Shown here: piece by piece, positions 1 to 64,000 of the stretch
Layout: every line of letters starts with the position of its first letter
How positions within the stretch are numbered: the stretch's first letter is position 1
Source of the DNA: a virus
Length of the DNA: 64,000 nucleotides
Virus record (IMG/VR): IMGVR_UViG_3300045256_000135
Coordinates: 119,245-183,244 of that record
Strand: one strand, 5' to 3'
Translations under genes and position numbers: made by a program
The notes under the pieces: generated by a model
What the model was told of the DNA's origin: nothing
Database searches by the model: none
The model's input: only the letters and a program-made list of their open reading frames with translations

Positions 1-1
1 T

Positions 2-337
2 TTGCCAAATTGGGGAGCATGGCTAAACCGCCCGGTGCAAGTCGACTCTCGCAACATCATTGGATCGACCAAGTCAATCACGCACTCCATTGTCTGGCAG
101 TCGGATTGTTCGACGGAGTATGGGTTCTGGCACTGCAAGTTTTGGGATGGACGATTTGTACCAACAGCTACAGGTCCTAGAAAGCTGTATTCTACGTTTG
201 GTGGGGTGAACTCCCAACCCTTCAACTACTCGTATCTCCTGCAAATCGACAAGATCTCAGCAGCACTTGGAGCTCAACCTGGCCAAGCTGATGCAAATCT
301 CAGTGCAGTCTTTGACACGATTAGGAATGGACGATGA
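2..337 (+). CDS. Structural protein, 5'-truncated (probable baseplate/tail)
   Basis: The reading frame is open to the left edge, so this is the C-terminal part (about 111 residues visible) of a longer gene. It is rich in Trp, Tyr and Gly and has no recognisable motif. It ends in an ATGA overlap with the spike-like gene that follows, so it belongs to the same baseplate operon. The structural role comes from context only; the sequence does not identify the protein. Confidence 0.6.
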   Translation: MPNWGAWLNRPVQVDSRNIIGSTKSITHSIVWQSDCSTEYGFWHCKFWDGRFVPTATGPRKLYSTFGGVNSQPFNYSYLLQIDKISAALGAQPGQADANLSAVFDTIRNGR

Positions 338-1767
338 GACCTAGAACACCGCAAGACAAAAACCCAACTACTGCTGCAAGAAACGCGGATCAATTCTACT
401 CTCGGGTCCAAAGAGCGGTTATCACAACCATCGATACGCAGCGAGGAGTTTGCTCGCTCGAATTCGAGAACACACCTGGAGAGCGGTCCGGTGTAACAGT
501 TCCCATCGGTTGGCTCTCCTTGCCTCGCTCGAGAGCAAGGGCTGCTTGGAGCCGATACATGCCCCAACTCGGGGATGTGGTGCTGGTTGGCTTTGATTCA
601 AACTCAGACGCCAGAATCCTTGGTTATGATGCGATTTCGTATGAGCTTTTGACCAAGCTACAGGAAGAGGAGAACATTACGTTCTTCGACCTTCAACCGG
701 GTGAGTTTGACAGCAAAAGCTCAGGGAACGCGTATATCAAGGGTGATCGACTTGGGGTGCTTTTACTTGCTGGTGGTCTTCAGAGCATTGTACTGGACAA
801 GCAGAGACGAGAGTTGGTCGTAAAAGCATCGACCCACAAAGAGGTTCTAGATGCGTCGATTTCTCGACTTGGTGTGGCAAAACGAACCTCCACCACGAAT
901 AGCTCTGACGTAGTAGCTAAGCGTGGGTTTGGGGTTCCTGCTGAACCTAATGGTGCAACAGCTTCAGCACCTAATCTATACGAGAAGACAGTAGATCTTC
1001 GCCAGGTAACCACTGGAGTCCCGTTTGGTACTCCGATGGCCTTTGAGTCTTTGGGCGATGTACTAGATCCCGATGTGGATGAGATTGAGCAAGGTAACTG
1101 GGGAGCTGCTGGCCCAGCTGGAGTCAAGCAGATGAGGGCCACCGGGCAGTTCGTCAGAGCACTACTTCGAGTATACGACTCAACCCCTAATGGCACAGCT
1201 CTGGGGACTCCAGGCCCCGTTGGCGGGTCTGCAAAGCGTCCATTCGAATATGCTATTGACGTACTTGGTAATGTTGTCGTGAACCAAGGTCAGCTTGCGT
1301 CAGCGGGTGTATTCGCTTACCTACCTATAAGTGTAGAGCTTCAAACTCTGCTGTTCACACTTCACACTGCTACCGCAAAACTTGGGGACAAAAACACCGC
1401 TACCGAGCCAGTTGTATGTGGCAACTTGTTCTTAGACGCTACGTCTACGTTCATGACAGCACATGCTACATACATAGCTGCAGTTGAAGCGTGGTCAGCA
1501 GCAGTAACCGCATACAACGTTGCGGTTGGAGGTGCATTTGCAACAGCTGGTTCAGGAAGCGGCTTGATTACTCCAGCTATTGCTGCTACAATGGCTGCTG
1601 CCGCTACTGCGTATGGGTTAGCTGAAGTCAACTTCGCAGCTGCTACTACAACTTTCAATGCAGCTATTTCAGCGTATGTTACTGCAGTGACGAATGCTCT
1701 GTCTAAGGCAGTTTTTGTCTCGTTGAATCCAGGTGTTCTGCAACCTACGAGTGAGAAACAGATATGA
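334..1767 (+). CDS. Baseplate spike/hub-like protein (gp5/gpV type)
   Basis: The first roughly 110 residues look like the OB-fold N-terminal domain of phage baseplate spike proteins: a beta-rich stretch ending in a segment of the type QLGDVVLVGF followed by RILGY. The middle part is Gly/Pro-rich. Residues about 370-460 are a long Ala-rich, probably helical region, unusual for a spike. The start overlaps the previous stop (ATGA), and the stop overlaps the next start. Neighbouring gp25-like and J-like genes support a baseplate role. The family assignment is inferred from pattern, not from an alignment. Confidence 0.55.
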   Translation: MRPRTPQDKNPTTAARNADQFYSRVQRAVITTIDTQRGVCSLEFENTPGERSGVTVPIGWLSLPRSRARAAWSRYMPQLGDVVLVGFDSNSDARILGYDAISYELLTKLQEEENITFFDLQPGEFDSKSSGNAYIKGDRLGVLLLAGGLQSIVLDKQRRELVVKASTHKEVLDASISRLGVAKRTSTTNSSDVVAKRGFGVPAEPNGATASAPNLYEKTVDLRQVTTGVPFGTPMAFESLGDVLDPDVDEIEQGNWGAAGPAGVKQMRATGQFVRALLRVYDSTPNGTALGTPGPVGGSAKRPFEYAIDVLGNVVVNQGQLASAGVFAYLPISVELQTLLFTLHTATAKLGDKNTATEPVVCGNLFLDATSTFMTAHATYIAAVEAWSAAVTAYNVAVGGAFATAGSGSGLITPAIAATMAAAATAYGLAEVNFAAATTTFNAAISAYVTAVTNALSKAVFVSLNPGVLQPTSEKQI

Positions 1768-2267
1768 GCTTCTGCACGGATATCAAGCTGGGCAAGTTCG
1801 AGGTGTGTATTGTCAACACACTGTTAAATCTTAGTTCTACTGCACTGCAGCAACTGCAGAACCTTCTACGAGCTCAGATCCCGATTCTCGACGCCTTGAT
1901 CTGTGAAGCAATCCTCAGTATCGGATCCGCTGATCTGCAAACCCAACAGCTCCGAATACAGTCTGACATAGCACAGCAGGCGATCACCCAAGCGAAGTCA
2001 ACACTCAACAGCATCCCTCTGGGTACTTTGGACACTGCATGTACTGATTGGGCGATTGTGAATGGCTCGATCAACAGTCTGTTTCAGAATGAGATCTTTG
2101 CTCGTGCAGACCAATTACTGCAAGAGTTTAAGCGAGCCACCTCAATCCAAAGTGAAGCTTCAGCTCTGAAAGCCGAGTACGAGGAGCAGAAGCAGTTGCT
2201 GTTGGATTTCATCTCTCTGTTAGATTCGATCATTCTCGAAGCAAAGTGTCGAGAAGCTAAGGCGTGA
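1764..2267 (+). CDS. Hypothetical helical protein in baseplate operon
   Basis: A 167-residue protein, Leu/Gln/Ala-rich and almost entirely helix-forming, with a likely coiled coil over the last 60 residues. Two N-terminal Cys are present but there is no metal-site pattern. It overlaps the spike-like gene by ATGA, so its translation is probably coupled. No family is recognised. A small baseplate or tail assembly factor is plausible from position only. Confidence 0.6.
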   Translation: MSFCTDIKLGKFEVCIVNTLLNLSSTALQQLQNLLRAQIPILDALICEAILSIGSADLQTQQLRIQSDIAQQAITQAKSTLNSIPLGTLDTACTDWAIVNGSINSLFQNEIFARADQLLQEFKRATSIQSEASALKAEYEEQKQLLLDFISLLDSIILEAKCREAKA

Positions 2268-2293
2268 AACAATCCTTTGGTGGAGGGATTGTT
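2268..2293 (+). other. Intergenic stem-loop
   Basis: Eight-base perfect arms (AACAATCC and GGATTGTT) flank a 10-nt loop directly after the stop codon of the preceding gene. No U-run follows, so it is not a classic intrinsic terminator. It could be an mRNA processing or stability element between two baseplate genes. Confidence 0.45.
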
Positions 2294-2312
2294 AACATTG
2301 TCTTAGCTGGGA

Positions 2313-2738
2313 ATGTCGCAAACGTTCAAGTTCCGCAATCAAGATGTAGTTCTCGATGCAGCTGGCGCTCTCGAGATGGTCGCTGACTACGACAAACTAC
2401 GTCAAGACCTATCGGAACTGTTCTCTATCGGCATCACCAACAATGGGTTTGGTGCCGGACTCATTGACCTTGTTGGCGCGTCAGATTCGTTTGATGACGG
2501 ATATGCTAGCAACGTCGAGTTCACACTTCGTGATCGAATCGAGTCTGCAATTTCTCGGTTCCAGGTCCTGCAGAAGCGCAATTTGAACAATATGCCACCA
2601 GCAGAGCAAGTGGTAGGATTGTCGGATCTTAACGTACAACAAGACCCAACCAACCCCACTACCTACCGGTGGAAAGTAGTCCTGCGGACTCTCGCTGGTG
2701 AAGTCACGCGATCCGGCAAGCTCTCTATTCCTGGTTGA
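2313..2738 (+). CDS. gp25-like baseplate wedge protein
   Basis: A 141-residue protein with the layout of the T4 gp25/lysozyme-like baseplate family: an N-terminal segment with LRQDLSELF, a central GFG..L motif, a helix with LRDRIESAISRFQ, and C-terminal beta strands ending in a strand of the type WKVVLRTLAGE. Its place immediately before a J/gp6-like gene matches the usual gp25-gp6 order. In contractile tails gp25 nucleates the wedge core. The match is by eye and the family is divergent. Confidence 0.6.
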   Translation: MSQTFKFRNQDVVLDAAGALEMVADYDKLRQDLSELFSIGITNNGFGAGLIDLVGASDSFDDGYASNVEFTLRDRIESAISRFQVLQKRNLNNMPPAEQVVGLSDLNVQQDPTNPTTYRWKVVLRTLAGEVTRSGKLSIPG

Positions 2739-2741
2739 ACC

Positions 2742-4175
2742 ATGCCCGTTCCCAAGACAACTGCCACCCAGTTTGAACAGAAGATTGCGCTAGGTATTAA
2801 CCAGCGTGATCAACGGCAAAAGACAGAATACGGTCCGATCCGAGACATCGTTTGCCGAGCTCCATCAGTTGTACTGGAAGCGCAGAATGAGCGAATCAGG
2901 TCTCTGTTTCAGCTGTTGTCCTTACAGCAGGTTGATTCACTTGATCCAGCAGATATTGACGCGTTTGTGTACAACGAACAGGTGATCCGCAGTCAAGGAA
3001 CGTCATCGTTCACAACTCTGACGTTCTTTAGAAAGACGCTACCAGTTTCAAACATTACAGTCCCGACTGGGTTTCCGGTCGGAACTGATCGCGACCCGGT
3101 AACAGGAGCTCAGATCACGTATGTTACGCTTGAGCCTGTTACGCTTGTGGCACTAAACGCATCTGCGTACTTTAACGGCGTGACTGGTCGATACGAGTTA
3201 ACCGTAACTGCAGGGTCCGTAACCACGGGAACCAATACCACTGTAGCAGCTGGTGCTCTCAAGAACCCACTACGACCTCTGATTGGGTTCGATGGCGTGA
3301 CCAATTCTGAGTCAACTGGTGGTCTTCCAGCAGAAACAAACCAACAAGTAGCTGATCGATATGGACTTAGAGTTCGTGGTACAGAGATTGGTACACCACC
3401 AGGTCTTAGTAGATATGCTAGGCAAACGTTTGGTAGCATCCAAGACCTCTACCTTGTCTATGGGAATGATCCATTTCTAACCAGAGCAGCAAAAGACGCG
3501 GGTGCGGTTGACGTTTGGGTGCTAGGTAGCAGTCCGGTTCAACGGGTAATGACTGCTCCGTTTCCTGGGCGCTTGATCCCAATTGCATTCGATAAACAAC
3601 CAGGGATCGACATTGTTTCGGTTCAGTCAGGTGTAACCTACACACAGAACGTCGATTATCAATACTACAGCGACCCCGGTGTTTGGTCTAGATCAACACG
3701 TGGTTCAGACGGAGTCGTCTTCACATCCACAGGTGCAGCTCCCGCGATTGGGGATCCCGTTACAATAACGTATCGATACGACAATCTTATCATTGCTTTG
3801 CAGTCGTTTTTTACCATTCCAGAGTACTACGAAACAGGTCGTGATGCACTGTTCCGCAGAGGAATTGAAGTTGGCTTCTCAATCTCAGGCAATTTGAAAG
3901 TGAATGCTGGGAATCCGCTAGTAGTGCAGGGCCAGTCAGCTCAAGCACTTCTAGACTACTTCAATGGCAACCAAATCCAGCGTGGCCTCAGATTGGGGCA
4001 AGCTGTCGAGCTGTTTGACCTTGATGCTGAACTAAGTCGTGTACCCGGCGTGGACAACTTTACCTACACACAACTTGCTCCTTTAGGAGTAGTTGGTGTA
4101 AATCAAGACACTCCCATGCTTCCAAACCAATACGCAAGACTCAACATTGCTGACCTAACGATCACGTTGGTGTAA
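2742..4175 (+). CDS. Baseplate J-like protein (gp6 family)
   Basis: A 477-residue protein. The N-terminal part has the helix pattern of baseplate J proteins (NERIRSLFQLL then LDPADIDAFVYN), followed by a beta-rich domain containing the typical G.P...ETNQQVADRYGLRVRG segment around residues 200-215. The C-terminal third returns to an alpha/beta domain ending in short strands. J/gp6 proteins form the ring that joins wedges around the hub of contractile tails. It sits directly after the gp25-like gene, with a 3-nt gap. This is the best marker that the particle is myovirus-like. Confidence 0.75.
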   Translation: MPVPKTTATQFEQKIALGINQRDQRQKTEYGPIRDIVCRAPSVVLEAQNERIRSLFQLLSLQQVDSLDPADIDAFVYNEQVIRSQGTSSFTTLTFFRKTLPVSNITVPTGFPVGTDRDPVTGAQITYVTLEPVTLVALNASAYFNGVTGRYELTVTAGSVTTGTNTTVAAGALKNPLRPLIGFDGVTNSESTGGLPAETNQQVADRYGLRVRGTEIGTPPGLSRYARQTFGSIQDLYLVYGNDPFLTRAAKDAGAVDVWVLGSSPVQRVMTAPFPGRLIPIAFDKQPGIDIVSVQSGVTYTQNVDYQYYSDPGVWSRSTRGSDGVVFTSTGAAPAIGDPVTITYRYDNLIIALQSFFTIPEYYETGRDALFRRGIEVGFSISGNLKVNAGNPLVVQGQSAQALLDYFNGNQIQRGLRLGQAVELFDLDAELSRVPGVDNFTYTQLAPLGVVGVNQDTPMLPNQYARLNIADLTITLV

Positions 4176-4176
4176 G

Positions 4177-7100
4177 ATGAGCACAGCCCTCATTACGATC
4201 AATCAGTCCGGTAAGCCTGCAGGTGTCTCCGATCAATCAAGAGATGACCTCGCTCTCTACACAGGACCAGGGACTGAGATTCAACTAAGCTATTCAGGGG
4301 TCGGAGCGACCACGTTTCAGTGGCTTATCATTGATCAGCCACCCGGAGCAACCGCCACTCTTTCAACACCAACTCTCGCAACTACCAACTTGGTAAATGC
4401 AACGGTAGCTGGTAGCTACCTAATCCAACTGGTAGTCGATGGTGGTGGTTCTATTGGGCAGATTACCCGAAGAATTGCCGCAATTCAGATGAACACTCCA
4501 AGCTGGGTAACTCCAAGCTTGAACCGGCCACTCCGCATCCCCGCCACCTCCGAGACCAACGAGTTTAACGTTGACTCAAGTCCTGGGTCAGGCACCAACC
4601 TTCGCGGTTGGGCTTTGGAGATGGACCACTTTTTCAGAACAATCGTCAACTTTGCGTTTGGCACGATTGTCTCAGTTAACGGTGTTCAAGTTGGCACAGA
4701 AGCATTTCGACAGATTAACTTCTCCTCAGCGTTCTCCGGTGCTGATGCTGGTTCTGGGCAGGTAGACATTGGCTTGTCTGGATCGGTAGGTGGGATCTCA
4801 AACCTCAAGAACAACAATGTTGCTGTTGCTGGTTCTCCCTTCACAACCCTAGATTCGATCACACCAGACATCGCCACATCGTTTACGTATCAACCCACGC
4901 TAAACGTACAGTTTGAGAATGGTAGTAGCAATACCGGAAGACTGATCGCGACTGCAGGTGCCCACCAAGATCTTTCGCACGCACCTGGTATCGTTAAGGA
5001 TCCAACTGTAACGCAGGCTGGGCTAGCCACTACGGTTAACACGGGTCCGAATCCGATGACAGTTGCTGTCGCCGCACTTAATGCAGGTGGCACGCCAATT
5101 AGTGTGGTAACAAAGGGTCGAGTCGTAACACCTACCCAACTCCCATCAGGGTTTACTGTCTCGCTCGCATCTCCTGGTACTACGCGCACTTTATACGATG
5201 TGTACCTCAAGTCGACCGACCTAACCCTAGACTTGTACGTGTACGCACAGACACTGAGTGCTAATGCTCCAGCAGTTCTGATTAACACGTCTCCGAATTT
5301 TCCAACGGGTTCCTACACTCTTGCAGTTGATGGGGCTGGTTTGTGGACGTTTGGGGGTGGTGAAAGCGTACTACAAGACGTGACCCAAGCTCAAGAAGTG
5401 ATGCGGCTGTATTTGCCGAACGCCGTTGACTGGGTTGAGATCTATCGTTACACCACCTCCGGTGCTGTTTCTGATAGTTGGACGATCAATGCCTGCAACC
5501 CCAACCACTACCTACCAATCTTTAGAGCACCCTACTGGCTAAACCCAGCTGGTAGCGTTAGCACATGGGGTTGGGCACAAAGCGGAACCCAGCGAGTCAT
5601 TGACACTCGTCCCTACGGTACTGAGGATCTAGCACATGCACAAGACTCAATTCTGAAGCGAATCGATCTTGTTGGTGCTGACCAATGTCTGGACTTCGGG
5701 GTTGTGTTTTCGCACAAGCGAACTCTCAATTCTGCAACAGACCAAGGTGTTGACAGCTTTGCACTTACTACAGCAGGCGGTGCAGCTCCAGCAAACGCTA
5801 CAGGTATCACAGGCGGTGCTGTTTGGATTCGAGGCCGCCGCTATGAAGTGAAGAGTACGACACTGTTCTCTTCGCTCGGGTTGCTTTCAACCTACGCTGT
5901 TGTGGGTGTGACCGTTGGGCCAAATCAAACTCCAGCGATCACTGCAGTAACTGCGGTTTCTCCGGCAAATCTTATCAGTTTCGTACGCGCTCAAGTGCTG
6001 AAGCTGAAGCTGAATCCAACAGGGCAAGACATTGAAGAGACTGTGTTTTGCCCGCTGTACTTTGGGTCGATTAACGCCAGCTCCGTTATGGTGGTAGACG
6101 AACGAATCGATCTGCGCAGAAACGTTGGCAGTCTCAATACGTGGACTGTCGGAACTCGTACCTACGATGCTCTGACTGCTATCGGCACTGCCCTTCAAGG
6201 TTCAGTTGCGTACAACGGCAACATGGTAACCGATTACTTCGGTCCAGAGTACGAGAGCGTAGCATCCGCTCTACTTTGGCACGGTGTGATCACAGGTTCG
6301 AACAACCTGGAGCGTAACGGTGGTACGCTAGATAACCCGCCAACAAAGATTGAAATCATTCGCGACACTTACGAGACCTTCCCGATTACGCTGTGGAATA
6401 ACGTCTCTATCAGGGGTTGTGGCTTCCCTGCCATCAATATCACTCCGAGAGGCAACTCAGCCTATCATGGGGCTGGGTTTCTCTACATTGGTGGCACTAC
6501 GGCGCTAGCTGCTGGTGTTGGTAATCAGCTCTGCTACAACGTTGAAGTCAGTGGTGTTCGAATTGTAGCTACTGCTATCACTGGCACTGCCGTTGGCACG
6601 GAGCTGCTAAAGCTTACCGCGCCGAAGTGGGACAACACCAACTACACAAACGTTAAGCAGCCCTACGCGAGCTTGAAGAACGTCAAGATTTCGAACGTAG
6701 AGTTTGCTGTCAGCAACGGTGCAGGTTATGTGGTTGGCTCGGGGCTTGCTGCCATCCGTGTAGTTCCAGAGAGCGGAACAGCACCGTTTACGTCTGGATT
6801 CACAAGTGATCTGAAGTTTGATCACCTAGAGCTCGCACCTCAGGCTTTCGATTCAACTGCTGCTTCCACTCTGGTGTTTTGGGACACAGCAATTCATTTT
6901 GCCGGGACCTCAGTTGCACCACAAGTTTATACGGGTGAGAACACACTGATCGAAGGCTCCGATCTTCGTTCAAATGTGGTCGGGTTAAAGTTTGCTTCTG
7001 CTGGACAGAAGAAGCTGAGACTGTGCAATAACAAGGTTGATGTCCTAAGCAGCACAGCATCTAAGGGTCTGGAAATCACAGACTCAAAGATGCAATTGCA

Positions 7101-8976
7101 GGTGGTTGACAACATTTTTACACTGACATCGACAGTTGCCACTGCATATGGTGTTGAGGTAACATCGTCAGCACTTCTGCAGTCGATCATCTCTAGAAAC
7201 ACACTTGGGTTAAGTGGCACCAACAACTCTCTGTCAATTGGTGTTTATCTCAATTCAGCTGGTACGAATGACCTGCAGTTCACAGGCAACAGACTTGCTG
7301 GATTTAGAACGGGATTCTCTGCTCAAGACGTTACCACTGTGACCGTAGCTCAGAACACGTTCACGATTGGTACGGCTTCAATCGATGGAAGCTCGAGAGG
7401 GTTGGTACAGTCCGGGCTGCAGACTGATTTCAATGTACGTGGAAACACATTCATTGGCTTCAGAGAAGCGATTGAGTTGACTGGTTCAGGTGCTTGCCAA
7501 GGCATTCTGGTTGCGGAAAACACGATTCGCGGCCAGATTGACTACATCACTGAGGGTAGCTACCATGCCAGAGGGGTACTTTACACCTACTCTGGTGCCG
7601 TATCGTCGGTTGACATCGGATTGGTGATCCGCGACAACCTCATCCAAGACCTGGTTGGCGACGCTGGAGTCAGTGATCCTTATGGCATGCCTGGTGGTGG
7701 CATCATTGTTGGAACCTCCGCAAGAACTGGCGTGTTTTACGGCGTGACCATAAAGGGTAACACGATCAGATTCAATCATGGCGTGAGTCGAACCAGCATC
7801 TCCACAATGTGGGCCGCGGGAATCTACTGCGCTGGAAACTTCGCTGGCAGTTCTATTCGGCAAAACCACATCATCAATAACGACACAAAGTTCAACAACA
7901 CAGCCCTCGGAAACAATGGCATCGTTGTTGACAACGCTGTGGCCTATGCTGGATTGGTGGATGCAGGGGTAGACATCTCTGACAACACCATTCTGTGGAT
8001 GTCTTGCAATGCCGTTGACTCTGGCGGCACTCCAGTCTGGGACAAGCAGGCGGGCATCTCGCTATTCGGTCGTTCCGACTTGTCCTCGATCAAGAATAAC
8101 ACAATCAAGCTTCAGTGCAGATTGGAAACTGCTGGTAGCCGGTATGGCTACATGCATGGCATTCTTGTTGGCCAGATTGGCACTTTGACGAATGCAGCGC
8201 AAAGACTGTCAATTGTCGGTAACACAATCGAGGGTTGTCAGATTGATTCGACTGTCAATATTCCAGGGACTGTTGGTGCTGCTATTCAGGTTGCTGGAAA
8301 CGCGGTGGACATTGACATCCTCGACAACAGTGTGAAGGGCATTTTCGTCGCGCATCCCAGCTACACGATTCCAGCACTGACCAGCCTGATAACTGTTGCT
8401 GTTGAAGGTAGTGCTGCACACTCTGGCATCGGTATCAATAACAACAAGATTGTCGGACTCAGCTCTGCAGCATTTTCTGGCGTTCCTGGTGCTCAACTTG
8501 GCGCAGGTATCAGAGTTGGATCGACCGTCTGCGCAACTTCTTCGAACGTAAGCATTCGTGGAAATCATGTTGATGTTGAGCTTAACAGTAATGCGTCTCT
8601 AACTCACTCTGGTGCGATCGTACTAGAAGCACTTGATGCGGGGGTAACCACGGTTGGTTCTCATGCAATCATCAGCGCCAACTTTGTAAAGCGTACAGAC
8701 CAAGGAGGTGCTCAGAGATCTAGAGGCATCAAGGTGGTTGGGTACAACTACGGGTCGTTCAAGGCCAACAAAGTTGTCCATGCAGCTGGGCAGGCGTTCG
8801 AAGTTGAGGACATTGCAGGCACTGGTTCGGTTGTAGCCAACAACTGGGGCCAGAATCACTGCGGTCAGATCGGGGCGGTTGGAACACACTCTCTAGACGC
8901 GGCTTCGTATCTTGCTGATCCTGTTACAGGTGTCGGCAACGTTGGTACAAACACTGATGGAGCGATCTTCTTCTGA
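4177..8976 (+). CDS. Large tail fibre / spike with parallel beta-helix
   Basis: A 1599-residue protein. Residues 1-110 form an Ig/PKD-like adaptor (FQWLIIDQPPGATATL, then GSYLIQLVVDGGG) that recurs at the N-terminus of the 949-residue fibre starting at 9684, so both probably attach to the same baseplate site. From about residue 700 to 1560 the sequence has repeated NNTI/GNTI/NNKI turns spaced by 25-40 residues, the signature of a right-handed beta-helix as in pectate-lyase-type tailspikes. Such folds bind or cleave surface polysaccharide. No catalytic residues could be assigned. The stop overlaps the next start. Confidence 0.75.
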   Translation: MSTALITINQSGKPAGVSDQSRDDLALYTGPGTEIQLSYSGVGATTFQWLIIDQPPGATATLSTPTLATTNLVNATVAGSYLIQLVVDGGGSIGQITRRIAAIQMNTPSWVTPSLNRPLRIPATSETNEFNVDSSPGSGTNLRGWALEMDHFFRTIVNFAFGTIVSVNGVQVGTEAFRQINFSSAFSGADAGSGQVDIGLSGSVGGISNLKNNNVAVAGSPFTTLDSITPDIATSFTYQPTLNVQFENGSSNTGRLIATAGAHQDLSHAPGIVKDPTVTQAGLATTVNTGPNPMTVAVAALNAGGTPISVVTKGRVVTPTQLPSGFTVSLASPGTTRTLYDVYLKSTDLTLDLYVYAQTLSANAPAVLINTSPNFPTGSYTLAVDGAGLWTFGGGESVLQDVTQAQEVMRLYLPNAVDWVEIYRYTTSGAVSDSWTINACNPNHYLPIFRAPYWLNPAGSVSTWGWAQSGTQRVIDTRPYGTEDLAHAQDSILKRIDLVGADQCLDFGVVFSHKRTLNSATDQGVDSFALTTAGGAAPANATGITGGAVWIRGRRYEVKSTTLFSSLGLLSTYAVVGVTVGPNQTPAITAVTAVSPANLISFVRAQVLKLKLNPTGQDIEETVFCPLYFGSINASSVMVVDERIDLRRNVGSLNTWTVGTRTYDALTAIGTALQGSVAYNGNMVTDYFGPEYESVASALLWHGVITGSNNLERNGGTLDNPPTKIEIIRDTYETFPITLWNNVSIRGCGFPAINITPRGNSAYHGAGFLYIGGTTALAAGVGNQLCYNVEVSGVRIVATAITGTAVGTELLKLTAPKWDNTNYTNVKQPYASLKNVKISNVEFAVSNGAGYVVGSGLAAIRVVPESGTAPFTSGFTSDLKFDHLELAPQAFDSTAASTLVFWDTAIHFAGTSVAPQVYTGENTLIEGSDLRSNVVGLKFASAGQKKLRLCNNKVDVLSSTASKGLEITDSKMQLQVVDNIFTLTSTVATAYGVEVTSSALLQSIISRNTLGLSGTNNSLSIGVYLNSAGTNDLQFTGNRLAGFRTGFSAQDVTTVTVAQNTFTIGTASIDGSSRGLVQSGLQTDFNVRGNTFIGFREAIELTGSGACQGILVAENTIRGQIDYITEGSYHARGVLYTYSGAVSSVDIGLVIRDNLIQDLVGDAGVSDPYGMPGGGIIVGTSARTGVFYGVTIKGNTIRFNHGVSRTSISTMWAAGIYCAGNFAGSSIRQNHIINNDTKFNNTALGNNGIVVDNAVAYAGLVDAGVDISDNTILWMSCNAVDSGGTPVWDKQAGISLFGRSDLSSIKNNTIKLQCRLETAGSRYGYMHGILVGQIGTLTNAAQRLSIVGNTIEGCQIDSTVNIPGTVGAAIQVAGNAVDIDILDNSVKGIFVAHPSYTIPALTSLITVAVEGSAAHSGIGINNNKIVGLSSAAFSGVPGAQLGAGIRVGSTVCATSSNVSIRGNHVDVELNSNASLTHSGAIVLEALDAGVTTVGSHAIISANFVKRTDQGGAQRSRGIKVVGYNYGSFKANKVVHAAGQAFEVEDIAGTGSVVANNWGQNHCGQIGAVGTHSLDAASYLADPVTGVGNVGTNTDGAIFF

Positions 8977-9245
8977 TGCATTTCTCAAACCTCAGTCCAG
9001 GTGATCAAGAGCAGCTTGACCTGTTGTCTCAAGAGGTTGAGCAAGCTAAACAAGCATACCTTGAGAAGGTTAAGCGGTTAGCAGAACTCGAAGCATCACT
9101 GCGTAAAACGTACGAAATTCCACTCAGCTATCTAATCCTCAGAACAAGCGAGAAACAGGTAGAAGACAGTCCTAACGTGTCAACGAAGGATCCAGAGCCA
9201 TTAGCACCACCTCTACTTGTAAAAGGGAAGTCTAAGCGAAGATGA
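8976..9245 (+). CDS. Small coiled-coil protein, possible fibre chaperone
   Basis: An 89-residue protein. Residues 5-45 are a charged heptad-like helix (QEQLDLLSQEVEQAKQAYL), followed by a Pro/Lys-rich tail ending in KSKRR. It overlaps the tail-fibre stop by one base and the next gene by ATGA. Small coiled-coil proteins next to fibres often act in fibre assembly; that role is inferred from position. Confidence 0.55.
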   Translation: MHFSNLSPGDQEQLDLLSQEVEQAKQAYLEKVKRLAELEASLRKTYEIPLSYLILRTSEKQVEDSPNVSTKDPEPLAPPLLVKGKSKRR

Positions 9246-9673
9246 GCTGGGGACTCGGTTTTGGACTACTGCCATGGGGGCACTGCATCGGAGGTGGACC
9301 TGACCTTGATGCTCCGGTGATTTCATTGCAGTCCCCAGCGAATGGTTCAGTGTTCGTTCCCAATTTCGCTCCAGTGCAGTTTAGACTAACTGAGCCAACC
9401 AGTAAGGTTGACCTTGGTAGTGTGCAAGTCCGAATTCAGCAAGGCAACCTCAGCAAGATTGCTCTAGCTAATGGTTTGTTTCAAGCTCCGTTTGCAAGTG
9501 GTTCAACGATTGTAGCAAATGGGTCGGGATTTGATGTGGTTATTCGTCCCGGAACTCCTTGGTTTCAAGGAGCGTCAGTGACTGTGTACGTTGAGGCAAC
9601 TGACTGTTACTGCAATACTCTCACAGCATCCTGGTCGTTTACTATCGCCCCGTGTTATGGGTGCGTGACCTGA
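9242..9673 (+). CDS. Ig-like tail protein with WG motif
   Basis: A 143-residue protein beginning MSWGLGFGLLPWG, then a single beta-sandwich-like domain (LQSPANGSVFVPNFAPVQFRL, VTVYVEATD) of bacterial Ig/cadherin type, ending with a Cys pair. The N-terminal Trp-Gly motif recurs twice in the protein that starts at 13299. It is probably a decoration or adaptor domain of the tail-fibre apparatus. Confidence 0.55.
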   Translation: MSWGLGFGLLPWGHCIGGGPDLDAPVISLQSPANGSVFVPNFAPVQFRLTEPTSKVDLGSVQVRIQQGNLSKIALANGLFQAPFASGSTIVANGSGFDVVIRPGTPWFQGASVTVYVEATDCYCNTLTASWSFTIAPCYGCVT

Positions 9674-9683
9674 TAGGTTTAAC

Positions 9684-12533
9684 ATGGCTGCTATTATTCG
9701 GATAGATCAGGCTGCAAACACAACGCCAACCGGCACTGCTGGGAAGGCGCGAATTGATCTGTGGCAAAATCAGACCATCTCTCTGGTTTGCACCCAGATC
9801 AACAGTTCATATCAGTGGAGCTTTCTCGATAAGCCTCTGACTAGCTCAGCAACCATCACAAACCCAACTTCGCAAACTGCAACGTTTGTTCCAGATGTTC
9901 TGGGGTCGTATCGAATTCAGCTCATCACAAATGGTGGCGGGCCTACTAACCAGTCGGTTCTTGTTGCAGTTGTTCGTTACAATAACGCGGGTGTACTCCA
10001 ACAGAGTGGGATGTTTGTTCCAGCTTTGGGTGAGCTGCCTGGAGAGAACAACTACAACACCACTCAGCAGCCCTCTGGTAATACACGGAGCTGGGACTAC
10101 CCATTCGAGTTAATTATCGCGGCGATCATCGCTGGAGGGGGAGGCGGTTCTGGAATCACCCAACTCACTGGAGACGTGCTAGCTGGCCCAGGGTCTGGAT
10201 CACAAGTAGCTACAGTTGTAAAGCTTACAGGTACAGGTGGCGTTGTTAACGGGCAGTCAACCGCTATCAAGTGGACTGACGGCGCTGGAACGCCTCCCGC
10301 TGCTGGAGGGAAGCTTAGATTCCCAGCACCCGCAGCTGGACTCTACAACGAGTATCCGCTTATCACCGTTCGGAAGTCTGATGGGTCAGGGGACTTGGAT
10401 GTTCTGAGATCCATTGAGACCAACTCAACATCGACTACCCTGATGGTGGGTGATCCTAACCTTCAGTATAGCACACTGGTGGGTGGTGTAGCTGCTATAG
10501 CTACTGCAGTTACAGGTGGTGGTCCATCGGGTGCTTATGTTTTGGTACGACCAGACGGGTTGGTCGGAATCAATGCAGCCGGCGGCCTGGGAAACCCAGT
10601 TGTTGAGCTAAGCGACAATCTGGTAGCAGATTATGCTGTAGAGTTTGCTCTAGACTATAACGGCACGACGATCCTTCAGTTTGGTCCGCAAGTCACATCA
10701 GCTGTTATCAAACAGGTTGACTCAGCTGGAGCTGGAGCTGATCTGAAGATTCAAGCAGCCAATGCAGGTGGTGCAAACAACTCGGGTGGCAACCTTAGGC
10801 TTGTAGCTGGTACTGCAACAGGCTCTGGTACTACAGGGACAATCAGAGCCCACAATGATATTCTGCTTGATAGTAGCATTGGATCCTTCCCAGCCCAGGG
10901 ATTCATTAGGACCAAGCTCTATGCAGGTGCTACGGATCTTTGGCGAGGCATTAACTCAGGTGGTGAGGCCACAGTTCTTCGCCAACAGGGAGCTTCACTA
11001 ATCTTCGGTGACTCAAACGCAGTGAGTGGTTGGAGCACTCAGCTGAGTGGGTTTGATGTTGCCGCTAACGCAAGAAACAGTTTGGTATTGTACGCTCCGT
11101 ACATCGCCCTAGCTGATTTTGCTACTGCTACAGAACGTGGAAGGTTCATTCCAGCAGCTGGATCACTGACACTTCAGTCTGTAGAAGCGAACACCACCAC
11201 GTTAATAACGCAGGCTGCTAGAGCGTCTGATTCAGTCACTAACGACATTACGGTGCAACCGCAGCCTCCGTTTGCATCAGCTGCAACCAACAAGAGTGGT
11301 GGCAATTTTGTGGTAGCTACTAAAGCTGCCACTGGTGGAGTTTCTGTAGGGCCATTCCTCAAAGTAACATATGATCAGGGAGGAGGTACTGTCCCATCTA
11401 TTTCGATGGGGAACTACAGCAATGGTGGTTACGGCGCCATGTGGTTCATGCAGACGTCACCTAGCACCTCAAACTGGTCGTTTCTTGGCAGTGCTGCTGA
11501 CATCTATTTCAATGCGCCAACCACCAACATCTACTTTGGTGTTGCAACGTCCTACAAGGTGCGTCTCAACAACACCACACTGATAATTGGCTCCGATTAT
11601 GCGACGCCAAGCTACACGTTTGATCTATCAGCCACAGCAAAGATTCGTTTCAATGATGCGGCAACATCAGCTGCAATAATCTTTGATCAGAGGGGCTCTG
11701 ACGCTACTACCCGAGCTCTGACAATCACCGGCCAGCAAGCATTTACAGGTGCAACTGGTGGTAACCGAAATGGTGGCTCTGTAACCATTACGGGTGGTGC
11801 TGCAGACGGTGGTGGTACAGGCGGGTTGCTCAAACTTCAAGCTGGCTCGTCTACTTCTGGTACTGGTGGTCAACTGCAGTTGTACAGTGGCGGTCCAACG
11901 GCAACACCAGGACTTATCACTATTCAAGCTGGAGGCAATAGCGCGAATGCTACTATCTGGATCAACCAGACTAGCATTGAACTCGGTGGAGCTGGTGCAA
12001 ACGTTGCGAACATCTATCTTGAAGCGCCAACCATTACGTTCAGAGACAATTCGAATAACCCGATTCTAACTCTGAGCCACACTACGGGAACAACGAATCC
12101 CACATATTCGGTGGCAGCTAACGTTACAGGCTTTACACTCAAGCAAGCCGATCTTACTACCAACTCGGGTACGGGTGCTACGTTTACCATTCAGTCACAG
12201 AATGAGACTGGCACAACGTCTGTTGGTGGTCCTCTGCATCTCGTATCAGGAACAGGAACAACGAGCGCTGGAGCCATCAGGGCCAAGCTCGGTGGGAACA
12301 CAATGATCGAAGCCGCAGAGGTTGCGGCCGGACGTCGAGTAGTATCCCTGGCCTTTGGTTCTGATCTCACCACCACACAAATGCCAGCAAACACTGGTGA
12401 TAGAGTGGTATTCCTCGCGGATGCAGCTACTGTGCCAACTGCAAACCCAGTGGGTGGTGGGATCTGGTATTCATCTGGTGGTTCACTATACTGGCGTAAT
12501 CCAAGCGGACAAGTTACGCAGATTGCTCCCTGA
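9684..12533 (+). CDS. Tail fibre protein
   Basis: A 949-residue protein. Residues 1-110 repeat the adaptor seen in the 1599-residue fibre (YQWSFLDKP, then GSYRIQLITNGGG). A Gly-rich linker follows around residue 150 (IAGGGGGSG). The shaft is beta-rich with repeated GG(T/N).GG turns. The last part, with GDRVVFLADAATVPTANPVGGG and WRNPSGQVTQIAP, looks like a fibre tip that ends in short strands. No chaperone or peptidase domain was recognised. It probably uses the same attachment site as the other fibre. Confidence 0.7.
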   Translation: MAAIIRIDQAANTTPTGTAGKARIDLWQNQTISLVCTQINSSYQWSFLDKPLTSSATITNPTSQTATFVPDVLGSYRIQLITNGGGPTNQSVLVAVVRYNNAGVLQQSGMFVPALGELPGENNYNTTQQPSGNTRSWDYPFELIIAAIIAGGGGGSGITQLTGDVLAGPGSGSQVATVVKLTGTGGVVNGQSTAIKWTDGAGTPPAAGGKLRFPAPAAGLYNEYPLITVRKSDGSGDLDVLRSIETNSTSTTLMVGDPNLQYSTLVGGVAAIATAVTGGGPSGAYVLVRPDGLVGINAAGGLGNPVVELSDNLVADYAVEFALDYNGTTILQFGPQVTSAVIKQVDSAGAGADLKIQAANAGGANNSGGNLRLVAGTATGSGTTGTIRAHNDILLDSSIGSFPAQGFIRTKLYAGATDLWRGINSGGEATVLRQQGASLIFGDSNAVSGWSTQLSGFDVAANARNSLVLYAPYIALADFATATERGRFIPAAGSLTLQSVEANTTTLITQAARASDSVTNDITVQPQPPFASAATNKSGGNFVVATKAATGGVSVGPFLKVTYDQGGGTVPSISMGNYSNGGYGAMWFMQTSPSTSNWSFLGSAADIYFNAPTTNIYFGVATSYKVRLNNTTLIIGSDYATPSYTFDLSATAKIRFNDAATSAAIIFDQRGSDATTRALTITGQQAFTGATGGNRNGGSVTITGGAADGGGTGGLLKLQAGSSTSGTGGQLQLYSGGPTATPGLITIQAGGNSANATIWINQTSIELGGAGANVANIYLEAPTITFRDNSNNPILTLSHTTGTTNPTYSVAANVTGFTLKQADLTTNSGTGATFTIQSQNETGTTSVGGPLHLVSGTGTTSAGAIRAKLGGNTMIEAAEVAAGRRVVSLAFGSDLTTTQMPANTGDRVVFLADAATVPTANPVGGGIWYSSGGSLYWRNPSGQVTQIAP

Positions 12534-12544
12534 AGGTTAATGAA

Positions 12545-12928
12545 ATGGCTGCTCCCGCATTCAACAAGAAAGTTCTCGTCAACGAGAAGCTAATTCCAGC
12601 CTCCTTAGCTGGCTCACCACTCACTAGCGATCTGTATGATTTTGCTGCAGAAGCTACTGATCGATTCTTTCGTGTGAGACTTGAGTGGCTTGTTCGAAAC
12701 GATTCAGATCTCTCACAAGGGCGAACGGGTGGTCGACACTGTTTGGTTAGGTGGCCAGGTTCAGGTACTATGTCGATCATAGCTCAAGCTGCACTAGAAA
12801 CAGATGCAGCTGCTGGTGCTGGTGGCACCTTTGTTTTTGCAGTTTCTGGATCGAAGGTCCAGGTAACTTTCTCAAACGATGCTGGTGTTACGGGAGAGAT
12901 TGAGTACATTCTGTCTATCTACTCTTGA
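12545..12928 (+). CDS. Hypothetical small structural protein
   Basis: A 127-residue beta-rich protein with a long Ala/Gly stretch in the middle (AAAGAGGTFVFAV). It starts 11 nt after the fibre stop, with weak Shine-Dalgarno AAGG. No family is recognised. Its position between fibre genes suggests a tip, head or decoration protein. Confidence 0.55.
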   Translation: MAAPAFNKKVLVNEKLIPASLAGSPLTSDLYDFAAEATDRFFRVRLEWLVRNDSDLSQGRTGGRHCLVRWPGSGTMSIIAQAALETDAAAGAGGTFVFAVSGSKVQVTFSNDAGVTGEIEYILSIYS

Positions 12929-12936
12929 GGTTGAAA

Positions 12937-13302
12937 ATGCGAGCGATTGTAGTTCCGGAACAAGTGATGCTGTCAGTTTCTACCACGAATCAGAGCACCG
13001 GAGCTCTGGAGGTGGTGAAGATGCCACTAGACTTCGTTTCAAACTTCATCATGACCACAATTCTACATGATCCGAAGTGGGGCAAGTCAGTGGAATGGCT
13101 GCATGCCGCTTTTGATATCAAAGTGGCCTTCAGTAAAGCCACTCCCGGAAGTGTAGTGTCACTCACGACTGAGTGTTTTGCTAAACTGGAGGATGTGGTT
13201 CGAAACCCCACCGCGGGTTACAATCCAGTTGTCATGCTCGAAGCGATGTCGTTTATCGACGCCGTGCTAACAGCGCAAACCGTCGGGGTTGAATCCAAGT
13301 GA
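12937..13302 (+). CDS. Hypothetical protein in tail-fibre operon
   Basis: A 121-residue protein of mixed alpha/beta composition. The ATG at 12937 is preferred over the upstream in-frame TTG because GAGG lies 6 nt before it. The end overlaps the next gene's GTG start, so translation is probably coupled. No motif is recognised. A small fibre-assembly or baseplate accessory role is possible. Confidence 0.55.
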   Translation: MRAIVVPEQVMLSVSTTNQSTGALEVVKMPLDFVSNFIMTTILHDPKWGKSVEWLHAAFDIKVAFSKATPGSVVSLTTECFAKLEDVVRNPTAGYNPVVMLEAMSFIDAVLTAQTVGVESK

Positions 13303-15176
13303 GCTGTGTTCCTGCAGGTTGGGGTTTCGGTCAACAGGGGCTTGATCCATGGGGTGGGCAGGCGTTTGTTCCGGGGGGTCCTTTACCTGTAGCTACACCG
13401 TTCAATATCTACTGCATTGGTCCTTGTGGGCCAATGAGTGCGATCCTAAGCTACGTTGGAGTTACGGAATCAGGATCAGCACTGAGCCGATTTATTGACG
13501 GTGTTACAGAGGACCTGGTAATCGGTGCTGGTGTAGTGTGGCCAGCGAATTTCCAGTTGTTTGTTGCATCTACTGTAGCTGGTACTTGGACACTTGACTT
13601 CACTGTCATGTTTGTGTCGTTGCCAAACGACTTCTCAAATATTCCAAGCGACGGCCTGTACGTCGGTCAAAACACAGTTGGTGGTAATAACGGAGGCTTG
13701 TTTTTCTCTAAAGCTGGCATAGCTTGGGCACCCTGTGTCAGAGTGGTAGCTGGAGCACTCACACCAGATTCATACTCAGTCCTCCCTAGCTCACAGTTTC
13801 TGATCTCTGAGGGTGAGTATTACTCGTTTAGGATTGCTGTTAGTCAGACATCTGGAAAGAGCTACATCTACGTAACAAAAACGAGTGATTTGTCGACCAT
13901 TGGTCACCAGCTAAGATACGTACTCGCTGCAACATCATCGGCAACTTGCCTAAGTTCACAGAGTCGCACCATTGTTGGTGCGAATGGGCTAGCAACTGCG
14001 AACGTTTTGTCACTGGATTCAATCTGTCTTGCGGATGGGCTGATTGTTCCTGACACCTGCGATCCAATTCACACTATCACCAAGAACCTCTCTATGCAGT
14101 GGGGCCTTGGCATGTGGGGATTGCAGGCTTGGGGAGGGGCGGGGTTATACACGTTCACCGTAGTTGGAGCTGGACAGCCAAATCCAACGCAGATTACACC
14201 CATCACGGGTTCCACTATCGGTGGAGACGAGTTCGTACTCACTGGGACGGATCTAGCTACGTTTTTCTACAACGACACCTTTTCAGATGGTGTTTTGAAC
14301 AACGTATTGTGGGGGCAGCTTGGACCGAATCCCGTAACAGAGGGACCAATTGGACCAGCTGGTGCAGTACAGTGCAACACTGGTAGCATACCAGGATCTT
14401 ACTCTGGCATTGAAGCGCAATTACTCAAGCTAAAGGGTGATTTTCACGACCAGATTGACTTCAATATCAGCACTAACTTTCTGAAGAACTTGCCTGCTTC
14501 AGAAGTAACACTAGCAGCTATTGAAGCGTATGACGATCCAGGCAACTTCATCAGACTGTCGTATATCGTCAAGGGGCCTACAGCCAAGACTGGTACAATT
14601 CGCTGCGAAGTTTGGAAGGGTGGTGTTCAGCTCCACGTGCTCGAGCAGCCATACTCAGCTTCTACCGGAACGCTTGGTATTATGCGATACTACGACGATG
14701 TTGAACAAGACTCTAGAGCAGTCTTCTGGTTGAACGGGAACCAGATTCAGAAAACGTTTGACGCACCCTCCTGCACACTCACGCTCAGGATCTTCTCGTT
14801 CAATGGTGGATCGCCATATCAGATACAGTCGTCGTTCGATTCGTTCAAAGCCAAAACTGTCGTGTTGTTCAAAGGGCCATCTGGGGTGGAACCATCTACA
14901 GCAGTAATCGAAGTGTCAGAGTTCAGAGTGCGTGGCCTGACTCCAGCAACGGTTGGCGAATGGGCTGGACTTGTGGACATTCAGGTGTCCAATGGTGCTG
15001 GCACGTGTTGTCGTGGGACCTTAGCTCAGGCGTTTACGTATGTGTACCCTGAGGCATTCGTTGTGGGTAGAGCTCAACCCTTCCGTCCAACCACAAGAGA
15101 GATGTCCCTTACGAACGACCCTGCACTTCGAAACATTGGACCTAACGTTGGCAATAGTTTGAGAAAGCAATTCTGA
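13299..15176 (+). CDS. Tail/baseplate structural protein with duplicated WG modules
   Basis: A 625-residue protein with a GTG start overlapping the previous stop. Two modules begin with a Trp-Gly motif: GWGFGQQGLDPWGG near residue 8 and QWGLGMWGLQAWGG near residue 267. Each is followed by a beta-sandwich-like region; residues about 325-500 resemble a concanavalin/laminin-G-like jelly roll, and an IPT/TIG-like segment (PITGSTIGGDEFVLTGTDL) precedes it. Such folds suit carbohydrate binding. It is probably a receptor-contact or baseplate-periphery protein. Confidence 0.55.
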   Translation: MSCVPAGWGFGQQGLDPWGGQAFVPGGPLPVATPFNIYCIGPCGPMSAILSYVGVTESGSALSRFIDGVTEDLVIGAGVVWPANFQLFVASTVAGTWTLDFTVMFVSLPNDFSNIPSDGLYVGQNTVGGNNGGLFFSKAGIAWAPCVRVVAGALTPDSYSVLPSSQFLISEGEYYSFRIAVSQTSGKSYIYVTKTSDLSTIGHQLRYVLAATSSATCLSSQSRTIVGANGLATANVLSLDSICLADGLIVPDTCDPIHTITKNLSMQWGLGMWGLQAWGGAGLYTFTVVGAGQPNPTQITPITGSTIGGDEFVLTGTDLATFFYNDTFSDGVLNNVLWGQLGPNPVTEGPIGPAGAVQCNTGSIPGSYSGIEAQLLKLKGDFHDQIDFNISTNFLKNLPASEVTLAAIEAYDDPGNFIRLSYIVKGPTAKTGTIRCEVWKGGVQLHVLEQPYSASTGTLGIMRYYDDVEQDSRAVFWLNGNQIQKTFDAPSCTLTLRIFSFNGGSPYQIQSSFDSFKAKTVVLFKGPSGVEPSTAVIEVSEFRVRGLTPATVGEWAGLVDIQVSNGAGTCCRGTLAQAFTYVYPEAFVVGRAQPFRPTTREMSLTNDPALRNIGPNVGNSLRKQF

Positions 15177-18040
15177 TGCCGATCGACCCGAACATCTCCA
15201 GGTATCGCGACCTTCTTTCGCAGCTGCCGACTGGGGACTGGTATGGCTCAGATGGCATTGTGGTACCAGTTCGCAGTTCTCCGTACGAACTCAGATACAC
15301 AACAAACAAGCCAAACAATCAATGGGGCGTGTTCGTCAACACGATCTTCCAAGGTGTTGCAAAGAGCGATGCTAACGGTAATCTGGTAGTTACCGTCAAT
15401 CTGCCGCTGGGGGAATGCACGGTACAGATTGTCGACTCAATTGACAAAGAGACTACTACGTCTCTTCTGACTACGAGGATTTACGCAACCTGGTTCGCAG
15501 CTTACGCTGAAACTCTAGAGCAACTCGACGACTACATTGACACGATTCGATTGGACTCGTGTTTAGCAACATGTCTAGCACAAGACCTTAGCGCGGTTTG
15601 GGGCAATCGACTAGGTCAAGGAAATCCGAGCTACGACTCTAGCACCTATCGTTTAGTGCTCGAAGAACTTCTGCAAGCACAGAGGCTGTTCGGTGCAAAA
15701 CTGCACGGGCTTGAGGTGGGGGTTGGCGCATTCACTCAAGTGCCTCCACTTGACTGGTTTCGACTCTTCACTGGTAAGAGATGGGTGCTTGGGTGGTCGT
15801 TTGTTGAGAATCGAAACTTTGGACAGTGGGAGTTTCAGCAAACTCCCAGCTCCGACATCTCTGGAGTCTCTGTCACGAAGTTTGGTCCATTCGCTGCTCC
15901 CGGTGGTGCGAGTTACCAATGGAATGTCGGAACGAAGGTACTAACATACACTGACCCACTCCTCGGTCCAAAGACTGTAACAATCGATCCAGCAAGGTCT
16001 GGACGCTACGTTGTACCAGGAGAAGAGCTACCAGCAGTTATTGTCAGTCTCCCTGGTCCGTTCAACATCGTTTTGGGTCTAAACGACACGCTCGAATTCG
16101 ATCTCGACAGCAAGGGTATCATTCAGATCACCCTCCCACCAGGTGTACAGAACAACGCTGCAATTGCAGCAAGCATTAACGCAGCATTGAACGCAGATCT
16201 ACGTTACGGCGTAGCATATAACACTGCAGCGTCAGTTTTTGGTGGATCAGTCAGATTCCGGTTAATCAGCGTTTTAACTGGTGACAGTGCGTCACTAAGA
16301 ATCTATCCTTCGAACGGGGTGTCGACTGTTTTTGGCCTAACTAGCACTGACCTACCGAAGGCTATCTCTGGGTTCACCGATACGTTACTGGATCTGAACG
16401 TAGTTACAGAGTCTCTTCCGTTGGTGAATGTGATAGCACCTGTTGTGATTGCAAAGAGTCCGTTGCCAACAGGTTGGATAGCTCTTGGTGGTTCTGCATC
16501 GCTCAGCCATCAGAATCCAAGACTTTCGGCTGTGGTCGACACAAATCTGCTACTTACGTCACTTGGTTCTGATGTTACACTGTCAAAGCAAGTTGTTGCA
16601 GAAGCATCGCAATACAAGGGTTTCAGCTTCACTCTCAGTTGCTGGTTGAGCACTCAAAGTGTGGGTGTGACTCTCTATCTCGGAGCGTCGTTCGATGGTG
16701 GTGCTACATGGATTGAAAGTACTGCAATTCCAGTTACGCAGACCGACGATCCATTTGTTCTCCCGACGAACTACCAGTGGGATTTCATCTACGACCCAGA
16801 TGCAACTGATCTGTGGGTTAGACTGAGACTTTCCTCTGGTGGTCCAGCGTTCTCTCTGAACGTTGCGGATGTACAACTTGAACAGAAATTCGTCACCGCC
16901 GCGTATACAGCATCTAACACAATCCCACGTTATCGCCATAGATCGTTCTTTGGCCATTTGCTGTGGGGGTGGTCACCCGTGCGTTTGAGTGCGTTTGAGC
17001 AGGAGTCGATCGGCTACGCGCCTTTCAGTAACCCAAAAGGTCAGATTGACAAGCTTAGCGCTGCACACACGCAGATTGATAGATTTGACGTAACCGAATA
17101 CGACTTGATTACAGACGAGCCTCTGAACCTCAAAGGTGTGATTAACGAAGCTGATTGGTCTTTTGCCACGCTCACAAATCTAGAACTAGTGGCAATGAAC
17201 CCCACTCGCTTCTCCTACGTTCGGTCAATAACTTCCGCGCCAGTGCTGACGGAACAGTTGACGTTCCCTAACGCACCACCCTACAATGCTGTTCTGCCAC
17301 TAAAAGGCGATCAAGACCAGCTGGCCTCAATTCTGTTCGAGGGTGAAGTCCCGCTACCACAGGACCAATGGTCTTATGTGGACGCTCAAACAATCAACGT
17401 GGTAAACGCTAGCTTCGACCCGAATGCTGTGTACACGTTGAGGTACAACCCACTCTTGCAGGCTGAGTCTGATGTTATTGATCTAGGTCCGAGTTGGTCA
17501 GATTACGTTTGGTACTCTGACTATCACCTCTATCAGCGATTCTCAGCTGAGAATGCAGAACTTGACCAAGATATTGTTCTGTTTGTTGATTTCGGCTCGT
17601 ATACAGCGACTCTGGACCGACCAGCAAATATTGACGTAAACACAGCGTCTATCACCAGAACTGATGGCACTTCTGAAGTCGAACTGCCTAGTGACTCATG
17701 GTCTTGGTTAAGCCCATTGGTGATCTCTTTTGATGGTCGAGCAATTGTGAAGGGTGCGATCTACCGACTAAAGTATCGCGAAGTCGGCCAGAAACACGAA
17801 CCAGTCATCTCGACAACATTCGAGGTTCGTTCCGGGCCAAACCCTGCAGCTGTTTTACTAGCTTCTTACAAGCAGATCGGCCGAAACACTCCAATAAAGA
17901 CACATAACCTCAATCGTTATCATCAACTACGTCTAACCCTTCGTGGCCTCTCGGATATCCGAGATTTGCGTTTAAGTTCGATGTGCTTCAAGGGGTTGAA
18001 CGCATTCGGTGTGAATGGTACGATTCCCGGTCTGCGATAG
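15176..18040 (+). CDS. Large tail/baseplate structural protein
   Basis: A 954-residue protein of mostly beta character with a helical N-terminal segment (about residues 95-180, including FAAYAETLEQLDDYIDTIRL). No known domain was identified. The ATG overlaps the previous stop by one base. Its size, composition and position between fibre-type genes suggest a baseplate wedge or peripheral tail protein. Confidence 0.55.
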   Translation: MPIDPNISRYRDLLSQLPTGDWYGSDGIVVPVRSSPYELRYTTNKPNNQWGVFVNTIFQGVAKSDANGNLVVTVNLPLGECTVQIVDSIDKETTTSLLTTRIYATWFAAYAETLEQLDDYIDTIRLDSCLATCLAQDLSAVWGNRLGQGNPSYDSSTYRLVLEELLQAQRLFGAKLHGLEVGVGAFTQVPPLDWFRLFTGKRWVLGWSFVENRNFGQWEFQQTPSSDISGVSVTKFGPFAAPGGASYQWNVGTKVLTYTDPLLGPKTVTIDPARSGRYVVPGEELPAVIVSLPGPFNIVLGLNDTLEFDLDSKGIIQITLPPGVQNNAAIAASINAALNADLRYGVAYNTAASVFGGSVRFRLISVLTGDSASLRIYPSNGVSTVFGLTSTDLPKAISGFTDTLLDLNVVTESLPLVNVIAPVVIAKSPLPTGWIALGGSASLSHQNPRLSAVVDTNLLLTSLGSDVTLSKQVVAEASQYKGFSFTLSCWLSTQSVGVTLYLGASFDGGATWIESTAIPVTQTDDPFVLPTNYQWDFIYDPDATDLWVRLRLSSGGPAFSLNVADVQLEQKFVTAAYTASNTIPRYRHRSFFGHLLWGWSPVRLSAFEQESIGYAPFSNPKGQIDKLSAAHTQIDRFDVTEYDLITDEPLNLKGVINEADWSFATLTNLELVAMNPTRFSYVRSITSAPVLTEQLTFPNAPPYNAVLPLKGDQDQLASILFEGEVPLPQDQWSYVDAQTINVVNASFDPNAVYTLRYNPLLQAESDVIDLGPSWSDYVWYSDYHLYQRFSAENAELDQDIVLFVDFGSYTATLDRPANIDVNTASITRTDGTSEVELPSDSWSWLSPLVISFDGRAIVKGAIYRLKYREVGQKHEPVISTTFEVRSGPNPAAVLLASYKQIGRNTPIKTHNLNRYHQLRLTLRGLSDIRDLRLSSMCFKGLNAFGVNGTIPGLR

Positions 18041-18047
18041 GTGAAGG

Positions 18048-21000
18048 ATGAGACGGTCTCTATATCCCGATGGCGTACTTGTTCAGCAACCAAACCTCGA
18101 ATTTACTGAAGATTCGAAGTCTGAGCAGATTCTGGTTAGCAGGACCAACACCTGGGAGTCTGGCATTTATGCTGGGCTTGCAGTAACAGTTAACTCTGTA
18201 AATCTGGATCGTGTTGACCTTGCAACTGGCTCTGGCTATGCACCTAATGGGGAGTTGGTGGTTGTTGGTTCTGCACAGCTCAATCAAAGCTTAGCAGACA
18301 CCACGCTTGGTGCGTCCAACCTCGCATTTGTATTCTACACTGAGCTTTTAACAGATCCTGAGCCACACGAGACAAATGGACTCACCTACCCCACCAAGGC
18401 GGAAGCATCGTTCAGGTTCAGAATCCTGACTCCGGCTCAGTTTGCTGCACTTCCTGCAACGGACCCAACCATGACTAACGATGCTCAAGATCGAGCGTTG
18501 CTAGTCGCAAGGATAACGGCCACTGGTGGAAATCTGGTTCAGGGTAACATTGAGAACAGCGTGCCGTGGCGCGATCTCAAGTTCGCTACTGTAGCGTCAC
18601 CGGGTATCAACGGCGTTTCGATTCGTAATGTTTCGGATACCACTCCAGAAGGTCTGAATGGGCAGCTGATTTTCTCAGTCTCTCCCAACAGGTTGCAGTG
18701 GAAGGCTCCGGGTGAGGTCGGGCCTGGTGTAGCAGTCAACGTTCCGAATGAAGCTGACTACACTCTGACAGCGTTGGGTGGTTCGACCATTGTTGTGCAT
18801 GTGATTCCGTCAGCATTGCCAATAGCAGCACTGACGGTCACCGTTGCAATTACTGGGGTGTACTCCCAATCAGTACCGAGGATGTCGGCAGCGGATCGAC
18901 ACCACCGCAGTCTGGTTGGCACCGGCATTCCAACGAAGACAAACCCACATGGTCTGTCCATCAAGGACATTGACCCAGACTTCGTATCAGAGCTTACGAT
19001 TCACCAAGAGCTGATGCATGCAGCCGGGATTTGGCGTGGTTCAAGTCCAGCGTGTCTACGCACAGATATCGTTGAGGTACCTGGCACCGATTACCTCTCA
19101 ATCATTGCCCCAACTGGTGATGATACGTACTGGTGCGAAGGGATTCGCCTCACTTCGGTCCAGAACAACCAAGTTACGTTCACTGACGCAACTCCCGGCC
19201 CAACCAGAGAGGTTTTCGAAATCTTTGTTGATGACGCAGGGATCGTAGGCAAGAGCAAGAGGTCGTCGTTCCCACTGGTATCGCTGTTGACCGGTGTGGA
19301 GAACGGACTGGTGTTCTTATCACCGAGCATTCAAGCCGGAACCTACGCATTGTCGTGGACTTCGAATGGTCCAGGGTTGGGTGGCTCACTTAAGTGGGGA
19401 ACTGGAAAACCGACCCTAGTTCCAGCAGGTGTTTCATCCGGACTGTTTTCACTGTTTGACGGTGAAGACGAGGTTAAATTCTTCATTTCCAACGTAGCTC
19501 TCCTTCCGCAGCCAGCCGGGATTTATACAGACAACATCACTGTAAACGCAGCAGTTTCAAGAGACAGATTTGTTGTTACCGCTCAGGTCTTTTGGACTGG
19601 GTCTGGAACAGGTTCGCTTGGTTACACCCCAAATCGCGGGTTCGTTCCAGCGAAGCTGATTGATCAGAGACTGTTCGGCAATCTGACAGCCGCAGACATT
19701 CGTGACGATGCGCTTGAGGACGTGTTTTACAAGGCTACGTATGAGAAGTCTTGTGACGGCGTTCTGCTTGGAACAATTGATGCAGCTTCTGTTGACGGAA
19801 GCTTGTCGCCAACTCCGGCCGGAGGGCTCTTCGTTGATATCAATGGCTACGCTCCCGTGTATGTTCGGGGGAAGCGGATGGTGGTTCGTGGAGCTCAAGT
19901 AGCAGTTCCGAACAATGCACTGAGTGTCATCTATGTTGATGTCGACGGTAACCTCCAAGTAACTGATCTGCAGACTGCAGCCTTTCTCAACAATGGCAAC
20001 GAAGTGCTCCAACTAAATGCAGAGGCCTTCGTACAGCATGGAGCTGCTCTAGCATTCGTCGGAACAGCTGGTGGCACGATTCTGTTTACAGTTGACCTTA
20101 GACGAAACCTCGGTGGCGGAAACGAAGCAGTTGAGCCGTGGACTGTTGGCATTGCTGAGAGACCCGGCCTCTTCACCAGAGGTGCAGAGTTCTTTGACCT
20201 TTCTGGTGCTTTGCTCTATGCAGCTGCAGCTGGTCAAACTGCTCTCCGTGTGCTCACAACTAGAGTGAAGAACCCGGTGATCATTGGTCCGGGCTCCATG
20301 TCGATCAGTGACGGTACTATTCTGGTTGATAACAGTGCTGTGAATGGGTCCACTTCACTGTTTGCGTTGACAGGTGGCGTTTCCGTAACTGCTCCTGGAT
20401 CTCAGTTGGTGCTACGAAACGTAAAGGTGCTACCTGGAACTGGTGTGGTTAACGCACTAACGTGCTACCTAGTGACAACTGCAGCGTTCACTTCTACCGT
20501 ATTGACTGGCCTGTTGGTAAAGCTAGATCAATTCGGTGGGCTGATTCGAAATGCTGGCCCAAACAGCTTTGGCACAATCCTAGAGAATGTTCGGTGTGAA
20601 CTCACCACTGCATACTCCGATCTGATCTTGCAACAAGTGCCAGGTCAAATCTCCATTAGCGGTCTTGATTTAACGGCCAGTACTGCACTTGGCACCGTGG
20701 CTGTTGTAAATGCTAGCACTACTTTAGCATTTACAAGCATCGCACAAGTAAGGGGTACGGGACAGAAGCTGGTAAGTGGCGCTGGTTCGATCACAAATCT
20801 GTCGTGCACTAATTGCAGTGGTGTTCGACTCGGGTCTATGACCAGTGTGATCTCTGACGTGCTGTTCGACCACTGCAACTTCGTTGATACCACACCTGGT
20901 TCAGTCGTAAACGCGGCCTCAGTTCGAGTTCAGTTCAGAGGATGCCAGTTTGGAAATTCAGTAACGCTACTGACTGCTTCCGACGTGTGGTTTGACAGTT

Positions 21001-22211
21001 GTGTGTTTGTCAACCAGCTGTCTCTTGCAAATCTCTGCTCTGGCGTTCGAATCTCCAACTGCAAGGGAACTGACGTTGTTCAGACCTCCACTTTGTACCA
21101 GGTGCTCTCACTCCTGCTCGAAGGTACAACACTCAATGGCACCTTGAATCTTGTTGGGACTACAAACAAGTTCATCAAGATTAGTAAATGCTCGATTCAG
21201 ACCCTACAGGGCACCTATGACGAGCTTGGCGTCGACAACTCGAGTATTACAACGGTTGAGCCAGGAACAACCAACAACTTCTCCAACGCAAAGTTTTCGC
21301 AATGCACCATTGGTCGAGCTGGTCTCCAGTGGACTTCGGGAAGTCGTTTTGCCATCGAATTTGAGGGGTGTACGTTTACAGCTCTGGTAACAAACAAAGT
21401 AGCTGCGTTCGAAGTAGGTGGTGCGACTCTTTCTCGACCCACTCTGGGGTTGAAGCTGATCAACTGCATCATGCCAGGTGGCCCAGCTCAAGTTACTGCA
21501 GTCTACATTGACAATTGCAGTGACGTATTGATTCAAGGGTCAACCTTTAACGATCAGCGTATCACAGCAGCTGGTGGACCAGTGATCAACGTTGGTCTTG
21601 GTTTTGCTAGCAACCCAGCTCACACCTATGCGGACGTGAAGATTGACGGAAACACGTTTGACGTTACCTCTAACGATGCTGGTCCAGGCATTGCTGACTT
21701 TGGTAACTGGTTGGTGTTGTTCTCCACCCACACGTCAGACCCAGGGCTCTCGTATCCTGGCGGTAGCAAGTTTTCGAACAACACTGTTATTTGCAGAGAA
21801 CCTGCATTCAACAAGCTGCTGTGTGTTCTTCATGTTGGCACAACTCGTGGCTTCCAATGCAGAAACAACAACCTCGCCTATTTAGGAGCTAACGCCAACG
21901 TAAACTGGGCGTCTCCTGCTGGTGGTGGGGCACAAAGCCAGGCAGCTCGGGGTGCACTTTCACCGATTCCAGCATATCCGCTCGCTCTAATCTACGGGTT
22001 GAACACCTACCCAGGAGCGGTGGTTGGCAACCTTGGCAACATGAACACTACCCAGATCTCCGGAAATGCGGTAGCAAATCTTGGAGCTGCCTCAAGATGG
22101 GTTTGTGCTGCCATCTCCGCTGGAGCAAACCTTAACGAGCATAGCAATGCAGTAGGGCCCTATTTCGACTTCTCGGTAATTGGCCAGCCAGATCGTCAAA
22201 TCAACAACTGA
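18048..22211 (+). CDS. Large tail spike-like protein with beta-helix
   Basis: A 1387-residue protein. The N-terminal 200 residues resemble phage structural proteins that dock on the baseplate (SRTNTWESGIYAGLAVTVN). From about residue 780 to 1350 the sequence shows repeated short strands with periodic F..C.F/I..C.F turns (for example VLFDHCNFVD, VQFRGCQFGN, VWFDSCVFVN), typical of a right-handed beta-helix with a Cys/Asn ladder. A receptor-binding or depolymerase spike is likely; no catalytic site is visible. A GGTGAAGG sequence precedes the start. Confidence 0.65.
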   Translation: MRRSLYPDGVLVQQPNLEFTEDSKSEQILVSRTNTWESGIYAGLAVTVNSVNLDRVDLATGSGYAPNGELVVVGSAQLNQSLADTTLGASNLAFVFYTELLTDPEPHETNGLTYPTKAEASFRFRILTPAQFAALPATDPTMTNDAQDRALLVARITATGGNLVQGNIENSVPWRDLKFATVASPGINGVSIRNVSDTTPEGLNGQLIFSVSPNRLQWKAPGEVGPGVAVNVPNEADYTLTALGGSTIVVHVIPSALPIAALTVTVAITGVYSQSVPRMSAADRHHRSLVGTGIPTKTNPHGLSIKDIDPDFVSELTIHQELMHAAGIWRGSSPACLRTDIVEVPGTDYLSIIAPTGDDTYWCEGIRLTSVQNNQVTFTDATPGPTREVFEIFVDDAGIVGKSKRSSFPLVSLLTGVENGLVFLSPSIQAGTYALSWTSNGPGLGGSLKWGTGKPTLVPAGVSSGLFSLFDGEDEVKFFISNVALLPQPAGIYTDNITVNAAVSRDRFVVTAQVFWTGSGTGSLGYTPNRGFVPAKLIDQRLFGNLTAADIRDDALEDVFYKATYEKSCDGVLLGTIDAASVDGSLSPTPAGGLFVDINGYAPVYVRGKRMVVRGAQVAVPNNALSVIYVDVDGNLQVTDLQTAAFLNNGNEVLQLNAEAFVQHGAALAFVGTAGGTILFTVDLRRNLGGGNEAVEPWTVGIAERPGLFTRGAEFFDLSGALLYAAAAGQTALRVLTTRVKNPVIIGPGSMSISDGTILVDNSAVNGSTSLFALTGGVSVTAPGSQLVLRNVKVLPGTGVVNALTCYLVTTAAFTSTVLTGLLVKLDQFGGLIRNAGPNSFGTILENVRCELTTAYSDLILQQVPGQISISGLDLTASTALGTVAVVNASTTLAFTSIAQVRGTGQKLVSGAGSITNLSCTNCSGVRLGSMTSVISDVLFDHCNFVDTTPGSVVNAASVRVQFRGCQFGNSVTLLTASDVWFDSCVFVNQLSLANLCSGVRISNCKGTDVVQTSTLYQVLSLLLEGTTLNGTLNLVGTTNKFIKISKCSIQTLQGTYDELGVDNSSITTVEPGTTNNFSNAKFSQCTIGRAGLQWTSGSRFAIEFEGCTFTALVTNKVAAFEVGGATLSRPTLGLKLINCIMPGGPAQVTAVYIDNCSDVLIQGSTFNDQRITAAGGPVINVGLGFASNPAHTYADVKIDGNTFDVTSNDAGPGIADFGNWLVLFSTHTSDPGLSYPGGSKFSNNTVICREPAFNKLLCVLHVGTTRGFQCRNNNLAYLGANANVNWASPAGGGAQSQAARGALSPIPAYPLALIYGLNTYPGAVVGNLGNMNTTQISGNAVANLGAASRWVCAAISAGANLNEHSNAVGPYFDFSVIGQPDRQINN

Positions 22212-22218
22212 GATCGAC

Positions 22219-22530
22219 ATGCAAAAGGTTGAGTACGCAAATCTGAAGAAACTGCACTTAGTCCTTGGTGAATTGGCTCTGTCTAGACTAGCGCCTTTCC
22301 CGTCAAGAGATCGAGTTCTGCATAACTGGCTCGCAACCGGCAAGTTGGTCTTTACAGAGGATGGTGCAACAGTACACCTGGAGCAAACAGAGCCAAAAAA
22401 GGTGATCCTCGATTACGACGTAGCAAATCACCAGATAATCTGGCACGTTGGTACATTCAGGTGGACGCCACTGATCCCGCCGGAAAAACAGTTGTTAGAC
22501 TTGACTCTAGTCAATGAACAGAACGACTAA
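22219..22530 (+). CDS. Hypothetical protein ending the tail operon
   Basis: A 103-residue protein. The ATG at 22219 is chosen over an in-frame ATG at 22180 that would overlap the spike gene by 32 nt. It contains a segment resembling a short beta domain (KLVFTEDGATVHLEQ) but no known family. It is the last gene before the promoter-rich early region. Confidence 0.55.
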   Translation: MQKVEYANLKKLHLVLGELALSRLAPFPSRDRVLHNWLATGKLVFTEDGATVHLEQTEPKKVILDYDVANHQIIWHVGTFRWTPLIPPEKQLLDLTLVNEQND

Positions 22531-22556
22531 GCTATATAGTTAGCTGTAGCATTCTG
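22519..22556 (+). other. Nested inverted repeats after the tail operon
   Basis: CAGAA and TTCTG arms enclose a second dyad (CTAA...TTAG around CTATATAG). This lies at the junction between the structural block and the early region. Without a U-run it is at best a weak terminator; the TATATAG core could also be part of a promoter. Confidence 0.25.
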
Positions 22557-22586
22557 ACTGTTCTAAGTCAATTTTCATCGAGCTCC

Positions 22587-22614
22587 TTGATTTGAGGCGA
22601 AACATCTTTATGAT
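22587..22614 (+). promoter_or_regulatory. Early-type promoter, copy 1
   Basis: The -35 is TTGATT and the -10 is TATGAT, with a 16-nt spacer. It is preceded by TTCATCGAGCTCC, which is shared with other copies. The predicted start of transcription falls at or next to the ATG at 22622, giving the lipoprotein mRNA a leader of at most about 12 nt. Confidence 0.75.
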
Positions 22615-22633
22615 GAACGTTATGGAGGCCACG

Positions 22634-23242
22634 ATGAAAAAGATCGCAGTACTAGTTGGCCTGCTTAGCGTTTCTGCCTGTACGGCGGACGTGTTTAGCA
22701 GCCCGTGTTCAGAGACCACTTGCACGCCGTCGGAAGAGATTCCGCCCGATGCGAAACTGATCGACGGTTCGCCAGTCCCTCAAGACTACGTTCCGAATTT
22801 CCGTTCAGTGAACGGGTGCAAGGTATGGCACGACTATCGCTATCTAGCGCCGCAAGGTTCTGGAGCGTCTGTCAAGCTGGATTGGGTTCTGCCCCAAAGT
22901 CAACGCTGCGTAATCATCATGTCGGCCACTCTGGTGAAGTTCGTTGGAGCTACCGCTACTAACCAGGTACTTCTCGGAGGTGGTGATCTGGATCCGCAAC
23001 AGTTCCCGATTAAGTTCTTCGAGTATCAAACGGACGATGTTGGCAACCCATTTCAGTGGGTCAGCTTCACGGGTGGGTACCCTGGGGTGTTTGGGTTCGT
23101 CAATCCAAACAACAAGGCAGTTTCTGGTGCAGTGATGGTCTGCATGGGAGATCAGTGGAGCTGGGATGGCCCATGCTACTGCAACCCCGAGCCGTCTGGC
23201 AAGATCACTCACGCTGCCTGCAATCCGGTCGTTGCGAAGTAA
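22634..23242 (+). CDS. Predicted phage lipoprotein
   Basis: A 202-residue protein. MKKIAVLVGLLSVSAC is a clear lipoprotein signal: basic start, hydrophobic core, and a V-S-A-C lipobox with Cys16. The mature part has several Cys (CSETTC, then a C-terminal CYC), suggesting disulfides in the periplasm. GGAGG lies 5 nt before the ATG at 22634, but an in-frame ATG at 22622 coincides with the promoter's predicted start site and could also be used. A role in superinfection exclusion or envelope alteration is plausible for a phage lipoprotein under an early promoter, but this is inference. Confidence 0.75.
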   Translation: MKKIAVLVGLLSVSACTADVFSSPCSETTCTPSEEIPPDAKLIDGSPVPQDYVPNFRSVNGCKVWHDYRYLAPQGSGASVKLDWVLPQSQRCVIIMSATLVKFVGATATNQVLLGGGDLDPQQFPIKFFEYQTDDVGNPFQWVSFTGGYPGVFGFVNPNNKAVSGAVMVCMGDQWSWDGPCYCNPEPSGKITHAACNPVVAK

Positions 23243-23262
23243 GCTGAATCGGATTTCGCTCC

Positions 23263-23290
23263 TTGATTTCACGCCAATCATTATTATGAT
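23263..23290 (+). promoter_or_regulatory. Early-type promoter, copy 2 (leaderless geometry)
   Basis: TTGATT, 16-nt spacer, TATGAT, then the 6 nt CATTGT and the ATG at 23297. The A of the ATG is where transcription should begin. Flanks CAAT and ATTG give a partial dyad over the -10. Confidence 0.8.
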
Positions 23291-23296
23291 CATTGT

Positions 23297-23713
23297 ATGA
23301 CCATCAGAGGATTCCATTTCTCAGACGAGTTGATTGACGCTATCTCAAAACGTTCGATCTCGATGTCGATTGGATGGGAGATAGTTAGCGAGACGAAGAA
23401 TGGATCTGTCCATTATCTCGGGAAGAGGACCCTGCGTAAATCGGTCGCGTCTGAGTTCGGGGTTTGGTATATCGACCCGACGACAAAGAAGCGTAAGTTG
23501 GTCTACGTTATGGTAAAGATTAGCGAATATGCCAATGGGGTGATGCTCCATCTCTACCATGAGATGTTGAATGCCGATCCCGCCACCGAGTGGGCGTTGG
23601 GAGAAACCAAGAGCCAGATCTCGGCTTTGATCTCTGAGTTCGGGAAGAAGATTGAGCCTCGCCAACCCGGTGAGCCTCGGAAGAACCTGGAAGGAGTTTC
23701 GTTCAAATGGTAA
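23297..23713 (+). CDS. Hypothetical early protein, probably leaderless mRNA
   Basis: A 138-residue, Lys/Arg-rich alpha/beta protein without a recognised domain. No Shine-Dalgarno can precede this ATG if transcription begins at it, and no better downstream start exists. It shares 7 nt with the next gene's start, so the downstream gene is probably translated by coupling. The function is unknown. Confidence 0.7.
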   Translation: MTIRGFHFSDELIDAISKRSISMSIGWEIVSETKNGSVHYLGKRTLRKSVASEFGVWYIDPTTKKRKLVYVMVKISEYANGVMLHLYHEMLNADPATEWALGETKSQISALISEFGKKIEPRQPGEPRKNLEGVSFKW

Positions 23714-24066
23714 ACCAAAGCTGCATCTCTTGCGGTGGGGATGGGAAGATTCAGAACGCAGCTGGAAACCGAGCAACGTGTCCGATGTGCCGTGGATCGG
23801 GGCTTGCTGGTGCGTTCGACGGATGGGGCGTTCGTGATGTAACCAAAACCAAAACTCGGAAGCCGAACAAGGTTGTTCGGCCAGAACGTCCGAAGGCTCC
23901 GACGACTGTTGGTGGTGAAGCACTAGCGACTCTCGTTCAGAACGCAGTGCTTTCAGCCGAAACGAAAGCAAAGCTGGTAAATAGCATCATCGATTTTGAA
24001 ATCGAAAAGGGCTCCATTACCGAGACCTTCCGCAAGAAGCTGATGAAGCAGATTCGAGGAAAATGA
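23707..24066 (+). CDS. DnaJ-type zinc-finger-like small protein
   Basis: A 119-residue protein. Two motifs, CISCGGDG (residues 6-13) and CPMCRGSG (about 25-32), match the CxxCxGxG repeats of the DnaJ central zinc domain, giving one probable zinc site. The rest is basic and helical (TETFRKKLMKQIRGK at the end). There is no J domain. It overlaps both neighbours. A role in binding unfolded protein or nucleic acid is possible. Confidence 0.65.
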   Translation: MVNQSCISCGGDGKIQNAAGNRATCPMCRGSGLAGAFDGWGVRDVTKTKTRKPNKVVRPERPKAPTTVGGEALATLVQNAVLSAETKAKLVNSIIDFEIEKGSITETFRKKLMKQIRGK

Positions 24067-24671
24067 CGTTCCAACCTCTCGATCTCCAAACGTACATCGC
24101 CAAGCGGCTGGATCAGGAGCTGAACTTCGATAAGAGTTCTGAGCTTGATCAGTGTCTCTACATTCGCGATAAACTCGCCCAACCACTTGGCTACCAGCAG
24201 ATCTACCAAGGTCAGAAAGAAGGCGAGTTGGCCCGCTATGGCAGATCGGAGTCTGCAACTGCCTCTGCCAGAGTCATTTCGGAACATCGATCAAAAAGCT
24301 GTACGCTACCAGTCGTTGATATCATACACGATTCTGGTCTGACTCTGACCGTTCGTCAGAACTTCTACAACTGGAAGCTGTCAGTGGTATCCCCGAAGCA
24401 TCTGTCAGAGCATCTGTCAGAGCATCTGTTTGATGGGCTCTGTCACACCACCCCACCGGTGGATCCGGAATATACGGGTAACCCGCTGAACCCAGTGTAC
24501 TTCGAGGGTTTCCCTAGTGACAAGATCTATGGGTACTTTTCGCAGGATCGATCTCGATTCTCCCTGGAGCTTTGGCAACTCGACGGGATTCAGATTGCAC
24601 TGTTTCTGATCATGCGAGAGCTTGGGCTTCGTCCGGCTCTGATCTGGTCAAGTCGTAAGAAGGAGACGTGA
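24063..24671 (+). CDS. Hypothetical early protein with short tandem repeat
   Basis: A 202-residue protein with no family recognised. A 12-nt unit (AGCATCTGTCAG) is present in two perfect copies and one degenerate copy at 24397-24432, encoding SEHLSEHLF. Translation overlaps the zinc-finger gene by ATGA. The amino-acid repeat is in frame and looks like replication slippage. Confidence 0.6.
   Translation: MTFQPLDLQTYIAKRLDQELNFDKSSELDQCLYIRDKLAQPLGYQQIYQGQKEGELARYGRSESATASARVISEHRSKSCTLPVVDIIHDSGLTLTVRQNFYNWKLSVVSPKHLSEHLSEHLFDGLCHTTPPVDPEYTGNPLNPVYFEGFPSDKIYGYFSQDRSRFSLELWQLDGIQIALFLIMRELGLRPALIWSSRKKET
24397..24432 (+). repeat. 12-nt in-frame tandem repeat (3 copies)
   Basis: AGCATCTGTCAG occurs twice perfectly and a third time as AGCATCTGTTTG. 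It lies within a coding region and keeps the frame. Confidence 0.85.
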
Positions 24672-24689
24672 AATATTTCATCGTGCTCC

Positions 24690-24717
24690 TTGATTTCGCA
24701 ACGATCATTATTATGAT
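24690..24717 (+). promoter_or_regulatory. Early-type promoter, copy 3 (with leader)
   Basis: TTGATT, 16-nt spacer and TATGAT as in the other copies, but the triplet at the predicted start site is ATA (24724), not ATG. The gene instead uses an ATG 38 nt downstream with AAAGGAAAAG before it. This copy shows that the conserved block is a promoter in its own right and not part of a coding repeat. Confidence 0.8.
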
Positions 24718-24761
24718 CATTGTATAAGGGAAGTAGGATCCCTCAACAAAAGGAAAAGACA

Positions 24762-25013
24762 ATGACGACGGAAATGATGACTGAGGCCCAGACGACGGAG
24801 ACGACGGAGACGACGGAGACGACGGAGACGGTGGAAAAGAAGCAGCGGAAGTCTCCGACTCCGAAGAAAGTGGCTTGCGGAAAGTGCGGGACCGTTCGGA
24901 ACTCTCAGGCGATGCGCGCCTCGGTGGATCCGAACGGGGTTCGGTCGTACGAGTGCAAGAAGTGCCCAACCGAGCCGGTTGGTGCTGATGCTCAGGTGAA
25001 GGTGGCAGAATGA
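24762..25013 (+). CDS. Zinc-ribbon-like protein with Thr-Thr-Glu repeat
   Basis: An 83-residue protein. Residues 10-24 are a TTE repeat, coded by a 9-nt tandem repeat, then a Lys-rich linker, then CGKCG and CKKC separated by about 23 residues, a typical four-Cys zinc ribbon. AAAGGAAAAG upstream serves as ribosome-binding site. It overlaps the ADP-ribosylglycohydrolase start by ATGA, so the two are co-translated. The function is unknown; a nucleic-acid or protein contact is likely. Confidence 0.7.
   Translation: MTTEMMTEAQTTETTETTETTETVEKKQRKSPTPKKVACGKCGTVRNSQAMRASVDPNGVRSYECKKCPTEPVGADAQVKVAE
24791..24835 (+). repeat. 9-nt tandem repeat (4 perfect plus 1 degenerate)
   Basis: GACGACGGA is repeated four times, then GACGGTGGA. 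It is in frame and encodes the Thr/Glu tract. It is expected to be length-variable by slippage. Confidence 0.9.
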
Positions 25014-25945
25014 TGCCAGAGAAAAGGGGAACGTTCCGGGTTGATCGCGCTCTCGGCGTTTTCCTCGGAGGAGCACTCGGAGATGCACTGGGTGCTCCAT
25101 ACGAATTCAAGTCTCGCTCGCTTGATCCAGTACCACTCCATATGAACGGTGGTGGGTCTTTCAATTGGAGAGAGGGTGAGACGACGGACGATACTGAGAT
25201 GGCGATGGGGGTCGCCAAGATGTATCTGCAAACGAACGGACTGTACAGCGAGCAAGAGCTGAAAGCTAACTGGCTCGCCTGGATTGACACTCATCCAAGA
25301 GACGTTGGGGCTTGGACCCGGCACGCAATGGGTGGTCTTCGTCGCGGTCAGCATCCAAAGCAGTTGTGGCAAGCAGCTGGTAGGAAAGATGCTGGTAACG
25401 GTGGCGTGATGAGGGCTTGGGTGACGCCATTGGTTCGGAGAACGTGGAAACAAATCGAGCGCGATACGGTTCGAATCTGCGAATTGTCTCACCCCGATCC
25501 GCGTTGTGTAGCAAGCTGCATTGCAGTCCATTCAGCGATCCACGAAATGATCGCCGGGCGGAACAACTTACGAGCCATCGTAACGAAAGCAGCTATCCGA
25601 GCACGGGAATACAGCGAAGAAACTTCTGATGCAGTGGTGTCAGCTCTAGTGACTAAGCCACTGGAGTTCCACAACTCGGGGTACACGGTTGGAACTGTTC
25701 ACAGTGCATTCACTGCGCTGGTTACGACTCAGTCGTACGAAGATTGCCTCCGAGCGGTCTGCCAAGTCGGAAACGACGCTGACTCTGTCGGAGCGGTTGC
25801 TGGCGCACTAGCTGGTGCGTATTACGGCTACACTGAGATCCCCAAAGAGCTTGTATCGAAGCTTCGCGGGTCTGGTTCGTGGTATCATTTCACCGAAGTG
25901 GACTACCTTCGAACGGCGATTCGTCTTCTCTCCATTCGCAACTAA
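25010..25945 (+). CDS. ADP-ribosylglycohydrolase (DraG/ARH family)
   Basis: A 311-residue protein, the usual length for the family, which removes ADP-ribose from modified macromolecules using a two-metal site. Visible motifs in order: GGALGDALGAPYEF (residues about 19-32), TDDTEMA (about 62-68, metal-binding), GNGGVMRAW (about 130-138), SHPDPR (about 160), and the C-terminal GNDADSVGAVAGALAGAYYG (about 263-282, second metal-binding cluster). All key acidic residues are present, so it should be active. Co-translated with the zinc-ribbon protein upstream. In a phage it may reverse ADP-ribosylation by a host toxin; the substrate is not known. Confidence 0.88.
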   Translation: MMPEKRGTFRVDRALGVFLGGALGDALGAPYEFKSRSLDPVPLHMNGGGSFNWREGETTDDTEMAMGVAKMYLQTNGLYSEQELKANWLAWIDTHPRDVGAWTRHAMGGLRRGQHPKQLWQAAGRKDAGNGGVMRAWVTPLVRRTWKQIERDTVRICELSHPDPRCVASCIAVHSAIHEMIAGRNNLRAIVTKAAIRAREYSEETSDAVVSALVTKPLEFHNSGYTVGTVHSAFTALVTTQSYEDCLRAVCQVGNDADSVGAVAGALAGAYYGYTEIPKELVSKLRGSGSWYHFTEVDYLRTAIRLLSIRN

Positions 25946-25962
25946 TTCATCGAGCCCCAATT

Positions 25963-26259
25963 ATGGCAAGTTACAAACAGTTCATGGATCGCTACGCTCT
26001 TGTTCTTGAAGCTTGCGTCCGCCGACTGCAACATCTCAAAGGCAAGTTTGCAACTCGTAGGGAGCTTGCTCAATGGGTCGCAGGCGATCTGCCTACCCTG
26101 TATGCCAAGACGTTCTGCAACGGACGTGAGCGTAGTTCCGAGAAGCTCCACGTGAAGGTGTGGCGGGTCCAGCAGATGCTTTCGACTGCCGTGTTCCTCG
26201 GAGCGGTTCGTGGTAAGGGGATGCAGTCAGTCATCCGAGTGGTTCGGAAAGCTGGGTGA
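25963..26259 (+). CDS. Hypothetical basic early protein
   Basis: A 98-residue, Lys/Arg-rich helical protein. The ATG at 25963 is preferred over an ORF extending back into the preceding gene. Just upstream lies TTCATCGAGC (25946-25955), the 5' flank of the early promoters without its -35/-10. The composition suggests nucleic-acid binding; no family is recognised. Confidence 0.6.
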   Translation: MASYKQFMDRYALVLEACVRRLQHLKGKFATRRELAQWVAGDLPTLYAKTFCNGRERSSEKLHVKVWRVQQMLSTAVFLGAVRGKGMQSVIRVVRKAG

Positions 26260-26287
26260 TCTCTTAGCACAATCTTGTTCGAGCTCC

Positions 26288-26315
26288 TTGATTTCTCTAC
26301 AATCATCATTATGAT
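26288..26315 (+). promoter_or_regulatory. Early-type promoter, copy 4 (leaderless geometry)
   Basis: TTGATT, 16-nt spacer, TATGAT, CATTGT, then the ATG at 26322. Nearly identical to copies 2 and 6. Confidence 0.8.
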
Positions 26316-26321
26316 CATTGT

Positions 26322-26518
26322 ATGGAACAATCCAAGTATATCGAATCTCTCCGGTTCGTTCGAAAAGACGATCAAAAGGTTTCACTGTAACGAATTACGG
26401 GCACTGGACCGACATTGTTTCGCCTGATGGTGAGACAGATCGGGTGAAGTGGTTCGGTCCAGAAGAGTTCGGTTACGTTGGGGTCCAGGGTAACGTCTAC
26501 AACAAGGTGGAGGTGTAA
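26322..26518 (+). pseudogene. Small early gene with apparent -1 frameshift
   Basis: The ATG placed by the promoter opens a 22-codon frame that stops at 26388-26390. The -1 frame continues without a stop to 26518 and encodes a well-formed segment (GFTVTNYGHWTDIVSPDG...). Joining the frames at the A-run 26374-26377 would give a protein of about 65 residues. Options are a programmed -1 slip on AAAAG, a one-base loss in the homopolymer (real or a sequencing error), or use of a TTG start at 26318. It is listed as a pseudogene only because the intact frame is not continuous. The product is unknown. Confidence 0.55.
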
Positions 26519-26519
26519 C

Positions 26520-26903
26520 ATGGCTGGTCTGATTAAGGGCTCGCAGCAGACGAAGTTGACGAAAGAGGGCCTGTCGCCTTATAAGCGCCCAGTCCTTCAG
26601 AAGCTGCTGGAAACCGCGGTTCGAGACACTATCAAGCAGCTGGGAATTACCCGGGAGCAACGCGATCAGCATCGAGTGTATCGAGCGCTGATCCGAATGT
26701 CGGCTCGAATCGCTCTGTTCATGGGTTACAGTCTTTCCGAGCACTTGGTGCTCGTAACCGAGCTGTACGAGAAGTGCCGACTCGAATTCGAAGCCCAGCA
26801 AAAGTCACTTCCGGCGAGCAAGGTGACGTTCCAGAACGCTGTGTTGAGTTCCGAGCACTTGAAGGAGCTGCTCCAAGCAGAGACGAAGAAGCTGGGGAAG
26901 TGA
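26520..26903 (+). CDS. Hypothetical helical early protein
   Basis: A 127-residue, strongly helical protein with many Leu and charged residues; the last 40 residues may form a coiled coil. GGAGG lies 5 nt before the ATG at 26520. Its stop overlaps the next start (TGATG). No family is recognised. Confidence 0.65.
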   Translation: MAGLIKGSQQTKLTKEGLSPYKRPVLQKLLETAVRDTIKQLGITREQRDQHRVYRALIRMSARIALFMGYSLSEHLVLVTELYEKCRLEFEAQQKSLPASKVTFQNAVLSSEHLKELLQAETKKLGK

Positions 26904-27304
26904 TGGTTGATTTCGACAAGTTTGCGGGTGGTTATCGAGATCAGCCAGTGGTTGTTCGCGAGCTCGACAAACCCATCCCGTGGTATCGCAGGTTTCTTAG
27001 CACTCTCGCTGCCAGGTTGCAAAGTCCCTGGTCAGCGTTTAAGGCAGTGCTACGTATGGGGCTGTGGTATAACCATAAAGGGTTGTTTGTGGCTCCGCCT
27101 ATGCCACCGATGTCTCTGTGGAGTAATCCGCGAATCTTTCGGAAGAGGCAAGCCCAGCTTAAACAAGAGCTGCAAGAGATGCGATTGTCGATCAAATCGC
27201 TTAACGCGATCAATGACGAATTCCTTCGTGGGATCTCTAGCAGTCGTGTGAAAACAGTGGAACGCATTCAGGAGCGTATTCGTGAGCAACGAAAGCGTCG
27301 TTAA
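26903..27304 (+). CDS. Hypothetical basic early protein
   Basis: A 133-residue protein. A central hydrophobic, Pro-rich stretch (GLFVAPPMPPMSLW) is followed by a basic coiled-coil-like C-terminus (QELQEMRLSIKSLNAINDEF, ending EQRKRR). The start is set by the TGATG overlap with the previous gene, and its end overlaps the PolX start by 23 nt. The function is unknown. Confidence 0.6.
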   Translation: MVDFDKFAGGYRDQPVVVRELDKPIPWYRRFLSTLAARLQSPWSAFKAVLRMGLWYNHKGLFVAPPMPPMSLWSNPRIFRKRQAQLKQELQEMRLSIKSLNAINDEFLRGISSSRVKTVERIQERIREQRKRR

Positions 27305-28370
27305 GCATCTCCAAGAGATTGCAGAGCTTCTGTTCCTTGCAAAAGAGGATCAGCGAGGCTATGCGTACGCTAAGGCCGCGAATAGTATCAAGGCTTCTGA
27401 GAAGTTGGTCACGCCAGCAATCAAGCCAGGAGAGCTGAAGTACGTTGGACCGTCCATTGTTGCTGTAGTTCTCGAGTTTCTCGAAACCGGTACGAGTAGC
27501 ACTTTCGAGAAGCTTTCTTCGACCGTGGAACGCCCACCTGCCGATATTAGCGCTGAGCTACAGAAGATCCAAGGGGTTGGTCCGGTGAAGGCCATGACCT
27601 TGTGGAAAGCAGGATTCAAAACCATTGCCGACGTGGAAGCCGCGTTAGCATCCGGAGCTCTAAAAGACGAGCGTCTCAAGAAGTCTGTGGAGTACGCTAA
27701 AAACCAATCTGAGCGGATTCCGTTCCACAAGGCATATAGTTTAGCTGCACCGATCCTCGACAAGGTAAAGTCGATCTGTACCAGCGATGGTCGTAGTCTT
27801 ATCCAGGAAGCAGAGTACGCTGGCTCCCTCCGTCGAAGAAAAGAGACGGTAAAGGACATCGACATCCTATGCTCGATCGCTACAGATTGGGACCGAAATC
27901 TAGTTCGGGAGCACATCAAGACGTTCTGGCCGAACGATATCATTGCTGATGGTGTGAGTCGAACTCGGCTTCGGATTACCGATCGCCAGTGTGATATCAT
28001 CTACACGCAGCCGAACACGTGGGGAGCTGCACTTCAGTATCTGACTGGCAGTGCTGATTTCAACGTTCGACTACGTGCCTATGCAAAGACGCTGCATTTC
28101 AAGGTAAGCGAGTACCAGCTTCTCCGCTACCCCGGAACGCCACATGAAGAGAAGCACGATGTCCCATCTGAGCAAGCGTTGTTTGAGAAGCTTGGGATCT
28201 GGTATGTCGAGCCCCATGATCGCGAAGGAGTTCGAAACCTCGAGCTAGCTATCGCTCTGAAGGAGATGCGTCAAGTGCCGGATATGACGTTCGACAAGGC
28301 AATCTGGCTTCGAACGAATCTAGGTATATGTACTCCAGCGGAGCTGAAAGCTCACCAGGAATCGACATGA
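27282..28370 (+). CDS. Family X DNA polymerase (Pol beta-like)
   Basis: A 362-residue protein with a GTG start preceded by AGGAG. Residues about 10-60 are the 8-kDa-like helical domain; a helix-hairpin-helix (IQGVGPVKAMTLW, about 93-105) binds DNA. The nucleotidyltransferase signature AGSLRRRKETVKDIDIL (about 181-197) carries the two metal-binding Asp (D.D), followed by the thumb (TGSADFNVRLRAYAK, then GIWYVEPHDREG). It lacks the C-terminal PHP domain of bacterial PolX, so it resembles eukaryotic and viral forms. These enzymes fill short gaps in repair. It belongs to the same operon as the 5' exonuclease and ligase, which could form a base-excision-type repair set. Confidence 0.88.
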   Translation: MSNESVVKHLQEIAELLFLAKEDQRGYAYAKAANSIKASEKLVTPAIKPGELKYVGPSIVAVVLEFLETGTSSTFEKLSSTVERPPADISAELQKIQGVGPVKAMTLWKAGFKTIADVEAALASGALKDERLKKSVEYAKNQSERIPFHKAYSLAAPILDKVKSICTSDGRSLIQEAEYAGSLRRRKETVKDIDILCSIATDWDRNLVREHIKTFWPNDIIADGVSRTRLRITDRQCDIIYTQPNTWGAALQYLTGSADFNVRLRAYAKTLHFKVSEYQLLRYPGTPHEEKHDVPSEQALFEKLGIWYVEPHDREGVRNLELAIALKEMRQVPDMTFDKAIWLRTNLGICTPAELKAHQEST

Positions 28371-28552
28371 CTAAGTCAGAGAAGACGTGTCTCAATTGCT
28401 TGCATCGGTGCATGGATATGGATATGGATCCGTATTGCTCTGCTGTTAACCAGCCTTGGGGGTTGGTTTTGCGTCAGGGCAAACCAGAAGACTGCGGATC
28501 AGAGTCCAAACTATGGGAGAAGGATACACGTGGGAACAGTCCTGCTGGTTGA
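28367..28552 (+). CDS. Small Cys-rich protein
   Basis: A 61-residue protein with CLNCLHRC and later Cys residues (PYC, DC), a possible zinc site, and a DMDMD tract coded by GATATG-type repeats. It overlaps the PolX stop by ATGA and the 5' exonuclease start by 23 nt. The function is unknown. Confidence 0.6.
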   Translation: MTKSEKTCLNCLHRCMDMDMDPYCSAVNQPWGLVLRQGKPEDCGSESKLWEKDTRGNSPAG

Positions 28553-29495
28553 CGGTAATCCGCTCGTATGGCGGAGCGTGGACATCTACAAGAATCTCAG
28601 AACGAAGACCGGAAAAGCTACAGGAGCTATCTACGGAGCGTTCGAGATTCTCTTTAGAGCAATCGACCACGTAAAGCCAGACTCGATCGTAGTGACGTGG
28701 GATGTTGGTAAGTCTCGGTGGCGAAGGGCCTTGTCTCCAGACTATAAAGCCTCTAGAGAGGCGAGGAAGCCGAACGACGGTGGGTTGCCGTTTGAAGAGA
28801 TCATCCCTCAGTTCAGTGACATTCAGAGGCTGCTTATGCTCGCCGGGATTCCGCAGTTTGGGATCCAAGGTGTTGAAGCCGACGATCTCATTGGTTTGCT
28901 AGCATCCGGCTTAGCAAAAAGTCAATCACATGACATTGTGATCTTGTCGTCTGATGGAGATCTCAATCAGCTGCTCTCAGAGAAAGTCCGTCAGTATGAC
29001 TCAGTTGGGAAACGGTGGGTTGACCTTGAGAAGGTCAAAGAGGTCTACAATGGTCTCACTCCAGCTCAGCTAATTGAGCTGAAAGCAATTACAGGTGATG
29101 GTGGTGATGACATTAAGGGTGTGAAGGGTATCGGCCCTTCCGGAGCTCACAAGCTGTTGACGACTTTTGGCTCTTTGGATGCGTGCTTGGATGATGCGAA
29201 CCAAGCTCAGATCTCAAGTCTTGGGAAACGCCTTGCTGCATTTACCGAGGCTAGGGATACGGTCAAGCTTGCTCGGAAGCTTGTGACCATCACCACCGTT
29301 GATAACTACAAAGAGTTCTTGTCTGCTGAAGAGATTGCTGTTTTCGTAACACTCCTCAGAACGAAAGTTGAGCCAAATCGTTTCAGCTTTTCGCAGGTTG
29401 CAGATTCCCTTGAGCTCGAGCGGGTGAATCGACGGGCGGGCTTGCTTTTTGTCCCTAGTCCGGAATTAGAGCAGGTTTCGCAATGGTTTATGTAG
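28530..29495 (+). CDS. 5'-3' exonuclease / flap endonuclease (FEN family)
   Basis: A 321-residue protein with a GTG start. Motifs of the T5 D15/Pol I 5'-nuclease family are in order: LLVDGNPLVWR (Asp8 region), VVTWDVGKSRWRR, YKASR, GVEADDLIG (acidic cluster), LSSDGDLNQLL, and the helix-3-turn-helix ITGDGGDDIKGVKGIGPSGAHKLL. All metal-binding Asp are present. It would remove RNA primers and flaps; the phage Pol I at 56072 lacks this domain, so this separate protein supplies it. Confidence 0.92.
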   Translation: MGTVLLVDGNPLVWRSVDIYKNLRTKTGKATGAIYGAFEILFRAIDHVKPDSIVVTWDVGKSRWRRALSPDYKASREARKPNDGGLPFEEIIPQFSDIQRLLMLAGIPQFGIQGVEADDLIGLLASGLAKSQSHDIVILSSDGDLNQLLSEKVRQYDSVGKRWVDLEKVKEVYNGLTPAQLIELKAITGDGGDDIKGVKGIGPSGAHKLLTTFGSLDACLDDANQAQISSLGKRLAAFTEARDTVKLARKLVTITTVDNYKEFLSAEEIAVFVTLLRTKVEPNRFSFSQVADSLELERVNRRAGLLFVPSPELEQVSQWFM

Positions 29496-29845
29496 AGCTG
29501 CAAGAGACTGAAGAGTACGGGGAGATCAGGTTTGACATCACAAAGAATGTGACCGCCTACGTTAGCCCCGTCTTGCTCCAGCCTCCGGTTGCGGGTCTGA
29601 CCTGTGTTCTGAATACTCAGCTTCCGGTCTACTCAGCCTTCGATTGGCTGGTGTTTGAGGTAGTGAAGTTCGCGAAAGTACAGCTCGACCTTCGTGGGTT
29701 TCTTGGCCACGACGTGAACGTCTTGTTAGAGTACAGCAGAATCACGGATCCACAAAAGCAGATTCGCAGTGTGAACAGGCAGTGGTTTAACCAAGCAGTT
29801 CAAGCTCGAGCCGCACTTCTCAGACAGAAGGTGAAGTACCCGTGA
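29483..29845 (+). CDS. Hypothetical protein
   Basis: A 120-residue alpha/beta protein overlapping both the exonuclease and the GIY-YIG gene. No motif is recognised. A long C-terminal basic helix (VNRQWFNQAVQARAALLRQ) may bind nucleic acid. Confidence 0.6.
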   Translation: MVYVELQETEEYGEIRFDITKNVTAYVSPVLLQPPVAGLTCVLNTQLPVYSAFDWLVFEVVKFAKVQLDLRGFLGHDVNVLLEYSRITDPQKQIRSVNRQWFNQAVQARAALLRQKVKYP

Positions 29846-30120
29846 AGACCTGGTGGGTGTACATCATCCAAAACCAGAAGGGAGTGCTCTACACGGGGAT
29901 CACCACCGAGTGTAGTACTAGGATTAGTGCGCATAACAATGGATGTGGAGCAAAGTTTACCCGTGGTAAAGGGCCGTGGCACCTGGTTGCCTCACTAGAG
30001 GTACCAACTAGATCAGAAGCCTCCAAAATTGAGGCAGCTATCAAAAAGCTTCCCAAAGACAAGAAGGTTGTTGAATTACTTCTCAGAAGAGACTTGATTT
30101 CGCGAAATACATCATTATGA
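29842..30120 (+). CDS. GIY-YIG domain protein (YhbQ/UvrC-N type)
   Basis: A 92-residue single-domain protein with a GTG start overlapping the previous stop. Motifs: WWVYIIQN (GIY-equivalent), VLYTGITTE (YIG-equivalent), the conserved Arg of TRISAHNNG, FTRGKGPWHLV, and a Glu-containing helix SEASKIEAAIKKLPK. This matches the stand-alone YhbQ-like group rather than intron homing enzymes. It is probably a structure-specific nuclease in repair. The next promoter lies inside its last codons. Confidence 0.85.
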   Translation: MKTWWVYIIQNQKGVLYTGITTECSTRISAHNNGCGAKFTRGKGPWHLVASLEVPTRSEASKIEAAIKKLPKDKKVVELLLRRDLISRNTSL

Positions 30121-30121
30121 T
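30094..30121 (+). promoter_or_regulatory. Early-type promoter, copy 5 (inside GIY-YIG gene)
   Basis: TTGATT, 16-nt spacer, TATGAT, TGTTGT, ATG at 30128. This copy lacks the upstream GAGCTCC flank because it is embedded in coding sequence, yet keeps the -35, spacer length, -10 and 6-nt distance. Confidence 0.75.
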
Positions 30122-30127
30122 TGTTGT

Positions 30128-30406
30128 ATGAGCACTCTCCAAGCGTTTCGATTGAACCCGGCAATTCTCGAGTTCGAGTTTCAAGAAACCGACACCACGT
30201 TTCTGGGGGAGAAGCGCCAGTTACTGTACACGCTCATCGGATCAAATGACGCGATGACTCGAGGGCATGCGGTAGAGATTTACATCGACGATGGCTCTAT
30301 CCACGTTATGGACATCAAGCAAGGGCGAGAGGTTGAGTCGAGGCCTTGGAGTCTTGACACTCTCGGAAACCTGCTTGAGAAGTATAAAGCCAAGGATCAG
30401 CCCTGA
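30128..30406 (+). CDS. Hypothetical early protein, probably leaderless
   Basis: A 92-residue beta-rich acidic protein (VEIYIDDGSIHVMDI). The ATG lies exactly where the promoter should start transcription, and there is no alternative start nearby. No family is recognised. Confidence 0.65.
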   Translation: MSTLQAFRLNPAILEFEFQETDTTFLGEKRQLLYTLIGSNDAMTRGHAVEIYIDDGSIHVMDIKQGREVESRPWSLDTLGNLLEKYKAKDQP

Positions 30407-30432
30407 AGTCTCGAGATCTTTCATCGAGCTCC

Positions 30433-30460
30433 TTGATTTCTCGTACATCATCATTATGAT
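30433..30460 (+). promoter_or_regulatory. Early-type promoter, copy 6 (leaderless geometry)
   Basis: TTGATT, 16-nt spacer, TATGAT, CATTGT, ATG at 30467, with the full TCATCGAGCTCC flank upstream. Confidence 0.8.
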
Positions 30461-30466
30461 CATTGT

Positions 30467-30670
30467 ATGAGCTACTCCAAATTCAATGAAGAGTTTGCCA
30501 ACGCCAAGACGCGTAAAGCGAAACAGACACTGCTGGAGTCAGTTTCGAAGGGTGATTTCGGAGCCCAGGTCAAATCCTCGATCTTTGGCCTGGGGGATTT
30601 TGATCCTAACCACGATCTGACTCGAGAGCGCCTGGCCGAGATCAAGAACGCTCAATTCGGAGATCACTGA
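30467..30670 (+). CDS. Hypothetical early protein, probably leaderless
   Basis: A 67-residue, highly charged helical protein without recognised motifs. The ATG coincides with the predicted +1. It overlaps the following membrane micro-protein gene by one base. Confidence 0.6.
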   Translation: MSYSKFNEEFANAKTRKAKQTLLESVSKGDFGAQVKSSIFGLGDFDPNHDLTRERLAEIKNAQFGDH

Positions 30671-30825
30671 TGCTACAGATTGCAATTCTGATCGTAGCCA
30701 TTTGCATTCTGATCGTTCTGATCAGAATCGCTTACCTGTTGGACGTACTCAACGACAACATTTGCAAAAGCTCAGTCATCATTTCTCGGCAGATCGACGC
30801 ACTCGACATAAAGGTGAAGAAATGA
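30670..30825 (+). CDS. Single-span membrane micro-protein
   Basis: A 51-residue protein. Residues 3-24 (QIAILIVAICILIVLIRIAY) form one hydrophobic helix; the rest is a short charged cytoplasmic or periplasmic helix. The ATG overlaps the previous stop, and the stop overlaps the ligase start (ATGA), a coupled arrangement that argues for real translation. Its size and topology would fit an inner-membrane regulator; the function is unknown. Confidence 0.6.
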   Translation: MLQIAILIVAICILIVLIRIAYLLDVLNDNICKSSVIISRQIDALDIKVKK

Positions 30826-32099
30826 AGGTTTTTGAAGTTCTCGAGAAGCTCGAAGCAACCTCCAGCCGGCTCGAGAAGGAGAAGATCCTGCGAGAAGAGG
30901 TGGACAACTCCGAGTTGAAGCTACTGTTCGTCCAGTCGATGGATCCATACGTTACGTATGGAGTTGCAAAGTTCAAGATGCCACCGGCGTCTCAAGAAGA
31001 GGCATCAGGTGTTTTGACAGGATTCGTTGATGTTCTGAATCAGCTTTGTCTTCGGCAAATCACTGGGAATAAAGCGAAAGACAAACTCGAATCTATCTTT
31101 TCGGAAATGACCGAACTCCAGCAGAAGTGGCTCAATCGTGTTCTGCTGAAGAATCTCAAAATCGGGTGTACGTCGACCACGATCAACAAAGTCTGGCCGA
31201 AGCTCATCCCGACGTTCGAAGTGCAGCTGGCTGAAGAGGTTGCAACGACGCAAACGAAGGACGCGTTCACAATCAACGACGAAGTTCGCTATCCTTGCTG
31301 GGTTGATCCAAAGCTGGATGGGCTTCGAATGATCGCGATCAAGCGAAACGGGGAGGTTACTCTGCTGAGTAGAAATGGCCAGGTGTTCGAGAACTTTCCC
31401 TCCATCGCCGAGGCTCTCAAGATCGCAGAGTACGACAACGTGGTGCTCGATGGCGAAGTGATGGGAGCTGACTGGAACGAGAGTCAGTCGATCGCGTTCT
31501 CGAAGTCTTCAAAGAAGAGCGATTCGAACATGATCTATAACGTGTTCGACTGCCTGCCACTGACCGATTGGGTAACGCAGATTTCGAGTCTGAGCTACCG
31601 TGACCGTTTGACGCAGCTGAAGCACATCGTCGGACTGACGAATGACAAGATTCGGCTGGTGGTTGGGACTGAAGTGATGGACGAGGCTCATCTGCTTCTC
31701 TATTACCAGGATCTGTTGAATCAGGGTTTCGAAGGGGTTATGCTCAAGGACCTCTCCAGCCCTTATCAGTTCAAGCGGACGAAGGCTGTTCGAAAGCTGA
31801 AGCCAATCGCTACTCTCGAGGGTGTGGTTTCTGGCTGGTTCTTGGGGCACAAGAACAGCAAGTGGGAAGGGAAGTTCGGTGGATTTCTGGTTCGGTTGCC
31901 AAACGGAGTTGAAACTCGGGTGGGTGGTGGCTTCTCGGATGAGCAAAGGAAGCAGTTCATGGAAGACCCTAACTCGCACATCGACAAGGTTGTGGAGTGC
32001 CAGTGCCAGCCTCCGCTGACTGCAGATGGGAAGATGCGATTCCCGGTATTCCTTCGGTTCCGTAACGAAGCCGACGTAGATCCCAAGGTGCTCGGATGA
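30822..32099 (+). CDS. ATP-dependent DNA ligase
   Basis: A 425-residue protein. It has an N-terminal helical DNA-binding region, then motif I with the AMP-accepting Lys in PKLDGLR (about K163), motif III-like VLDGEVMG, motif IV FEGVMLKD, and motif V KAVRKLKP. A C-terminal OB-fold follows (VETRVGGGFSDEQR). The T4/T7-type layout indicates an ATP, not NAD, cofactor. It seals nicks in replication and repair. The ATG at 30822 is chosen from the ATGA overlap and the domain start. Confidence 0.92.
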   Translation: MKVFEVLEKLEATSSRLEKEKILREEVDNSELKLLFVQSMDPYVTYGVAKFKMPPASQEEASGVLTGFVDVLNQLCLRQITGNKAKDKLESIFSEMTELQQKWLNRVLLKNLKIGCTSTTINKVWPKLIPTFEVQLAEEVATTQTKDAFTINDEVRYPCWVDPKLDGLRMIAIKRNGEVTLLSRNGQVFENFPSIAEALKIAEYDNVVLDGEVMGADWNESQSIAFSKSSKKSDSNMIYNVFDCLPLTDWVTQISSLSYRDRLTQLKHIVGLTNDKIRLVVGTEVMDEAHLLLYYQDLLNQGFEGVMLKDLSSPYQFKRTKAVRKLKPIATLEGVVSGWFLGHKNSKWEGKFGGFLVRLPNGVETRVGGGFSDEQRKQFMEDPNSHIDKVVECQCQPPLTADGKMRFPVFLRFRNEADVDPKVLG

Positions 32100-32227
32100 A
32101 ACACAAACACATCAAGCCAAGGTTTGAACAGTGCTCCCAGTGCAAACGACGAAACAAGACGGTTAAGGCAAGGAACTTTGGGTTCGGCCTTGTCCTGCTC
32201 TGTTGCTCAAGGTGCTGCTCAAAATGA
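32096..32227 (+). CDS. Cys-rich micro-protein (zinc-binding)
   Basis: A 43-residue basic protein with CSQC and a C-terminal LCCSRCCSK cluster, a four-Cys zinc site with extra Cys. It overlaps the ligase stop by ATGA and the next gene's start by ATGA. No function is recognised. Confidence 0.6.
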   Translation: MKHKHIKPRFEQCSQCKRRNKTVKARNFGFGLVLLCCSRCCSK

Positions 32228-32463
32228 CAAAGAGAAAGAATCCTCTCGAAGGCGTCACGATTCGCTATGGCAGTATGACCTTCAAAGTAACGAAAGGTCA
32301 ACCAGTCCCTGAAGAGCAGATGGTCGATCTAGCACGCGAGTACAACCAAGAGAAGGTGTTTCGAAGCTGCGACTATTGTGGAGTCAAGATCCTGGTCAGT
32401 CGAGGCAACATGGGACCTTCTGGCACATACTGCATGAACTGTCTTGCGGCAAGCTCAATGTAG
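32224..32463 (+). CDS. Zinc-ribbon-like small protein
   Basis: A 79-residue protein. The N-terminal half is a small beta region; the C-terminal half has CDYCG and CMNC about 20 residues apart, a standard zinc ribbon. The ATG at 32224 overlaps the previous stop. The function is unknown. Confidence 0.65.
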   Translation: MTKRKNPLEGVTIRYGSMTFKVTKGQPVPEEQMVDLAREYNQEKVFRSCDYCGVKILVSRGNMGPSGTYCMNCLAASSM

Positions 32464-32471
32464 GTGAGATC

Positions 32472-32963
32472 ATGATTCGAATGTTCAACGGTAAGTTCAG
32501 CTTCTTGTCCAACTTCCACCCGTCACAAATCAAGATCTGGAACATGACGTTCCCAACAGTCGAGAACGCGCACCAAGCGCGGAAGACTCTCGATTGGAGC
32601 TTGCGCGAGACCTTTCAAGCAATGACACCTGGCCAGGCAAAACGTGCTGGACGAAAGCTCGCAATGGCTCCAGGCTTTGACGGGATCAAAGTCGACCACA
32701 TGCGTACATGTCTCCGTCGGAAATTCCTGATTCCAGAGCTTCGCAGGCAGCTTGAAGAAACAGGGCAACTTCGTCTCGAAGAGGGCAATACTTGGGGTGA
32801 TCGGTTCTGGGGAGTATGTCAAACTGGGCCGCTGACTTGGACTGGTGCCAACAATCTGGGGCTCTTGCTCATGGAGGTTCGTAAGGATCTTCAGACAGGT
32901 AAGTTCAAGGAGTGGGAAGAGTTTCTCGCTAAAGATTCTGAGGCGATCTATGGGAATTCGTGA
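32472..32963 (+). CDS. NADAR domain protein (YbiA-like, ADP-ribose N-glycosidase family)
   Basis: A 163-residue protein covering essentially one NADAR domain. Visible motifs: FSFLSNFHPS, FPTVENAHQARK (equivalent of the EHxxQAxK motif), the basic MRTCLRRKF helix, and the C-terminal EGNTWGDRFWGV with GLLLMEVRKDL. The family includes enzymes that act on ADP-ribosylated substrates and riboflavin intermediates; several reverse guanine ADP-ribosylation. No riboflavin gene is nearby, which favours an ADP-ribose role. The ATG at 32472 is chosen because the domain starts there. Confidence 0.85.
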   Translation: MIRMFNGKFSFLSNFHPSQIKIWNMTFPTVENAHQARKTLDWSLRETFQAMTPGQAKRAGRKLAMAPGFDGIKVDHMRTCLRRKFLIPELRRQLEETGQLRLEEGNTWGDRFWGVCQTGPLTWTGANNLGLLLMEVRKDLQTGKFKEWEEFLAKDSEAIYGNS

Positions 32964-33132
32964 CGTACATCACGTGGTGAATACATGCCCTCGGTGTGGG
33001 TTCCACCGACAGACTCGTACCACGGAATGCAAGATCTGCAGCTGGAACAAAGAGGATCGTGAGGAGTACAATTCTCTGAAGTCCACTGAAGAGCGCGCCG
33101 CCTTCCGCAAACGTAAGATGCACGGACTATGA
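32950..33132 (+). CDS. Zinc-ribbon-like small protein
   Basis: A 60-residue protein with CPRCGF and CKIC about 15 residues apart, followed by a very charged helix (NKEDREEYNSLKSTEERA). The ATG overlaps the NADAR gene end. No family is recognised. Confidence 0.6.
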   Translation: MGIRDVHHVVNTCPRCGFHRQTRTTECKICSWNKEDREEYNSLKSTEERAAFRKRKMHGL

Positions 33133-33596
33133 CTGAAGAACCTACAGAATACGTTGTACTGGTACAGATCGGTTTTCAACGCGGTGCCGGAAAGAAACCG
33201 GGTCAATTAGTAAAGGCCTTCCACCAGTTTAAAACTGGTGGAGAGACCGAAATTACCCGCGGAACGACCGAAGAAGAGGGGAAGTGGCTAACCGACCTTT
33301 CTGACCGGCTTGTCAGACAGTGGTACATGGCCAAGGTGCGTATGTCAGAGGGAGATTCCATCCGCTACGAGATCTTCACTGGCTACGCCGGGAGAGGTGA
33401 AGATCAAAACCTGACACAGAAACGCATGTACATTGTCGATTCAAGTGCCCCAATCCGCACCTTTGAGTTGCCTCAGGTTGGCTTCAATCGCTACCCAATT
33501 CTGAAAGGGCGACTCCTAGAGGTAGAGTCGGTGACAAAGAGGGAAGAAACTGATAGGGAAATTGAAGGTTTCATTGACGACGAATCGGGGATGTGA
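33129..33596 (+). CDS. Hypothetical protein
   Basis: A 155-residue acidic alpha/beta protein with no recognised motif. Its start overlaps the previous stop by ATGA. It is the last gene before the SNF2 helicase promoter. Confidence 0.6.
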   Translation: MTEEPTEYVVLVQIGFQRGAGKKPGQLVKAFHQFKTGGETEITRGTTEEEGKWLTDLSDRLVRQWYMAKVRMSEGDSIRYEIFTGYAGRGEDQNLTQKRMYIVDSSAPIRTFELPQVGFNRYPILKGRLLEVESVTKREETDREIEGFIDDESGM

Positions 33597-33611
33597 CAGG
33601 TTGAACGTAGG

Positions 33612-33617
33612 TATAAT
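33612..33617 (+). promoter_or_regulatory. Consensus -10 (TATAAT) 6 nt before SNF2 start
   Basis: TATAAT is followed by AGTACG and the ATG at 33624, the same 6-nt distance as in the leaderless early promoters. No good -35 is visible at the expected distance (around 33589-33595), so it may depend on a different activator or be a weak promoter. Confidence 0.5.
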
Positions 33618-33623
33618 AGTACG

Positions 33624-35444
33624 ATGCCTATTGATCTCGATGTGACACCGGATGGCTCAAAACTGATTGTCTGGTTGGTTGATCCACGTTTTACCAACCA
33701 GATGAACCTTTTGCTATCATCTCTGCTGACGAGTCAGTTAGATCGCGTTCACGATCAGTGGTTGGTAACTTGGAGCGACTTCAAGCAACTCCGCGTAAAG
33801 ATGGACCAACTGGGTCTCACAGAAGGACGTTCAGCCACACAAGCTGCAGTCTCTTGGATCGCGGATCAGGAAGCTAGAGACGTTGAGGTGGAGTCGATCA
33901 AAGAGGGGAAACAAAACCATCTTGTCCATCTCCCAAAGACGGTTGTAACTAAACCGTACGAAGATCAGATCACCGGGATTCGATTTCTCACGGCTATACC
34001 TTTCGCTGTTCTGGCTGATGAGATGGGTATCGGCAAGACCCTTCAGATCCTAAGCGCCTTCGCTGTGCTCAAGTCGAAAGGCGAAGCGAAGCACATGCTG
34101 GTGATCGCACCCAACAGTGTCAAAACTGGATGGGTCAAAGAGGTTAACAAGCACACCACGTTGACAGTATCCGCCCTCGGAAACGGCTCAGTACAGTTGG
34201 AGCAGGACTTCGACAAGTACAAAAAGAAGCGAACTGATGTGTTGGTTGTGCATTACGATGCACTTTCCAGTACGAAGACGAAGCACAACCGGCGACGTCT
34301 ACCGTACTCTCATCTGGTTGAAGAGGCTCTAAAGCTTCCCTGGGACTTCATCGTGTTTGATGAAGCACATCAAGTCAAGTCTCTAGAAACGAAGCGAGGT
34401 CAAGCTTCATTGCACCTTGCAGCAAACGCTAAGACTGACAAGAAGACTAGAGCCAGATTGTGCTTAGCCACCGGCACGCCAGTTTCAGAAAGCCCGATGG
34501 ATGCATGGTCAGTGCTAAACTTCATCGACAAGAGCCAATTACCAAAGACTTACAACAAGTTCGAGAACTATTTCACCATCAAAGTTCGAAAAGAGATGGG
34601 TGGTCGCGTATGGGGTGAGACAACAGGCTACAAAAACCTGGGCGAACTGAAACAGCTACTTCAACGCTCGATGATCCGTCGACTGAAAGTGGACATCAAA
34701 GGGATGCCAGAGAAAGTATCGCAGTTTCGCTATCTTCAGATGACTGGAGCTCAACAGCAACTGTACAACGACATCAAGCGTGGTCTGTACGATACAATCG
34801 AGCAGGACCCAAACAACAAGCTTTCGATCGCCTTTGCTATGACAAAGTGCATCAGATTGAGGCAGGCTCTGAATCACCCCTCGCTTGTTGAAAAAGAGGG
34901 AGAGAGTGCTAAGTATCAGATTGTGGATGAGATTCTGGACGAGGTGCTCACTGACCCAATGTCCAAAGTTGTACTCTGGACAGAGTTTAGAGCAGCTGCA
35001 GACTTGCTGGTTGAACGGTACGAGAAGAAGTATGGCTGCATCAAGCTAGTCGGTGGTACTTCACAAGAGCAGCTGAGCTACTGGTCCAAGAATTTCGACC
35101 ATATGCCTCAGCGCGTTGCAGTTGGTATCCCGCTGTTTGGTGGCACTGGTGTTGACTTCTTGAGTCGGTGCCGAACCGCGATCTACCTAGAGCCACCCTA
35201 CAGTCTGATTACTTTCAGGCAGTCTTGTGATCGCATCCATCGCAGAGTTGGCACAGGTAACGACCCGATCGAAGTGATCAAGCGATCTCCAGCCAACCTC
35301 ATCTTCTTGCAAGTTGAGAAGTCCATCGATGAGCTGTGCTACAAACTGCTAGCACGAAAAGGCGACATGGTCGATCTACTGCTTACCAGCGACGAGAAAC
35401 TTGAGCAGATGGGCAAGACAGAGCTCCTAGAGTACCTCAAGTAA
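33624..35444 (+). CDS. SNF2-family DNA helicase / translocase
   Basis: A 606-residue superfamily 2 helicase. Motif I LADEMGIGKT (residues about 130-140), motif II VFDEAHQVKS (about 245), motif III ATGTPVSESPMD, and C-terminal RecA-fold motifs GIPLFGGTGVDFLS and the arginine-finger motif QSCDRIHRRVG. The phage members are related to T4 UvsW-type branch-migration and restart helicases. A role in recombination-dependent replication is likely. The -10 hexamer lies 6 nt before the start. Confidence 0.9.
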   Translation: MPIDLDVTPDGSKLIVWLVDPRFTNQMNLLLSSLLTSQLDRVHDQWLVTWSDFKQLRVKMDQLGLTEGRSATQAAVSWIADQEARDVEVESIKEGKQNHLVHLPKTVVTKPYEDQITGIRFLTAIPFAVLADEMGIGKTLQILSAFAVLKSKGEAKHMLVIAPNSVKTGWVKEVNKHTTLTVSALGNGSVQLEQDFDKYKKKRTDVLVVHYDALSSTKTKHNRRRLPYSHLVEEALKLPWDFIVFDEAHQVKSLETKRGQASLHLAANAKTDKKTRARLCLATGTPVSESPMDAWSVLNFIDKSQLPKTYNKFENYFTIKVRKEMGGRVWGETTGYKNLGELKQLLQRSMIRRLKVDIKGMPEKVSQFRYLQMTGAQQQLYNDIKRGLYDTIEQDPNNKLSIAFAMTKCIRLRQALNHPSLVEKEGESAKYQIVDEILDEVLTDPMSKVVLWTEFRAAADLLVERYEKKYGCIKLVGGTSQEQLSYWSKNFDHMPQRVAVGIPLFGGTGVDFLSRCRTAIYLEPPYSLITFRQSCDRIHRRVGTGNDPIEVIKRSPANLIFLQVEKSIDELCYKLLARKGDMVDLLLTSDEKLEQMGKTELLEYLK

Positions 35445-35653
35445 CCCTGCTCTACCATGTCTTTCCCACATCTAGCTATCTAAGCTAATGCACATGACGA
35501 GTCTAATGATACGTCAAAGAGCCAAGAATCTCCGGAGTTTAAACGAGCAGCTTGATGACGAGGAGCATTGTACGTTGGATGCACGCTTGGCTTGAACTAC
35601 TCATGCACAGTATTTACCGTACACTGTCTCTGACTGCTGGTCGACAGCTGCAC

Positions 35654-35673
35654 AAGGGTGTATATACACCCTT
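35654..35673 (+). repeat. Perfect 20-bp palindrome
   Basis: AAGGGTGTAT joined directly to its reverse complement ATACACCCTT. The following CATCTTTTATT gives only a weak U-run, so a terminator is possible but a protein-binding dyad fits better, because the dyad has no loop. Confidence 0.6.
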
Positions 35674-35723
35674 CATCTTTTATTCTCTAAACTAGTCTTT
35701 TTCTTCTAGTCTATGATTCTTAG

Positions 35724-35747
35724 CTAAGAGACTAAGAGACTAAGAGC
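35724..35747 (+). repeat. 8-nt direct repeats (CTAAGAGA x2 plus CTAAGAGC)
   Basis: Three adjacent iteron-like copies overlapping the right arm of the TCTTAGCTAAGA palindrome. No coding frame covers them. Confidence 0.7.
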
Positions 35748-35917
35748 TAGATGATCATTTGGACCTGCAAAAACCAAAACCGGAGATTGTCGATCCGTTG
35801 GCCGAAAAGAGTTCGGTGGTTCTCTACAGTAGACTAAACTGAGAACAGTAGGTAAATCAACTCTGTCGATCCGAGTAGTCAATTCTTGGAGTCGACAACA
35901 TAGCCACGTAGGGAACG

Positions 35918-37162
35918 ATGGGACTAAAGCCTCGAAAGTCACAGGCGCCAGTAGCTGTTGCATCGGATCTTTCACCGGTTTACCCGAAGTTGTCAGAACT
36001 GGGTGAGATCTACACCAAAGCTCGACCGCCGAACTTTCACCGCGTACTCCTTGAGATTGCTCAAGAAGTAGCAGCTTCCGATACGATCAAAGCGAAAAAG
36101 TACGCTCAGATTTCAGACAAAAGTACTTGGGTGTACAAGGTACTGTCTGGAACAGCGGGTCTTCAGCAAGTTGCGTCAACGCTTACGGGGATGGTGCCGA
36201 AGGTTGGCGGACTAGTGAAGCTATTCTCGCATCTTGGCTACACTGACCCGGACGACTACTTGATCCTCGCAGGCAAGTTTCTGTCGAAGCTCATAACGGA
36301 TCCAACGCTTTTCAGAAAGCCACGAAGTTGGTTCACACCGTCTCAGAGCATGAATTCTCAGGGAGGTAAGTACTGGTCCAACCCATTGACTAACTTGGTT
36401 GAATCGGTCTGGTACAGTTACGGTCAGGATCCACAGAGATCACTGGATTTGCTTACTCACACCACAGCTTTGGTGCACGAAGGCAATCTAGTCGAGACAA
36501 GGTTTGACGGGTCAAAAGTGGTTTGGGACTTCACTGTTCTCGCCAAGATAGAGCAGTTCTGCGCTCAGCGAAAGAAGTCTGTCATTGGCGTTCTCCGTTA
36601 TCTGACGGAGAAGTTTCGGTTGAAGAAGCAGTGGATCGATGGACAGCAGTTTGCTAAGCATCCAACGTATTCCCAGCTGTTTTCCGACCTTTGCTTCGAC
36701 ACTGAGACAATTACACGTTTGCCAGACGCAGACCAAGAGTGGAAAGTGGACCTCGCACTTCACTTTGGCATCCCAGGAATGCCAAAGATTCCAAACGAGC
36801 TTTTGTTTGGACTCGATCTGCGTTCGACTGCTATGCTTGACAAAGAGCTGATTGCTATTGCTAAGAATGGCGATCGAGTCTACAAAGACAAAACAGGCAC
36901 AGTTCACTCCGAGGGTCACCCCACGAGTAGAATCCAGCAGGTGGTGAATTGGGGTAAAGCGATTCAGATTTGGGTGAATGAGGGCAACTGGGAAGAGCTG
37001 AGATCTGCTTGGGATTCGCCTCCTGAACGATGCCCGTGGGTTTGGTACGAGAAGTGGGGGAACAAGCTATATCGAGACGATGGCACTGCGATTCATCCCG
37101 ACGCTAAGCTGCGTCCACCGGTTGAGTGGCTGGAGATGTTGAATGCAAAGAAGACTGGATAA
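35918..37162 (+). CDS. Hypothetical replication-region protein
   Basis: A 414-residue, mostly helical protein with no family recognised. It is the first gene after the non-coding gap and overlaps the helicase-loader gene by 20 nt, the usual place for an initiator or replisome accessory protein; that role is inference. It has Trp-rich segments late (WGKAIQIWVNEGNW). AGGGAACG precedes the ATG. Confidence 0.6.
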   Translation: MGLKPRKSQAPVAVASDLSPVYPKLSELGEIYTKARPPNFHRVLLEIAQEVAASDTIKAKKYAQISDKSTWVYKVLSGTAGLQQVASTLTGMVPKVGGLVKLFSHLGYTDPDDYLILAGKFLSKLITDPTLFRKPRSWFTPSQSMNSQGGKYWSNPLTNLVESVWYSYGQDPQRSLDLLTHTTALVHEGNLVETRFDGSKVVWDFTVLAKIEQFCAQRKKSVIGVLRYLTEKFRLKKQWIDGQQFAKHPTYSQLFSDLCFDTETITRLPDADQEWKVDLALHFGIPGMPKIPNELLFGLDLRSTAMLDKELIAIAKNGDRVYKDKTGTVHSEGHPTSRIQQVVNWGKAIQIWVNEGNWEELRSAWDSPPERCPWVWYEKWGNKLYRDDGTAIHPDAKLRPPVEWLEMLNAKKTG

Positions 37163-37955
37163 CGTTGAAGATTGGTGCGCAAGCTGTCCGTTGTGCCAAG
37201 GCAGCATGTTCCTCAGTGCAACTTCGTCAGAGAGATGCCCATGCTGGCGATTGTTTATGTCAACCAACAGGTTGATAGCCTGCGGGTTTCCAAGAGCGTA
37301 CACATTGTTCAACTGGGACAGTATGTGGCCGACGAAACTTCAGACTTCCAAAGAGTGGGAGGCACAGTTTCCAGATTCGTACGCTTGGGAGTTTGACCAA
37401 GAGACAACTGACGAAGAGGCAATTCGTTACTGGGTAGACAATCCTGATCAGGTGCAAACTCGAGGACTTTCGTTGCTTCTGTTCAGTGGCAAAGGGGTGG
37501 GAAAGACTTCGCTCGCTACTACTCTAGCAAAAGAGTATACGAAAAGAGTGGGGGTTGACGATTCCGGTGCCATCGGAAGCTTCACTCCGCGATTCATTGT
37601 AACGGATACTCTGTATGAGCTGATTCTGACGAGATCGTGGCACGGACTCGAGCTGTATCAGAAAGCAATCTCCTCGGATCTGCTGGTTTTGGATGATCTT
37701 CGACTGTCATTCAAAGGGATGGGTGCCAACGACTATTTTGAGCGTTTGCATTCGTGTCTTCAGCATAGGGCTGCAAACAACTTGCCAACGATCATCACTG
37801 TGAACAAGATTGATGATCGCAAAGATTTCCAGGCCAACTGCGTAACAGATTTCTTGGGTGTGCAAGCAGCTGAGCTACCAGACAAGTTTGGTAAGTACAG
37901 ATTTGTTAGGTTGAGCAATACTGCCCTCCGACCAGAGCCTGAGTGGGGAATCTGA
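37143..37955 (+). CDS. AAA+ helicase loader, DnaC-like
   Basis: A 270-residue protein. The N-terminal 35 residues hold Cys12, Cys15, Cys18, Cys32 and Cys34 (CASCPLC...CPC), a possible zinc site. An AAA+ core follows: Walker A FSGKGVGKTS (about 114-123), Walker B LLVLDDLRLS (about 180), and sensor ITVNK. The order loader-DnaB is standard. It would load the replicative helicase on ssDNA. Its stop overlaps the DnaB start by TGATG. Confidence 0.8.
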   Translation: MQRRLDNVEDWCASCPLCQGSMFLSATSSERCPCWRLFMSTNRLIACGFPRAYTLFNWDSMWPTKLQTSKEWEAQFPDSYAWEFDQETTDEEAIRYWVDNPDQVQTRGLSLLLFSGKGVGKTSLATTLAKEYTKRVGVDDSGAIGSFTPRFIVTDTLYELILTRSWHGLELYQKAISSDLLVLDDLRLSFKGMGANDYFERLHSCLQHRAANNLPTIITVNKIDDRKDFQANCVTDFLGVQAAELPDKFGKYRFVRLSNTALRPEPEWGI

Positions 37956-39331
37956 TGGACGTTAAGCCGTTTGCCGATCCAGATCTGGAAGAGACATTCT
38001 TGTCAGCTGTAGCTCAAGGACACGAGTCTGCCAAATCCGTGTTGAGCATCGTTAAACCAGAGCACTTTGACACTCCGACATATCGTTGGTTTCTTGAGGT
38101 TATCAAGCAGCGTTCTGATTCAGTGCCGACGAAAGGCATGCTGATTCAGATCGTTGACGATACGTTTAAGGTGAAAGATGAGCAGGACAAGTACAAGCTG
38201 TCCCTGTCTCGTTTGTATTCGCTGAATATCGAGCAGGGTGCATCTGATGCCGTTTTGACTTACAAGAGGTTCATTTCGCTTCAGCAGACAAGTACAGCTA
38301 TCAAGCGGTTTTACGACGATTACGGCAGAACAAGGAAGCTAGAGTTCGCACTTCGAGATCTCGAACTTGGCTTGGCGGACGCGAAGGAGGCTCTGTCCAC
38401 TAAGCAGCTTCAGGTAGTAGACTTCGCCAAGACATTCAAAGAGCGAGAGGCCGTACGAAAGTACAAGCGAGACAATCCGGATCTGTTCCCTAGGATGCGA
38501 TTCGGTATACCAAAGCTTGATGCACAGTTGAAGTGTGAATTCGGAACAGTAACGCAATTCCTTGCACCAATGAAGCGGTACAAGTCAGTGATCCTAGCCA
38601 CAGGTGCATTCGCTTCTGTATTGCAAGGGTTTAACACTGTTCTAGTCGTTGTTGAGAACTCCATCGAACTGACCATGAATCGGCTGGATTCGATGTTCAC
38701 TTCGATCAATTACGATCGAGTTGTCAACTACTTGAAAGACTCACAAGAGCGAAAGCACGTTGACCAGCTGTTTGAGAAGATCGACAAGTGGCCACAGCGA
38801 CTGAAGGTGATCAAAGGCAATCCGAACGAGCTTACCATCCCCGACTTGGATCGAGAACTACGGAGACTCGAACGAGAAGAGGGGTTCACCGCTGAAGTCA
38901 AAATCATCGATTACTTGAACCTGATGAAGGCGTCTACAGCAGTACAACGTGACAATGACGAGCAAACCGAAATCTGTTGGGATATGCAGAAGTCTGCGAA
39001 GGATCCAAGCAGGCCTTCGATCTTCATCACCGCCTCTCAGGCGAACATGGCTGGCGCAGAGATCGATAAAGACGGAAAGCCGGTGAAGGTTCGTCAGCAC
39101 CACCAAGGAAGATCGATTGGTATTGCTCAGGCTGTAGACAATTCAATCGGTATCGACGTTGAGTATACAAAGGGACAAGATGGTTCAGCTGCTCCGCCGA
39201 ACATTATCTTGAGTCCGTTGTTCTTTAGAGACGGATCGATCATGTACCCCGAGGTTCGTCTAGTTAGCGAAATCGATCGGATGTGTATTGACCGATCGAT
39301 CAACAAGCTCTGGGAAGAAGCAGAGTGGTAA
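37955..39331 (+). CDS. Replicative DnaB-like helicase with degenerate Walker A
   Basis: A 458-residue protein. The N-terminal helical domain (to about residue 110) has DnaB-N character; a linker precedes the RecA-fold core. The Walker A position (about 204-211) reads APMKRYKS: Tyr replaces the usual Gly before Lys-Ser. Walker B is VKIIDYLNLM; the Q/H motif is ITASQANMAGAE; the C-terminal segment RSIGIAQAVDNSIGI matches the DnaB H4 region. The ATG at 37955 is chosen from the TGATG overlap instead of a GTG at 37943. It should unwind the fork; the altered P-loop could affect activity. Confidence 0.8.
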   Translation: MDVKPFADPDLEETFLSAVAQGHESAKSVLSIVKPEHFDTPTYRWFLEVIKQRSDSVPTKGMLIQIVDDTFKVKDEQDKYKLSLSRLYSLNIEQGASDAVLTYKRFISLQQTSTAIKRFYDDYGRTRKLEFALRDLELGLADAKEALSTKQLQVVDFAKTFKEREAVRKYKRDNPDLFPRMRFGIPKLDAQLKCEFGTVTQFLAPMKRYKSVILATGAFASVLQGFNTVLVVVENSIELTMNRLDSMFTSINYDRVVNYLKDSQERKHVDQLFEKIDKWPQRLKVIKGNPNELTIPDLDRELRRLEREEGFTAEVKIIDYLNLMKASTAVQRDNDEQTEICWDMQKSAKDPSRPSIFITASQANMAGAEIDKDGKPVKVRQHHQGRSIGIAQAVDNSIGIDVEYTKGQDGSAAPPNIILSPLFFRDGSIMYPEVRLVSEIDRMCIDRSINKLWEEAEW

Positions 39332-39412
39332 ATACACTCTTTCTCATTCCACGGCTTGTGTACATTATCATCGCTAGCTCTCTTAGCTTTGTAACCTGAA
39401 CGGAGCAGAACA

Positions 39413-40126
39413 ATGACCAAAGCAGCACTCGTAGCGTACGTTCTCAAAGCAATGATGTCTTGGAGTCCGGTGTCTCAGCATACTCCAGCAGAGAAGCAGG
39501 AAGATGCTGAAGCACGGTACAAGTCAATTGCTGAGGACATCGCTGAAGTCGCAATGGATCCGATCGAATCAGTTGCACCAGTGGACCTTAGATCAGTCGA
39601 CGGAAGAGTTTTGGTTCAGTCGAGTGATGCTAAGAATGCAATCCTAGTGGCTGCAGTTGCTAGTCTTGAGACAAATTTCGCAAAGTTTGTCGATGATGGC
39701 ACGTGCAACCAACCAGGGTACAAGCCTGATGCACGAGGTTCGTGCGACGGTCGAAATGCGTGGACGATGTGGCAGTTGCACACAATGGGTGGGATCGTAA
39801 TTCGTGGTGACGAGATTGTGGGTCGTGCCTACGCCACTCCAGAAGAGCTTGCCAATCCATCGCTCTTGTGGACTGGTCCTAAGCTAGTTGCCGATCGGAA
39901 GGGAGCTGCTCGAGTGGCTCTCCACGAGATGCGTTACTCAATGCGGAGAACAAAAACTCTGTGCCTCTACGCAGGTGAGACCGATCGAGAGCATCCCGGT
40001 TCGTGTCGAGTTGTATGCTCGGGATCACCAGAAAAGTGCGTGGTGGCGATTCCGCTGGCAACTGCCAGATTGTCGAGGGCTGTGTCCTACTTGGCACAGA
40101 ATCCAGTTGAAGTGTCGGAGATTTGA
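39413..40126 (+). CDS. Putative lytic transglycosylase / lysis-related protein
   Basis: A 237-residue protein. Residues about 77-130 resemble the catalytic region of SLT-type lytic transglycosylases: a helix with AAVASLETNF (Glu86 as the possible acid) followed by a G...WTMWQLHT segment. The C-terminal part has four Cys (CLY, SC, VC, KC). No signal peptide is evident; the N-terminus has a weakly hydrophobic stretch (ALVAYVLKAMMSW). A lysis or DNA-injection murein enzyme is possible. Confidence in the fold is moderate. Confidence 0.45.
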   Translation: MTKAALVAYVLKAMMSWSPVSQHTPAEKQEDAEARYKSIAEDIAEVAMDPIESVAPVDLRSVDGRVLVQSSDAKNAILVAAVASLETNFAKFVDDGTCNQPGYKPDARGSCDGRNAWTMWQLHTMGGIVIRGDEIVGRAYATPEELANPSLLWTGPKLVADRKGAARVALHEMRYSMRRTKTLCLYAGETDREHPGSCRVVCSGSPEKCVVAIPLATARLSRAVSYLAQNPVEVSEI

Positions 40127-40171
40127 GAAAGTCTCTGGTATATAGACGAACATACGCCCTAAGGAGGCAAT

Positions 40172-40543
40172 ATGTCTGGTAGAGATCAGTTGGTTGTTAA
40201 GGTGAATGAGAAGATCAAGAGTGACCCTGGGCTTGAGTCACTTAAGCCCCAGCACGTTGATCTTCTGTCCGAGGCCATTGTTGAGATGGTCAAGGGTGGA
40301 GATCGTGTCACTCTGCAAGGGTTCGGTTCGTTTTTCCGGCGTCCTCAGGCTGCTCGGGTAGCTCGCAACCCGAAGACTGGTGAGCCGATTCAAGTGTCTG
40401 CTCGGGTCCGATTGGATTTCCAAGCAACAGTGCCTGCTTTCGACCTGACCGACGAAGAGACGGCCAAGCTTGCAAAGGCGGCGGCGAAGGCCGCAGCTCC
40501 CGCTAAGCCAGCGCCTGCTCCCGCCAAGAAGGCCACGAAGTAA
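40172..40543 (+). CDS. HU/IHF-like DNA-binding protein with Ala/Pro/Lys tail
   Basis: A 123-residue protein. The first 92 residues match HU: VVKVNEKIKS, GDRVTLQGFGSFFRR, and the beta-arm region RVARNPKTGEPIQVSA. The C-terminal 30 residues are an Ala/Lys/Pro-rich tail (AKAAAKAAAPAKPAPAPAKK), like tails of some bacterial HU proteins. A strong AAGGAGG lies 6 nt before the ATG and a clear terminator follows, so it is a separate unit. It would bend or compact phage DNA. Confidence 0.9.
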   Translation: MSGRDQLVVKVNEKIKSDPGLESLKPQHVDLLSEAIVEMVKGGDRVTLQGFGSFFRRPQAARVARNPKTGEPIQVSARVRLDFQATVPAFDLTDEETAKLAKAAAKAAAPAKPAPAPAKKATK

Positions 40544-40556
40544 GACTGTTTTCCCC

Positions 40557-40610
40557 AACCCGGAGTTGACTAGGTGCCCCTACCACTGATGTCCTCCGGG
40601 TTGTTTTTTT
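40557..40610 (+). terminator. Rho-independent terminator after HU gene
   Basis: Nine-base perfect arms AACCCGGAG and CTCCGGGTT (40557-40565 and 40594-40602) enclose a 28-nt loop and are followed by GTTTTTTT. The next promoter begins 11 nt downstream. Confidence 0.85.
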
Positions 40611-40620
40611 GAGATTGTAC

Positions 40621-40649
40621 TTGATTTCTTTTGTAGAGATCATTAAGAT
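40621..40649 (+). promoter_or_regulatory. Early-type promoter, copy 7 (diverged)
   Basis: TTGATT, 17-nt spacer, TAAGAT, then the 6 nt AGGTCT and the ATG at 40656. The upstream flank is different (TTGTAC), but the leaderless spacing is kept. Confidence 0.65.
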
Positions 40650-40655
40650 AGGTCT

Positions 40656-40955
40656 ATGGAAGAAGCGAAGATCAGATGCGCCAATGTTCTGAGCCCTGAT
40701 CAGTGCGGAATCAGTACCGGGGTCTGTGAACGCTTGACCGTTGGCCACGGTAGGCTGTCGTTCCACGGGTACTGGGAGTTCCCATGCCTCGCCTGCGCAA
40801 AGCGAATTGGTGCGAACCCAAAGCTGGCTCAATACGGTGTTTGGCCAGCAAGTGAGGAAGAGGCAAAACCAGGCGATCCAGCACTTTATGATGAAGAGGA
40901 TGAGAGGTGGGCATCGTACGGAGATGAGTGCTGGACTGATTTGGAGTTAGACTGA
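40656..40955 (+). CDS. Small Cys-containing protein, probably leaderless
   Basis: A 99-residue protein with CANVLSPDQC and CERL...CLAC, four to five Cys that could form a zinc site, and an acidic C-terminus (YDEEDERW). The ATG matches the predicted +1. The function is unknown. Confidence 0.6.
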   Translation: MEEAKIRCANVLSPDQCGISTGVCERLTVGHGRLSFHGYWEFPCLACAKRIGANPKLAQYGVWPASEEEAKPGDPALYDEEDERWASYGDECWTDLELD

Positions 40956-41035
40956 TGCAAGCACATGATGCTGCGATTGAGCTAGCTGACTACCTTGATA
41001 GTCTTCGCTCGGCTTCGTCTGAGATGCTAGAATGA
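40955..41035 (+). CDS. 26-residue micro-ORF coupling to primase
   Basis: A short frame (MQAHDAAIELADYLDSL...) overlaps the previous stop by one base, and its stop overlaps the primase start (ATGA). This chain of overlaps makes translation likely, possibly as a coupling leader. It has no recognised sequence. Confidence 0.4.
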   Translation: MQAHDAAIELADYLDSLRSASSEMLE

Positions 41036-41973
41036 ACGTTGAAGATTACATTTCCCACCACCCTCGCCTCAATCTCAGAGGAGGTGGAACTCGAGGTGAG
41101 TATCGGGGGCACTGCCCGTTCCATCCAGGTGGCGATTACGACTGTTTTGCGATTAACGTAGAAACGGGACAGTGGTTGTGTAGAGCCTCCTCTTGTGGCC
41201 TTCGAGGTTCATTCCCGCTTTTCTACAAGTTGCTGGAAGGAATCCAATCGTGGAAGGAGGTGCAGTCAAAGCTTGGGTTGCACCGCCCGCTGAAGAGTTA
41301 CGCTGAGCTCCTTGACTTTCAAACCAAGCTTAGTGCCGTTCGAGTCTCTGAGGTGCGATATCAGGAGCTTCCAGTGACTCAGGTACCCGTCACTGCAGAG
41401 AACTTCCCTCCGTACCTTCGCTACGAACGAAGATATGATGAAACCCTGCTTAACCTTGGGTTTGATCTCAGAATTGGAACTAGTGGCAGTGTTCTGAATC
41501 GATTGGTTATACCGTTCTACGACATGGACAATCGGTTGTGTACATGGACAGCTAGATCCATGGACCCAAACAATTCGCTTAGGTACACATTCCCTGAAGG
41601 AGCGACTACAGATCAGTTTCTTTTTGGTCTGCACCGCTTGAACCAGGTAGATAAGCTTCGCCGCATTTTCTTGGTTGAAGGGCAGTTTGACGTATTCCGC
41701 TTGGCAACGTTTGGTGAGGTAGCACTGGGCATCTCGACAGCTAAGCTATCCAACGCCCAAGTTCTTCTGCTAAAGAAAGTATTCGACTTGTTCTGCGTTC
41801 CTGTATGGGTCTGCTTGGACGCTACTGCACAAGTATCTGCTAGAAACGTCTGGCTGGAGCTTCGTTCAGTAGGGGTGAAGTCAAAGCAGGTGGACATCTC
41901 TGAATTCGCTAAAGATCCAGATGAGCTTACTTTCGAGCGATTCAAGCAGTTCACACGTAGGTACGAGGTTTAG
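41032..41973 (+). CDS. DnaG-type primase (CHC2 zinc finger and TOPRIM)
   Basis: A 313-residue protein. The N-terminal zinc finger uses C28, H31, C50 and C55 (CPFH...C....C), as in bacterial primases. A short linker leads to a TOPRIM core: RRIFLVEGQFDVFRL (about residue 210, motif I Glu) and VPVWVCLDATAQ (about 260, motif II Asp). No separate C-terminal helicase-binding domain is present. It makes RNA primers for the DnaB-like helicase encoded 1.7 kb upstream. Confidence 0.85.
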   Translation: MNVEDYISHHPRLNLRGGGTRGEYRGHCPFHPGGDYDCFAINVETGQWLCRASSCGLRGSFPLFYKLLEGIQSWKEVQSKLGLHRPLKSYAELLDFQTKLSAVRVSEVRYQELPVTQVPVTAENFPPYLRYERRYDETLLNLGFDLRIGTSGSVLNRLVIPFYDMDNRLCTWTARSMDPNNSLRYTFPEGATTDQFLFGLHRLNQVDKLRRIFLVEGQFDVFRLATFGEVALGISTAKLSNAQVLLLKKVFDLFCVPVWVCLDATAQVSARNVWLELRSVGVKSKQVDISEFAKDPDELTFERFKQFTRRYEV

Positions 41974-41976
41974 GTC

Positions 41977-42231
41977 ATGGGTACAGAACCAAGATTGATG
42001 AGTGACATGTTCTCAATTCGCCAAGCGGCGGCCATTCTGAACAGATCAGCTTACGCTATATGGTATCATGCCACTCATCATTATGATGAAAAGCCTGTTA
42101 GGGGTCGCAACATCTTGCTTCACCGCGACATGTTGATCGACATTGTACAGAATCACTTGCGACTCAAGGACAATGAGTCGAAGCAAGAGCTGATCGAACG
42201 TGTAAAAACTGCAGTCTCTGGATCAGATTGA
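41977..42231 (+). CDS. Helix-turn-helix DNA-binding protein (excisionase/MerR-like)
   Basis: An 84-residue protein with MFSIRQAAAILNRSAYAIWYHATHHY followed by GRNILLHRD: the alternating HTH plus wing of excisionase/MerR-like small regulators. It follows the primase by 3 nt. It may regulate the replication module or act as a DNA-binding replication protein. Confidence 0.6.
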   Translation: MGTEPRLMSDMFSIRQAAAILNRSAYAIWYHATHHYDEKPVRGRNILLHRDMLIDIVQNHLRLKDNESKQELIERVKTAVSGSD

Positions 42232-42260
42232 CCAGAGACTCCAACGGCAGTAGGGAGCCA

Positions 42261-43160
42261 ATGGACAAAAGCATTCTGGGTGAGTCATTCTTTGCACGGT
42301 TGGAAAAACAAGACAAAGAGTATGGAGAACAGGTCAGACGGTGGAGTCCCAAGGTCAACTTTCTCTCGTTTCAATTGCGGAAGTTGACTCATGAGCCGTT
42401 GCAGGACATCGTCAGTGAGTTTCTCGAGAAGATGTGGGTGGATGTTCAAGCGTTTCGAACACCACAGGTACGCTACGAAAAGAAGATCTACACGGTCTTG
42501 TCTGAGGACAATGGTCAGTTGCATCTTCGAAGAAGTGGTGTTGATCGAATCGTAGACAAGACTCTGATAGAGACGGTAAAGAAGCCGTCGATGTTCACAT
42601 ACGTATACGCGGGTATCGTGCAGTACTACTGCGACCGGTGCTCGCGTATGTTCACGTCAAAGAATGGCTATGTGGTAGATCCAGAGAAGCCATCATCCGA
42701 GGTGACGGTGGTCACCAAGCTAAAGCGTCAAGTGAAGACGAAGACGTTCCCAAACTACGTCAGAGTCGCTGGCATTCGAGCAAACATCATCAGTGACGAT
42801 GTGGATCTGGATCCACTGGACACTGTTCCGAATGAGTTGGGCACTCCTGAAGACCAGTTGGTGTACTGCGAACTTGTTGAGTTTGTTCGAGAGCGTTTGT
42901 CTGATCCAGCAAAGGAGCTGTTTAGCTTTCTGTTGCAAGAGAACGACGACTTCTCCACCCAGTCATCTCTGGTAATTCTAAATCATCAGACGCAGAAGCT
43001 GCAGGTTCCCATCATCAAAGCTGATAGGTCGTCTGCTGCGAAGTTTCTGCAGAAGTCTGCTGTTGACATCAAGCAGCTGTTCAACGAGATCATCTCGGCA
43101 TTTCCAGTGAGCTTTAAGGTGTTCGACCAGTTCAATCTCGCGACTAAGGGAGTTGTATGA
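42261..43160 (+). CDS. Putative divergent sigma-70-like factor
   Basis: A 299-residue protein. Residues about 30-65 (VNFLSFQLRKLTHEPLQDIVSEFLEKMW) fit sigma region 2.1-2.2 (helix, acidic patch). An insert with CDRC near residue 125 may bind zinc. The C-terminal half (EDQLVYCELVEFVRERLSDPAKELFSFLL, then a helix-rich segment) fits region 4. The ATG at 42261 has AGGGAG 3 nt upstream; the longer TTG start is less likely. It overlaps the clamp start. The similarity is by eye; another helical DNA-binding protein is possible. Confidence 0.4.
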   Translation: MDKSILGESFFARLEKQDKEYGEQVRRWSPKVNFLSFQLRKLTHEPLQDIVSEFLEKMWVDVQAFRTPQVRYEKKIYTVLSEDNGQLHLRRSGVDRIVDKTLIETVKKPSMFTYVYAGIVQYYCDRCSRMFTSKNGYVVDPEKPSSEVTVVTKLKRQVKTKTFPNYVRVAGIRANIISDDVDLDPLDTVPNELGTPEDQLVYCELVEFVRERLSDPAKELFSFLLQENDDFSTQSSLVILNHQTQKLQVPIIKADRSSAAKFLQKSAVDIKQLFNEIISAFPVSFKVFDQFNLATKGVV

Positions 43161-44383
43161 AGTTCTCAATCCTCGCTGATGTGCTTCGCCCACAGTTGAA
43201 CCGTTGCGCAAAGGTCGCAACTTTCGATACTGCGAATAGCAAATCTGGTGGCTTGAAGCCTATCTACGGTTACGTCCAATTGTCGGTAGACAACATGCTA
43301 CTGACAATGCGAGCTCAAGATCCCACGCTGCATTTCGAAGCTAGGGCAATTGTTTCGGCGATCGATTCACCCGGATCAGCTCTGGTTGAGTGTGATCGTC
43401 TGGTAAGCATCCTGAAAACAAGAGTCGACGGCTATCCGATCACGATGTGGGTGGAGGGTGAATTTCTCCATCTCAAGCAGGGTGAGTTTCAAGCCAAACT
43501 GCCTCTGCTAAAGAATGAAGAGATCCCTTCGTTGAACTTAGAGCAGCAGTACGACTTCAAGTTCGATTTCGAGCCCAAGATTCTCGAGTATACAAAGCGT
43601 TGCGGCAGTGTAGTCGAGGACGAGAAGTCTGATTCACCATTCAAGGGATTGCTATTCGACTTGTCGGAACAGGGTGTTCTTCGATTGGCTGGTTTGTCTT
43701 CTAGCCTTTGCCACATTGCTAGGTTCACCCTCCCTAACCATACCGAGAAGGACTTGATGAGGGTTGCAGTACCATTCAGAGCACTTCCATTGATTGAATC
43801 CCTGTCGGGTAATCTGCCGATGACGTTGGGTATCAACAAGCTTGATGGTCGTGTCTGCATCTCCTCTTCTGAATGCTCTATGAGCATTCGTTGCATCGAG
43901 GACACGTATCCGAAGACTTACGTTCAGTTTCTCGGATTTCATCGACAGGCGGAACACGTGTACCCATTGGCTAAGCTAGACGCTGATGGGAACATTGTGG
44001 CTGAGCAAACTAGAAACTGGATCAGGTTCAATCGCAACGACTTTCTGAACGCTCTGACATCCGCTTCTTGTCTCCTTGGCAAAGAGGACAATGCTGTTGA
44101 GTTGTCGATTAAGCAGAAGTTGCCAGATGGCAGGTTCATCGTTCAGCTAACAGGTTTGAATCGTTTCACTAAGGCTACGGCAGTAGAGAAGATTCTTGCT
44201 GACTCTGATCTGCCAGGTCTGTTGACGATAGGTCTGCATTTCGGGAAGCTGAAAGAGGCGCTTCGTCTCATGACTGAGGACACGTTCACAATGCTGGTTA
44301 TCGACAAGAATACTCCGGTAGTGCTTGTTGAGGACAAGCAGCAAGTGATGGCTAGTGTTAATGTTCCGCTGAGGTTGAGCTGA
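43157..44383 (+). CDS. dnaN: DNA polymerase III beta-type sliding clamp
   Basis: A 408-residue protein, near the bacterial length of about 370, with three repeated beta-rich domains: KFSILADVLRPQL, then RLVSILKTRVDGYPITMWVEGEFLHLKQGEFQAKLPLL, and RVAVPFRALPLIESLSGNLPMTLGINKLDGRVCI. Domain 3 extends to the end (VVLVEDKQQVMASVNVPLRL). It tethers the polymerase; the DnaX-like loader is encoded at 58851. The gene overlaps both neighbours by a few bases. Confidence 0.85.
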   Translation: MKFSILADVLRPQLNRCAKVATFDTANSKSGGLKPIYGYVQLSVDNMLLTMRAQDPTLHFEARAIVSAIDSPGSALVECDRLVSILKTRVDGYPITMWVEGEFLHLKQGEFQAKLPLLKNEEIPSLNLEQQYDFKFDFEPKILEYTKRCGSVVEDEKSDSPFKGLLFDLSEQGVLRLAGLSSSLCHIARFTLPNHTEKDLMRVAVPFRALPLIESLSGNLPMTLGINKLDGRVCISSSECSMSIRCIEDTYPKTYVQFLGFHRQAEHVYPLAKLDADGNIVAEQTRNWIRFNRNDFLNALTSASCLLGKEDNAVELSIKQKLPDGRFIVQLTGLNRFTKATAVEKILADSDLPGLLTIGLHFGKLKEALRLMTEDTFTMLVIDKNTPVVLVEDKQQVMASVNVPLRLS

Positions 44384-44928
44384 TGTCAACTAAGACTAGC
44401 GATGCAATCAAATTCCTGGCAAAGGTACTTACAGGTCACCAAGGATCTGAAGCCCTAAACAGACTTGCTAAGCAGTTGGTTTGCGGAGCAGCCAAGAGCA
44501 AAGGGTTTTGGGATCATTCAAACGACTCTTTGCAAGACGTGTACGACAGAGATTGGGTGGTACTTGGGTCGTTTAACGTCCTCACACGCTTCTCATTTCC
44601 AACAGGTTATGGGTCCTTCTCTTGGGATTTTGCAGGTGGTGTTAGTGAGGGTAAAGCGCTCTCAGGATACGCCTCGTCAAAAGGTCGACACTCAAAATGG
44701 GTAGGTGATGGGGCACGGAAGTTGTGGGAAGAGCTAAACATTACCGGGGTGGTTCTAGTTGGTTTTGACGAAGAGATCAGCTTCTACTACCTGACAGCGG
44801 AAGAGTTTCACGCTCTTGATAAGGATCGTTTGCTGTACAAGCCCGATTCACCTCAGCTGGTACAGTGGGCTAAGAATTGGGATCAGTTGTTGTTTCAACC
44901 AACATTTGCAAGTTTGATGGGAAAGTGA
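44383..44928 (+). CDS. Hypothetical protein between clamp and QueD
   Basis: A 181-residue alpha/beta protein (VVLGSFNVLTRFSF, then WEELNITGVVLVGFDEEISFYYL). No family is recognised. It overlaps the clamp stop by one base and ends 1 nt before queD, so it may be transcribed with the modification genes. Confidence 0.6.
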   Translation: MSTKTSDAIKFLAKVLTGHQGSEALNRLAKQLVCGAAKSKGFWDHSNDSLQDVYDRDWVVLGSFNVLTRFSFPTGYGSFSWDFAGGVSEGKALSGYASSKGRHSKWVGDGARKLWEELNITGVVLVGFDEEISFYYLTAEEFHALDKDRLLYKPDSPQLVQWAKNWDQLLFQPTFASLMGK

Positions 44929-44929
44929 A

Positions 44930-45409
44930 ATGCAAACAGTCACTGCTACTCGTCGCCTCGAGTTCGATTCAGCACACCGCTTGGTTCATCACAAGTCAAA
45001 GTGTGGAGCTCTGCATGGTCACAGATACCGGGTGGATGTGACCTGTGTCGCTCCAATTCTGTCAGATGGTATGGTGATCGATTTCTCTACCACCAAGGCA
45101 GTGTTTGGTTCGTGGCTTGACAGTGAGTTAGATCACACTGCGATTCTCAATGCGGAGGATAAGCAACTGATCGAAGTTGTGAACTTGGTGCATGCGAATG
45201 CTGGGAAGAAGCCAGTGCACGTAGTCAACTTTGAGCCAACCTCCGAGAATCTTGCTTTCTACTTTCAAGAGAAGGCGCAGGAGCTTCTCGAACCACACCG
45301 GGTGGTGGTATCAAGGGTTCGAGTGTTTGAGACGCCGAACTGCTGGTCCGACTCGGAGGTAAGTAGTTTGGTGTTGAACAAACTACTCTCTTCTATCATC
45401 AATCGGTGA
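44930..45409 (+). CDS. queD: 6-carboxy-5,6,7,8-tetrahydropterin synthase
   Basis: A 159-residue enzyme of the PTPS family. Zinc ligands His16, His29 and His31 (FDSAHRL, ALHGHRY), catalytic Cys25, the ELDHTAIL motif and the C-terminal substrate-binding Glu in FETPNCW are visible. It converts dihydroneopterin triphosphate to carboxy-tetrahydropterin, the second step of preQ0 synthesis. It sits directly before queE and in the same cluster as FolE and QueC, all of which it needs. Confidence 0.93.
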   Translation: MQTVTATRRLEFDSAHRLVHHKSKCGALHGHRYRVDVTCVAPILSDGMVIDFSTTKAVFGSWLDSELDHTAILNAEDKQLIEVVNLVHANAGKKPVHVVNFEPTSENLAFYFQEKAQELLEPHRVVVSRVRVFETPNCWSDSEVSSLVLNKLLSSIINR

Positions 45410-45413
45410 TCGA

Positions 45414-46142
45414 ATGACAGCTAAGTCTTCACTCCCTATTGCTTCTAGCAGTCTGGTGGTGCCAGTCACCGAATGCTACACAGATGTTCTGCAGGGCGAG
45501 GGGCCATCTGCTGGAACGTTCTGTTCGTTTTTAAGATTCACTGGATGTCACCGCTCATGCGACTGGTGTGATTCAACTCACACTTGGAAGAAGGGCGAGA
45601 TTCAGACAACCAAGCTGTCGTTGAGCAGCTTGTACGATACCCTGCACAAAGGGCGAGCAAGAAAGTTAGTCCTAACCGGTGGCGAACCACTGCTGCACCA
45701 AGATAAGCCCTACTTCAAAGAGCTGCTGAAGTGGCCAGGTTGGCAGTTCGAGATCGAGACAGAGGGAACGTTTGCTCCATCGCAACAGCTCCAAGAGCTT
45801 GCTGATGACTTTATTCTGAGGGTGAACTGCTCTCCGAAACTGTCGCACGCGGGCATGGGGGATTTGTCTGCAACCTATAAGCAGAGTTTGCCACGACTAC
45901 TCGAAATGCCTCTGACAATCCTGAAGTTTGTTGTCCGAAATGAAGCAGATGTTCAAGAGGCATGGGACCTGGCTTACGAGGTAGGTGCTAGCACTGCACA
46001 GGTCTACCTTATGCCAGAAGGGCAGACAAAGCAGGGACAGATTGATGCGATTGAAACTGTGTATGACTTGGCTGTGAAGTATGGGTTGAACTTCATGCCA
46101 AGACTACACGTGCTAAGGTGGGATAAGAAGAAGGGTGTGTAG
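45414..46142 (+). CDS. queE: 7-carboxy-7-deazaguanine synthase
   Basis: A 242-residue radical SAM enzyme. CHRSCDWCD gives the cluster-binding Cys45, Cys49 and Cys52 (C-x3-C-x2-C). VLQGEGPSAGTFCSFLRFTGC precedes it, and LTGGEPLLH (SAM-binding) follows. It rearranges carboxy-tetrahydropterin to CDG, the third step of preQ0 synthesis. It starts 4 nt after queD. Confidence 0.93.
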   Translation: MTAKSSLPIASSSLVVPVTECYTDVLQGEGPSAGTFCSFLRFTGCHRSCDWCDSTHTWKKGEIQTTKLSLSSLYDTLHKGRARKLVLTGGEPLLHQDKPYFKELLKWPGWQFEIETEGTFAPSQQLQELADDFILRVNCSPKLSHAGMGDLSATYKQSLPRLLEMPLTILKFVVRNEADVQEAWDLAYEVGASTAQVYLMPEGQTKQGQIDAIETVYDLAVKYGLNFMPRLHVLRWDKKKGV

Positions 46143-46154
46143 GTAATTCAACCT

Positions 46155-46553
46155 ATGGATCTCTTCCCTGTAGTGTTCTCAGTCTCTGACTTTACGGAGA
46201 CATACACACCAGATCCGGTACAGACGCCAGTCTCACCCGCCTCCCACGAACGAATCTGTGATGTGGGGTTTCGATGTGAGTTTTGTTTGCGAATGTATCG
46301 TGTGAGTTTTACGGGAGGTGAGTGGCACTTTCCTGTGGAACAGGTATTTGTTACCAAAACTGGGCTTGAAGCGAGTCGGTGGGGCGGTGGTGATCCAGTT
46401 TGGCGGTGCCAGATTTGCGCTGCTAACGGTAGGTTAGTGACACGGTCTGGAATGATCACAGTGCCTCCAAAGGTTCCAGAAGCTACCGCCTCGGACGTCA
46501 AAAACAGAATTGGTAACACTGTCTTCTCAAAGGTTCAGTCGATAAAATGGTGA
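46155..46553 (+). CDS. Zinc-ribbon-like hypothetical protein
   Basis: A 132-residue protein with CEFC and CQIC about 50 residues apart, a zinc-ribbon-like spacing, and Trp-rich loops between them. It is located in the deazaguanine cluster, but no link to the pathway is evident. Confidence 0.6.
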   Translation: MDLFPVVFSVSDFTETYTPDPVQTPVSPASHERICDVGFRCEFCLRMYRVSFTGGEWHFPVEQVFVTKTGLEASRWGGGDPVWRCQICAANGRLVTRSGMITVPPKVPEATASDVKNRIGNTVFSKVQSIKW

Positions 46554-46557
46554 CCAG

Positions 46558-47316
46558 ATGAGTTTCGTGCCGAAAATCGCTCCGAAAATCCCTCTTTCTC
46601 TCCCAGTGTTGCAGGAGGTGAATGCGTTCTCAAGACTAAACTTGGAGCCATCACGGACTGCGACAACCGCCTGCTTTTCGAATCCAGTGATGGATGCGTT
46701 CCTTTGCCATCCGTCTGACGAGAATGCAAAGAGCCCGAACCCGAACGATCCATACTGCGCCATTCACTGGATCTGCAAGGTGTACTTTGCGGCTCGTTTG
46801 GGTGTTGGAATCCCAGAGGGTGGCACGTATGATTTCGAGAAGTCTAAGAACTACGCTAGAAAGCTAACGTACTCAGGACTCGTCAAAGCGATCAAGGCCA
46901 AGCTAAAGGGCGAGCCAGAGCCGGCTGGACTCGAACTTGAAGCGGTTGCTGAAGCTACCGAGGAAGACAAGAAGATTCTCGAAGAGAAGAAGGCTGAAGA
47001 ACCTGCTAAGAAGGTGGTTGCCCCAAAGCAAGCTCCTAGTACTAAGGTAGCATCTCCACCCAAGGTAGAGACAAAGCCAGAAACGGCTAATGGTAGTCCA
47101 GCTCCTTCCACAGGATCAGTTCCTGCAGCTTATCAACCAGGATCCATGGGTCACTTCATCCTGTCGCAACTTCAAACCACTACCACGGTTGAGAAGCTGT
47201 GGGCCTTGGTTGAGGCGAAAGGGTGGAAGTCGAAGCCACGGTTTGATAAGCAGCTTGCTGCTATGACGACTGAGGGTAGAATCAAGATCGACGGTGGTAA
47301 CGTCTCAGCTTCGTGA
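46558..47316 (+). CDS. Hypothetical protein with Pro/Lys-rich linker
   Basis: A 252-residue protein. The N-terminal domain (to about residue 120) has an AFLCHP/CAIHWIC pattern; residues about 125-190 are a Glu/Lys/Pro/Ala linker; the C-terminal 55 residues (GHFILSQLQTTTTVEKLWALVEAKGWKSKPRFDKQLAAMTTEGRI) look like a small winged-helix-type domain. The function is unknown. Confidence 0.55.
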   Translation: MSFVPKIAPKIPLSLPVLQEVNAFSRLNLEPSRTATTACFSNPVMDAFLCHPSDENAKSPNPNDPYCAIHWICKVYFAARLGVGIPEGGTYDFEKSKNYARKLTYSGLVKAIKAKLKGEPEPAGLELEAVAEATEEDKKILEEKKAEEPAKKVVAPKQAPSTKVASPPKVETKPETANGSPAPSTGSVPAAYQPGSMGHFILSQLQTTTTVEKLWALVEAKGWKSKPRFDKQLAAMTTEGRIKIDGGNVSAS

Positions 47317-47324
47317 GGTGAACT

Positions 47325-47615
47325 ATGCGATTCGGTGACGCTCTGAACATTCTCAAGTCTGGCGGGAGAGTGGCTCGTGGTGGGTGGAACGGGAAGGACA
47401 TGTTTCTGTTTATGGTGAACCCCACGCCAGCTGAAGATGCTGATTCAATTGGTGTTTCATTGCCGAATAGTGTACGCGATCTTTGGGACCTGCCACAACT
47501 TCCGTTTCTGTGTATGAAAACTGCTCAGAACACAATCAATGTTGGGTGGCTGGCAAGTCAGACTGATATGCTAGCTGAGGACTGGATGGAAGTTCAGCCT
47601 CCAGCAAAGGGTTGA
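47325..47615 (+). CDS. DUF2829 protein, Tad2-like (anti-Thoeris)
   Basis: A 96-residue protein matching DUF2829 along its length: MRFGDALNILKSGGRVARGGWNGKDMFLFM at the start, and CMKTAQNTINVGWLASQTDMLAEDW near the end. Tad2, the characterised member, sequesters the gcADPR signal of Thoeris defence. Whether this copy binds the same ligand is not known. It is the third ADP-ribose-related gene in the window and lies inside the DNA-modification cluster. Confidence 0.85.
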   Translation: MRFGDALNILKSGGRVARGGWNGKDMFLFMVNPTPAEDADSIGVSLPNSVRDLWDLPQLPFLCMKTAQNTINVGWLASQTDMLAEDWMEVQPPAKG

Positions 47616-47632
47616 CAGGTACAAGGACGAGC

Positions 47633-48883
47633 ATGAACCAAAGACTAATTGAGTCTGGGCCACACGCTGGCAAACCCGCACTGACAAAGGCTGAGATCCT
47701 CTTCACTCGTCGATGCCCTCTGCGTTGTGCTGGCTGCGCAATGTACCGAGTGGACGAGAAAGGTCGATCTGCCAATGACAGGTCGGATCGTGAAGAAGCT
47801 CCGATGGATCGATGGTTCGCAACTATCGACAATCTGAAAGAGCTTGGGTGTGGGTTCATGGCGATCTATGGCGCTGAGCCAGCCCAGGTACCAGAACGCA
47901 CTGCACAGTTCGTGAACTACGCGACCACTGTGGGGATTCCAAACAGTGTAATCACATCAGGCGTTGGACTTGACGAGCAGATGCTTGATTATTGGTGGGA
48001 CAACAAGCTGTACTCACTGACGATGTCAGTTGACGCTCTTGTAGATAGCATCGCCGAGCAAGCGTCTAACAAGTCAAGCAAGATCAAGACCGACCGAGCG
48101 TACCGGTTTCTGACTTACTTCATCGACAAGTACGGAAAGCGTCCAGAGTTTCGTGATGTCGAAGCCTGCATGACACTGACGCGGAAGAATTTCCGCGCCC
48201 TGCCAGAGTTGATTGAAGCGCTCTCAGCTAAGGGCATCTGGCTTCACTGGGACCTTGTACATGCCAATCGTGGGCAACCGTACAGCAAGGTAGAAACGGT
48301 CGAAGACATCGCAGAGCTTTCGTTCCGTCCAGAGGATCAGCTGGAGCTTCGATCCGTGCTTGAACAGGTTAAGAGTCTCAAGAAGAAGGGTTGCCTGATT
48401 CATCCTAGCAGTGCAGCCATCGATATGATGAGCTCCGACGATGGGTTAGCCTACAAGTGGCAGTGCATGAAGCTTCCCAAGGAGGAGTTCATTGGCATGG
48501 TCACACTCGATGTGAATTGTGTTGTCCGAGTTTGTGACGACTTTCACCCACCTGAGATGGACGTGCCTTTGGATCATAGGACTGTTAGTCCTGAGCGCAT
48601 GGGGCTGAGTGTTAGCAAGGGAAAGTTGCGATTGCCACAACTAATTGGCACGTATGCTTTGGAGAGACTAGAAGCTGAAGAGCGGGCGAACATCAAGAGT
48701 GACCCAGTCTTCGGTTGGGAGTTATCAGCTCGCTGGGAAGAGTACAAGCAGCGTGCTAGGGATATGGTCCGCAAGTACGATTGTAGATGCTCTTGGGCAA
48801 CCCACATGGACGCAGAGAACATCTACAATGGGGTGGGTACTGACTTGGAGCACTACATTCACAAGAAGGTGGCGGATCTATGA
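47633..48883 (+). CDS. Radical SAM protein of unknown substrate
   Basis: A 416-residue protein. RRCPLRCAGC gives Cys28, Cys32 and Cys35 (C-x3-C-x2-C) for a [4Fe-4S] cluster. The TIM-barrel-like core extends to about residue 250; further Cys occur late (C in KWQCMK, RVCDD, and CRC at about 380), resembling a SPASM-type auxiliary cluster region. The ATG at 47633 has AAGGACG upstream; the TTG at 47612 is rejected. It sits between QueE and QueC genes but is not part of the standard preQ0 route, so it may tailor the 7-deazaguanine side chain. Confidence 0.8.
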   Translation: MNQRLIESGPHAGKPALTKAEILFTRRCPLRCAGCAMYRVDEKGRSANDRSDREEAPMDRWFATIDNLKELGCGFMAIYGAEPAQVPERTAQFVNYATTVGIPNSVITSGVGLDEQMLDYWWDNKLYSLTMSVDALVDSIAEQASNKSSKIKTDRAYRFLTYFIDKYGKRPEFRDVEACMTLTRKNFRALPELIEALSAKGIWLHWDLVHANRGQPYSKVETVEDIAELSFRPEDQLELRSVLEQVKSLKKKGCLIHPSSAAIDMMSSDDGLAYKWQCMKLPKEEFIGMVTLDVNCVVRVCDDFHPPEMDVPLDHRTVSPERMGLSVSKGKLRLPQLIGTYALERLEAEERANIKSDPVFGWELSARWEEYKQRARDMVRKYDCRCSWATHMDAENIYNGVGTDLEHYIHKKVADL

Positions 48884-49464
48884 CAAAGCTTGCTGAGCAA
48901 CTCCAAGTGCTGCTTGATTTGTTGGTTAAGACGGATCAAAGCCTCGGAAGGCCATCGATTAGACTTAATCGACAGGACTTGACAGCTATAGCTGAACTCG
49001 CTAAGGGCGACGACTTTCCCTACTGGGATGCAGTTACTAGACGCGAACTGATCCGTGAGGGCTGGATCGCAACGTATCGGCGAACAGACAGAGAAGTTGA
49101 CGTTTACTTGCCGAGGGTACGTATGGCGAACGATCCAGAGAACGAGGACTCGTGGCCACTCCCTGGGCAGTTTGTGGTGCAGTTTGACAGAGAGCGTCCG
49201 TCCACATCCCACCCGCAATCTAAGCCAACGGCATCTCACCTAGAGAAGGGTATGTCTGTTGTCTTGCGTTGCACTGGTGACGCTATGCTCGACGGCAGGC
49301 AGGGTGTGATTGTGAGTAACGAGATCCTTGCGGAATCCCTCCACCCTGCTCTCCAGGGTAGAGGCTCGTTTCGGAATGTGCATGTACGCGATAGTTCGAG
49401 AGAGCCACAGTTGGATCAGGTGTTTTGCATTCGAGAGAGCGAACTAGAGGTGAAGAATGTGTAG
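48880..49464 (+). CDS. Hypothetical protein in deazaguanine cluster
   Basis: A 194-residue protein, helical in the first half, with a beta-rich C-terminal half (MSVVLRCTGDAMLDGRQGVIVSNEIL). It overlaps the radical SAM gene by ATGA and the QueC fusion by 8 nt, so it is probably co-expressed with them. No family is recognised. Confidence 0.6.
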   Translation: MTKLAEQLQVLLDLLVKTDQSLGRPSIRLNRQDLTAIAELAKGDDFPYWDAVTRRELIREGWIATYRRTDREVDVYLPRVRMANDPENEDSWPLPGQFVVQFDRERPSTSHPQSKPTASHLEKGMSVVLRCTGDAMLDGRQGVIVSNEILAESLHPALQGRGSFRNVHVRDSSREPQLDQVFCIRESELEVKNV

Positions 49465-51085
49465 CATTTTCGGAGCGGTTGTTTGGCTGGCACACGACTA
49501 CGCTCCAGTGGTCGAACATCTCACGCGGCTGGCTGTGGCCGGCGAGGATCGAGGACGAGACGGGGTTGGCATTGCAATCCTGAATCGAGGGACACACGAA
49601 CCAAAACTGTTCCTCAGCTCTCTGACTGCGTCTGACTGCGTTGACGGTATCCGACGGTTCTTGAAAGAGTTCGTGACAGGCCCATGCATTGTTGTCGGGA
49701 ACAACCGCTACCAGCCGATGCCTCAGCCAGACTCCACCGAATCTACCGCTCGTCAGCCAATCGTTGCAGCGCACTGCATCGGCACACACAACGGTACGTT
49801 TCCCGAGGATGACTTGCTGAACTCGAAGTACAACTTTGAGTCGGTGACCGGCATCGATTCTGAGGTGCTCTTGCACCTCTACCGCCACAAGAGTCGAACT
49901 ATAACGACATCGATTCCACAGTCGATCGCACACCGGGCAAGATTCATTGAGTCGGCTCTTGCAGAGCTTGCTGGAGGGTTTGCGTTTGGATTGGTCGATC
50001 TTGAACACCCAGACGAACTGCATCTGTTCCGAAACTTCAAGCCGCTGAACCTTGCGTACCGCAGAAACATGATTGAGGACGTTCTGTACTTCGGCTCTGA
50101 GAAGAAAGCCCTGCTACAAGCGTTCGACATCAAGCTGAGCGCGTCTGGGCTGTTCGACACACAGATGAAGTTTACCCAGCTGCCACCCTACTCAGGGATG
50201 TCGTTCAGCCTTGTGAATCGTGAGATTCACGAGTGGAAGGCAGAGAACAAGATCCTTGCGCATCTGCCAGCAGCTAAGGGCAAGCAGAAGGCCTTGGTGA
50301 TCTGCTCGGGTGGCATGGATAGCTCGCTAGCAGCAGCCGTAGCTCGTAAGGTGGAAGGTTGCGATGTGAACCTCCTTCACATGGATTACGGACAGCATGC
50401 CAAAGATAGAGAGCGTGAGGCCGTCAAGGCAGTAGCCAAAGCCTTGGATTGCCAGTACACATTCGTGGATGCCAAGACGATTGGGGAGTGGCATCCTGGC
50501 AGTCCGTTGACGAACGCTGATATTCCAGATGGCATGCGAAGTGCTGAGTCCACTCTGTGCTGGGTAGCTGCTCGGAACATGGTGTTCTTGACGATGGCTG
50601 CGGCGTATGCTGAGAGCCAAGGGTACCAGTTCATCTACAGCGGGTTCAATCTCGAAGAGTCGGGTAGCTACCCTGACAATACGATTGAGTTCTTCAGACG
50701 GTTTGACGATGTCTGCGAGTTCGGAACACTGACTCGCATCAAGACGAGGTTGTCAGTAGCTCGAATGATGAAGCCAGACATCATTCGACTTGCCCATCAT
50801 CTGGGAGTGCCGATGGGGCACACTTGGAGTTGTGATAGCGCCGGGTTTGTGCTTTCGGATCACCCGCAGTACGGGAACATTTCGGACGATCGAGATCGTG
50901 TTCCCTGCGGGAAATGCGGTTGCTGCTGGACACGACGAATTGCGTACAAGAAAGCTGGGATCGAGGATCCGCAAGGTTACGCATCTGACTTCGTAGGTCC
51001 GGTGCCTGAGTGGTACAAGACTGACAAGTTCAAGCGACCAACGGCCACGATCGAGCAACTGCTTGAAGAGGTTCAGAAGCGCTAA
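49457..51085 (+). CDS. Glutamine amidotransferase-QueC fusion (Gat-QueC)
   Basis: A 542-residue two-domain protein. The first 270 residues are a class II (Ntn) glutamine amidotransferase with the nucleophile Cys2 in MCSIFGA and typical GEDRGRDGVGIAI. The second domain is QueC: PP-loop CSGGMDSS (about residues 282-289), DYGQH, ARNMVFLTMAAAYAES, and zinc-binding PCGKCGCC (about 483-490). QueC turns CDG into preQ0 through an amide intermediate using ammonia; the fused amidotransferase could supply it from glutamine. Some phages with 7-amido-7-deazaguanine DNA carry such fusions, so the product could be the amide or preQ0. Confidence 0.88.
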   Translation: MCSIFGAVVWLAHDYAPVVEHLTRLAVAGEDRGRDGVGIAILNRGTHEPKLFLSSLTASDCVDGIRRFLKEFVTGPCIVVGNNRYQPMPQPDSTESTARQPIVAAHCIGTHNGTFPEDDLLNSKYNFESVTGIDSEVLLHLYRHKSRTITTSIPQSIAHRARFIESALAELAGGFAFGLVDLEHPDELHLFRNFKPLNLAYRRNMIEDVLYFGSEKKALLQAFDIKLSASGLFDTQMKFTQLPPYSGMSFSLVNREIHEWKAENKILAHLPAAKGKQKALVICSGGMDSSLAAAVARKVEGCDVNLLHMDYGQHAKDREREAVKAVAKALDCQYTFVDAKTIGEWHPGSPLTNADIPDGMRSAESTLCWVAARNMVFLTMAAAYAESQGYQFIYSGFNLEESGSYPDNTIEFFRRFDDVCEFGTLTRIKTRLSVARMMKPDIIRLAHHLGVPMGHTWSCDSAGFVLSDHPQYGNISDDRDRVPCGKCGCCWTRRIAYKKAGIEDPQGYASDFVGPVPEWYKTDKFKRPTATIEQLLEEVQKR

Positions 51086-51333
51086 TGAGTGCAGGTAGAG
51101 TTTACCGTCAGGCTTTCGCTAGACCAACTTCCGATCAGCTGAAGAGCCTCAGGGAATTCTTCGCCAGAAACGGAAAGCGCATTGGCTGCAAGATGCTCGG
51201 TGTTTCTGAAGTAACTATTGGTATAATTCTTGGAGGCGGTGATTCCAAACAAGCCACGCTTACGCGACTCTTCGCTAACTTGAGCAAGATCGAAAAAGGG
51301 CCAGAACAGGTTTCGACGGAGGAGACGAGCTAA
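51085..51333 (+). CDS. HTH-like small protein overlapping tmRNA
   Basis: An 82-residue protein with a helix-turn-helix-like core (AFARPTSDQLKSLREFF, KMLGVSEVTIGIIL). It overlaps the Gat-QueC stop by one base. Its last 12 codons coincide with the 5' end of the tmRNA, so transcription or processing of the RNA and translation of this gene must compete or be separated in time. It may be a regulator; the function is unknown. Confidence 0.55.
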   Translation: MSAGRVYRQAFARPTSDQLKSLREFFARNGKRIGCKMLGVSEVTIGIILGGGDSKQATLTRLFANLSKIEKGPEQVSTEETS

Positions 51334-51656
51334 CATTGCGCACACCAGCTCTCCTTGTAACTGGTCAAGTACAGGGAACGTCATCTGCGAACGACAACGT
51401 GGAACTCTCGGAAGCCGCGGAAGCGGCCTGAGACGGGTGATCCAGAGAAGCTCTGGTATGGTGATCCTGCAAACCACAAGAGCGGGCAGCTGGAAAGACA
51501 GCATACGTGGCCCAGGACACGGTCTAAACACAGGGTGGTGGAAGCTGCCGGTTTTACCGGTTCGCCCCTGAGGTGCTACAGCTCTACTGTAGATACTGTG
51601 CGTAGATGGTGTTAGTGAAGCTCTTTCGGACCCGGGTTCGATTCCCGGCTGGTCCA
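51298..51656 (+). ncRNA. ssrA: Phage-encoded tmRNA
   Basis: 359-nt transfer-messenger RNA that rescues stalled ribosomes. The acceptor stem is GGGCCAG (51298-51304) paired with CTGGTCC (51649-51655), including the G3-U70 pair recognised by alanyl-tRNA synthetase, and discriminator A at 51656. The 5' end continues GGTTTCGACGG, the conserved tmRNA D-loop. The T arm is CCGGG-TTCGATT-CCCGG (51632-51648), preceded by TTTCGGAC. The tag reading frame begins at GCG 51387 and encodes ANDNVELSEAAEAA, stop 51429-51431, with a hairpin over its end. CCA is not encoded (CTA follows), so host CCA addition is needed. Pseudoknots were not modelled. Confidence 0.9.
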
Positions 51657-51684
51657 CTAGTGGTAAATGTTGTGAGAGGAAGAG

Positions 51685-52491
51685 ATGACAGCGTACATTT
51701 GCTGCAGTGGTGGGATGGATTCAATCATTGGCTGGTTCTATCTTTCAACCAACAACCCAGTTGTCCCACTGTATGCTAGATTAGGTCATCGCTACCAGTC
51801 ACAAGAGCTTGAAGCATTAGAGCACATCCAGCACTTGTTATCATTGTTGCCAACTCGATTCCCCTTCAAGTTTGAGCAATCAATGGCACTCGGTGCGTAT
51901 GGTAAGAACTATGAGCAGAGTGACGCAAATATTCCAGCAAGGAATCTGCTCTTAGCTGTTGAAGCAGCTAACCGAGGTGCTACTGAAATAGCCATTGTTT
52001 GTCAAGCAGATGAGCGAACGCTTCCGGACAGAAACGAGATGTTCTTCAAGAGAAGTTCCGATCTGCTCTCCCAACTGTACGAGAAGCACGTTCGCGTAAG
52101 CCCTGTGTTCCAAGAATGGGACAAGACCGATATGGTCAATTGGTTCCTTGACACGCATGACCTCGATTTGTCGTATCAAGACAGAGTCAATGTTTTGCTT
52201 GCCACTACTGCTTGTTACCAGCCAGTTGAAATTGACAAGAAGCATCAACAGTGTGGTAACTGTCCTGCGTGCTTTAGACGAGCAGTGGCTCTGATTAACA
52301 ATGGTCTAACTGAAACGTATGCTCAGAACGTGTTTGAATCAGATGTGGCGCGAGAGTACCTTGACAAGCTCGGGCGTTACTCTGTTCTGCGTCAGAAGCG
52401 GACTGTGATGGCTTTGTACAAGTCGGGGAGTTCGTTGTACAAGCAGGCTTTGAAGTTGACCCAAGATCAACGTTCACTGGAGTCAAGATGA
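51685..52491 (+). CDS. Second QueC-like PP-loop protein
   Basis: A 268-residue protein, close to QueC in length but more distant than the fusion at 49457. It has the ATP-binding PP-loop SGGMDS (residues 8-13), ANIPARNLLL, DERTLPDRNEMFFK, and a zinc site CGNCPACFRR (about 190-199) with an upstream Cys. It probably adenylates a 7-deazaguanine carboxylate or related group. With two QueC-type proteins the phage could make two different 7-substituents, or the two act in succession. Confidence 0.75.
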   Translation: MTAYICCSGGMDSIIGWFYLSTNNPVVPLYARLGHRYQSQELEALEHIQHLLSLLPTRFPFKFEQSMALGAYGKNYEQSDANIPARNLLLAVEAANRGATEIAIVCQADERTLPDRNEMFFKRSSDLLSQLYEKHVRVSPVFQEWDKTDMVNWFLDTHDLDLSYQDRVNVLLATTACYQPVEIDKKHQQCGNCPACFRRAVALINNGLTETYAQNVFESDVAREYLDKLGRYSVLRQKRTVMALYKSGSSLYKQALKLTQDQRSLESR

Positions 52492-53102
52492 AGCTGAACT
52501 ATATGGCAGGCACAGTGATTGAGTTGGGGTCCGTGCATGTTGACTGTTGGATCCCACCGTTTGTTGAACACGGTTGGTCTAAGGTTTGGGAAGGCTGCTG
52601 GGAGGGTCCTGTCCTCGGAGTACAAGAAGCAAAGCCTACGCGATACTACAAAATGCAACACCCCAATGACTTGAGCATGATTCAAGCTGCAACAGTAGAC
52701 GAGATCTACTCTGCCCACGCTATGGAGCATCTCAGTCCAAACAATGCGTACACGATTCTTGGCGAATTTCAGAGGGTGCTGAAGCCTGGCGGGAAGATGC
52801 ATCATGTCACACCCGACTTTGATTCGATGGTCAAACTCTGGAACGACATGTCCAATGTCTACAACACAGAGCTCGGGGCGTTCGACTACGAGCGTTACAT
52901 CACTATCTGTAACGGGGTGCTATGCCCATGGGACGGAGTAATGGCAAACTACCCAGGGCACAAGAGTCTTTGGGGCGTTGATGTGGCTCAGTTCCTGCTC
53001 AAGCGCTGGGGGTTTGAAGACACGTTTGCAAAAGTTGAGGGGACTGATCTGCACTTCGGTGGGTCGACTCCCAAGGGCATCTACAACATGATCAGGGCGT
53101 GA
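52488..53102 (+). CDS. SAM-dependent methyltransferase-like protein
   Basis: A 204-residue class I methyltransferase-like protein. VIELGS near residue 12 is a reduced motif I; AHAMEHLSP (about 80-88) and GEFQRVLKPGGKMHHVTPDF are the typical motif IV-V region. The glycine-rich SAM loop is short, so SAM binding is likely but not certain. Located between a QueC-like gene and DpdA, it may methylate the modified base or a precursor. It overlaps the previous stop by ATGA. Confidence 0.65.
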   Translation: MKLNYMAGTVIELGSVHVDCWIPPFVEHGWSKVWEGCWEGPVLGVQEAKPTRYYKMQHPNDLSMIQAATVDEIYSAHAMEHLSPNNAYTILGEFQRVLKPGGKMHHVTPDFDSMVKLWNDMSNVYNTELGAFDYERYITICNGVLCPWDGVMANYPGHKSLWGVDVAQFLLKRWGFEDTFAKVEGTDLHFGGSTPKGIYNMIRA

Positions 53103-53104
53103 AC

Positions 53105-53362
53105 ATGCTAGCTGTTTTCTACGCTTGCGGAGATGGTGATCACCACTACATGCTCACAGCTGATGAGGCTGGGGCTAGACGGATGTACACCGAGCTGATC
53201 AATGACGATCCGGAGGCACTCGAGGACATGGTGTTTAAGCAGTTGCCACCTGATCGCCCTTTGACGTTGTTGGACGAGGCTGGACTAGAAGCTACCCGAA
53301 CCTGTGCTGAATGGGCAGTGGGCAAGGTTGAACCAGAGCTGCTTGGAAGCACGTGTGCATGA
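53105..53362 (+). CDS. Hypothetical small acidic protein
   Basis: An 85-residue protein. The ATG at 53105 is preferred over GTG 53099 because AGGG lies 7 nt before it. The sequence is acidic with no motif. It overlaps the DpdA start (ATGA), implying co-translation. Confidence 0.6.
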   Translation: MLAVFYACGDGDHHYMLTADEAGARRMYTELINDDPEALEDMVFKQLPPDRPLTLLDEAGLEATRTCAEWAVGKVEPELLGSTCA

Positions 53363-55206
53363 CCATGGAACAGAAGATTGGGCGCAGTATTTGGTTTCCG
53401 GTGATGTTCTTCTCTGCAGAGCGGGAGATGAGGGACAAACCCTTGCTCCTGGGGAAGCCTCACTCGTTCTGGACTCATTGGTACAAAGAGCAGTCGGTCT
53501 TCTACCACCCCGCGCTGTTGTTGAACGCGTTCACCTCTCGAGCAGAAGGTGACAAACGACATGATCTGAACATTGGACCGGATACCAGGGTTCTGATTGA
53601 CTCTGGTGGGTTTCAGTTGTACAAGCAGACTGTGATTCAGGGAAAGACCCTGAACATTCAGCCCATTGAGATCTTGCGGACGCAAGAGCTTTGGGGAGAC
53701 GGTCCCAATGACGCAGCATTCATCATCGACTATCCAGTTGGTGCTGATGACAATGATGACATGTTTGACTTTTGCTTGAAAGAAACTGAGAAGAATTGTC
53801 AGTTCTATCAAGACAACATGAAGTCAAACACACTCCGGATGCTGAACGTTTTGCATGGTCACACCATGGAACGAATCAAAGTCTGGTACGACCTTTTTCA
53901 CAAGTTCAAGTACAACGGAAGGACCGGTTGGTCAGTCGGCTTTCATCCCAGCTCAGATGTGATGAATCAGGCACGCATGTTTGCGTTTATCTGGTCACAA
54001 CAGACTGAGTCTGAACCGCTGAACTACTTCCACTTTCTTGGTGTTTCGGGATGGAACACCATGCCATTACTCGTATACGCTTCGCGCTTTTGCGATGAGG
54101 TGGTCTTCGACTCGTCCAGCTATGGGGCTGGTTACAAGACGAAGACATACATGGTTCCACCAGATGTGGATCGTGGTGGCGATGTAGTGTTTGGTGACCA
54201 GATCCAAAGCTGGCATGAGTTGGTAAACCCACCATGCAATTGTCCGGTATGCATCGTTGTTCGTGATTCTGGTAAAACGTTTCCAGAGGCGATGCTAGAC
54301 TCGAATGGTGGTGGCCATCTCATTAGCCTCCACAACATGTTTCAGTACATTGATCGCAGTCGAAAGCTACACGCTTTGGTTGCTGATAAAGAACGCTACT
54401 TGAAGTATGTCAAGTCGCATTGCTCTGATGAGGCATTGCTAGCAATTCTGTATCTTGATGAAGTCAAACGCAGTGGATTCGAGATCGCTACAAGAGAGTT
54501 CGGGCGTTACTTCAAACGGCTGCATGAGAATCAGTTGACCACCACCTTCGGATCGATGTTTCAAACGTCGGGTTTGGGCAAGATCAAGGAGAAGGATGCT
54601 ATTCGGAAACCAGCGGATCCGAACAAGCAGAGGAAGCGTGGTCGAAAGAAGAAGGGTGAACCTGAGTCAGTTGTTGGGGAGGCTCTCGCTGAGGAGAAGG
54701 TGGAGCTAGTCCAAGCACCCCCAGCGGAGCTAGAGTCCTCGAGCAAGCTTTCAGTTCTCGACTCTCTGCCTGAAGTGGAAGTTGATCCAGCAGTCCTTGA
54801 TTCGGATCTTGGCAAGGCAGCGATGGCATCCATGTTTGAAGATTCGGATGTGATTGTGACGAGTGTTGCGGTTGAGTCTAATTCACCGGACATAGTCGTG
54901 CCAGAAGTTCAGCCATCAGCAAAGGTGTTGTCAGAATTCAGTTTGTCAGGTGTTACAACTGGTCGAGTTCAGACTGCATTCCCTAACACTTCAGCTCTCC
55001 CACGCGAACAGAAGCAGCGACAGAAGAAGGTAAAAGAAGCTCCTAAACTCTTGGAATTGCCTGAACTATCAGAGGTTGTTCATCTTGATGTAATTCAGTC
55101 AAAGCCAGAGTGCTACGGTCAATTCGAAGCTGAAGTGTGTGATGGAAGCTTTTGTGGACAGTGGTTACAGCCCTGTTCACAGGACACGAAAAAGGAAGAC
55201 AAATGA
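53359..55206 (+). CDS. dpdA: DpdA-like DNA guanine transglycosylase with C-terminal extension
   Basis: A 615-residue protein. The first 400 residues follow the TGT fold: LIDSGGFQLYK (about 77-87), the probable nucleophile/base Asp in AFIIDYP (about 122-128), GWSVGFHPSS, and the zinc site CNCPVC (residues 293-298) with His about 30 residues later. TGT-like phage proteins of this kind (DpdA) exchange guanine in DNA for a 7-deazaguanine base. Residues about 415-615 are a low-complexity extension, first basic (KQRKRGRKKKGE) then acidic/Ser-rich, absent from typical TGTs. All genes to make the substrate lie upstream or next to it. Confidence 0.82.
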   Translation: MTMEQKIGRSIWFPVMFFSAEREMRDKPLLLGKPHSFWTHWYKEQSVFYHPALLLNAFTSRAEGDKRHDLNIGPDTRVLIDSGGFQLYKQTVIQGKTLNIQPIEILRTQELWGDGPNDAAFIIDYPVGADDNDDMFDFCLKETEKNCQFYQDNMKSNTLRMLNVLHGHTMERIKVWYDLFHKFKYNGRTGWSVGFHPSSDVMNQARMFAFIWSQQTESEPLNYFHFLGVSGWNTMPLLVYASRFCDEVVFDSSSYGAGYKTKTYMVPPDVDRGGDVVFGDQIQSWHELVNPPCNCPVCIVVRDSGKTFPEAMLDSNGGGHLISLHNMFQYIDRSRKLHALVADKERYLKYVKSHCSDEALLAILYLDEVKRSGFEIATREFGRYFKRLHENQLTTTFGSMFQTSGLGKIKEKDAIRKPADPNKQRKRGRKKKGEPESVVGEALAEEKVELVQAPPAELESSSKLSVLDSLPEVEVDPAVLDSDLGKAAMASMFEDSDVIVTSVAVESNSPDIVVPEVQPSAKVLSEFSLSGVTTGRVQTAFPNTSALPREQKQRQKKVKEAPKLLELPELSEVVHLDVIQSKPECYGQFEAEVCDGSFCGQWLQPCSQDTKKEDK

Positions 55207-55835
55207 GCAAGCCGGACGAAAACGAGATCAAGGGCCCAGTGTACAAGCGCAAGCAAATCGAAGCTGGCGTCCGCCAGATGCTTCAAGGGCTTGGTGTAGA
55301 TCTCAACGATGAGAATTTTGCTGAAACACCAGCTCGTGTAGCAAAAGCATACATTGAGATGTGCTCAGGTCTGTACACTTCCGAGAAGAAGGCAGAGGAG
55401 ATCTTCGGAAAGAAGTTCAGGTCTTCGTACAAGGGTATGATCGTTGTTGGTCCAATTTCGGCAGCTGGAGTTTGTCCGCATCATTTGCTTCCAGTGCACA
55501 TGACCGCAGTGCTCGCGTATATCTCTGACGCAAAAGATGGCTACAAGCTCGGGCTGTCAAAGCTAGCGAGAGCATTTAGACTGTACGCAAACCGCCCGAT
55601 GATGCAGGAATCCATTTCGCATGACCTGGTTGAGGCTTTCGAGAAGTACACCAAGTGCTCGGGGGTGGGTTTGTGGATCAACGGACGCCACTCTTGTATG
55701 TCTGCACGAGGCGTACTTGCACATGAATCAGCTGCAATCACCCAGGACGTTCGTGGGTTGTTTGAGACTGATCCTGGTGTGAAGACTGAGTTCGCTGAGC
55801 AGATTCGTCATCTTACTGAACGGGTGCGTAGATGA
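55203..55835 (+). CDS. folE: GTP cyclohydrolase I
   Basis: A 210-residue enzyme. The zinc site CPHHLLPVH (about 90-98), GLSKLARAFRLYANRPMMQES, and the C-terminal CMSARGV (second zinc Cys) are all present. It opens GTP to dihydroneopterin triphosphate, the first step for both folate and preQ0. It overlaps the DpdA stop by ATGA. It completes the FolE-QueD-QueE-QueC pathway within 11 kb. Confidence 0.93.
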   Translation: MSKPDENEIKGPVYKRKQIEAGVRQMLQGLGVDLNDENFAETPARVAKAYIEMCSGLYTSEKKAEEIFGKKFRSSYKGMIVVGPISAAGVCPHHLLPVHMTAVLAYISDAKDGYKLGLSKLARAFRLYANRPMMQESISHDLVEAFEKYTKCSGVGLWINGRHSCMSARGVLAHESAAITQDVRGLFETDPGVKTEFAEQIRHLTERVRR

Positions 55836-56071
55836 AGTTGTTGCAGCCACCCTACGAGTCAGAAGTTCGCTGCCGAGTTTGCAATCCCAGCGATCAGCCA
55901 GAGCCACCATTGCTGATGGTTCGCAATCACGGTTCCAAGAGTGGTAACGTTGTCGAACGAACGCTCATCTGTCCCAATTGCGACGCAAGAGAGGTTGACC
56001 ACAAGGACCTTGTTTCTGGTGTGGTATCCTGGGCTTCCTATCGAAACGACGGGCAAGCGAAGAGGTTCTGA
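55832..56071 (+). CDS. Zinc-ribbon-like small protein
   Basis: A 79-residue protein with CRVC and CPNC separated by about 30 residues, typical of a zinc ribbon. It overlaps the folE stop by ATGA and is immediately followed by the DNA polymerase start. Confidence 0.65.
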   Translation: MKLLQPPYESEVRCRVCNPSDQPEPPLLMVRNHGSKSGNVVERTLICPNCDAREVDHKDLVSGVVSWASYRNDGQAKRF

Positions 56072-58252
56072 ATGCTTTTTTCGAACATTTCGGAGAGCTT
56101 GCTGCGAAAGAACTATGTTCTAGTGAGTTCTCCGAAACGTTTGCATTGGCTGTTTAGTCAGCTGAATGCAGCGTCAGAAGTCGCTGTTGACATCGAGACA
56201 AATCACCCTACCAAGGAGGGACATGCCCACGAGCTAGCGAGAAAAGACATTCGAATTGGTGGGTTATCTTTCTCATGGGGAAAGGACACCGGCGCGTTTG
56301 TACCGCTGCATTCAGGCTTGTCATCAGAACCGTATTGGAAGGGTGATACAGCAAATCTGGTTCTGACGCAACTCGAGAACTTTCTTGGTAGTGACACACC
56401 AAAGTTTGGCCAGAACTTCAAGTTCGATGCTCAGTGGTTGTTCAACTGCTACGGTATTCGTGTTCGAAATCTCGTTATGGACACGATGCTAGCACACCAC
56501 TTGCTTGATGAAGAGGGCAAACTTACATGCAGGCATGGTCTGAAGGTGATGGCTGCTTACTATCTCGACCCCAAGGCGAAAGTCTTTGAGCAAGAGCTAG
56601 ACGCAGCTTTGTCGTATTACGACGAGCGTTACAGACGCTACACTAGCGTACCATTAGAGATTCTGTACCCATATGCTTGCTCTGACACGGACTACACGTA
56701 TCAGTTAGCTCATATCTTCAAAGCACAGCTTGAGGAGCAGGGTTTGTACGATCTCTTGAAGTACATTGTGCTCCCACTTCAGCGAACGTGCATGTTTGCA
56801 GAGATTCGTGGGCTGAACCTTGACGACTCTAAGATTGAAGAACTAGCTATGTTCTTCAGCATCAAGCGAGAGGAGTTGAAGAACCAGATCTACACTCTGG
56901 CTGGTTACTCGTGGGATCTGACAAGTCCTCAGCAAATGGCTGACGTCCTGTATCAGAAGCTACAGTTGCCAGTGCAGATGAAGAAGGATAAGGTGACGAC
57001 TGATGCGGACTCCCTCGAGGCACTTAAGGACAAGCATCCAGCGATCAAGTTGATTCTCGAGTATCGCTCTGTTGATAAGCTCGATGGCACTTATGTACAA
57101 GGCGTAGTTAAGCGACGAGTACAAGACGAGCATGGCACCCGCATCTTTCCTTCATTTCTGCTGCATGGTACAAAGACTGGGCGATTGTCTTCGGAAGATC
57201 CGAACGTACAGAACTTGCCGAGAGCAGAGAATGGTGGTGATCTTGTCAAGAGCATGTACGTAGCTGCTCCTGGCACAAAGTGGATCATGTCGGACTACTC
57301 ACAGATTGAGTTGCGAGTGGCGGCACATCTCTCCAAAGAGATGGTGTGGATTGAAGCAATGAAAGCGGGGTTTGACGCACATTCGGCCACCGCTAAGCAG
57401 GTGTTCAATCTTGAGTGTGATGTAACAGAAGTGTCCAAGTTGCACAAACCACTCAGAACGAAAGCGAAGAGCGTTAACTTCGGCATTCTGTATGGTCAGA
57501 CTGAGTATGGACTTGCTGAGCAACTCGACATGGAAGTCGATGAAGCGGTGAAGTTCATCGAAGACTACTTCAAGGCACTTCCGACGCTTAAGAAGTGGAT
57601 TGATGACACCATTAGTCAGGCGAGAGTTTCGAAAGAGGTGGTTAATCTGTTCGGTCGAAAGCGTCGGTTTCCGGATTGGCCCGACTTCATTCCACCGAAG
57701 CCATGGAAGCCAGCTGGAGCTCCAAAGTGTTGGGGTAAGTCTGACGCACCACCCGTACTGAAAGTGCTAGGGATTGCTGGTAACGCTTTGCAGAACAATA
57801 TGCACGTGCTACAAGAGACTAAGCATCTGCAGTTGACTGTAGCGAACGAAGTTCGAAGCACCAAGTACGAACAATGCAAGACATGTCCGCTCATTGGGTC
57901 TTGTGTCCAGGCAAGAGAGGCTCAAAAGCAGAGCTCAATGGAGTCAGAGTTCGGCAGACAAGCTGTTAACGCTGTTGTTCAGGCAGGAGCCTCAGATCTA
58001 ACTTCGAGTGCTTTCAGCGCCGTGATTGACAACGCAGTCTCTGCTGGTATGCCCCTAGCTCTGAAGCCAGGAGAATTTGGTATCTCTCCAGTGCTTACGA
58101 TTCACGACGAGTTGGTGTTTCAGGTCTCGGACGAGTTGGTCGACCAGGCGAAGGTGCTGATTCGGGATACGATGGTAAACATCCACCCTGATCTCCTTGT
58201 TCCGTTGGAAGTTGACCAAGCGGTTGTCTCAAAGTGGAGTGACAAGGTTTAG
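56072..58252 (+). CDS. polA: Family A DNA polymerase (Pol I, 3'-5' exonuclease plus polymerase)
   Basis: A 726-residue protein. The N-terminal DnaQ-like exonuclease has VAVDIETN (Exo I), GQNFKFDAQWLF (Exo II) and CSDTDYTY (Exo III). The polymerase has motif A SDYSQIELRVAAH (about 406), motif B KAKSVNFGILYGQ (about 463-475, with Phe at the dNTP/ddNTP position) and motif C HDELVF (about 677). There is no 5' nuclease domain; the FEN protein at 28530 replaces it. About 70 extra residues between motifs B and C include CKTCPLIGSC. It is probably the replicative polymerase. Confidence 0.92.
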   Translation: MLFSNISESLLRKNYVLVSSPKRLHWLFSQLNAASEVAVDIETNHPTKEGHAHELARKDIRIGGLSFSWGKDTGAFVPLHSGLSSEPYWKGDTANLVLTQLENFLGSDTPKFGQNFKFDAQWLFNCYGIRVRNLVMDTMLAHHLLDEEGKLTCRHGLKVMAAYYLDPKAKVFEQELDAALSYYDERYRRYTSVPLEILYPYACSDTDYTYQLAHIFKAQLEEQGLYDLLKYIVLPLQRTCMFAEIRGLNLDDSKIEELAMFFSIKREELKNQIYTLAGYSWDLTSPQQMADVLYQKLQLPVQMKKDKVTTDADSLEALKDKHPAIKLILEYRSVDKLDGTYVQGVVKRRVQDEHGTRIFPSFLLHGTKTGRLSSEDPNVQNLPRAENGGDLVKSMYVAAPGTKWIMSDYSQIELRVAAHLSKEMVWIEAMKAGFDAHSATAKQVFNLECDVTEVSKLHKPLRTKAKSVNFGILYGQTEYGLAEQLDMEVDEAVKFIEDYFKALPTLKKWIDDTISQARVSKEVVNLFGRKRRFPDWPDFIPPKPWKPAGAPKCWGKSDAPPVLKVLGIAGNALQNNMHVLQETKHLQLTVANEVRSTKYEQCKTCPLIGSCVQAREAQKQSSMESEFGRQAVNAVVQAGASDLTSSAFSAVIDNAVSAGMPLALKPGEFGISPVLTIHDELVFQVSDELVDQAKVLIRDTMVNIHPDLLVPLEVDQAVVSKWSDKV

Positions 58253-58333
58253 TCCTGGTAAACCTGACGTAACACCAGTTCTGGATACACGTAGCTATAT
58301 ATAGAGTTGTGGCATTTTCTGAGGAGGTAGGGC

Positions 58334-58837
58334 GTGGGTTTGTACAGTTTACTTGTGTTAGACATCGATGGCACTCTCGCAGACTGCTCACACCGCCTAG
58401 CTCTCGTGCAGGACATCAATAGCAGGTTTTCACATCTGTCAGGGCCAGAGAAGTACGATGAGATGAACAAACTGTGGAATCAGTTCTACCTCGCTTGTGA
58501 AGCGGATACTGTGATACCTGGCACCGTTGAAAGTGTAGCTTGGCTAACTCGACAAGTTCGTCGAGTCGTTTACTTGACTGGACGTTCAGAGGTTTGTAAG
58601 TCTCAAACGCAAAACTGGCTTGAGCGTAACGGGTTCCCAAAAGCTGAGATTAGGATGCGGGGTTTGACCGACTACCGGAAGAGTGTTGACGTGAAGAGGG
58701 AACATCTAGACGTTTTGTCTGGATTTGAGACCATTCACGCTTTGGTTGACGATGAACCAGACATTCTCAGAATGGCGTATATGCGTGGCATACAAGTACA
58801 TCACGCACCGCACTGCTGGAGCTATCTCCCTAGGTAG
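58334..58837 (+). CDS. HAD-family phosphatase
   Basis: A 167-residue protein with a GTG start preceded by GAGGAGG. Motif I VLDIDGTLADCSHR (residues about 6-19, nucleophile Asp), motif II TGR (in YLTGRSE), the Lys of the YRKS segment and motif IV VDDEPD are present. It resembles the phosphatase half of T4 polynucleotide kinase, without a kinase domain. Likely roles are 3'-phosphate or nucleotide phosphate removal. Confidence 0.75.
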   Translation: MGLYSLLVLDIDGTLADCSHRLALVQDINSRFSHLSGPEKYDEMNKLWNQFYLACEADTVIPGTVESVAWLTRQVRRVVYLTGRSEVCKSQTQNWLERNGFPKAEIRMRGLTDYRKSVDVKREHLDVLSGFETIHALVDDEPDILRMAYMRGIQVHHAPHCWSYLPR

Positions 58838-58850
58838 GTAAGTCTTTCTG

Positions 58851-59999
58851 ATGACGTATGTTAGCTCTTCAAGACGTCTACGACCTCAGAGATTCGCTGA
58901 AGTTTTAGATCAGCCAGTCATTGTTCGCATCCTGCAGAATGCGATTGCCCAGAACCGCATAGCTAATGCTTACGTCTTCTCTGGCATACGTGGTACTGGC
59001 AAAACGACGCTAGCTAGGTTGTTAGCAAAGGCTTTGAATTGTGACGATCTCCAGGACCAGTTGAAGTCTGGTCAGCCCCCTGAACCATGCAACAAGTGCG
59101 CTTCATGTGTTGACATCACTGCTGGCAAGGACATGAACGTGCTAGAGATCGACGCCTCTAGCAATCGTGGTATCGACCAGGCAAAAGAGATCACGCGTAT
59201 AGCTCAGCTTCAGAGTGCTCCAGGGAAGTGGAGTGTGATTATTCTGGATGAAGCGCACGGCTTGACCAAAGAGGCACAAAATGCTTTGCTTGCTTTGTTC
59301 GAGCAGCCACCATCTAGTTTTCTTCCCATTCTGTGTACGACAGAGCTTGACAAGATCTTGCCAACGATTTTGAGTCGCTGCTCTCGCCTTGATGTCAAAG
59401 CTTTGTCGATGGTAGCTATTGCTTCCAACGTTCAGAGAATCTTTGACGAAGCAGGCGTGAAGAGCACCGAAGGGGCAGTTCATGCAATTGCACGTCTGGG
59501 CAATGGATCTCTCCGAGACGTACAACAAGTGGCAGATCAGGTTGTGAATTGTCTTGCCGAGGGGGAGATTGCTGATGAACAGTTCCTCGAATCTGTCGTT
59601 GGGATTCCAACGTCTCTGATCTATCGAAGAATTGCTGGGGTGATGAACGTAGCTTGGGTCGAAGGCCCTCAGAGTTGGTTTGAGCTATGTGAGGATCTTG
59701 CGGAACAAGGAGCTGATTTCCAGCAATTGTTCTTTCAAGTGGTATCAACTTTGTTACGAGACTTTCGAGTGTGCGTTGTGAGTAAAGCTCTGGCACAACC
59801 CGTTGTGCCCTATTGGTCCGGGATTCCACATGACACATTCAAGCAGAGAACTGTGTTCACTCATGACGATCTGGACATACTCAACCAAAGCTGGGACGAT
59901 TCGGTCCATCAGTTCAGCTTCTCAAGCAAGTTGGGCCCTCGTCCCGTCTTCGAGTTCTTCTTCTTGAGGGCTTGGGACTACAAACGAGCTAAGGGGTGA
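58851..59999 (+). CDS. dnaX: DnaX-like clamp loader subunit
   Basis: A 382-residue AAA+ protein. Walker A GIRGTGKT (residues 45-52), a zinc module with Cys64, Cys80, Cys83 and Cys86 (CNKCASC), Walker B IILDEAHGLTKEAQNALL (bacterial DnaX has DEVH), sensor CTTELDKILPTILSRC with the SRC arginine finger, and a C-terminal collar-like helical region. It would load the clamp encoded at 43157. No separate delta subunit is seen in this window. The stop overlaps the next gene's GTG. Confidence 0.88.
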   Translation: MTYVSSSRRLRPQRFAEVLDQPVIVRILQNAIAQNRIANAYVFSGIRGTGKTTLARLLAKALNCDDLQDQLKSGQPPEPCNKCASCVDITAGKDMNVLEIDASSNRGIDQAKEITRIAQLQSAPGKWSVIILDEAHGLTKEAQNALLALFEQPPSSFLPILCTTELDKILPTILSRCSRLDVKALSMVAIASNVQRIFDEAGVKSTEGAVHAIARLGNGSLRDVQQVADQVVNCLAEGEIADEQFLESVVGIPTSLIYRRIAGVMNVAWVEGPQSWFELCEDLAEQGADFQQLFFQVVSTLLRDFRVCVVSKALAQPVVPYWSGIPHDTFKQRTVFTHDDLDILNQSWDDSVHQFSFSSKLGPRPVFEFFFLRAWDYKRAKG

Positions 60000-60178
60000 A
60001 GCTACAACCACCACTGAAGATTCGCTGTCCGTTGCCACAATGTCGGTATGAATGGATGCGGCCACGAGCTGGATTTCTGAAAGAAAACGGAGATCTAGTG
60101 CGACTGTACGTTTGTCCGATCTGTGGTGAACGAGAGGTAATTATACGTAAGCAGAGCTTGCCCAGATTCACCAAATGA
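59996..60178 (+). CDS. Zinc-ribbon-like small protein
   Basis: A 60-residue basic protein with a GTG start overlapping the dnaX stop. CPLPQC and CPIC pairs are separated by about 30 residues. It overlaps the next start by ATGA. No function is assigned. Confidence 0.6.
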   Translation: MKLQPPLKIRCPLPQCRYEWMRPRAGFLKENGDLVRLYVCPICGEREVIIRKQSLPRFTK

Positions 60179-60927
60179 AGATCGACACGAATTACACGCT
60201 AACCTCAAATGTTGACTCAGTCGAAGAGCAGCAAGCTTCCATTGATTGGAACGGCAAGGTTGCGCATTACAACATAGCGTCACTGCTTGGGTTCAAAGAG
60301 AATCTAGAGAACGCCATTGCTGATCACGCTGCTACTCAGTCGTACTGGGAACAGCTCGCAATTGAATTTCAGTCTCAAGCTCAAAAGTTTGAGAACGAGG
60401 GTTACGCTAGATGGTGGGCGCATGCACGCCGATATGCAAGACTCGTTATGCGAGCTTTGCAAGTGTCTGAGACTCTAGAGAGCTTGAGAGATTGGGTGAT
60501 CACAATCTACTCTGCTGACACCTCTACCGAAGAGCTAGACGGTTATGTTGAGACAGGCTATCGAGGTTGGCTTCTCGAACGCCATGGTACGCTGCATAAG
60601 GTTGATGTCTTTCTGAAGAAGCAAGAAGAGGCTGGCTCCCCGAAGCCAGATTTCGGAGCGTTCAAGTCGATGATGCTGTCGTACGCATTGACTGGGTGGA
60701 CGTACGAAAAGGTGGTTTCGTCACTCCGCGATCTGAAAGATCAGGCAGCAAAGGTTCAGAGTGTTGCTAGGTCCTTGAACAATGCTGCTTTCAACATGAA
60801 AGCATACAAAGACCTGCAGACCGCAAAGTTTGGTAATGTAGACCCTAAGCTTACTTCCAGTAATCCGCAACAGTTGACACCGACTAAACCAATTTCACCA
60901 TTCAAAACATCAAGAAGTGGAGCCTAA
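60175..60927 (+). CDS. Hypothetical helical protein upstream of SSB-like gene
   Basis: A 250-residue, mostly helical protein ending in a Pro/Ser/Thr-rich tail (QQLTPTKPISPFKTSRSG). No family is recognised. It ends 1 nt before the SSB-like gene and may be a replisome accessory such as a helicase- or primase-binding protein; that is inference. Confidence 0.55.
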   Translation: MKIDTNYTLTSNVDSVEEQQASIDWNGKVAHYNIASLLGFKENLENAIADHAATQSYWEQLAIEFQSQAQKFENEGYARWWAHARRYARLVMRALQVSETLESLRDWVITIYSADTSTEELDGYVETGYRGWLLERHGTLHKVDVFLKKQEEAGSPKPDFGAFKSMMLSYALTGWTYEKVVSSLRDLKDQAAKVQSVARSLNNAAFNMKAYKDLQTAKFGNVDPKLTSSNPQQLTPTKPISPFKTSRSGA

Positions 60928-60928
60928 T

Positions 60929-62254
<1,326 letters not shown>

Positions 62255-62269
62255 CATTGTGATCGCAGC

Positions 62270-62305
62270 TGGCAGACCTGCGTAGGGCATTAGCCTTGTC
62301 TGCCA
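62270..62305 (+). other. Stem-loop in the recA leader
   Basis: Perfect 8-base arms TGGCAGAC and GTCTGCCA enclose a 20-nt loop that itself contains GGC-ATTA-GCC. It ends 12 nt before the AAGGAGG of recA. It could terminate upstream transcription, stabilise recA mRNA or control its translation; no U-run follows. Confidence 0.4.
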
Positions 62306-62326
62306 TCACATTTCAAGGAGGAATCT

Positions 62327-63379
62327 ATGCCCGCGCCACAACCTGTCAAGCCCGTGTTACCAAAGACCGTTGAAGTACCGTCAAACATGGCGCGGCTTCT
62401 TGAGATTCAGAAGCATGTAGCATCGACTGTCAAAGACGCAGAGCTGATGCTAATGACTGGAGAGATCAAGAAGATCCCAGTCATCTCGTCTGGTTCTTTA
62501 GCTGTAGATGTAGCACTTGGAGTGGGTGGGTATCCGCAAGGAAGGGTTGTTGAGGTGTTCGGTCCAGAGTCTTCTGGCAAAACAACACTGACCTTGCATG
62601 CAATCGCTGAAGCCCAAAAGCTTGGTGGTATTGCAGCATTCATCGATGTTGAGCATGCGCTAGACCTCAAGTACGCAGCTAACCTCGGAGTGAATACAAA
62701 AGAGCTCTTGCTGCTTCAACCAGACTTTGGTGAGCAAGCAATTGACACGGTCGATCACATGACGGAAAAGCTTCGTCCAAACGACATTGTCGTTGTGGAC
62801 TCAGTGGCTGCCTTGACTACCAAGGCTGAGATCGAAGGTGATGCTGGCGATCATCACATGGCTCAGACAGCTAGACTGATGAGTCAAGCACTCAAGAAAC
62901 TGGTTCAGAAAGTAGCTAAGAGTGGTTGCGTCTTGTACTTCACGAATCAGATTCGTGACACGATTGGCAACCAAGGATACGGTCCAACTACGGACACACC
63001 TGGTGGTCGAGCCTTGAAGTTCTACGCTTCACAGCGTCTGAGCATTAAGCGAGTGGGAACCACCATGACAGCTTCCACTGATGGTAAGACACAGGTTGCC
63101 ATTGCAAACAAAGTGGTTGTGAAGATTGTCAAGAACAAGACAGCACCACCGTTTGCGGAAGTGAACACCACCATTCGTTTTGGGGTGGGTGTGTCAAAGC
63201 TAGACGAAGTGCTGGACTATGGCGTAGCCTACAAGACGATCGAACAAAACGGTTCATACTTCAAGTTTAAGGGCAAGTCGATTGGTCAAGGGAGAGAAAA
63301 CGCGATTGACTGGCTCAGGGAGAATCCTGCAGAAATTTGCGAGATCGAACTCGACATTCGCAAGGGGTTGGGGCTATGA
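62327..63379 (+). CDS. recA: RecA recombinase
   Basis: A 350-residue protein close to bacterial RecA length. Walker A GPESSGKTT (about 79-87), FIDVEHALD, VVVDSVAALTTKAEIEGDAGD (Walker B and loop 1), FTNQIRDTIG with TPGGRALKFYASQR (loop 2 side) are all present. It is of bacterial RecA type rather than T4 UvsX. Strong AAGGAGG lies 8 nt before the ATG. It would drive recombination-dependent replication with the SNF2 helicase and SSB-like protein. Confidence 0.95.
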   Translation: MPAPQPVKPVLPKTVEVPSNMARLLEIQKHVASTVKDAELMLMTGEIKKIPVISSGSLAVDVALGVGGYPQGRVVEVFGPESSGKTTLTLHAIAEAQKLGGIAAFIDVEHALDLKYAANLGVNTKELLLLQPDFGEQAIDTVDHMTEKLRPNDIVVVDSVAALTTKAEIEGDAGDHHMAQTARLMSQALKKLVQKVAKSGCVLYFTNQIRDTIGNQGYGPTTDTPGGRALKFYASQRLSIKRVGTTMTASTDGKTQVAIANKVVVKIVKNKTAPPFAEVNTTIRFGVGVSKLDEVLDYGVAYKTIEQNGSYFKFKGKSIGQGRENAIDWLRENPAEICEIELDIRKGLGL

Positions 63380-63987
63380 GCGTTCTTGCTGGCAGAGCAA
63401 TTCAGAAGTTGGTACTTGCAGGTGACATCACCATCACACCATTTAGTGCTGAGCAGTTGAATCCTGTAAGCTACGACGTTACTCTCGGTGAGCATTTCAA
63501 GGTGTATAGAGACTCTGTACACCTCACAGGGAGTGGTTTACCTGATCTGAACTACCTCACCCCTCGACAGCATGATAAACCACTCTTCTCTCAAGGTCGA
63601 GAAGAGACTTTTGAGTACATTTTTCGATATGGTGACAGTGTGACCCTAAGACCAGGCATCGGGTACTTGTGCCATACACGTGAGGCAGTTGGGTCGAAAC
63701 ACTACGTTCCAGTGCTTGATGGTAAGAGTTCGATCGGTCGAATGTTCGTGAATGTGCACGCAACCGCTGGTTTTGGTGACCCTGGCTTCGTGGGTCAGTG
63801 GACCCTCGAGATCAGTGTAGTCCAGATAGTAACATTGAAAATTGGTATGCGTATTGCACAGGTGCGTTTCATGGAGATTGCAGACCACGGTCTTGGGTAT
63901 GATCTCTACCAAGGGCATTACGGAGCAGATGCGATAGGTGCTGTAGAGTCCCGCGTTGACCAGCAGATCAAGGAGCATTTCAAGTGA
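63376..63987 (+). CDS. dcd: dCTP deaminase / dUTPase-family protein
   Basis: A 203-residue trimeric-fold nucleotide hydrolase. LNPVSYDVTLGEHF, LDGKSSIGRMFVNVHATAGFGDPGFVGQWTLEI and QVRFMEI match dCTP deaminase motifs, including the Ser/Arg region and the catalytic Glu. It would supply dUMP for dTTP. The ATG overlaps the recA stop by ATGA. Confidence 0.85.
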   Translation: MSVLAGRAIQKLVLAGDITITPFSAEQLNPVSYDVTLGEHFKVYRDSVHLTGSGLPDLNYLTPRQHDKPLFSQGREETFEYIFRYGDSVTLRPGIGYLCHTREAVGSKHYVPVLDGKSSIGRMFVNVHATAGFGDPGFVGQWTLEISVVQIVTLKIGMRIAQVRFMEIADHGLGYDLYQGHYGADAIGAVESRVDQQIKEHFK

Positions 63988-64000
63988 GCATTGAAGAGTT
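63984..64000 (+). CDS. Start of next gene, cut by window edge
   Basis: GTG at 63984 overlaps the previous stop and opens a frame (MSIEE...) that runs off the right edge. Only five codons are visible, so nothing can be said about its product. Confidence 0.35.

Follow-up and report, generated by a model that had tools for sequence, protein, structure and literature searches.

The final 64 kb of a viral record of 183,244 bp (IMGVR_UViG_3300045256_000135) contain several near-identical copies of a promoter-like block, most of which are followed by an ATG at one and the same short distance. This raises the question of whether the genes behind these blocks are transcribed from the first base of their own start codons and translated without any leader. 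The window, i.e., the whole stretch of 64,000 nucleotides that was analyzed, has a GC content of 50.5%, and all called genes are on the + strand. No isolated phage matched the DNA of the phage that carries the window (the window phage); its terminase and tail sheath were most similar to those of Rctr197k, an enrichment-culture record (38% for the terminase and 44% for the sheath).

Probable promoter copies and genes in the window

The block was scanned as TTGATT-N16/17-TA(T/A)GAT and occurred seven times in the window, whereas shuffled sequences contained it 0.10 times on average and never more than once. The copies, all on the + strand, are at 22587–22614 (copy 1, TTGATT-16-TATGAT), 23263–23290 (copy 2), 24690–24717 (copy 3), 26288–26315 (copy 4), 30094–30121 (copy 5), 30433–30460 (copy 6), and 40621–40649 (copy 7, TTGATT-17-TAAGAT), exactly where the preliminary description had placed them. 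Its claim that in five copies precisely 6 nt separate the -10 hexamer from an ATG was also correct: these ATGs are at 23297 (copy 2), 26322 (copy 4), 30128 (copy 5), 30467 (copy 6), and 40656 (copy 7).

Four of the five ATGs open predicted leaderless genes on the + strand, namely 23297–23713 (138 aa, no Pfam match), 30128–30406 (92 aa), 30467–30670 (67 aa), and 40656–40955 (99 aa). The ATG behind copy 4 has the proper spacing, but as a gene it is doubtful, since the frame that it opens (26322–26390, +) is only 22 codons long. A longer, protein-like frame at 26318–26518 is in another register than the ATG at 26322 and runs across an AAAA; apparently, this region includes either a frameshift at the A run or else a different start.

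The remaining two copies have no ATG at 6 nt, as had also been described. Behind copy 1, the gap is 7 nt, and the ATG reached (22622) shares its frame with a second ATG at 22634, which is preceded by the Shine–Dalgarno (SD) sequence GGAGG (22624–22628) and starts a lipoprotein-like gene with a short leader (22634–23242, +). In copy 3, the place of the ATG at +1 is taken by ATA, followed by an SD (AAGGA, 24750–24754) and the ATG of a gene at 24762–25013 (+). Directly upstream of copy 7 sits a terminator-like stem at 40557–40610 (+; AACCCGGAG / CTCCGGGTT) with a 28-nt loop and a T run; it was read directly from the sequence, and its loop exceeds the limit of the terminator scan.

The block family across the genome and in a syntenic relative

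Extending the search to the rest of the genome brought the number of exact block matches to 17, every one of them on the + (i.e., coding) strand, and neither the reverse strand nor the reversed pattern gave any match throughout the whole 183-kb genome. A near match with TTGATC at genome position 55105 raises the family to 18. The preliminary description had regarded the design as belonging to one phage module, which proved wrong: the copies are spread over 16–61, 86, and 142–160 kb of the genome. The structural genes hold only one of them (85.8 kb), and all the others lie outside. The consensus of the family is CTCCTTGATTTC-N7-8-TCATNATTATGAT-NNTTGT-A(+1), with TTGTA retained at +1 in several copies that have no ATG there. 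Several copies have an identical variable spacer (p about 0.02), and such exact sharing suggests duplication of the unit inside the genome.

A relative, IMGVR_UViG_3300009553_000019 (152,626 bp, GC 42%), is syntenic with the window phage at a protein identity of about 45% (typical range 30–60%). It has 12 clear copies of the block, 11 with the ATG at 6 nt, and its consensus is TTGATT-N-ATCATTATTATGAT-GTTTGT-ATG. This was the one true relative among the results of a loose motif scan of IMG/VR contigs, which returned 116 stretches, nearly all of them single matches apparently due to chance. Further relatives, sought via the terminase, the tail sheath, and a 153-aa structural protein, gave either no motif or only fragments; the motif of a 99.9-kb relative was rejected as a probable coding tandem repeat, judged by the pattern of its copies.

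The family is certain as a sequence pattern, and its spacing is fixed. In the window phage, the ATG stands exactly 6 nt past the -10 in 13 of 18 copies. TATGAT-N6-ATG was found 13 times in this genome (shuffle mean 0.45, maximum 3), and the relative had 10 occurrences (shuffle mean 0.89, maximum 4), while among gaps of 0 to 20 nt between TATGAT and ATG, all except 6 stayed at 3 or fewer. Moreover, an unguided k-mer search for 8-mers at a fixed distance from ATG starts ranked the block first in both genomes. In both phages, the -35/-10 spacer is either 16 or 17 nt and the 6-nt gap to the ATG is constant, as expected if transcription from a sigma70-type promoter always began at one and the same base.

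Apart from conservation, the comparison with the relative revealed orthologs that swapped their modes of starting. There were two such pairs of reciprocal orthologs. The gene at 30128, predicted to be leaderless at +1 in the window phage, has an ortholog in the relative that starts 14 nt further, behind AGGAAG, under the same promoter. Conversely, the gene at 24762 is preceded by a leader of 38 nt with an SD, while at 50705 in the relative, the ATG of the ortholog is at +1. In both phages, a lipoprotein-like gene comes first after the tail genes; the window version is SD-led, whereas that of the relative has a +1 ATG, besides a weak SD-led alternative. Copies without a +1 ATG retain the block, and nearly all of them then continue with an SD-led start. 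The block is thus very likely a promoter, as the preliminary description had concluded from copy 3, with the predicted transcription start on the A of the ATG; the ortholog swaps, the SD-led sister copies, and the conservation at about 45% protein identity, evidence added by the present analysis, all point this way.

Predicted start codons and recognition of the probable promoter

We consider it quite probable, judging from sequence, that the copies are strong promoters for the host's RNA polymerase and its housekeeping (sigma70-type) sigma, that the A of the ATG is +1, and that the resulting messages are leaderless. The host polymerase carrying the housekeeping sigma would recognize the block, and the +1 A would double as the first base of the ATG in 13 of 18 copies in the window phage and 11 of 12 in the relative. 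With the transcription start probably at this A, the mRNA would open with the start codon, and translation would be leaderless, conceivably by 70S ribosomes as the preliminary description had proposed. Most of the other copies would use the same +1, followed by a short leader with an SD and then the start codon.

The distribution of SD sequences is consistent with the likely leaderless reading. When the 30 copies of the window phage and the relative were pooled, an SD-led start of a frame of at least 25 codons followed 5 of the 6 copies without a +1 ATG versus 4 of the 24 copies with it (Fisher p = 0.005). The SDs behind copies without a +1 ATG are AGGAG (genome 16564), AAGGAGG (genome 59598), GGAGG (genome 141831, window 22587), and AAGGA (genome 143934, window 24690) in the window phage and AGGAAG at 59041 in the relative; in most of these copies, the SD and the start codon fall inside about 10–40 nt of +1. 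At the +1 ATG starts, an SD match of at least 4 nt was missing in 12 of 13 cases in the window phage and 10 of 11 in the relative, the remaining two having a match of just 4 nt. Judged by codon usage, frame 0 scored highest as coding sequence for 22 of the 24 ATGs. The exceptions were genome 85815 (32 codons) and position 61053 of the relative, where 7 codons are followed by an SD-led frame of 547 codons; a weak SD-led alternative start is present at 49879 of the relative. Low structure at the 5' end was dropped as support for leaderless starts: it does appear in the relative but not in the window phage, whose values were not lower than at other gene starts. Neither an IF3 C-terminal domain nor an S1 domain, as possible phage-encoded helpers of leaderless translation, was found in the two phages.

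As for timing, expression of these genes would precede that of the structural genes. A Pfam scan of ten leaderless products gave a single match, to a dual-specificity phosphatase; the few Pfam matches and the position of the copies outside the structural genes fit predicted early or middle expression, as far as the gene neighborhood can tell.

The hexamers TTGATT and TATGAT/TAAGAT with a spacer of 16 or 17 nt are within the sigma70-type layout (TTGACA-like and TATAAT-like, 16–18), and 9 of their 12 positions agree with the sigma70 consensus, a level that shuffled sequence also attains. The conserved bases exceed a minimal promoter, including CATNATT and TTGT, whose conservation may reflect the binding of another protein. 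Furthermore, an inverted repeat, ATCAT-N4-ATGAT, overlaps the -10; it occurs 8 times in the window phage and 11 times in the relative, with 8 of 8 and 10 of 11 occurrences, respectively, inside promoter copies. Its near confinement to these copies makes a shared regulator with an operator possible, so that the family might represent the operator-promoters of a phage regulon, bound at the inverted repeat by a phage or host regulator, with the fixed ATG being secondary. The conserved CATNATT, which sigma70 does not need, also favors this alternative, to which we give a modest chance. However, in the window phage the left arm shows weak conservation at its outer bases (10/18 and 11/18), the right arm mostly coincides with the -10, and the locked position of the ATG is left unexplained; leaderless starts would, besides, be compatible with such a regulon.

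It is unlikely that a phage-encoded sigma or another transcription factor reads the promoter instead of the host housekeeping sigma. The relative does encode two sigma factors, at genome 120313 (local 313–921) and 123710 (local 3710–4354), and one protein of the window phage has a sigma region-4-like stretch, weak and below the cut-off, which is conserved in the relative. Nevertheless, no counterparts of the relative's two factors were found above the cut-off in the window phage, and sigma region 2 was not found there either, yet this phage has the motif, which is sigma70-like with the right spacer. As the motif is common to both phages and the relative's sigma factors have no counterpart here, the host housekeeping factor is the simpler reader. 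An RNA polymerase beta-prime domain was found in neither phage, and a search for single-subunit RNA polymerases had no match in the phages, nor in the controls.

Somewhat less likely still are transcription starts a few nucleotides 5' of the ATG, or mixed ones, giving very short leaders with an AU-rich, SD-less end and ordinary binding of the 30S subunit. The choice of start site in bacteria commonly varies over a few bases, and the bases before the ATG are indeed AU-rich (CATTGT and GTTTGT), but 24 of the 30 copies have a gap of exactly 6 nt, and gaps of 5, 7, or 8 almost never occur, as would be expected where the +1 base belongs to the start codon. A purely translational role, in which the repeat would be a start-associated signal in RNA made from upstream promoters, finds a parallel in the start-codon locking of the SAS of cluster K mycobacteriophages (PMC3203893), but is highly improbable, because the copies without a +1 ATG retain the block and have an SD further downstream, -35 and -10 hexamers are present with a 16–17 spacer, and the terminator-like stem lies immediately 5' of copy 7.

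Known systems, novelty, and other features

The preliminary description had called a repeated leaderless design unusual. Leaderless phage genes as such have precedents in lambda cI and phiYS40, whereas the repeated promoter-plus-ATG unit is new. The early promoters of T4 are many near-identical strong copies used by the host sigma70, and T4 early genes have SD leaders. The likeness is that conservation spans -35 to +1; the difference is that the start codon is built into the unit here. The lambda cI mRNA is leaderless (PMC9031893) and is likewise a phage message opening with AUG, but it represents a single gene rather than a unit repeated across the genome. In Thermus phage phiYS40, most middle and late transcripts are reported to be leaderless, and the expression of host IF2/IF3 is altered during infection (PMC3594737). 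The window phage resembles it in having many transcripts predicted to be without leader and SD, and differs in that starts are only predicted, the layout is -35/-10, SD-led sister copies exist, and no IF3 C-terminal domain was found. According to one paper, phage transcripts are often leaderless (PMC5312081). In Deinococcus-Thermus, -10 elements adjoining starts are common, and TANNNT at a required short distance drives leaderless genes (PMC12340547). The short distance from -10 to start codon is shared, but that pattern is genome-wide in bacteria, while the phage copies are near-identical, with the -35 and flanks conserved too. The SAS/ESAS of cluster K are short repeats directly before the starts of many mycobacteriophage genes (PMC3203893); SAS (GGGATAGGAGCCC) has an SD-like look, whereas the element of the window phage is promoter-like, without an SD, and its repeat differs from a GGGATAGGAGCCC-like one before starts. 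Overall, what is new is a near-identical promoter-plus-ATG unit that is distributed through one genome and conserved in a relative, some orthologs having changed between the two modes.

Rctr197k (KX853510.1), a distant relative, repeats another box, TGGCA-N8-GC-TATAAAGTGAGCC-ATG (also TGGCAC-N7-GC). Of this box there are 16 copies, most of which have the start codon 13 nt past the GC. For example, the boxes at record positions 132949, 134242, 134880, and 135998 agree with annotated gene starts at 132977, 134270, 134908, and 136026. The spacing of the GG-N10-GC core resembles the -24/-12 of sigma54; the phages themselves encode no sigma54 domain. We tentatively raise the possibility that promoter and start codon have spread together as a portable unit of ~45 bp, which allows expression of any open frame without a ribosome-binding site, and that locking the start codon to a promoter is a recurring regulatory strategy in this phage lineage. 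Genes would then shift between leaderless and SD-led forms behind the promoter, and Rctr197k would have reached an equal layout on another promoter type.

Leaderless translation is usually credited to the host or to isolated genes; here, it apparently belongs to a repeated unit of one phage. The ortholog pairs with AUG versus an SD leader under the same promoter are natural material that would permit a direct test of what a phage gains from leaderless expression. Moreover, gene callers that depend on SD sequences may place such starts wrongly.

Several other features were seen. At genome 33990–34420, a promoter copy is followed by AGGAGAGAA-ATG-ACT-ACG-TAG, a frame of three codons, past which there is an apparent reverse-strand ORF in a genome otherwise using one strand. 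The product of 25010–25945 has a by-eye likeness to ADP-ribosylglycohydrolases and is kept in the relative at 39% identity. A tmRNA gene is present at 51298–51657 (+; tag ANDNVELSEAAEAA; Rfam RF00023, 79 bits), and a search with it against phage records returned nothing similar. Finally, 49457–51085 encodes a QueC-like protein with a glutamine amidotransferase domain at the N terminus, which suggests 7-deazaguanine chemistry and perhaps DNA modification.

Follow-up and report, generated by a model that had tools for sequence, protein, structure and literature searches.

A virus gene cluster predicted to make and insert a 7-deazaguanine DNA base combines two QueC-type proteins with a radical SAM protein and a methyltransferase-like protein

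The genes at positions 44930-55835 on the + strand of the DNA that we analyzed (hereafter the window, 64,000 nucleotides at the end of a record of 183 kb from an uncultured virus, G000:C1:119245-183244) are best explained overall as a cluster that would make a 7-deazaguanine base from GTP and insert it into the phage's own DNA, with tailoring of the base by a radical SAM protein and a methyltransferase, a reading to which we give a probability of roughly 0.6. Judged by its gene content, the cluster is a phage 7-deazaguanine system, and what is new is the combination of genes. All of the families by which such systems are recognized were found, namely FolE, QueD, QueE, QueC and Gat-QueC, and a transglycosylase of the TGT superfamily. 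The parts of this reading differ in strength: a 7-deazaguanine is very probably present in the phage DNA given these genes, a base that goes beyond preQ0 is probable, and a base that goes beyond G+ is put forward tentatively, at somewhat less than even odds. The exchange of the base most likely serves against restriction. Gene content is the main means of predicting the DNA base of a phage, and the cluster provides a short, testable list of genes.

Every gene named in the original prediction was found in its place (Table 1). The set of FolE, QueD, QueE, Gat-QueC and a DpdA-like enzyme was borne out by Pfam and PHROG matches and by a profile match to TGT; the second QueC-like, radical SAM and methyltransferase-like proteins were likewise recovered, the last with a weak match. 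The claim that the first five make a 7-deazaguanine base and insert it finds good support in the genes present.

Table 1. Features of the cluster, with positions in the window and the matches on which each assignment is based.
Feature	Position	Strand	Evidence
QueD (6-carboxytetrahydropterin synthase)	44930..45409	+	PF01242 (PTPS) 6e-31; phrog_2389 QueD-like 3.3e-33
QueE (CDG synthase, radical SAM)	45414..46142	+	Radical_SAM 4.5e-8; phrog_2076 QueE-like 6e-49; 52% identity in G001
Conserved ORF of no known family, Cys-rich	46155..46553	+	45% identical, same place in G001
Conserved ORF, no family at E<=0.001	46558..47316	+	37% identical in G001
Tad2-like protein	47325..47615	+	PF11195 2.4e-23; absent from G001
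Second radical SAM protein	47612..48883	+	PF04055 1.1e-10; CxxxCxxC (C35, C39, C42)
Small ORF overlapping its neighbours	48880..49464	+	no Pfam family at E<=0.001; no G001 match
Gat-QueC	49457..51085	+	PF06508 (QueC) 2.9e-45; PF13537 (GATase_7) 7.7e-10
tmRNA gene, outside base synthesis	51298..51657	+	Rfam RF00023 79.2 bits; ARAGORN tag ANDNVELSEAAEAA
QueC2 (stand-alone divergent QueC)	51685..52491	+	PF06508 2.1e-15; alignments
Class I methyltransferase-like protein	52488..53102	+	Methyltransf_11 5.8e-5, weak
DpdA-like TGT-superfamily base transglycosylase	53353..55206	+	five-sequence profile vs arcTGT 1iq8 7.7e-12; conserved residues
FolE (GTP cyclohydrolase I)	55152..55835	+	PF01227 3.3e-44; 61% identity in G001

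The conversion of GTP into CDG by FolE, QueD and QueE is established chemistry of these families, and the three proteins would carry it out here. QueC2 would then activate CDG, yielding ADG or preQ0, and Gat-QueC, with its glutaminase and PP-loop domains, would supply ammonia and take the base on to G+, this being the presumed order of the two. DpdA, judging by its family, would put the base in the place of guanine in the DNA of the phage itself, and the radical SAM protein and methyltransferase might, more speculatively, modify the base further, either ahead of insertion or afterwards. The end product would be G+ itself or a relative of it that bears a methyl group or another decoration.

The cluster is flanked by genes for a sliding clamp (43157-44383) and a DNA polymerase (56072-58252), and its genes follow one another on one strand from QueD and QueE through two ORFs of no known family, the Tad2-like ORF, the radical SAM protein, Gat-QueC, the tmRNA and QueC2 to the methyltransferase-like, DpdA-like and FolE genes. 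Most consecutive genes overlap or almost touch: those for QueC2 and the methyltransferase share 4 bp, those for the methyltransferase, an ORF of 87 codons, DpdA and FolE form an overlapping run, and the sole large gap (351 bp) is occupied by the tmRNA gene. The real start of FolE may be the ATG at 55203. Scans of the cluster for promoters and terminators gave nothing above chance level. Domain searches of the window's record and of a second virus contig, G001 (152,626 bp), found no QueF, Pfam TGT or ArcS-like domain, the last being the DUF5591 domain (PF17884) of the ArcS archaeosine route.

In G001 the cluster is collinear at 38-61% identity, from which we conclude that the set is not a chance assembly. 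The QueD position is occupied there by a different PTPS-family (QueD-like) protein. Scans of IMG/VR with single proteins and default patterns recovered only the relative of Gat-QueC, and alignment scans for further relatives led to the same single contig again. Homologues of the radical SAM protein, QueC2 (43-45% identity), the methyltransferase (38-49%) and DpdA (39-44%) are all kept in G001, unlike several small neighbours: the Tad2-like ORF and ORFs of 194, 82, 87 and 79 codons are not conserved. When 59 window ORFs were compared with G001, the majority had a match there, mostly in the same order, and the replication region is collinear overall. Because the whole region is collinear, retention of the radical SAM protein and methyltransferase marks them as core phage genes and does not by itself show that they act on the base.

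Gat-QueC begins with a class II glutamine amidotransferase domain (Cys2), joined to a QueC domain in which, by alignment, the equivalents of Tyr35, Arg99 and Tyr131 of E. coli QueC are kept. It is 51-55% identical to its G001 homologue and 28% identical (6e-44) to the Gat-QueC of phage 9g, whose dG+ system comprises the same five activities (FolE, QueD, QueE, Gat-QueC and DpdA), including the fusion. Since Gat-QueC and DpdA of 9g suffice for dG+ in an E. coli host (PMC6884629), dG+ is the default prediction for the product. By this analogy the presence of Gat-QueC already predicts an archaeosine-type dG+ rather than preQ0, and any base beyond dG+ rests on the two candidate tailoring genes. Unlike the window, 9g has no second QueC annotated in the stretch examined and no match to the window's radical SAM protein, and its DpdA belongs to another subfamily that lacks profile similarity to the window's DpdA.

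Of the cluster's products, the radical SAM protein and the methyltransferase are the least explained, and their putative link to the base is drawn from where their genes stand in the operon and from their being kept in a single related virus. The radical SAM protein is 54-57% identical to its G001 homologue, the 57% being from the comparison with L008:7016-8224. No relative was found in GenBank phages at 1e-5, the G001 homologue giving merely partial matches (E 0.003-0.03); none was found in GTDB genomes by a pattern scan of low sensitivity, and none in ten other records, most of which carry 7-deazaguanine genes. Five conserved C-terminal cysteines (C285, C303, C308, C391 and C393) suggest an auxiliary-cluster domain, possibly of the SPASM/Twitch kind, a region in which there was no Pfam SPASM match and the AlphaFold model has low confidence. 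That model is poor overall (mean pLDDT 46), and Foldseek supports the radical SAM barrel only. Sequence and this low-confidence model place the protein near PqqE, BlsE and viperin in the superfamily, a placement that tells little about its substrate. NCBIfam matches to 0.01 included no RaSEA-type model. An identity as viperin was considered and rejected, the model matches being partial and QueE also giving weaker ones. For the methyltransferase, relatives were confined to two viruses, G000 and G001, among the ten records searched, with none in the eight others, and GenBank phages yielded no close relative. Cui et al. reportedly described in 2023 the dPreQ1 methyltransferase DpdM, the formyltransferase DpdN and the decarboxylase DpdL, and these offer a precedent, by function, for additional enzymes that decorate a 7-deazaguanine of phage DNA. 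If the assignment is true, the known chemistry would be extended by a radical SAM enzyme with a 7-deazaguanine in DNA as its substrate.

A quite possible, if on balance improbable, alternative is an ordinary dG+ system in which QueC2 makes preQ0, Gat-QueC converts it to G+, DpdA inserts it and the radical SAM protein and methyltransferase are unrelated to the base. The sufficiency of two proteins in 9g speaks for it, as do the relatives of QueC2 that are the only QueC of other phages and Achromobacter phage Motura, in which a QueC and an AsnB-type amidotransferase adjoin DpdA. It is harder to reconcile with the radical SAM and methyltransferase genes having been kept, embedded in the operon, while adjoining small ORFs were lost, and with QueC2 lacking two residues that E. 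coli QueC needs in order to make preQ0. The original prediction had reasoned from genes not needed for preQ0 to a new base, and this reasoning holds in part: the radical SAM protein and methyltransferase are otherwise unexplained and favor a further-modified base, whereas Gat-QueC already accounts for dG+ and the second QueC may itself perform the step from CDG to preQ0 or ADG. The fullest version of the idea, an undescribed 7-deazaguanine made through a divergent QueC and Gat-QueC, then altered by the radical SAM protein and methylated by the nearby methyltransferase, is likewise possible but on balance improbable.

QueC2 shares with canonical E. coli QueC the SGGxDS ATP loop (SGGMDS), the VPxRN-type motif with its Arg (IPARN) and the zinc site with its Cys-Tyr (CGxCxxC, here CGNCPAC), and alignments show Lys147 retained as well. 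The two differ at YGQRH, which is LGHRY in QueC2, and at YPDC, which is LPDR or IPDR, so that Leu and Leu/Ile stand at the positions of Tyr35 and Tyr131 in QueC2 and its G001 relative. The E. coli mutants Y35A and Y131A are inactive (PMC13329287), and because these residues are lost the substrate or product of QueC2 may differ. A pattern scan for the zinc motif found two further viral contigs, G002 and G003, and a motif scan of genomes gave zero matches. QueC2-like proteins are the sole PF06508 proteins of Bacteroides phage BS162P1, phage NCTB, G002 and G003, all of which have FolE and QueD; the NCTB protein shares the motif losses of QueC2. In BS162P1, MT835482 and G002, which are of the Bacteroides type, alignment revealed the same motif losses with the same zinc and ATP motifs, and the QueC2-like protein is the only QueC, beside a DpdA1-type enzyme and without Gat-QueC; QueE and DpdA1 adjoin its gene in BS162P1 and G002, and the MT835482 record contains QueD, FolE not being found in it. 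Some phages whose pathway is otherwise complete thus have no other QueC than one without the "essential" tyrosines, and it is for this reason that QueC2 probably still acts on CDG despite its motif losses.

It is unlikely that QueC2 is instead a repurposed ligase, like QatC or Cap9, and attaches CDG to an amine or to a protein without making preQ0. The loss of the substrate-side tyrosines alongside an intact ATP loop and zinc site would suit such a role, and there is a case of PF06508 having taken on another task, protein deazaguanylation (PMC13329287); against it, no QatA, QatB, QatD or CD-NTase partner gene was found beside QueC2 among the scanned genes, its QatC-model score of 19 (cut-off 280) is below its QueC matches, and its relatives are the sole QueC of other 7-deazaguanine phages. 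Nor is a second QueC exotic by itself, given these phages and the recurrence of QueC/PP-loop pairs in large phages. NCTB shares the QueC2-like protein with the window and PhiXhv-12 shares Gat-QueC, while GR7B and Illi-2 each have two QueC-type proteins, not closely QueC2-like, together with the same DpdA subgroup; GR7B has, in place of the window's extra genes, a lysine-aminomutase-type radical SAM protein, an ArcS-like domain and a GNAT. Two QueC-type enzymes occur repeatedly with this DpdA/TGT subgroup in large phages that are not related to one another, and this recurrence speaks for a genuine division of tasks.

On its own, the DpdA-like ORF had no TGT match in Pfam. A profile built from five proteins (those of the window, G001, GR7B, PhiXhv-15 and Illi-2) matched archaeal arcTGT and many queuine TGTs, and invariant among the DpdA-like proteins are D83 (DSGGFQ), D253 (DSSS) and a C-x-C-x2-C...His zinc set (C295/C297/C300/H327). 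The AlphaFold model is poor (mean pLDDT 46, as for the radical SAM protein) and gave no Foldseek match. A classification of the DpdA subfamily, proposed with the original prediction, was reached in part: by sequence the protein belongs to the TGT superfamily, in a subgroup found in phages of about 195-258 kb, and similarity to DpdA1 of the 9g type was not detected (hhalign probability 0.4 against 9g DpdA; low identity to phage DpdA1). Its nearest relatives, in GR7B, Illi-2, PhiXhv, NCTB and Motura, are about 20-25% identical to it, and a partial hhalign match (95.4, E 1.7e-8) was obtained to a protein of Vibrio phage R10Z (Schizotequatrovirus) that is called DpdA2 (nt-1-type) only by its position between QueF and FolE. 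Because the arcTGT match ends with the catalytic part (arcTGT residues 69-362), beyond which the window protein has a different, Cys-rich tail, we infer the DNA target from neighbours and phage precedent. An archaeosine-like pathway acting on tRNA is very unlikely: the closest solved relative is the archaeal tRNA enzyme arcTGT, which with Gat-QueC gives tRNA archaeosine in archaea, but the C-terminus differs, the neighbours are a sliding clamp and a DNA polymerase, and the phage members studied modify DNA (PMC6884629).

Four further features of the cluster, namely the tmRNA gene, the Tad2-like ORF and the two conserved ORFs of no known family, had been missed in the original prediction. The Tad2-like protein is likely a passenger outside the base pathway.

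Two QueC proteins are also encoded together in Vibrio phage GR7B, in a gene group (94554-103109) that further holds an ArcS-like DUF5591 protein and a lysine-aminomutase-type radical SAM enzyme, and that is directly adjoined by a GNAT acetyltransferase gene; this combination may constitute a pathway to a lysine-decorated 7-deazaguanine. Pseudomonas phage Illi-2 likewise encodes two distinct QueC-like proteins, which lie amid unknown genes (158652-161031), and its DpdA of the window's subgroup is encoded elsewhere in the genome. In Achromobacter phage Motura, a single run (16982-23200) comprises QueD, QueC, an AsnB-type amidotransferase, TGT, QueE and FolE. Among the other loci compared, an intein with a LAGLIDADG domain splits a DpdA1-type enzyme (L004:9659-11857), and the genes near Gat-QueC in Xanthomonas phage PhiXhv-12 are annotated as a glycoside transferase, a deacetylase and a leucyl/phenylalanyl-tRNA-protein transferase.

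A collinear cluster is present in G001, a second virus contig (cluster locus L008). The slot occupied in G001 by an FkbM methyltransferase gene holds an unrelated small ORF in the window. Within the window's cluster, the genes for Gat-QueC and QueC2 are separated by a tmRNA gene; in G001, a tRNA-Met gene lies between QueC2 and the gene for the methyltransferase-like protein.

Additional genes of the window and of G001
Feature	Location	Strand	Remarks
tmRNA gene, complete	window 51298-51657	+	Rfam 79 bits; tag ANDNVELSEAAEAA
NADAR-domain protein	window 32376-32963		
ADP-ribosylglycohydrolase	window 25010-25945		
Tad2-like ORF (Thoeris anti-defence)	window 47325-47615		overlaps radical SAM gene
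NADAR gene of G001	L008:2716-3147		adjoins cluster
FkbM methyltransferase of G001	L008:8234-8980		between radical SAM and Gat-QueC genes

The NADAR and ADP-ribosylglycohydrolase genes possibly serve as a counter-defence against DNA ADP-ribosylation.
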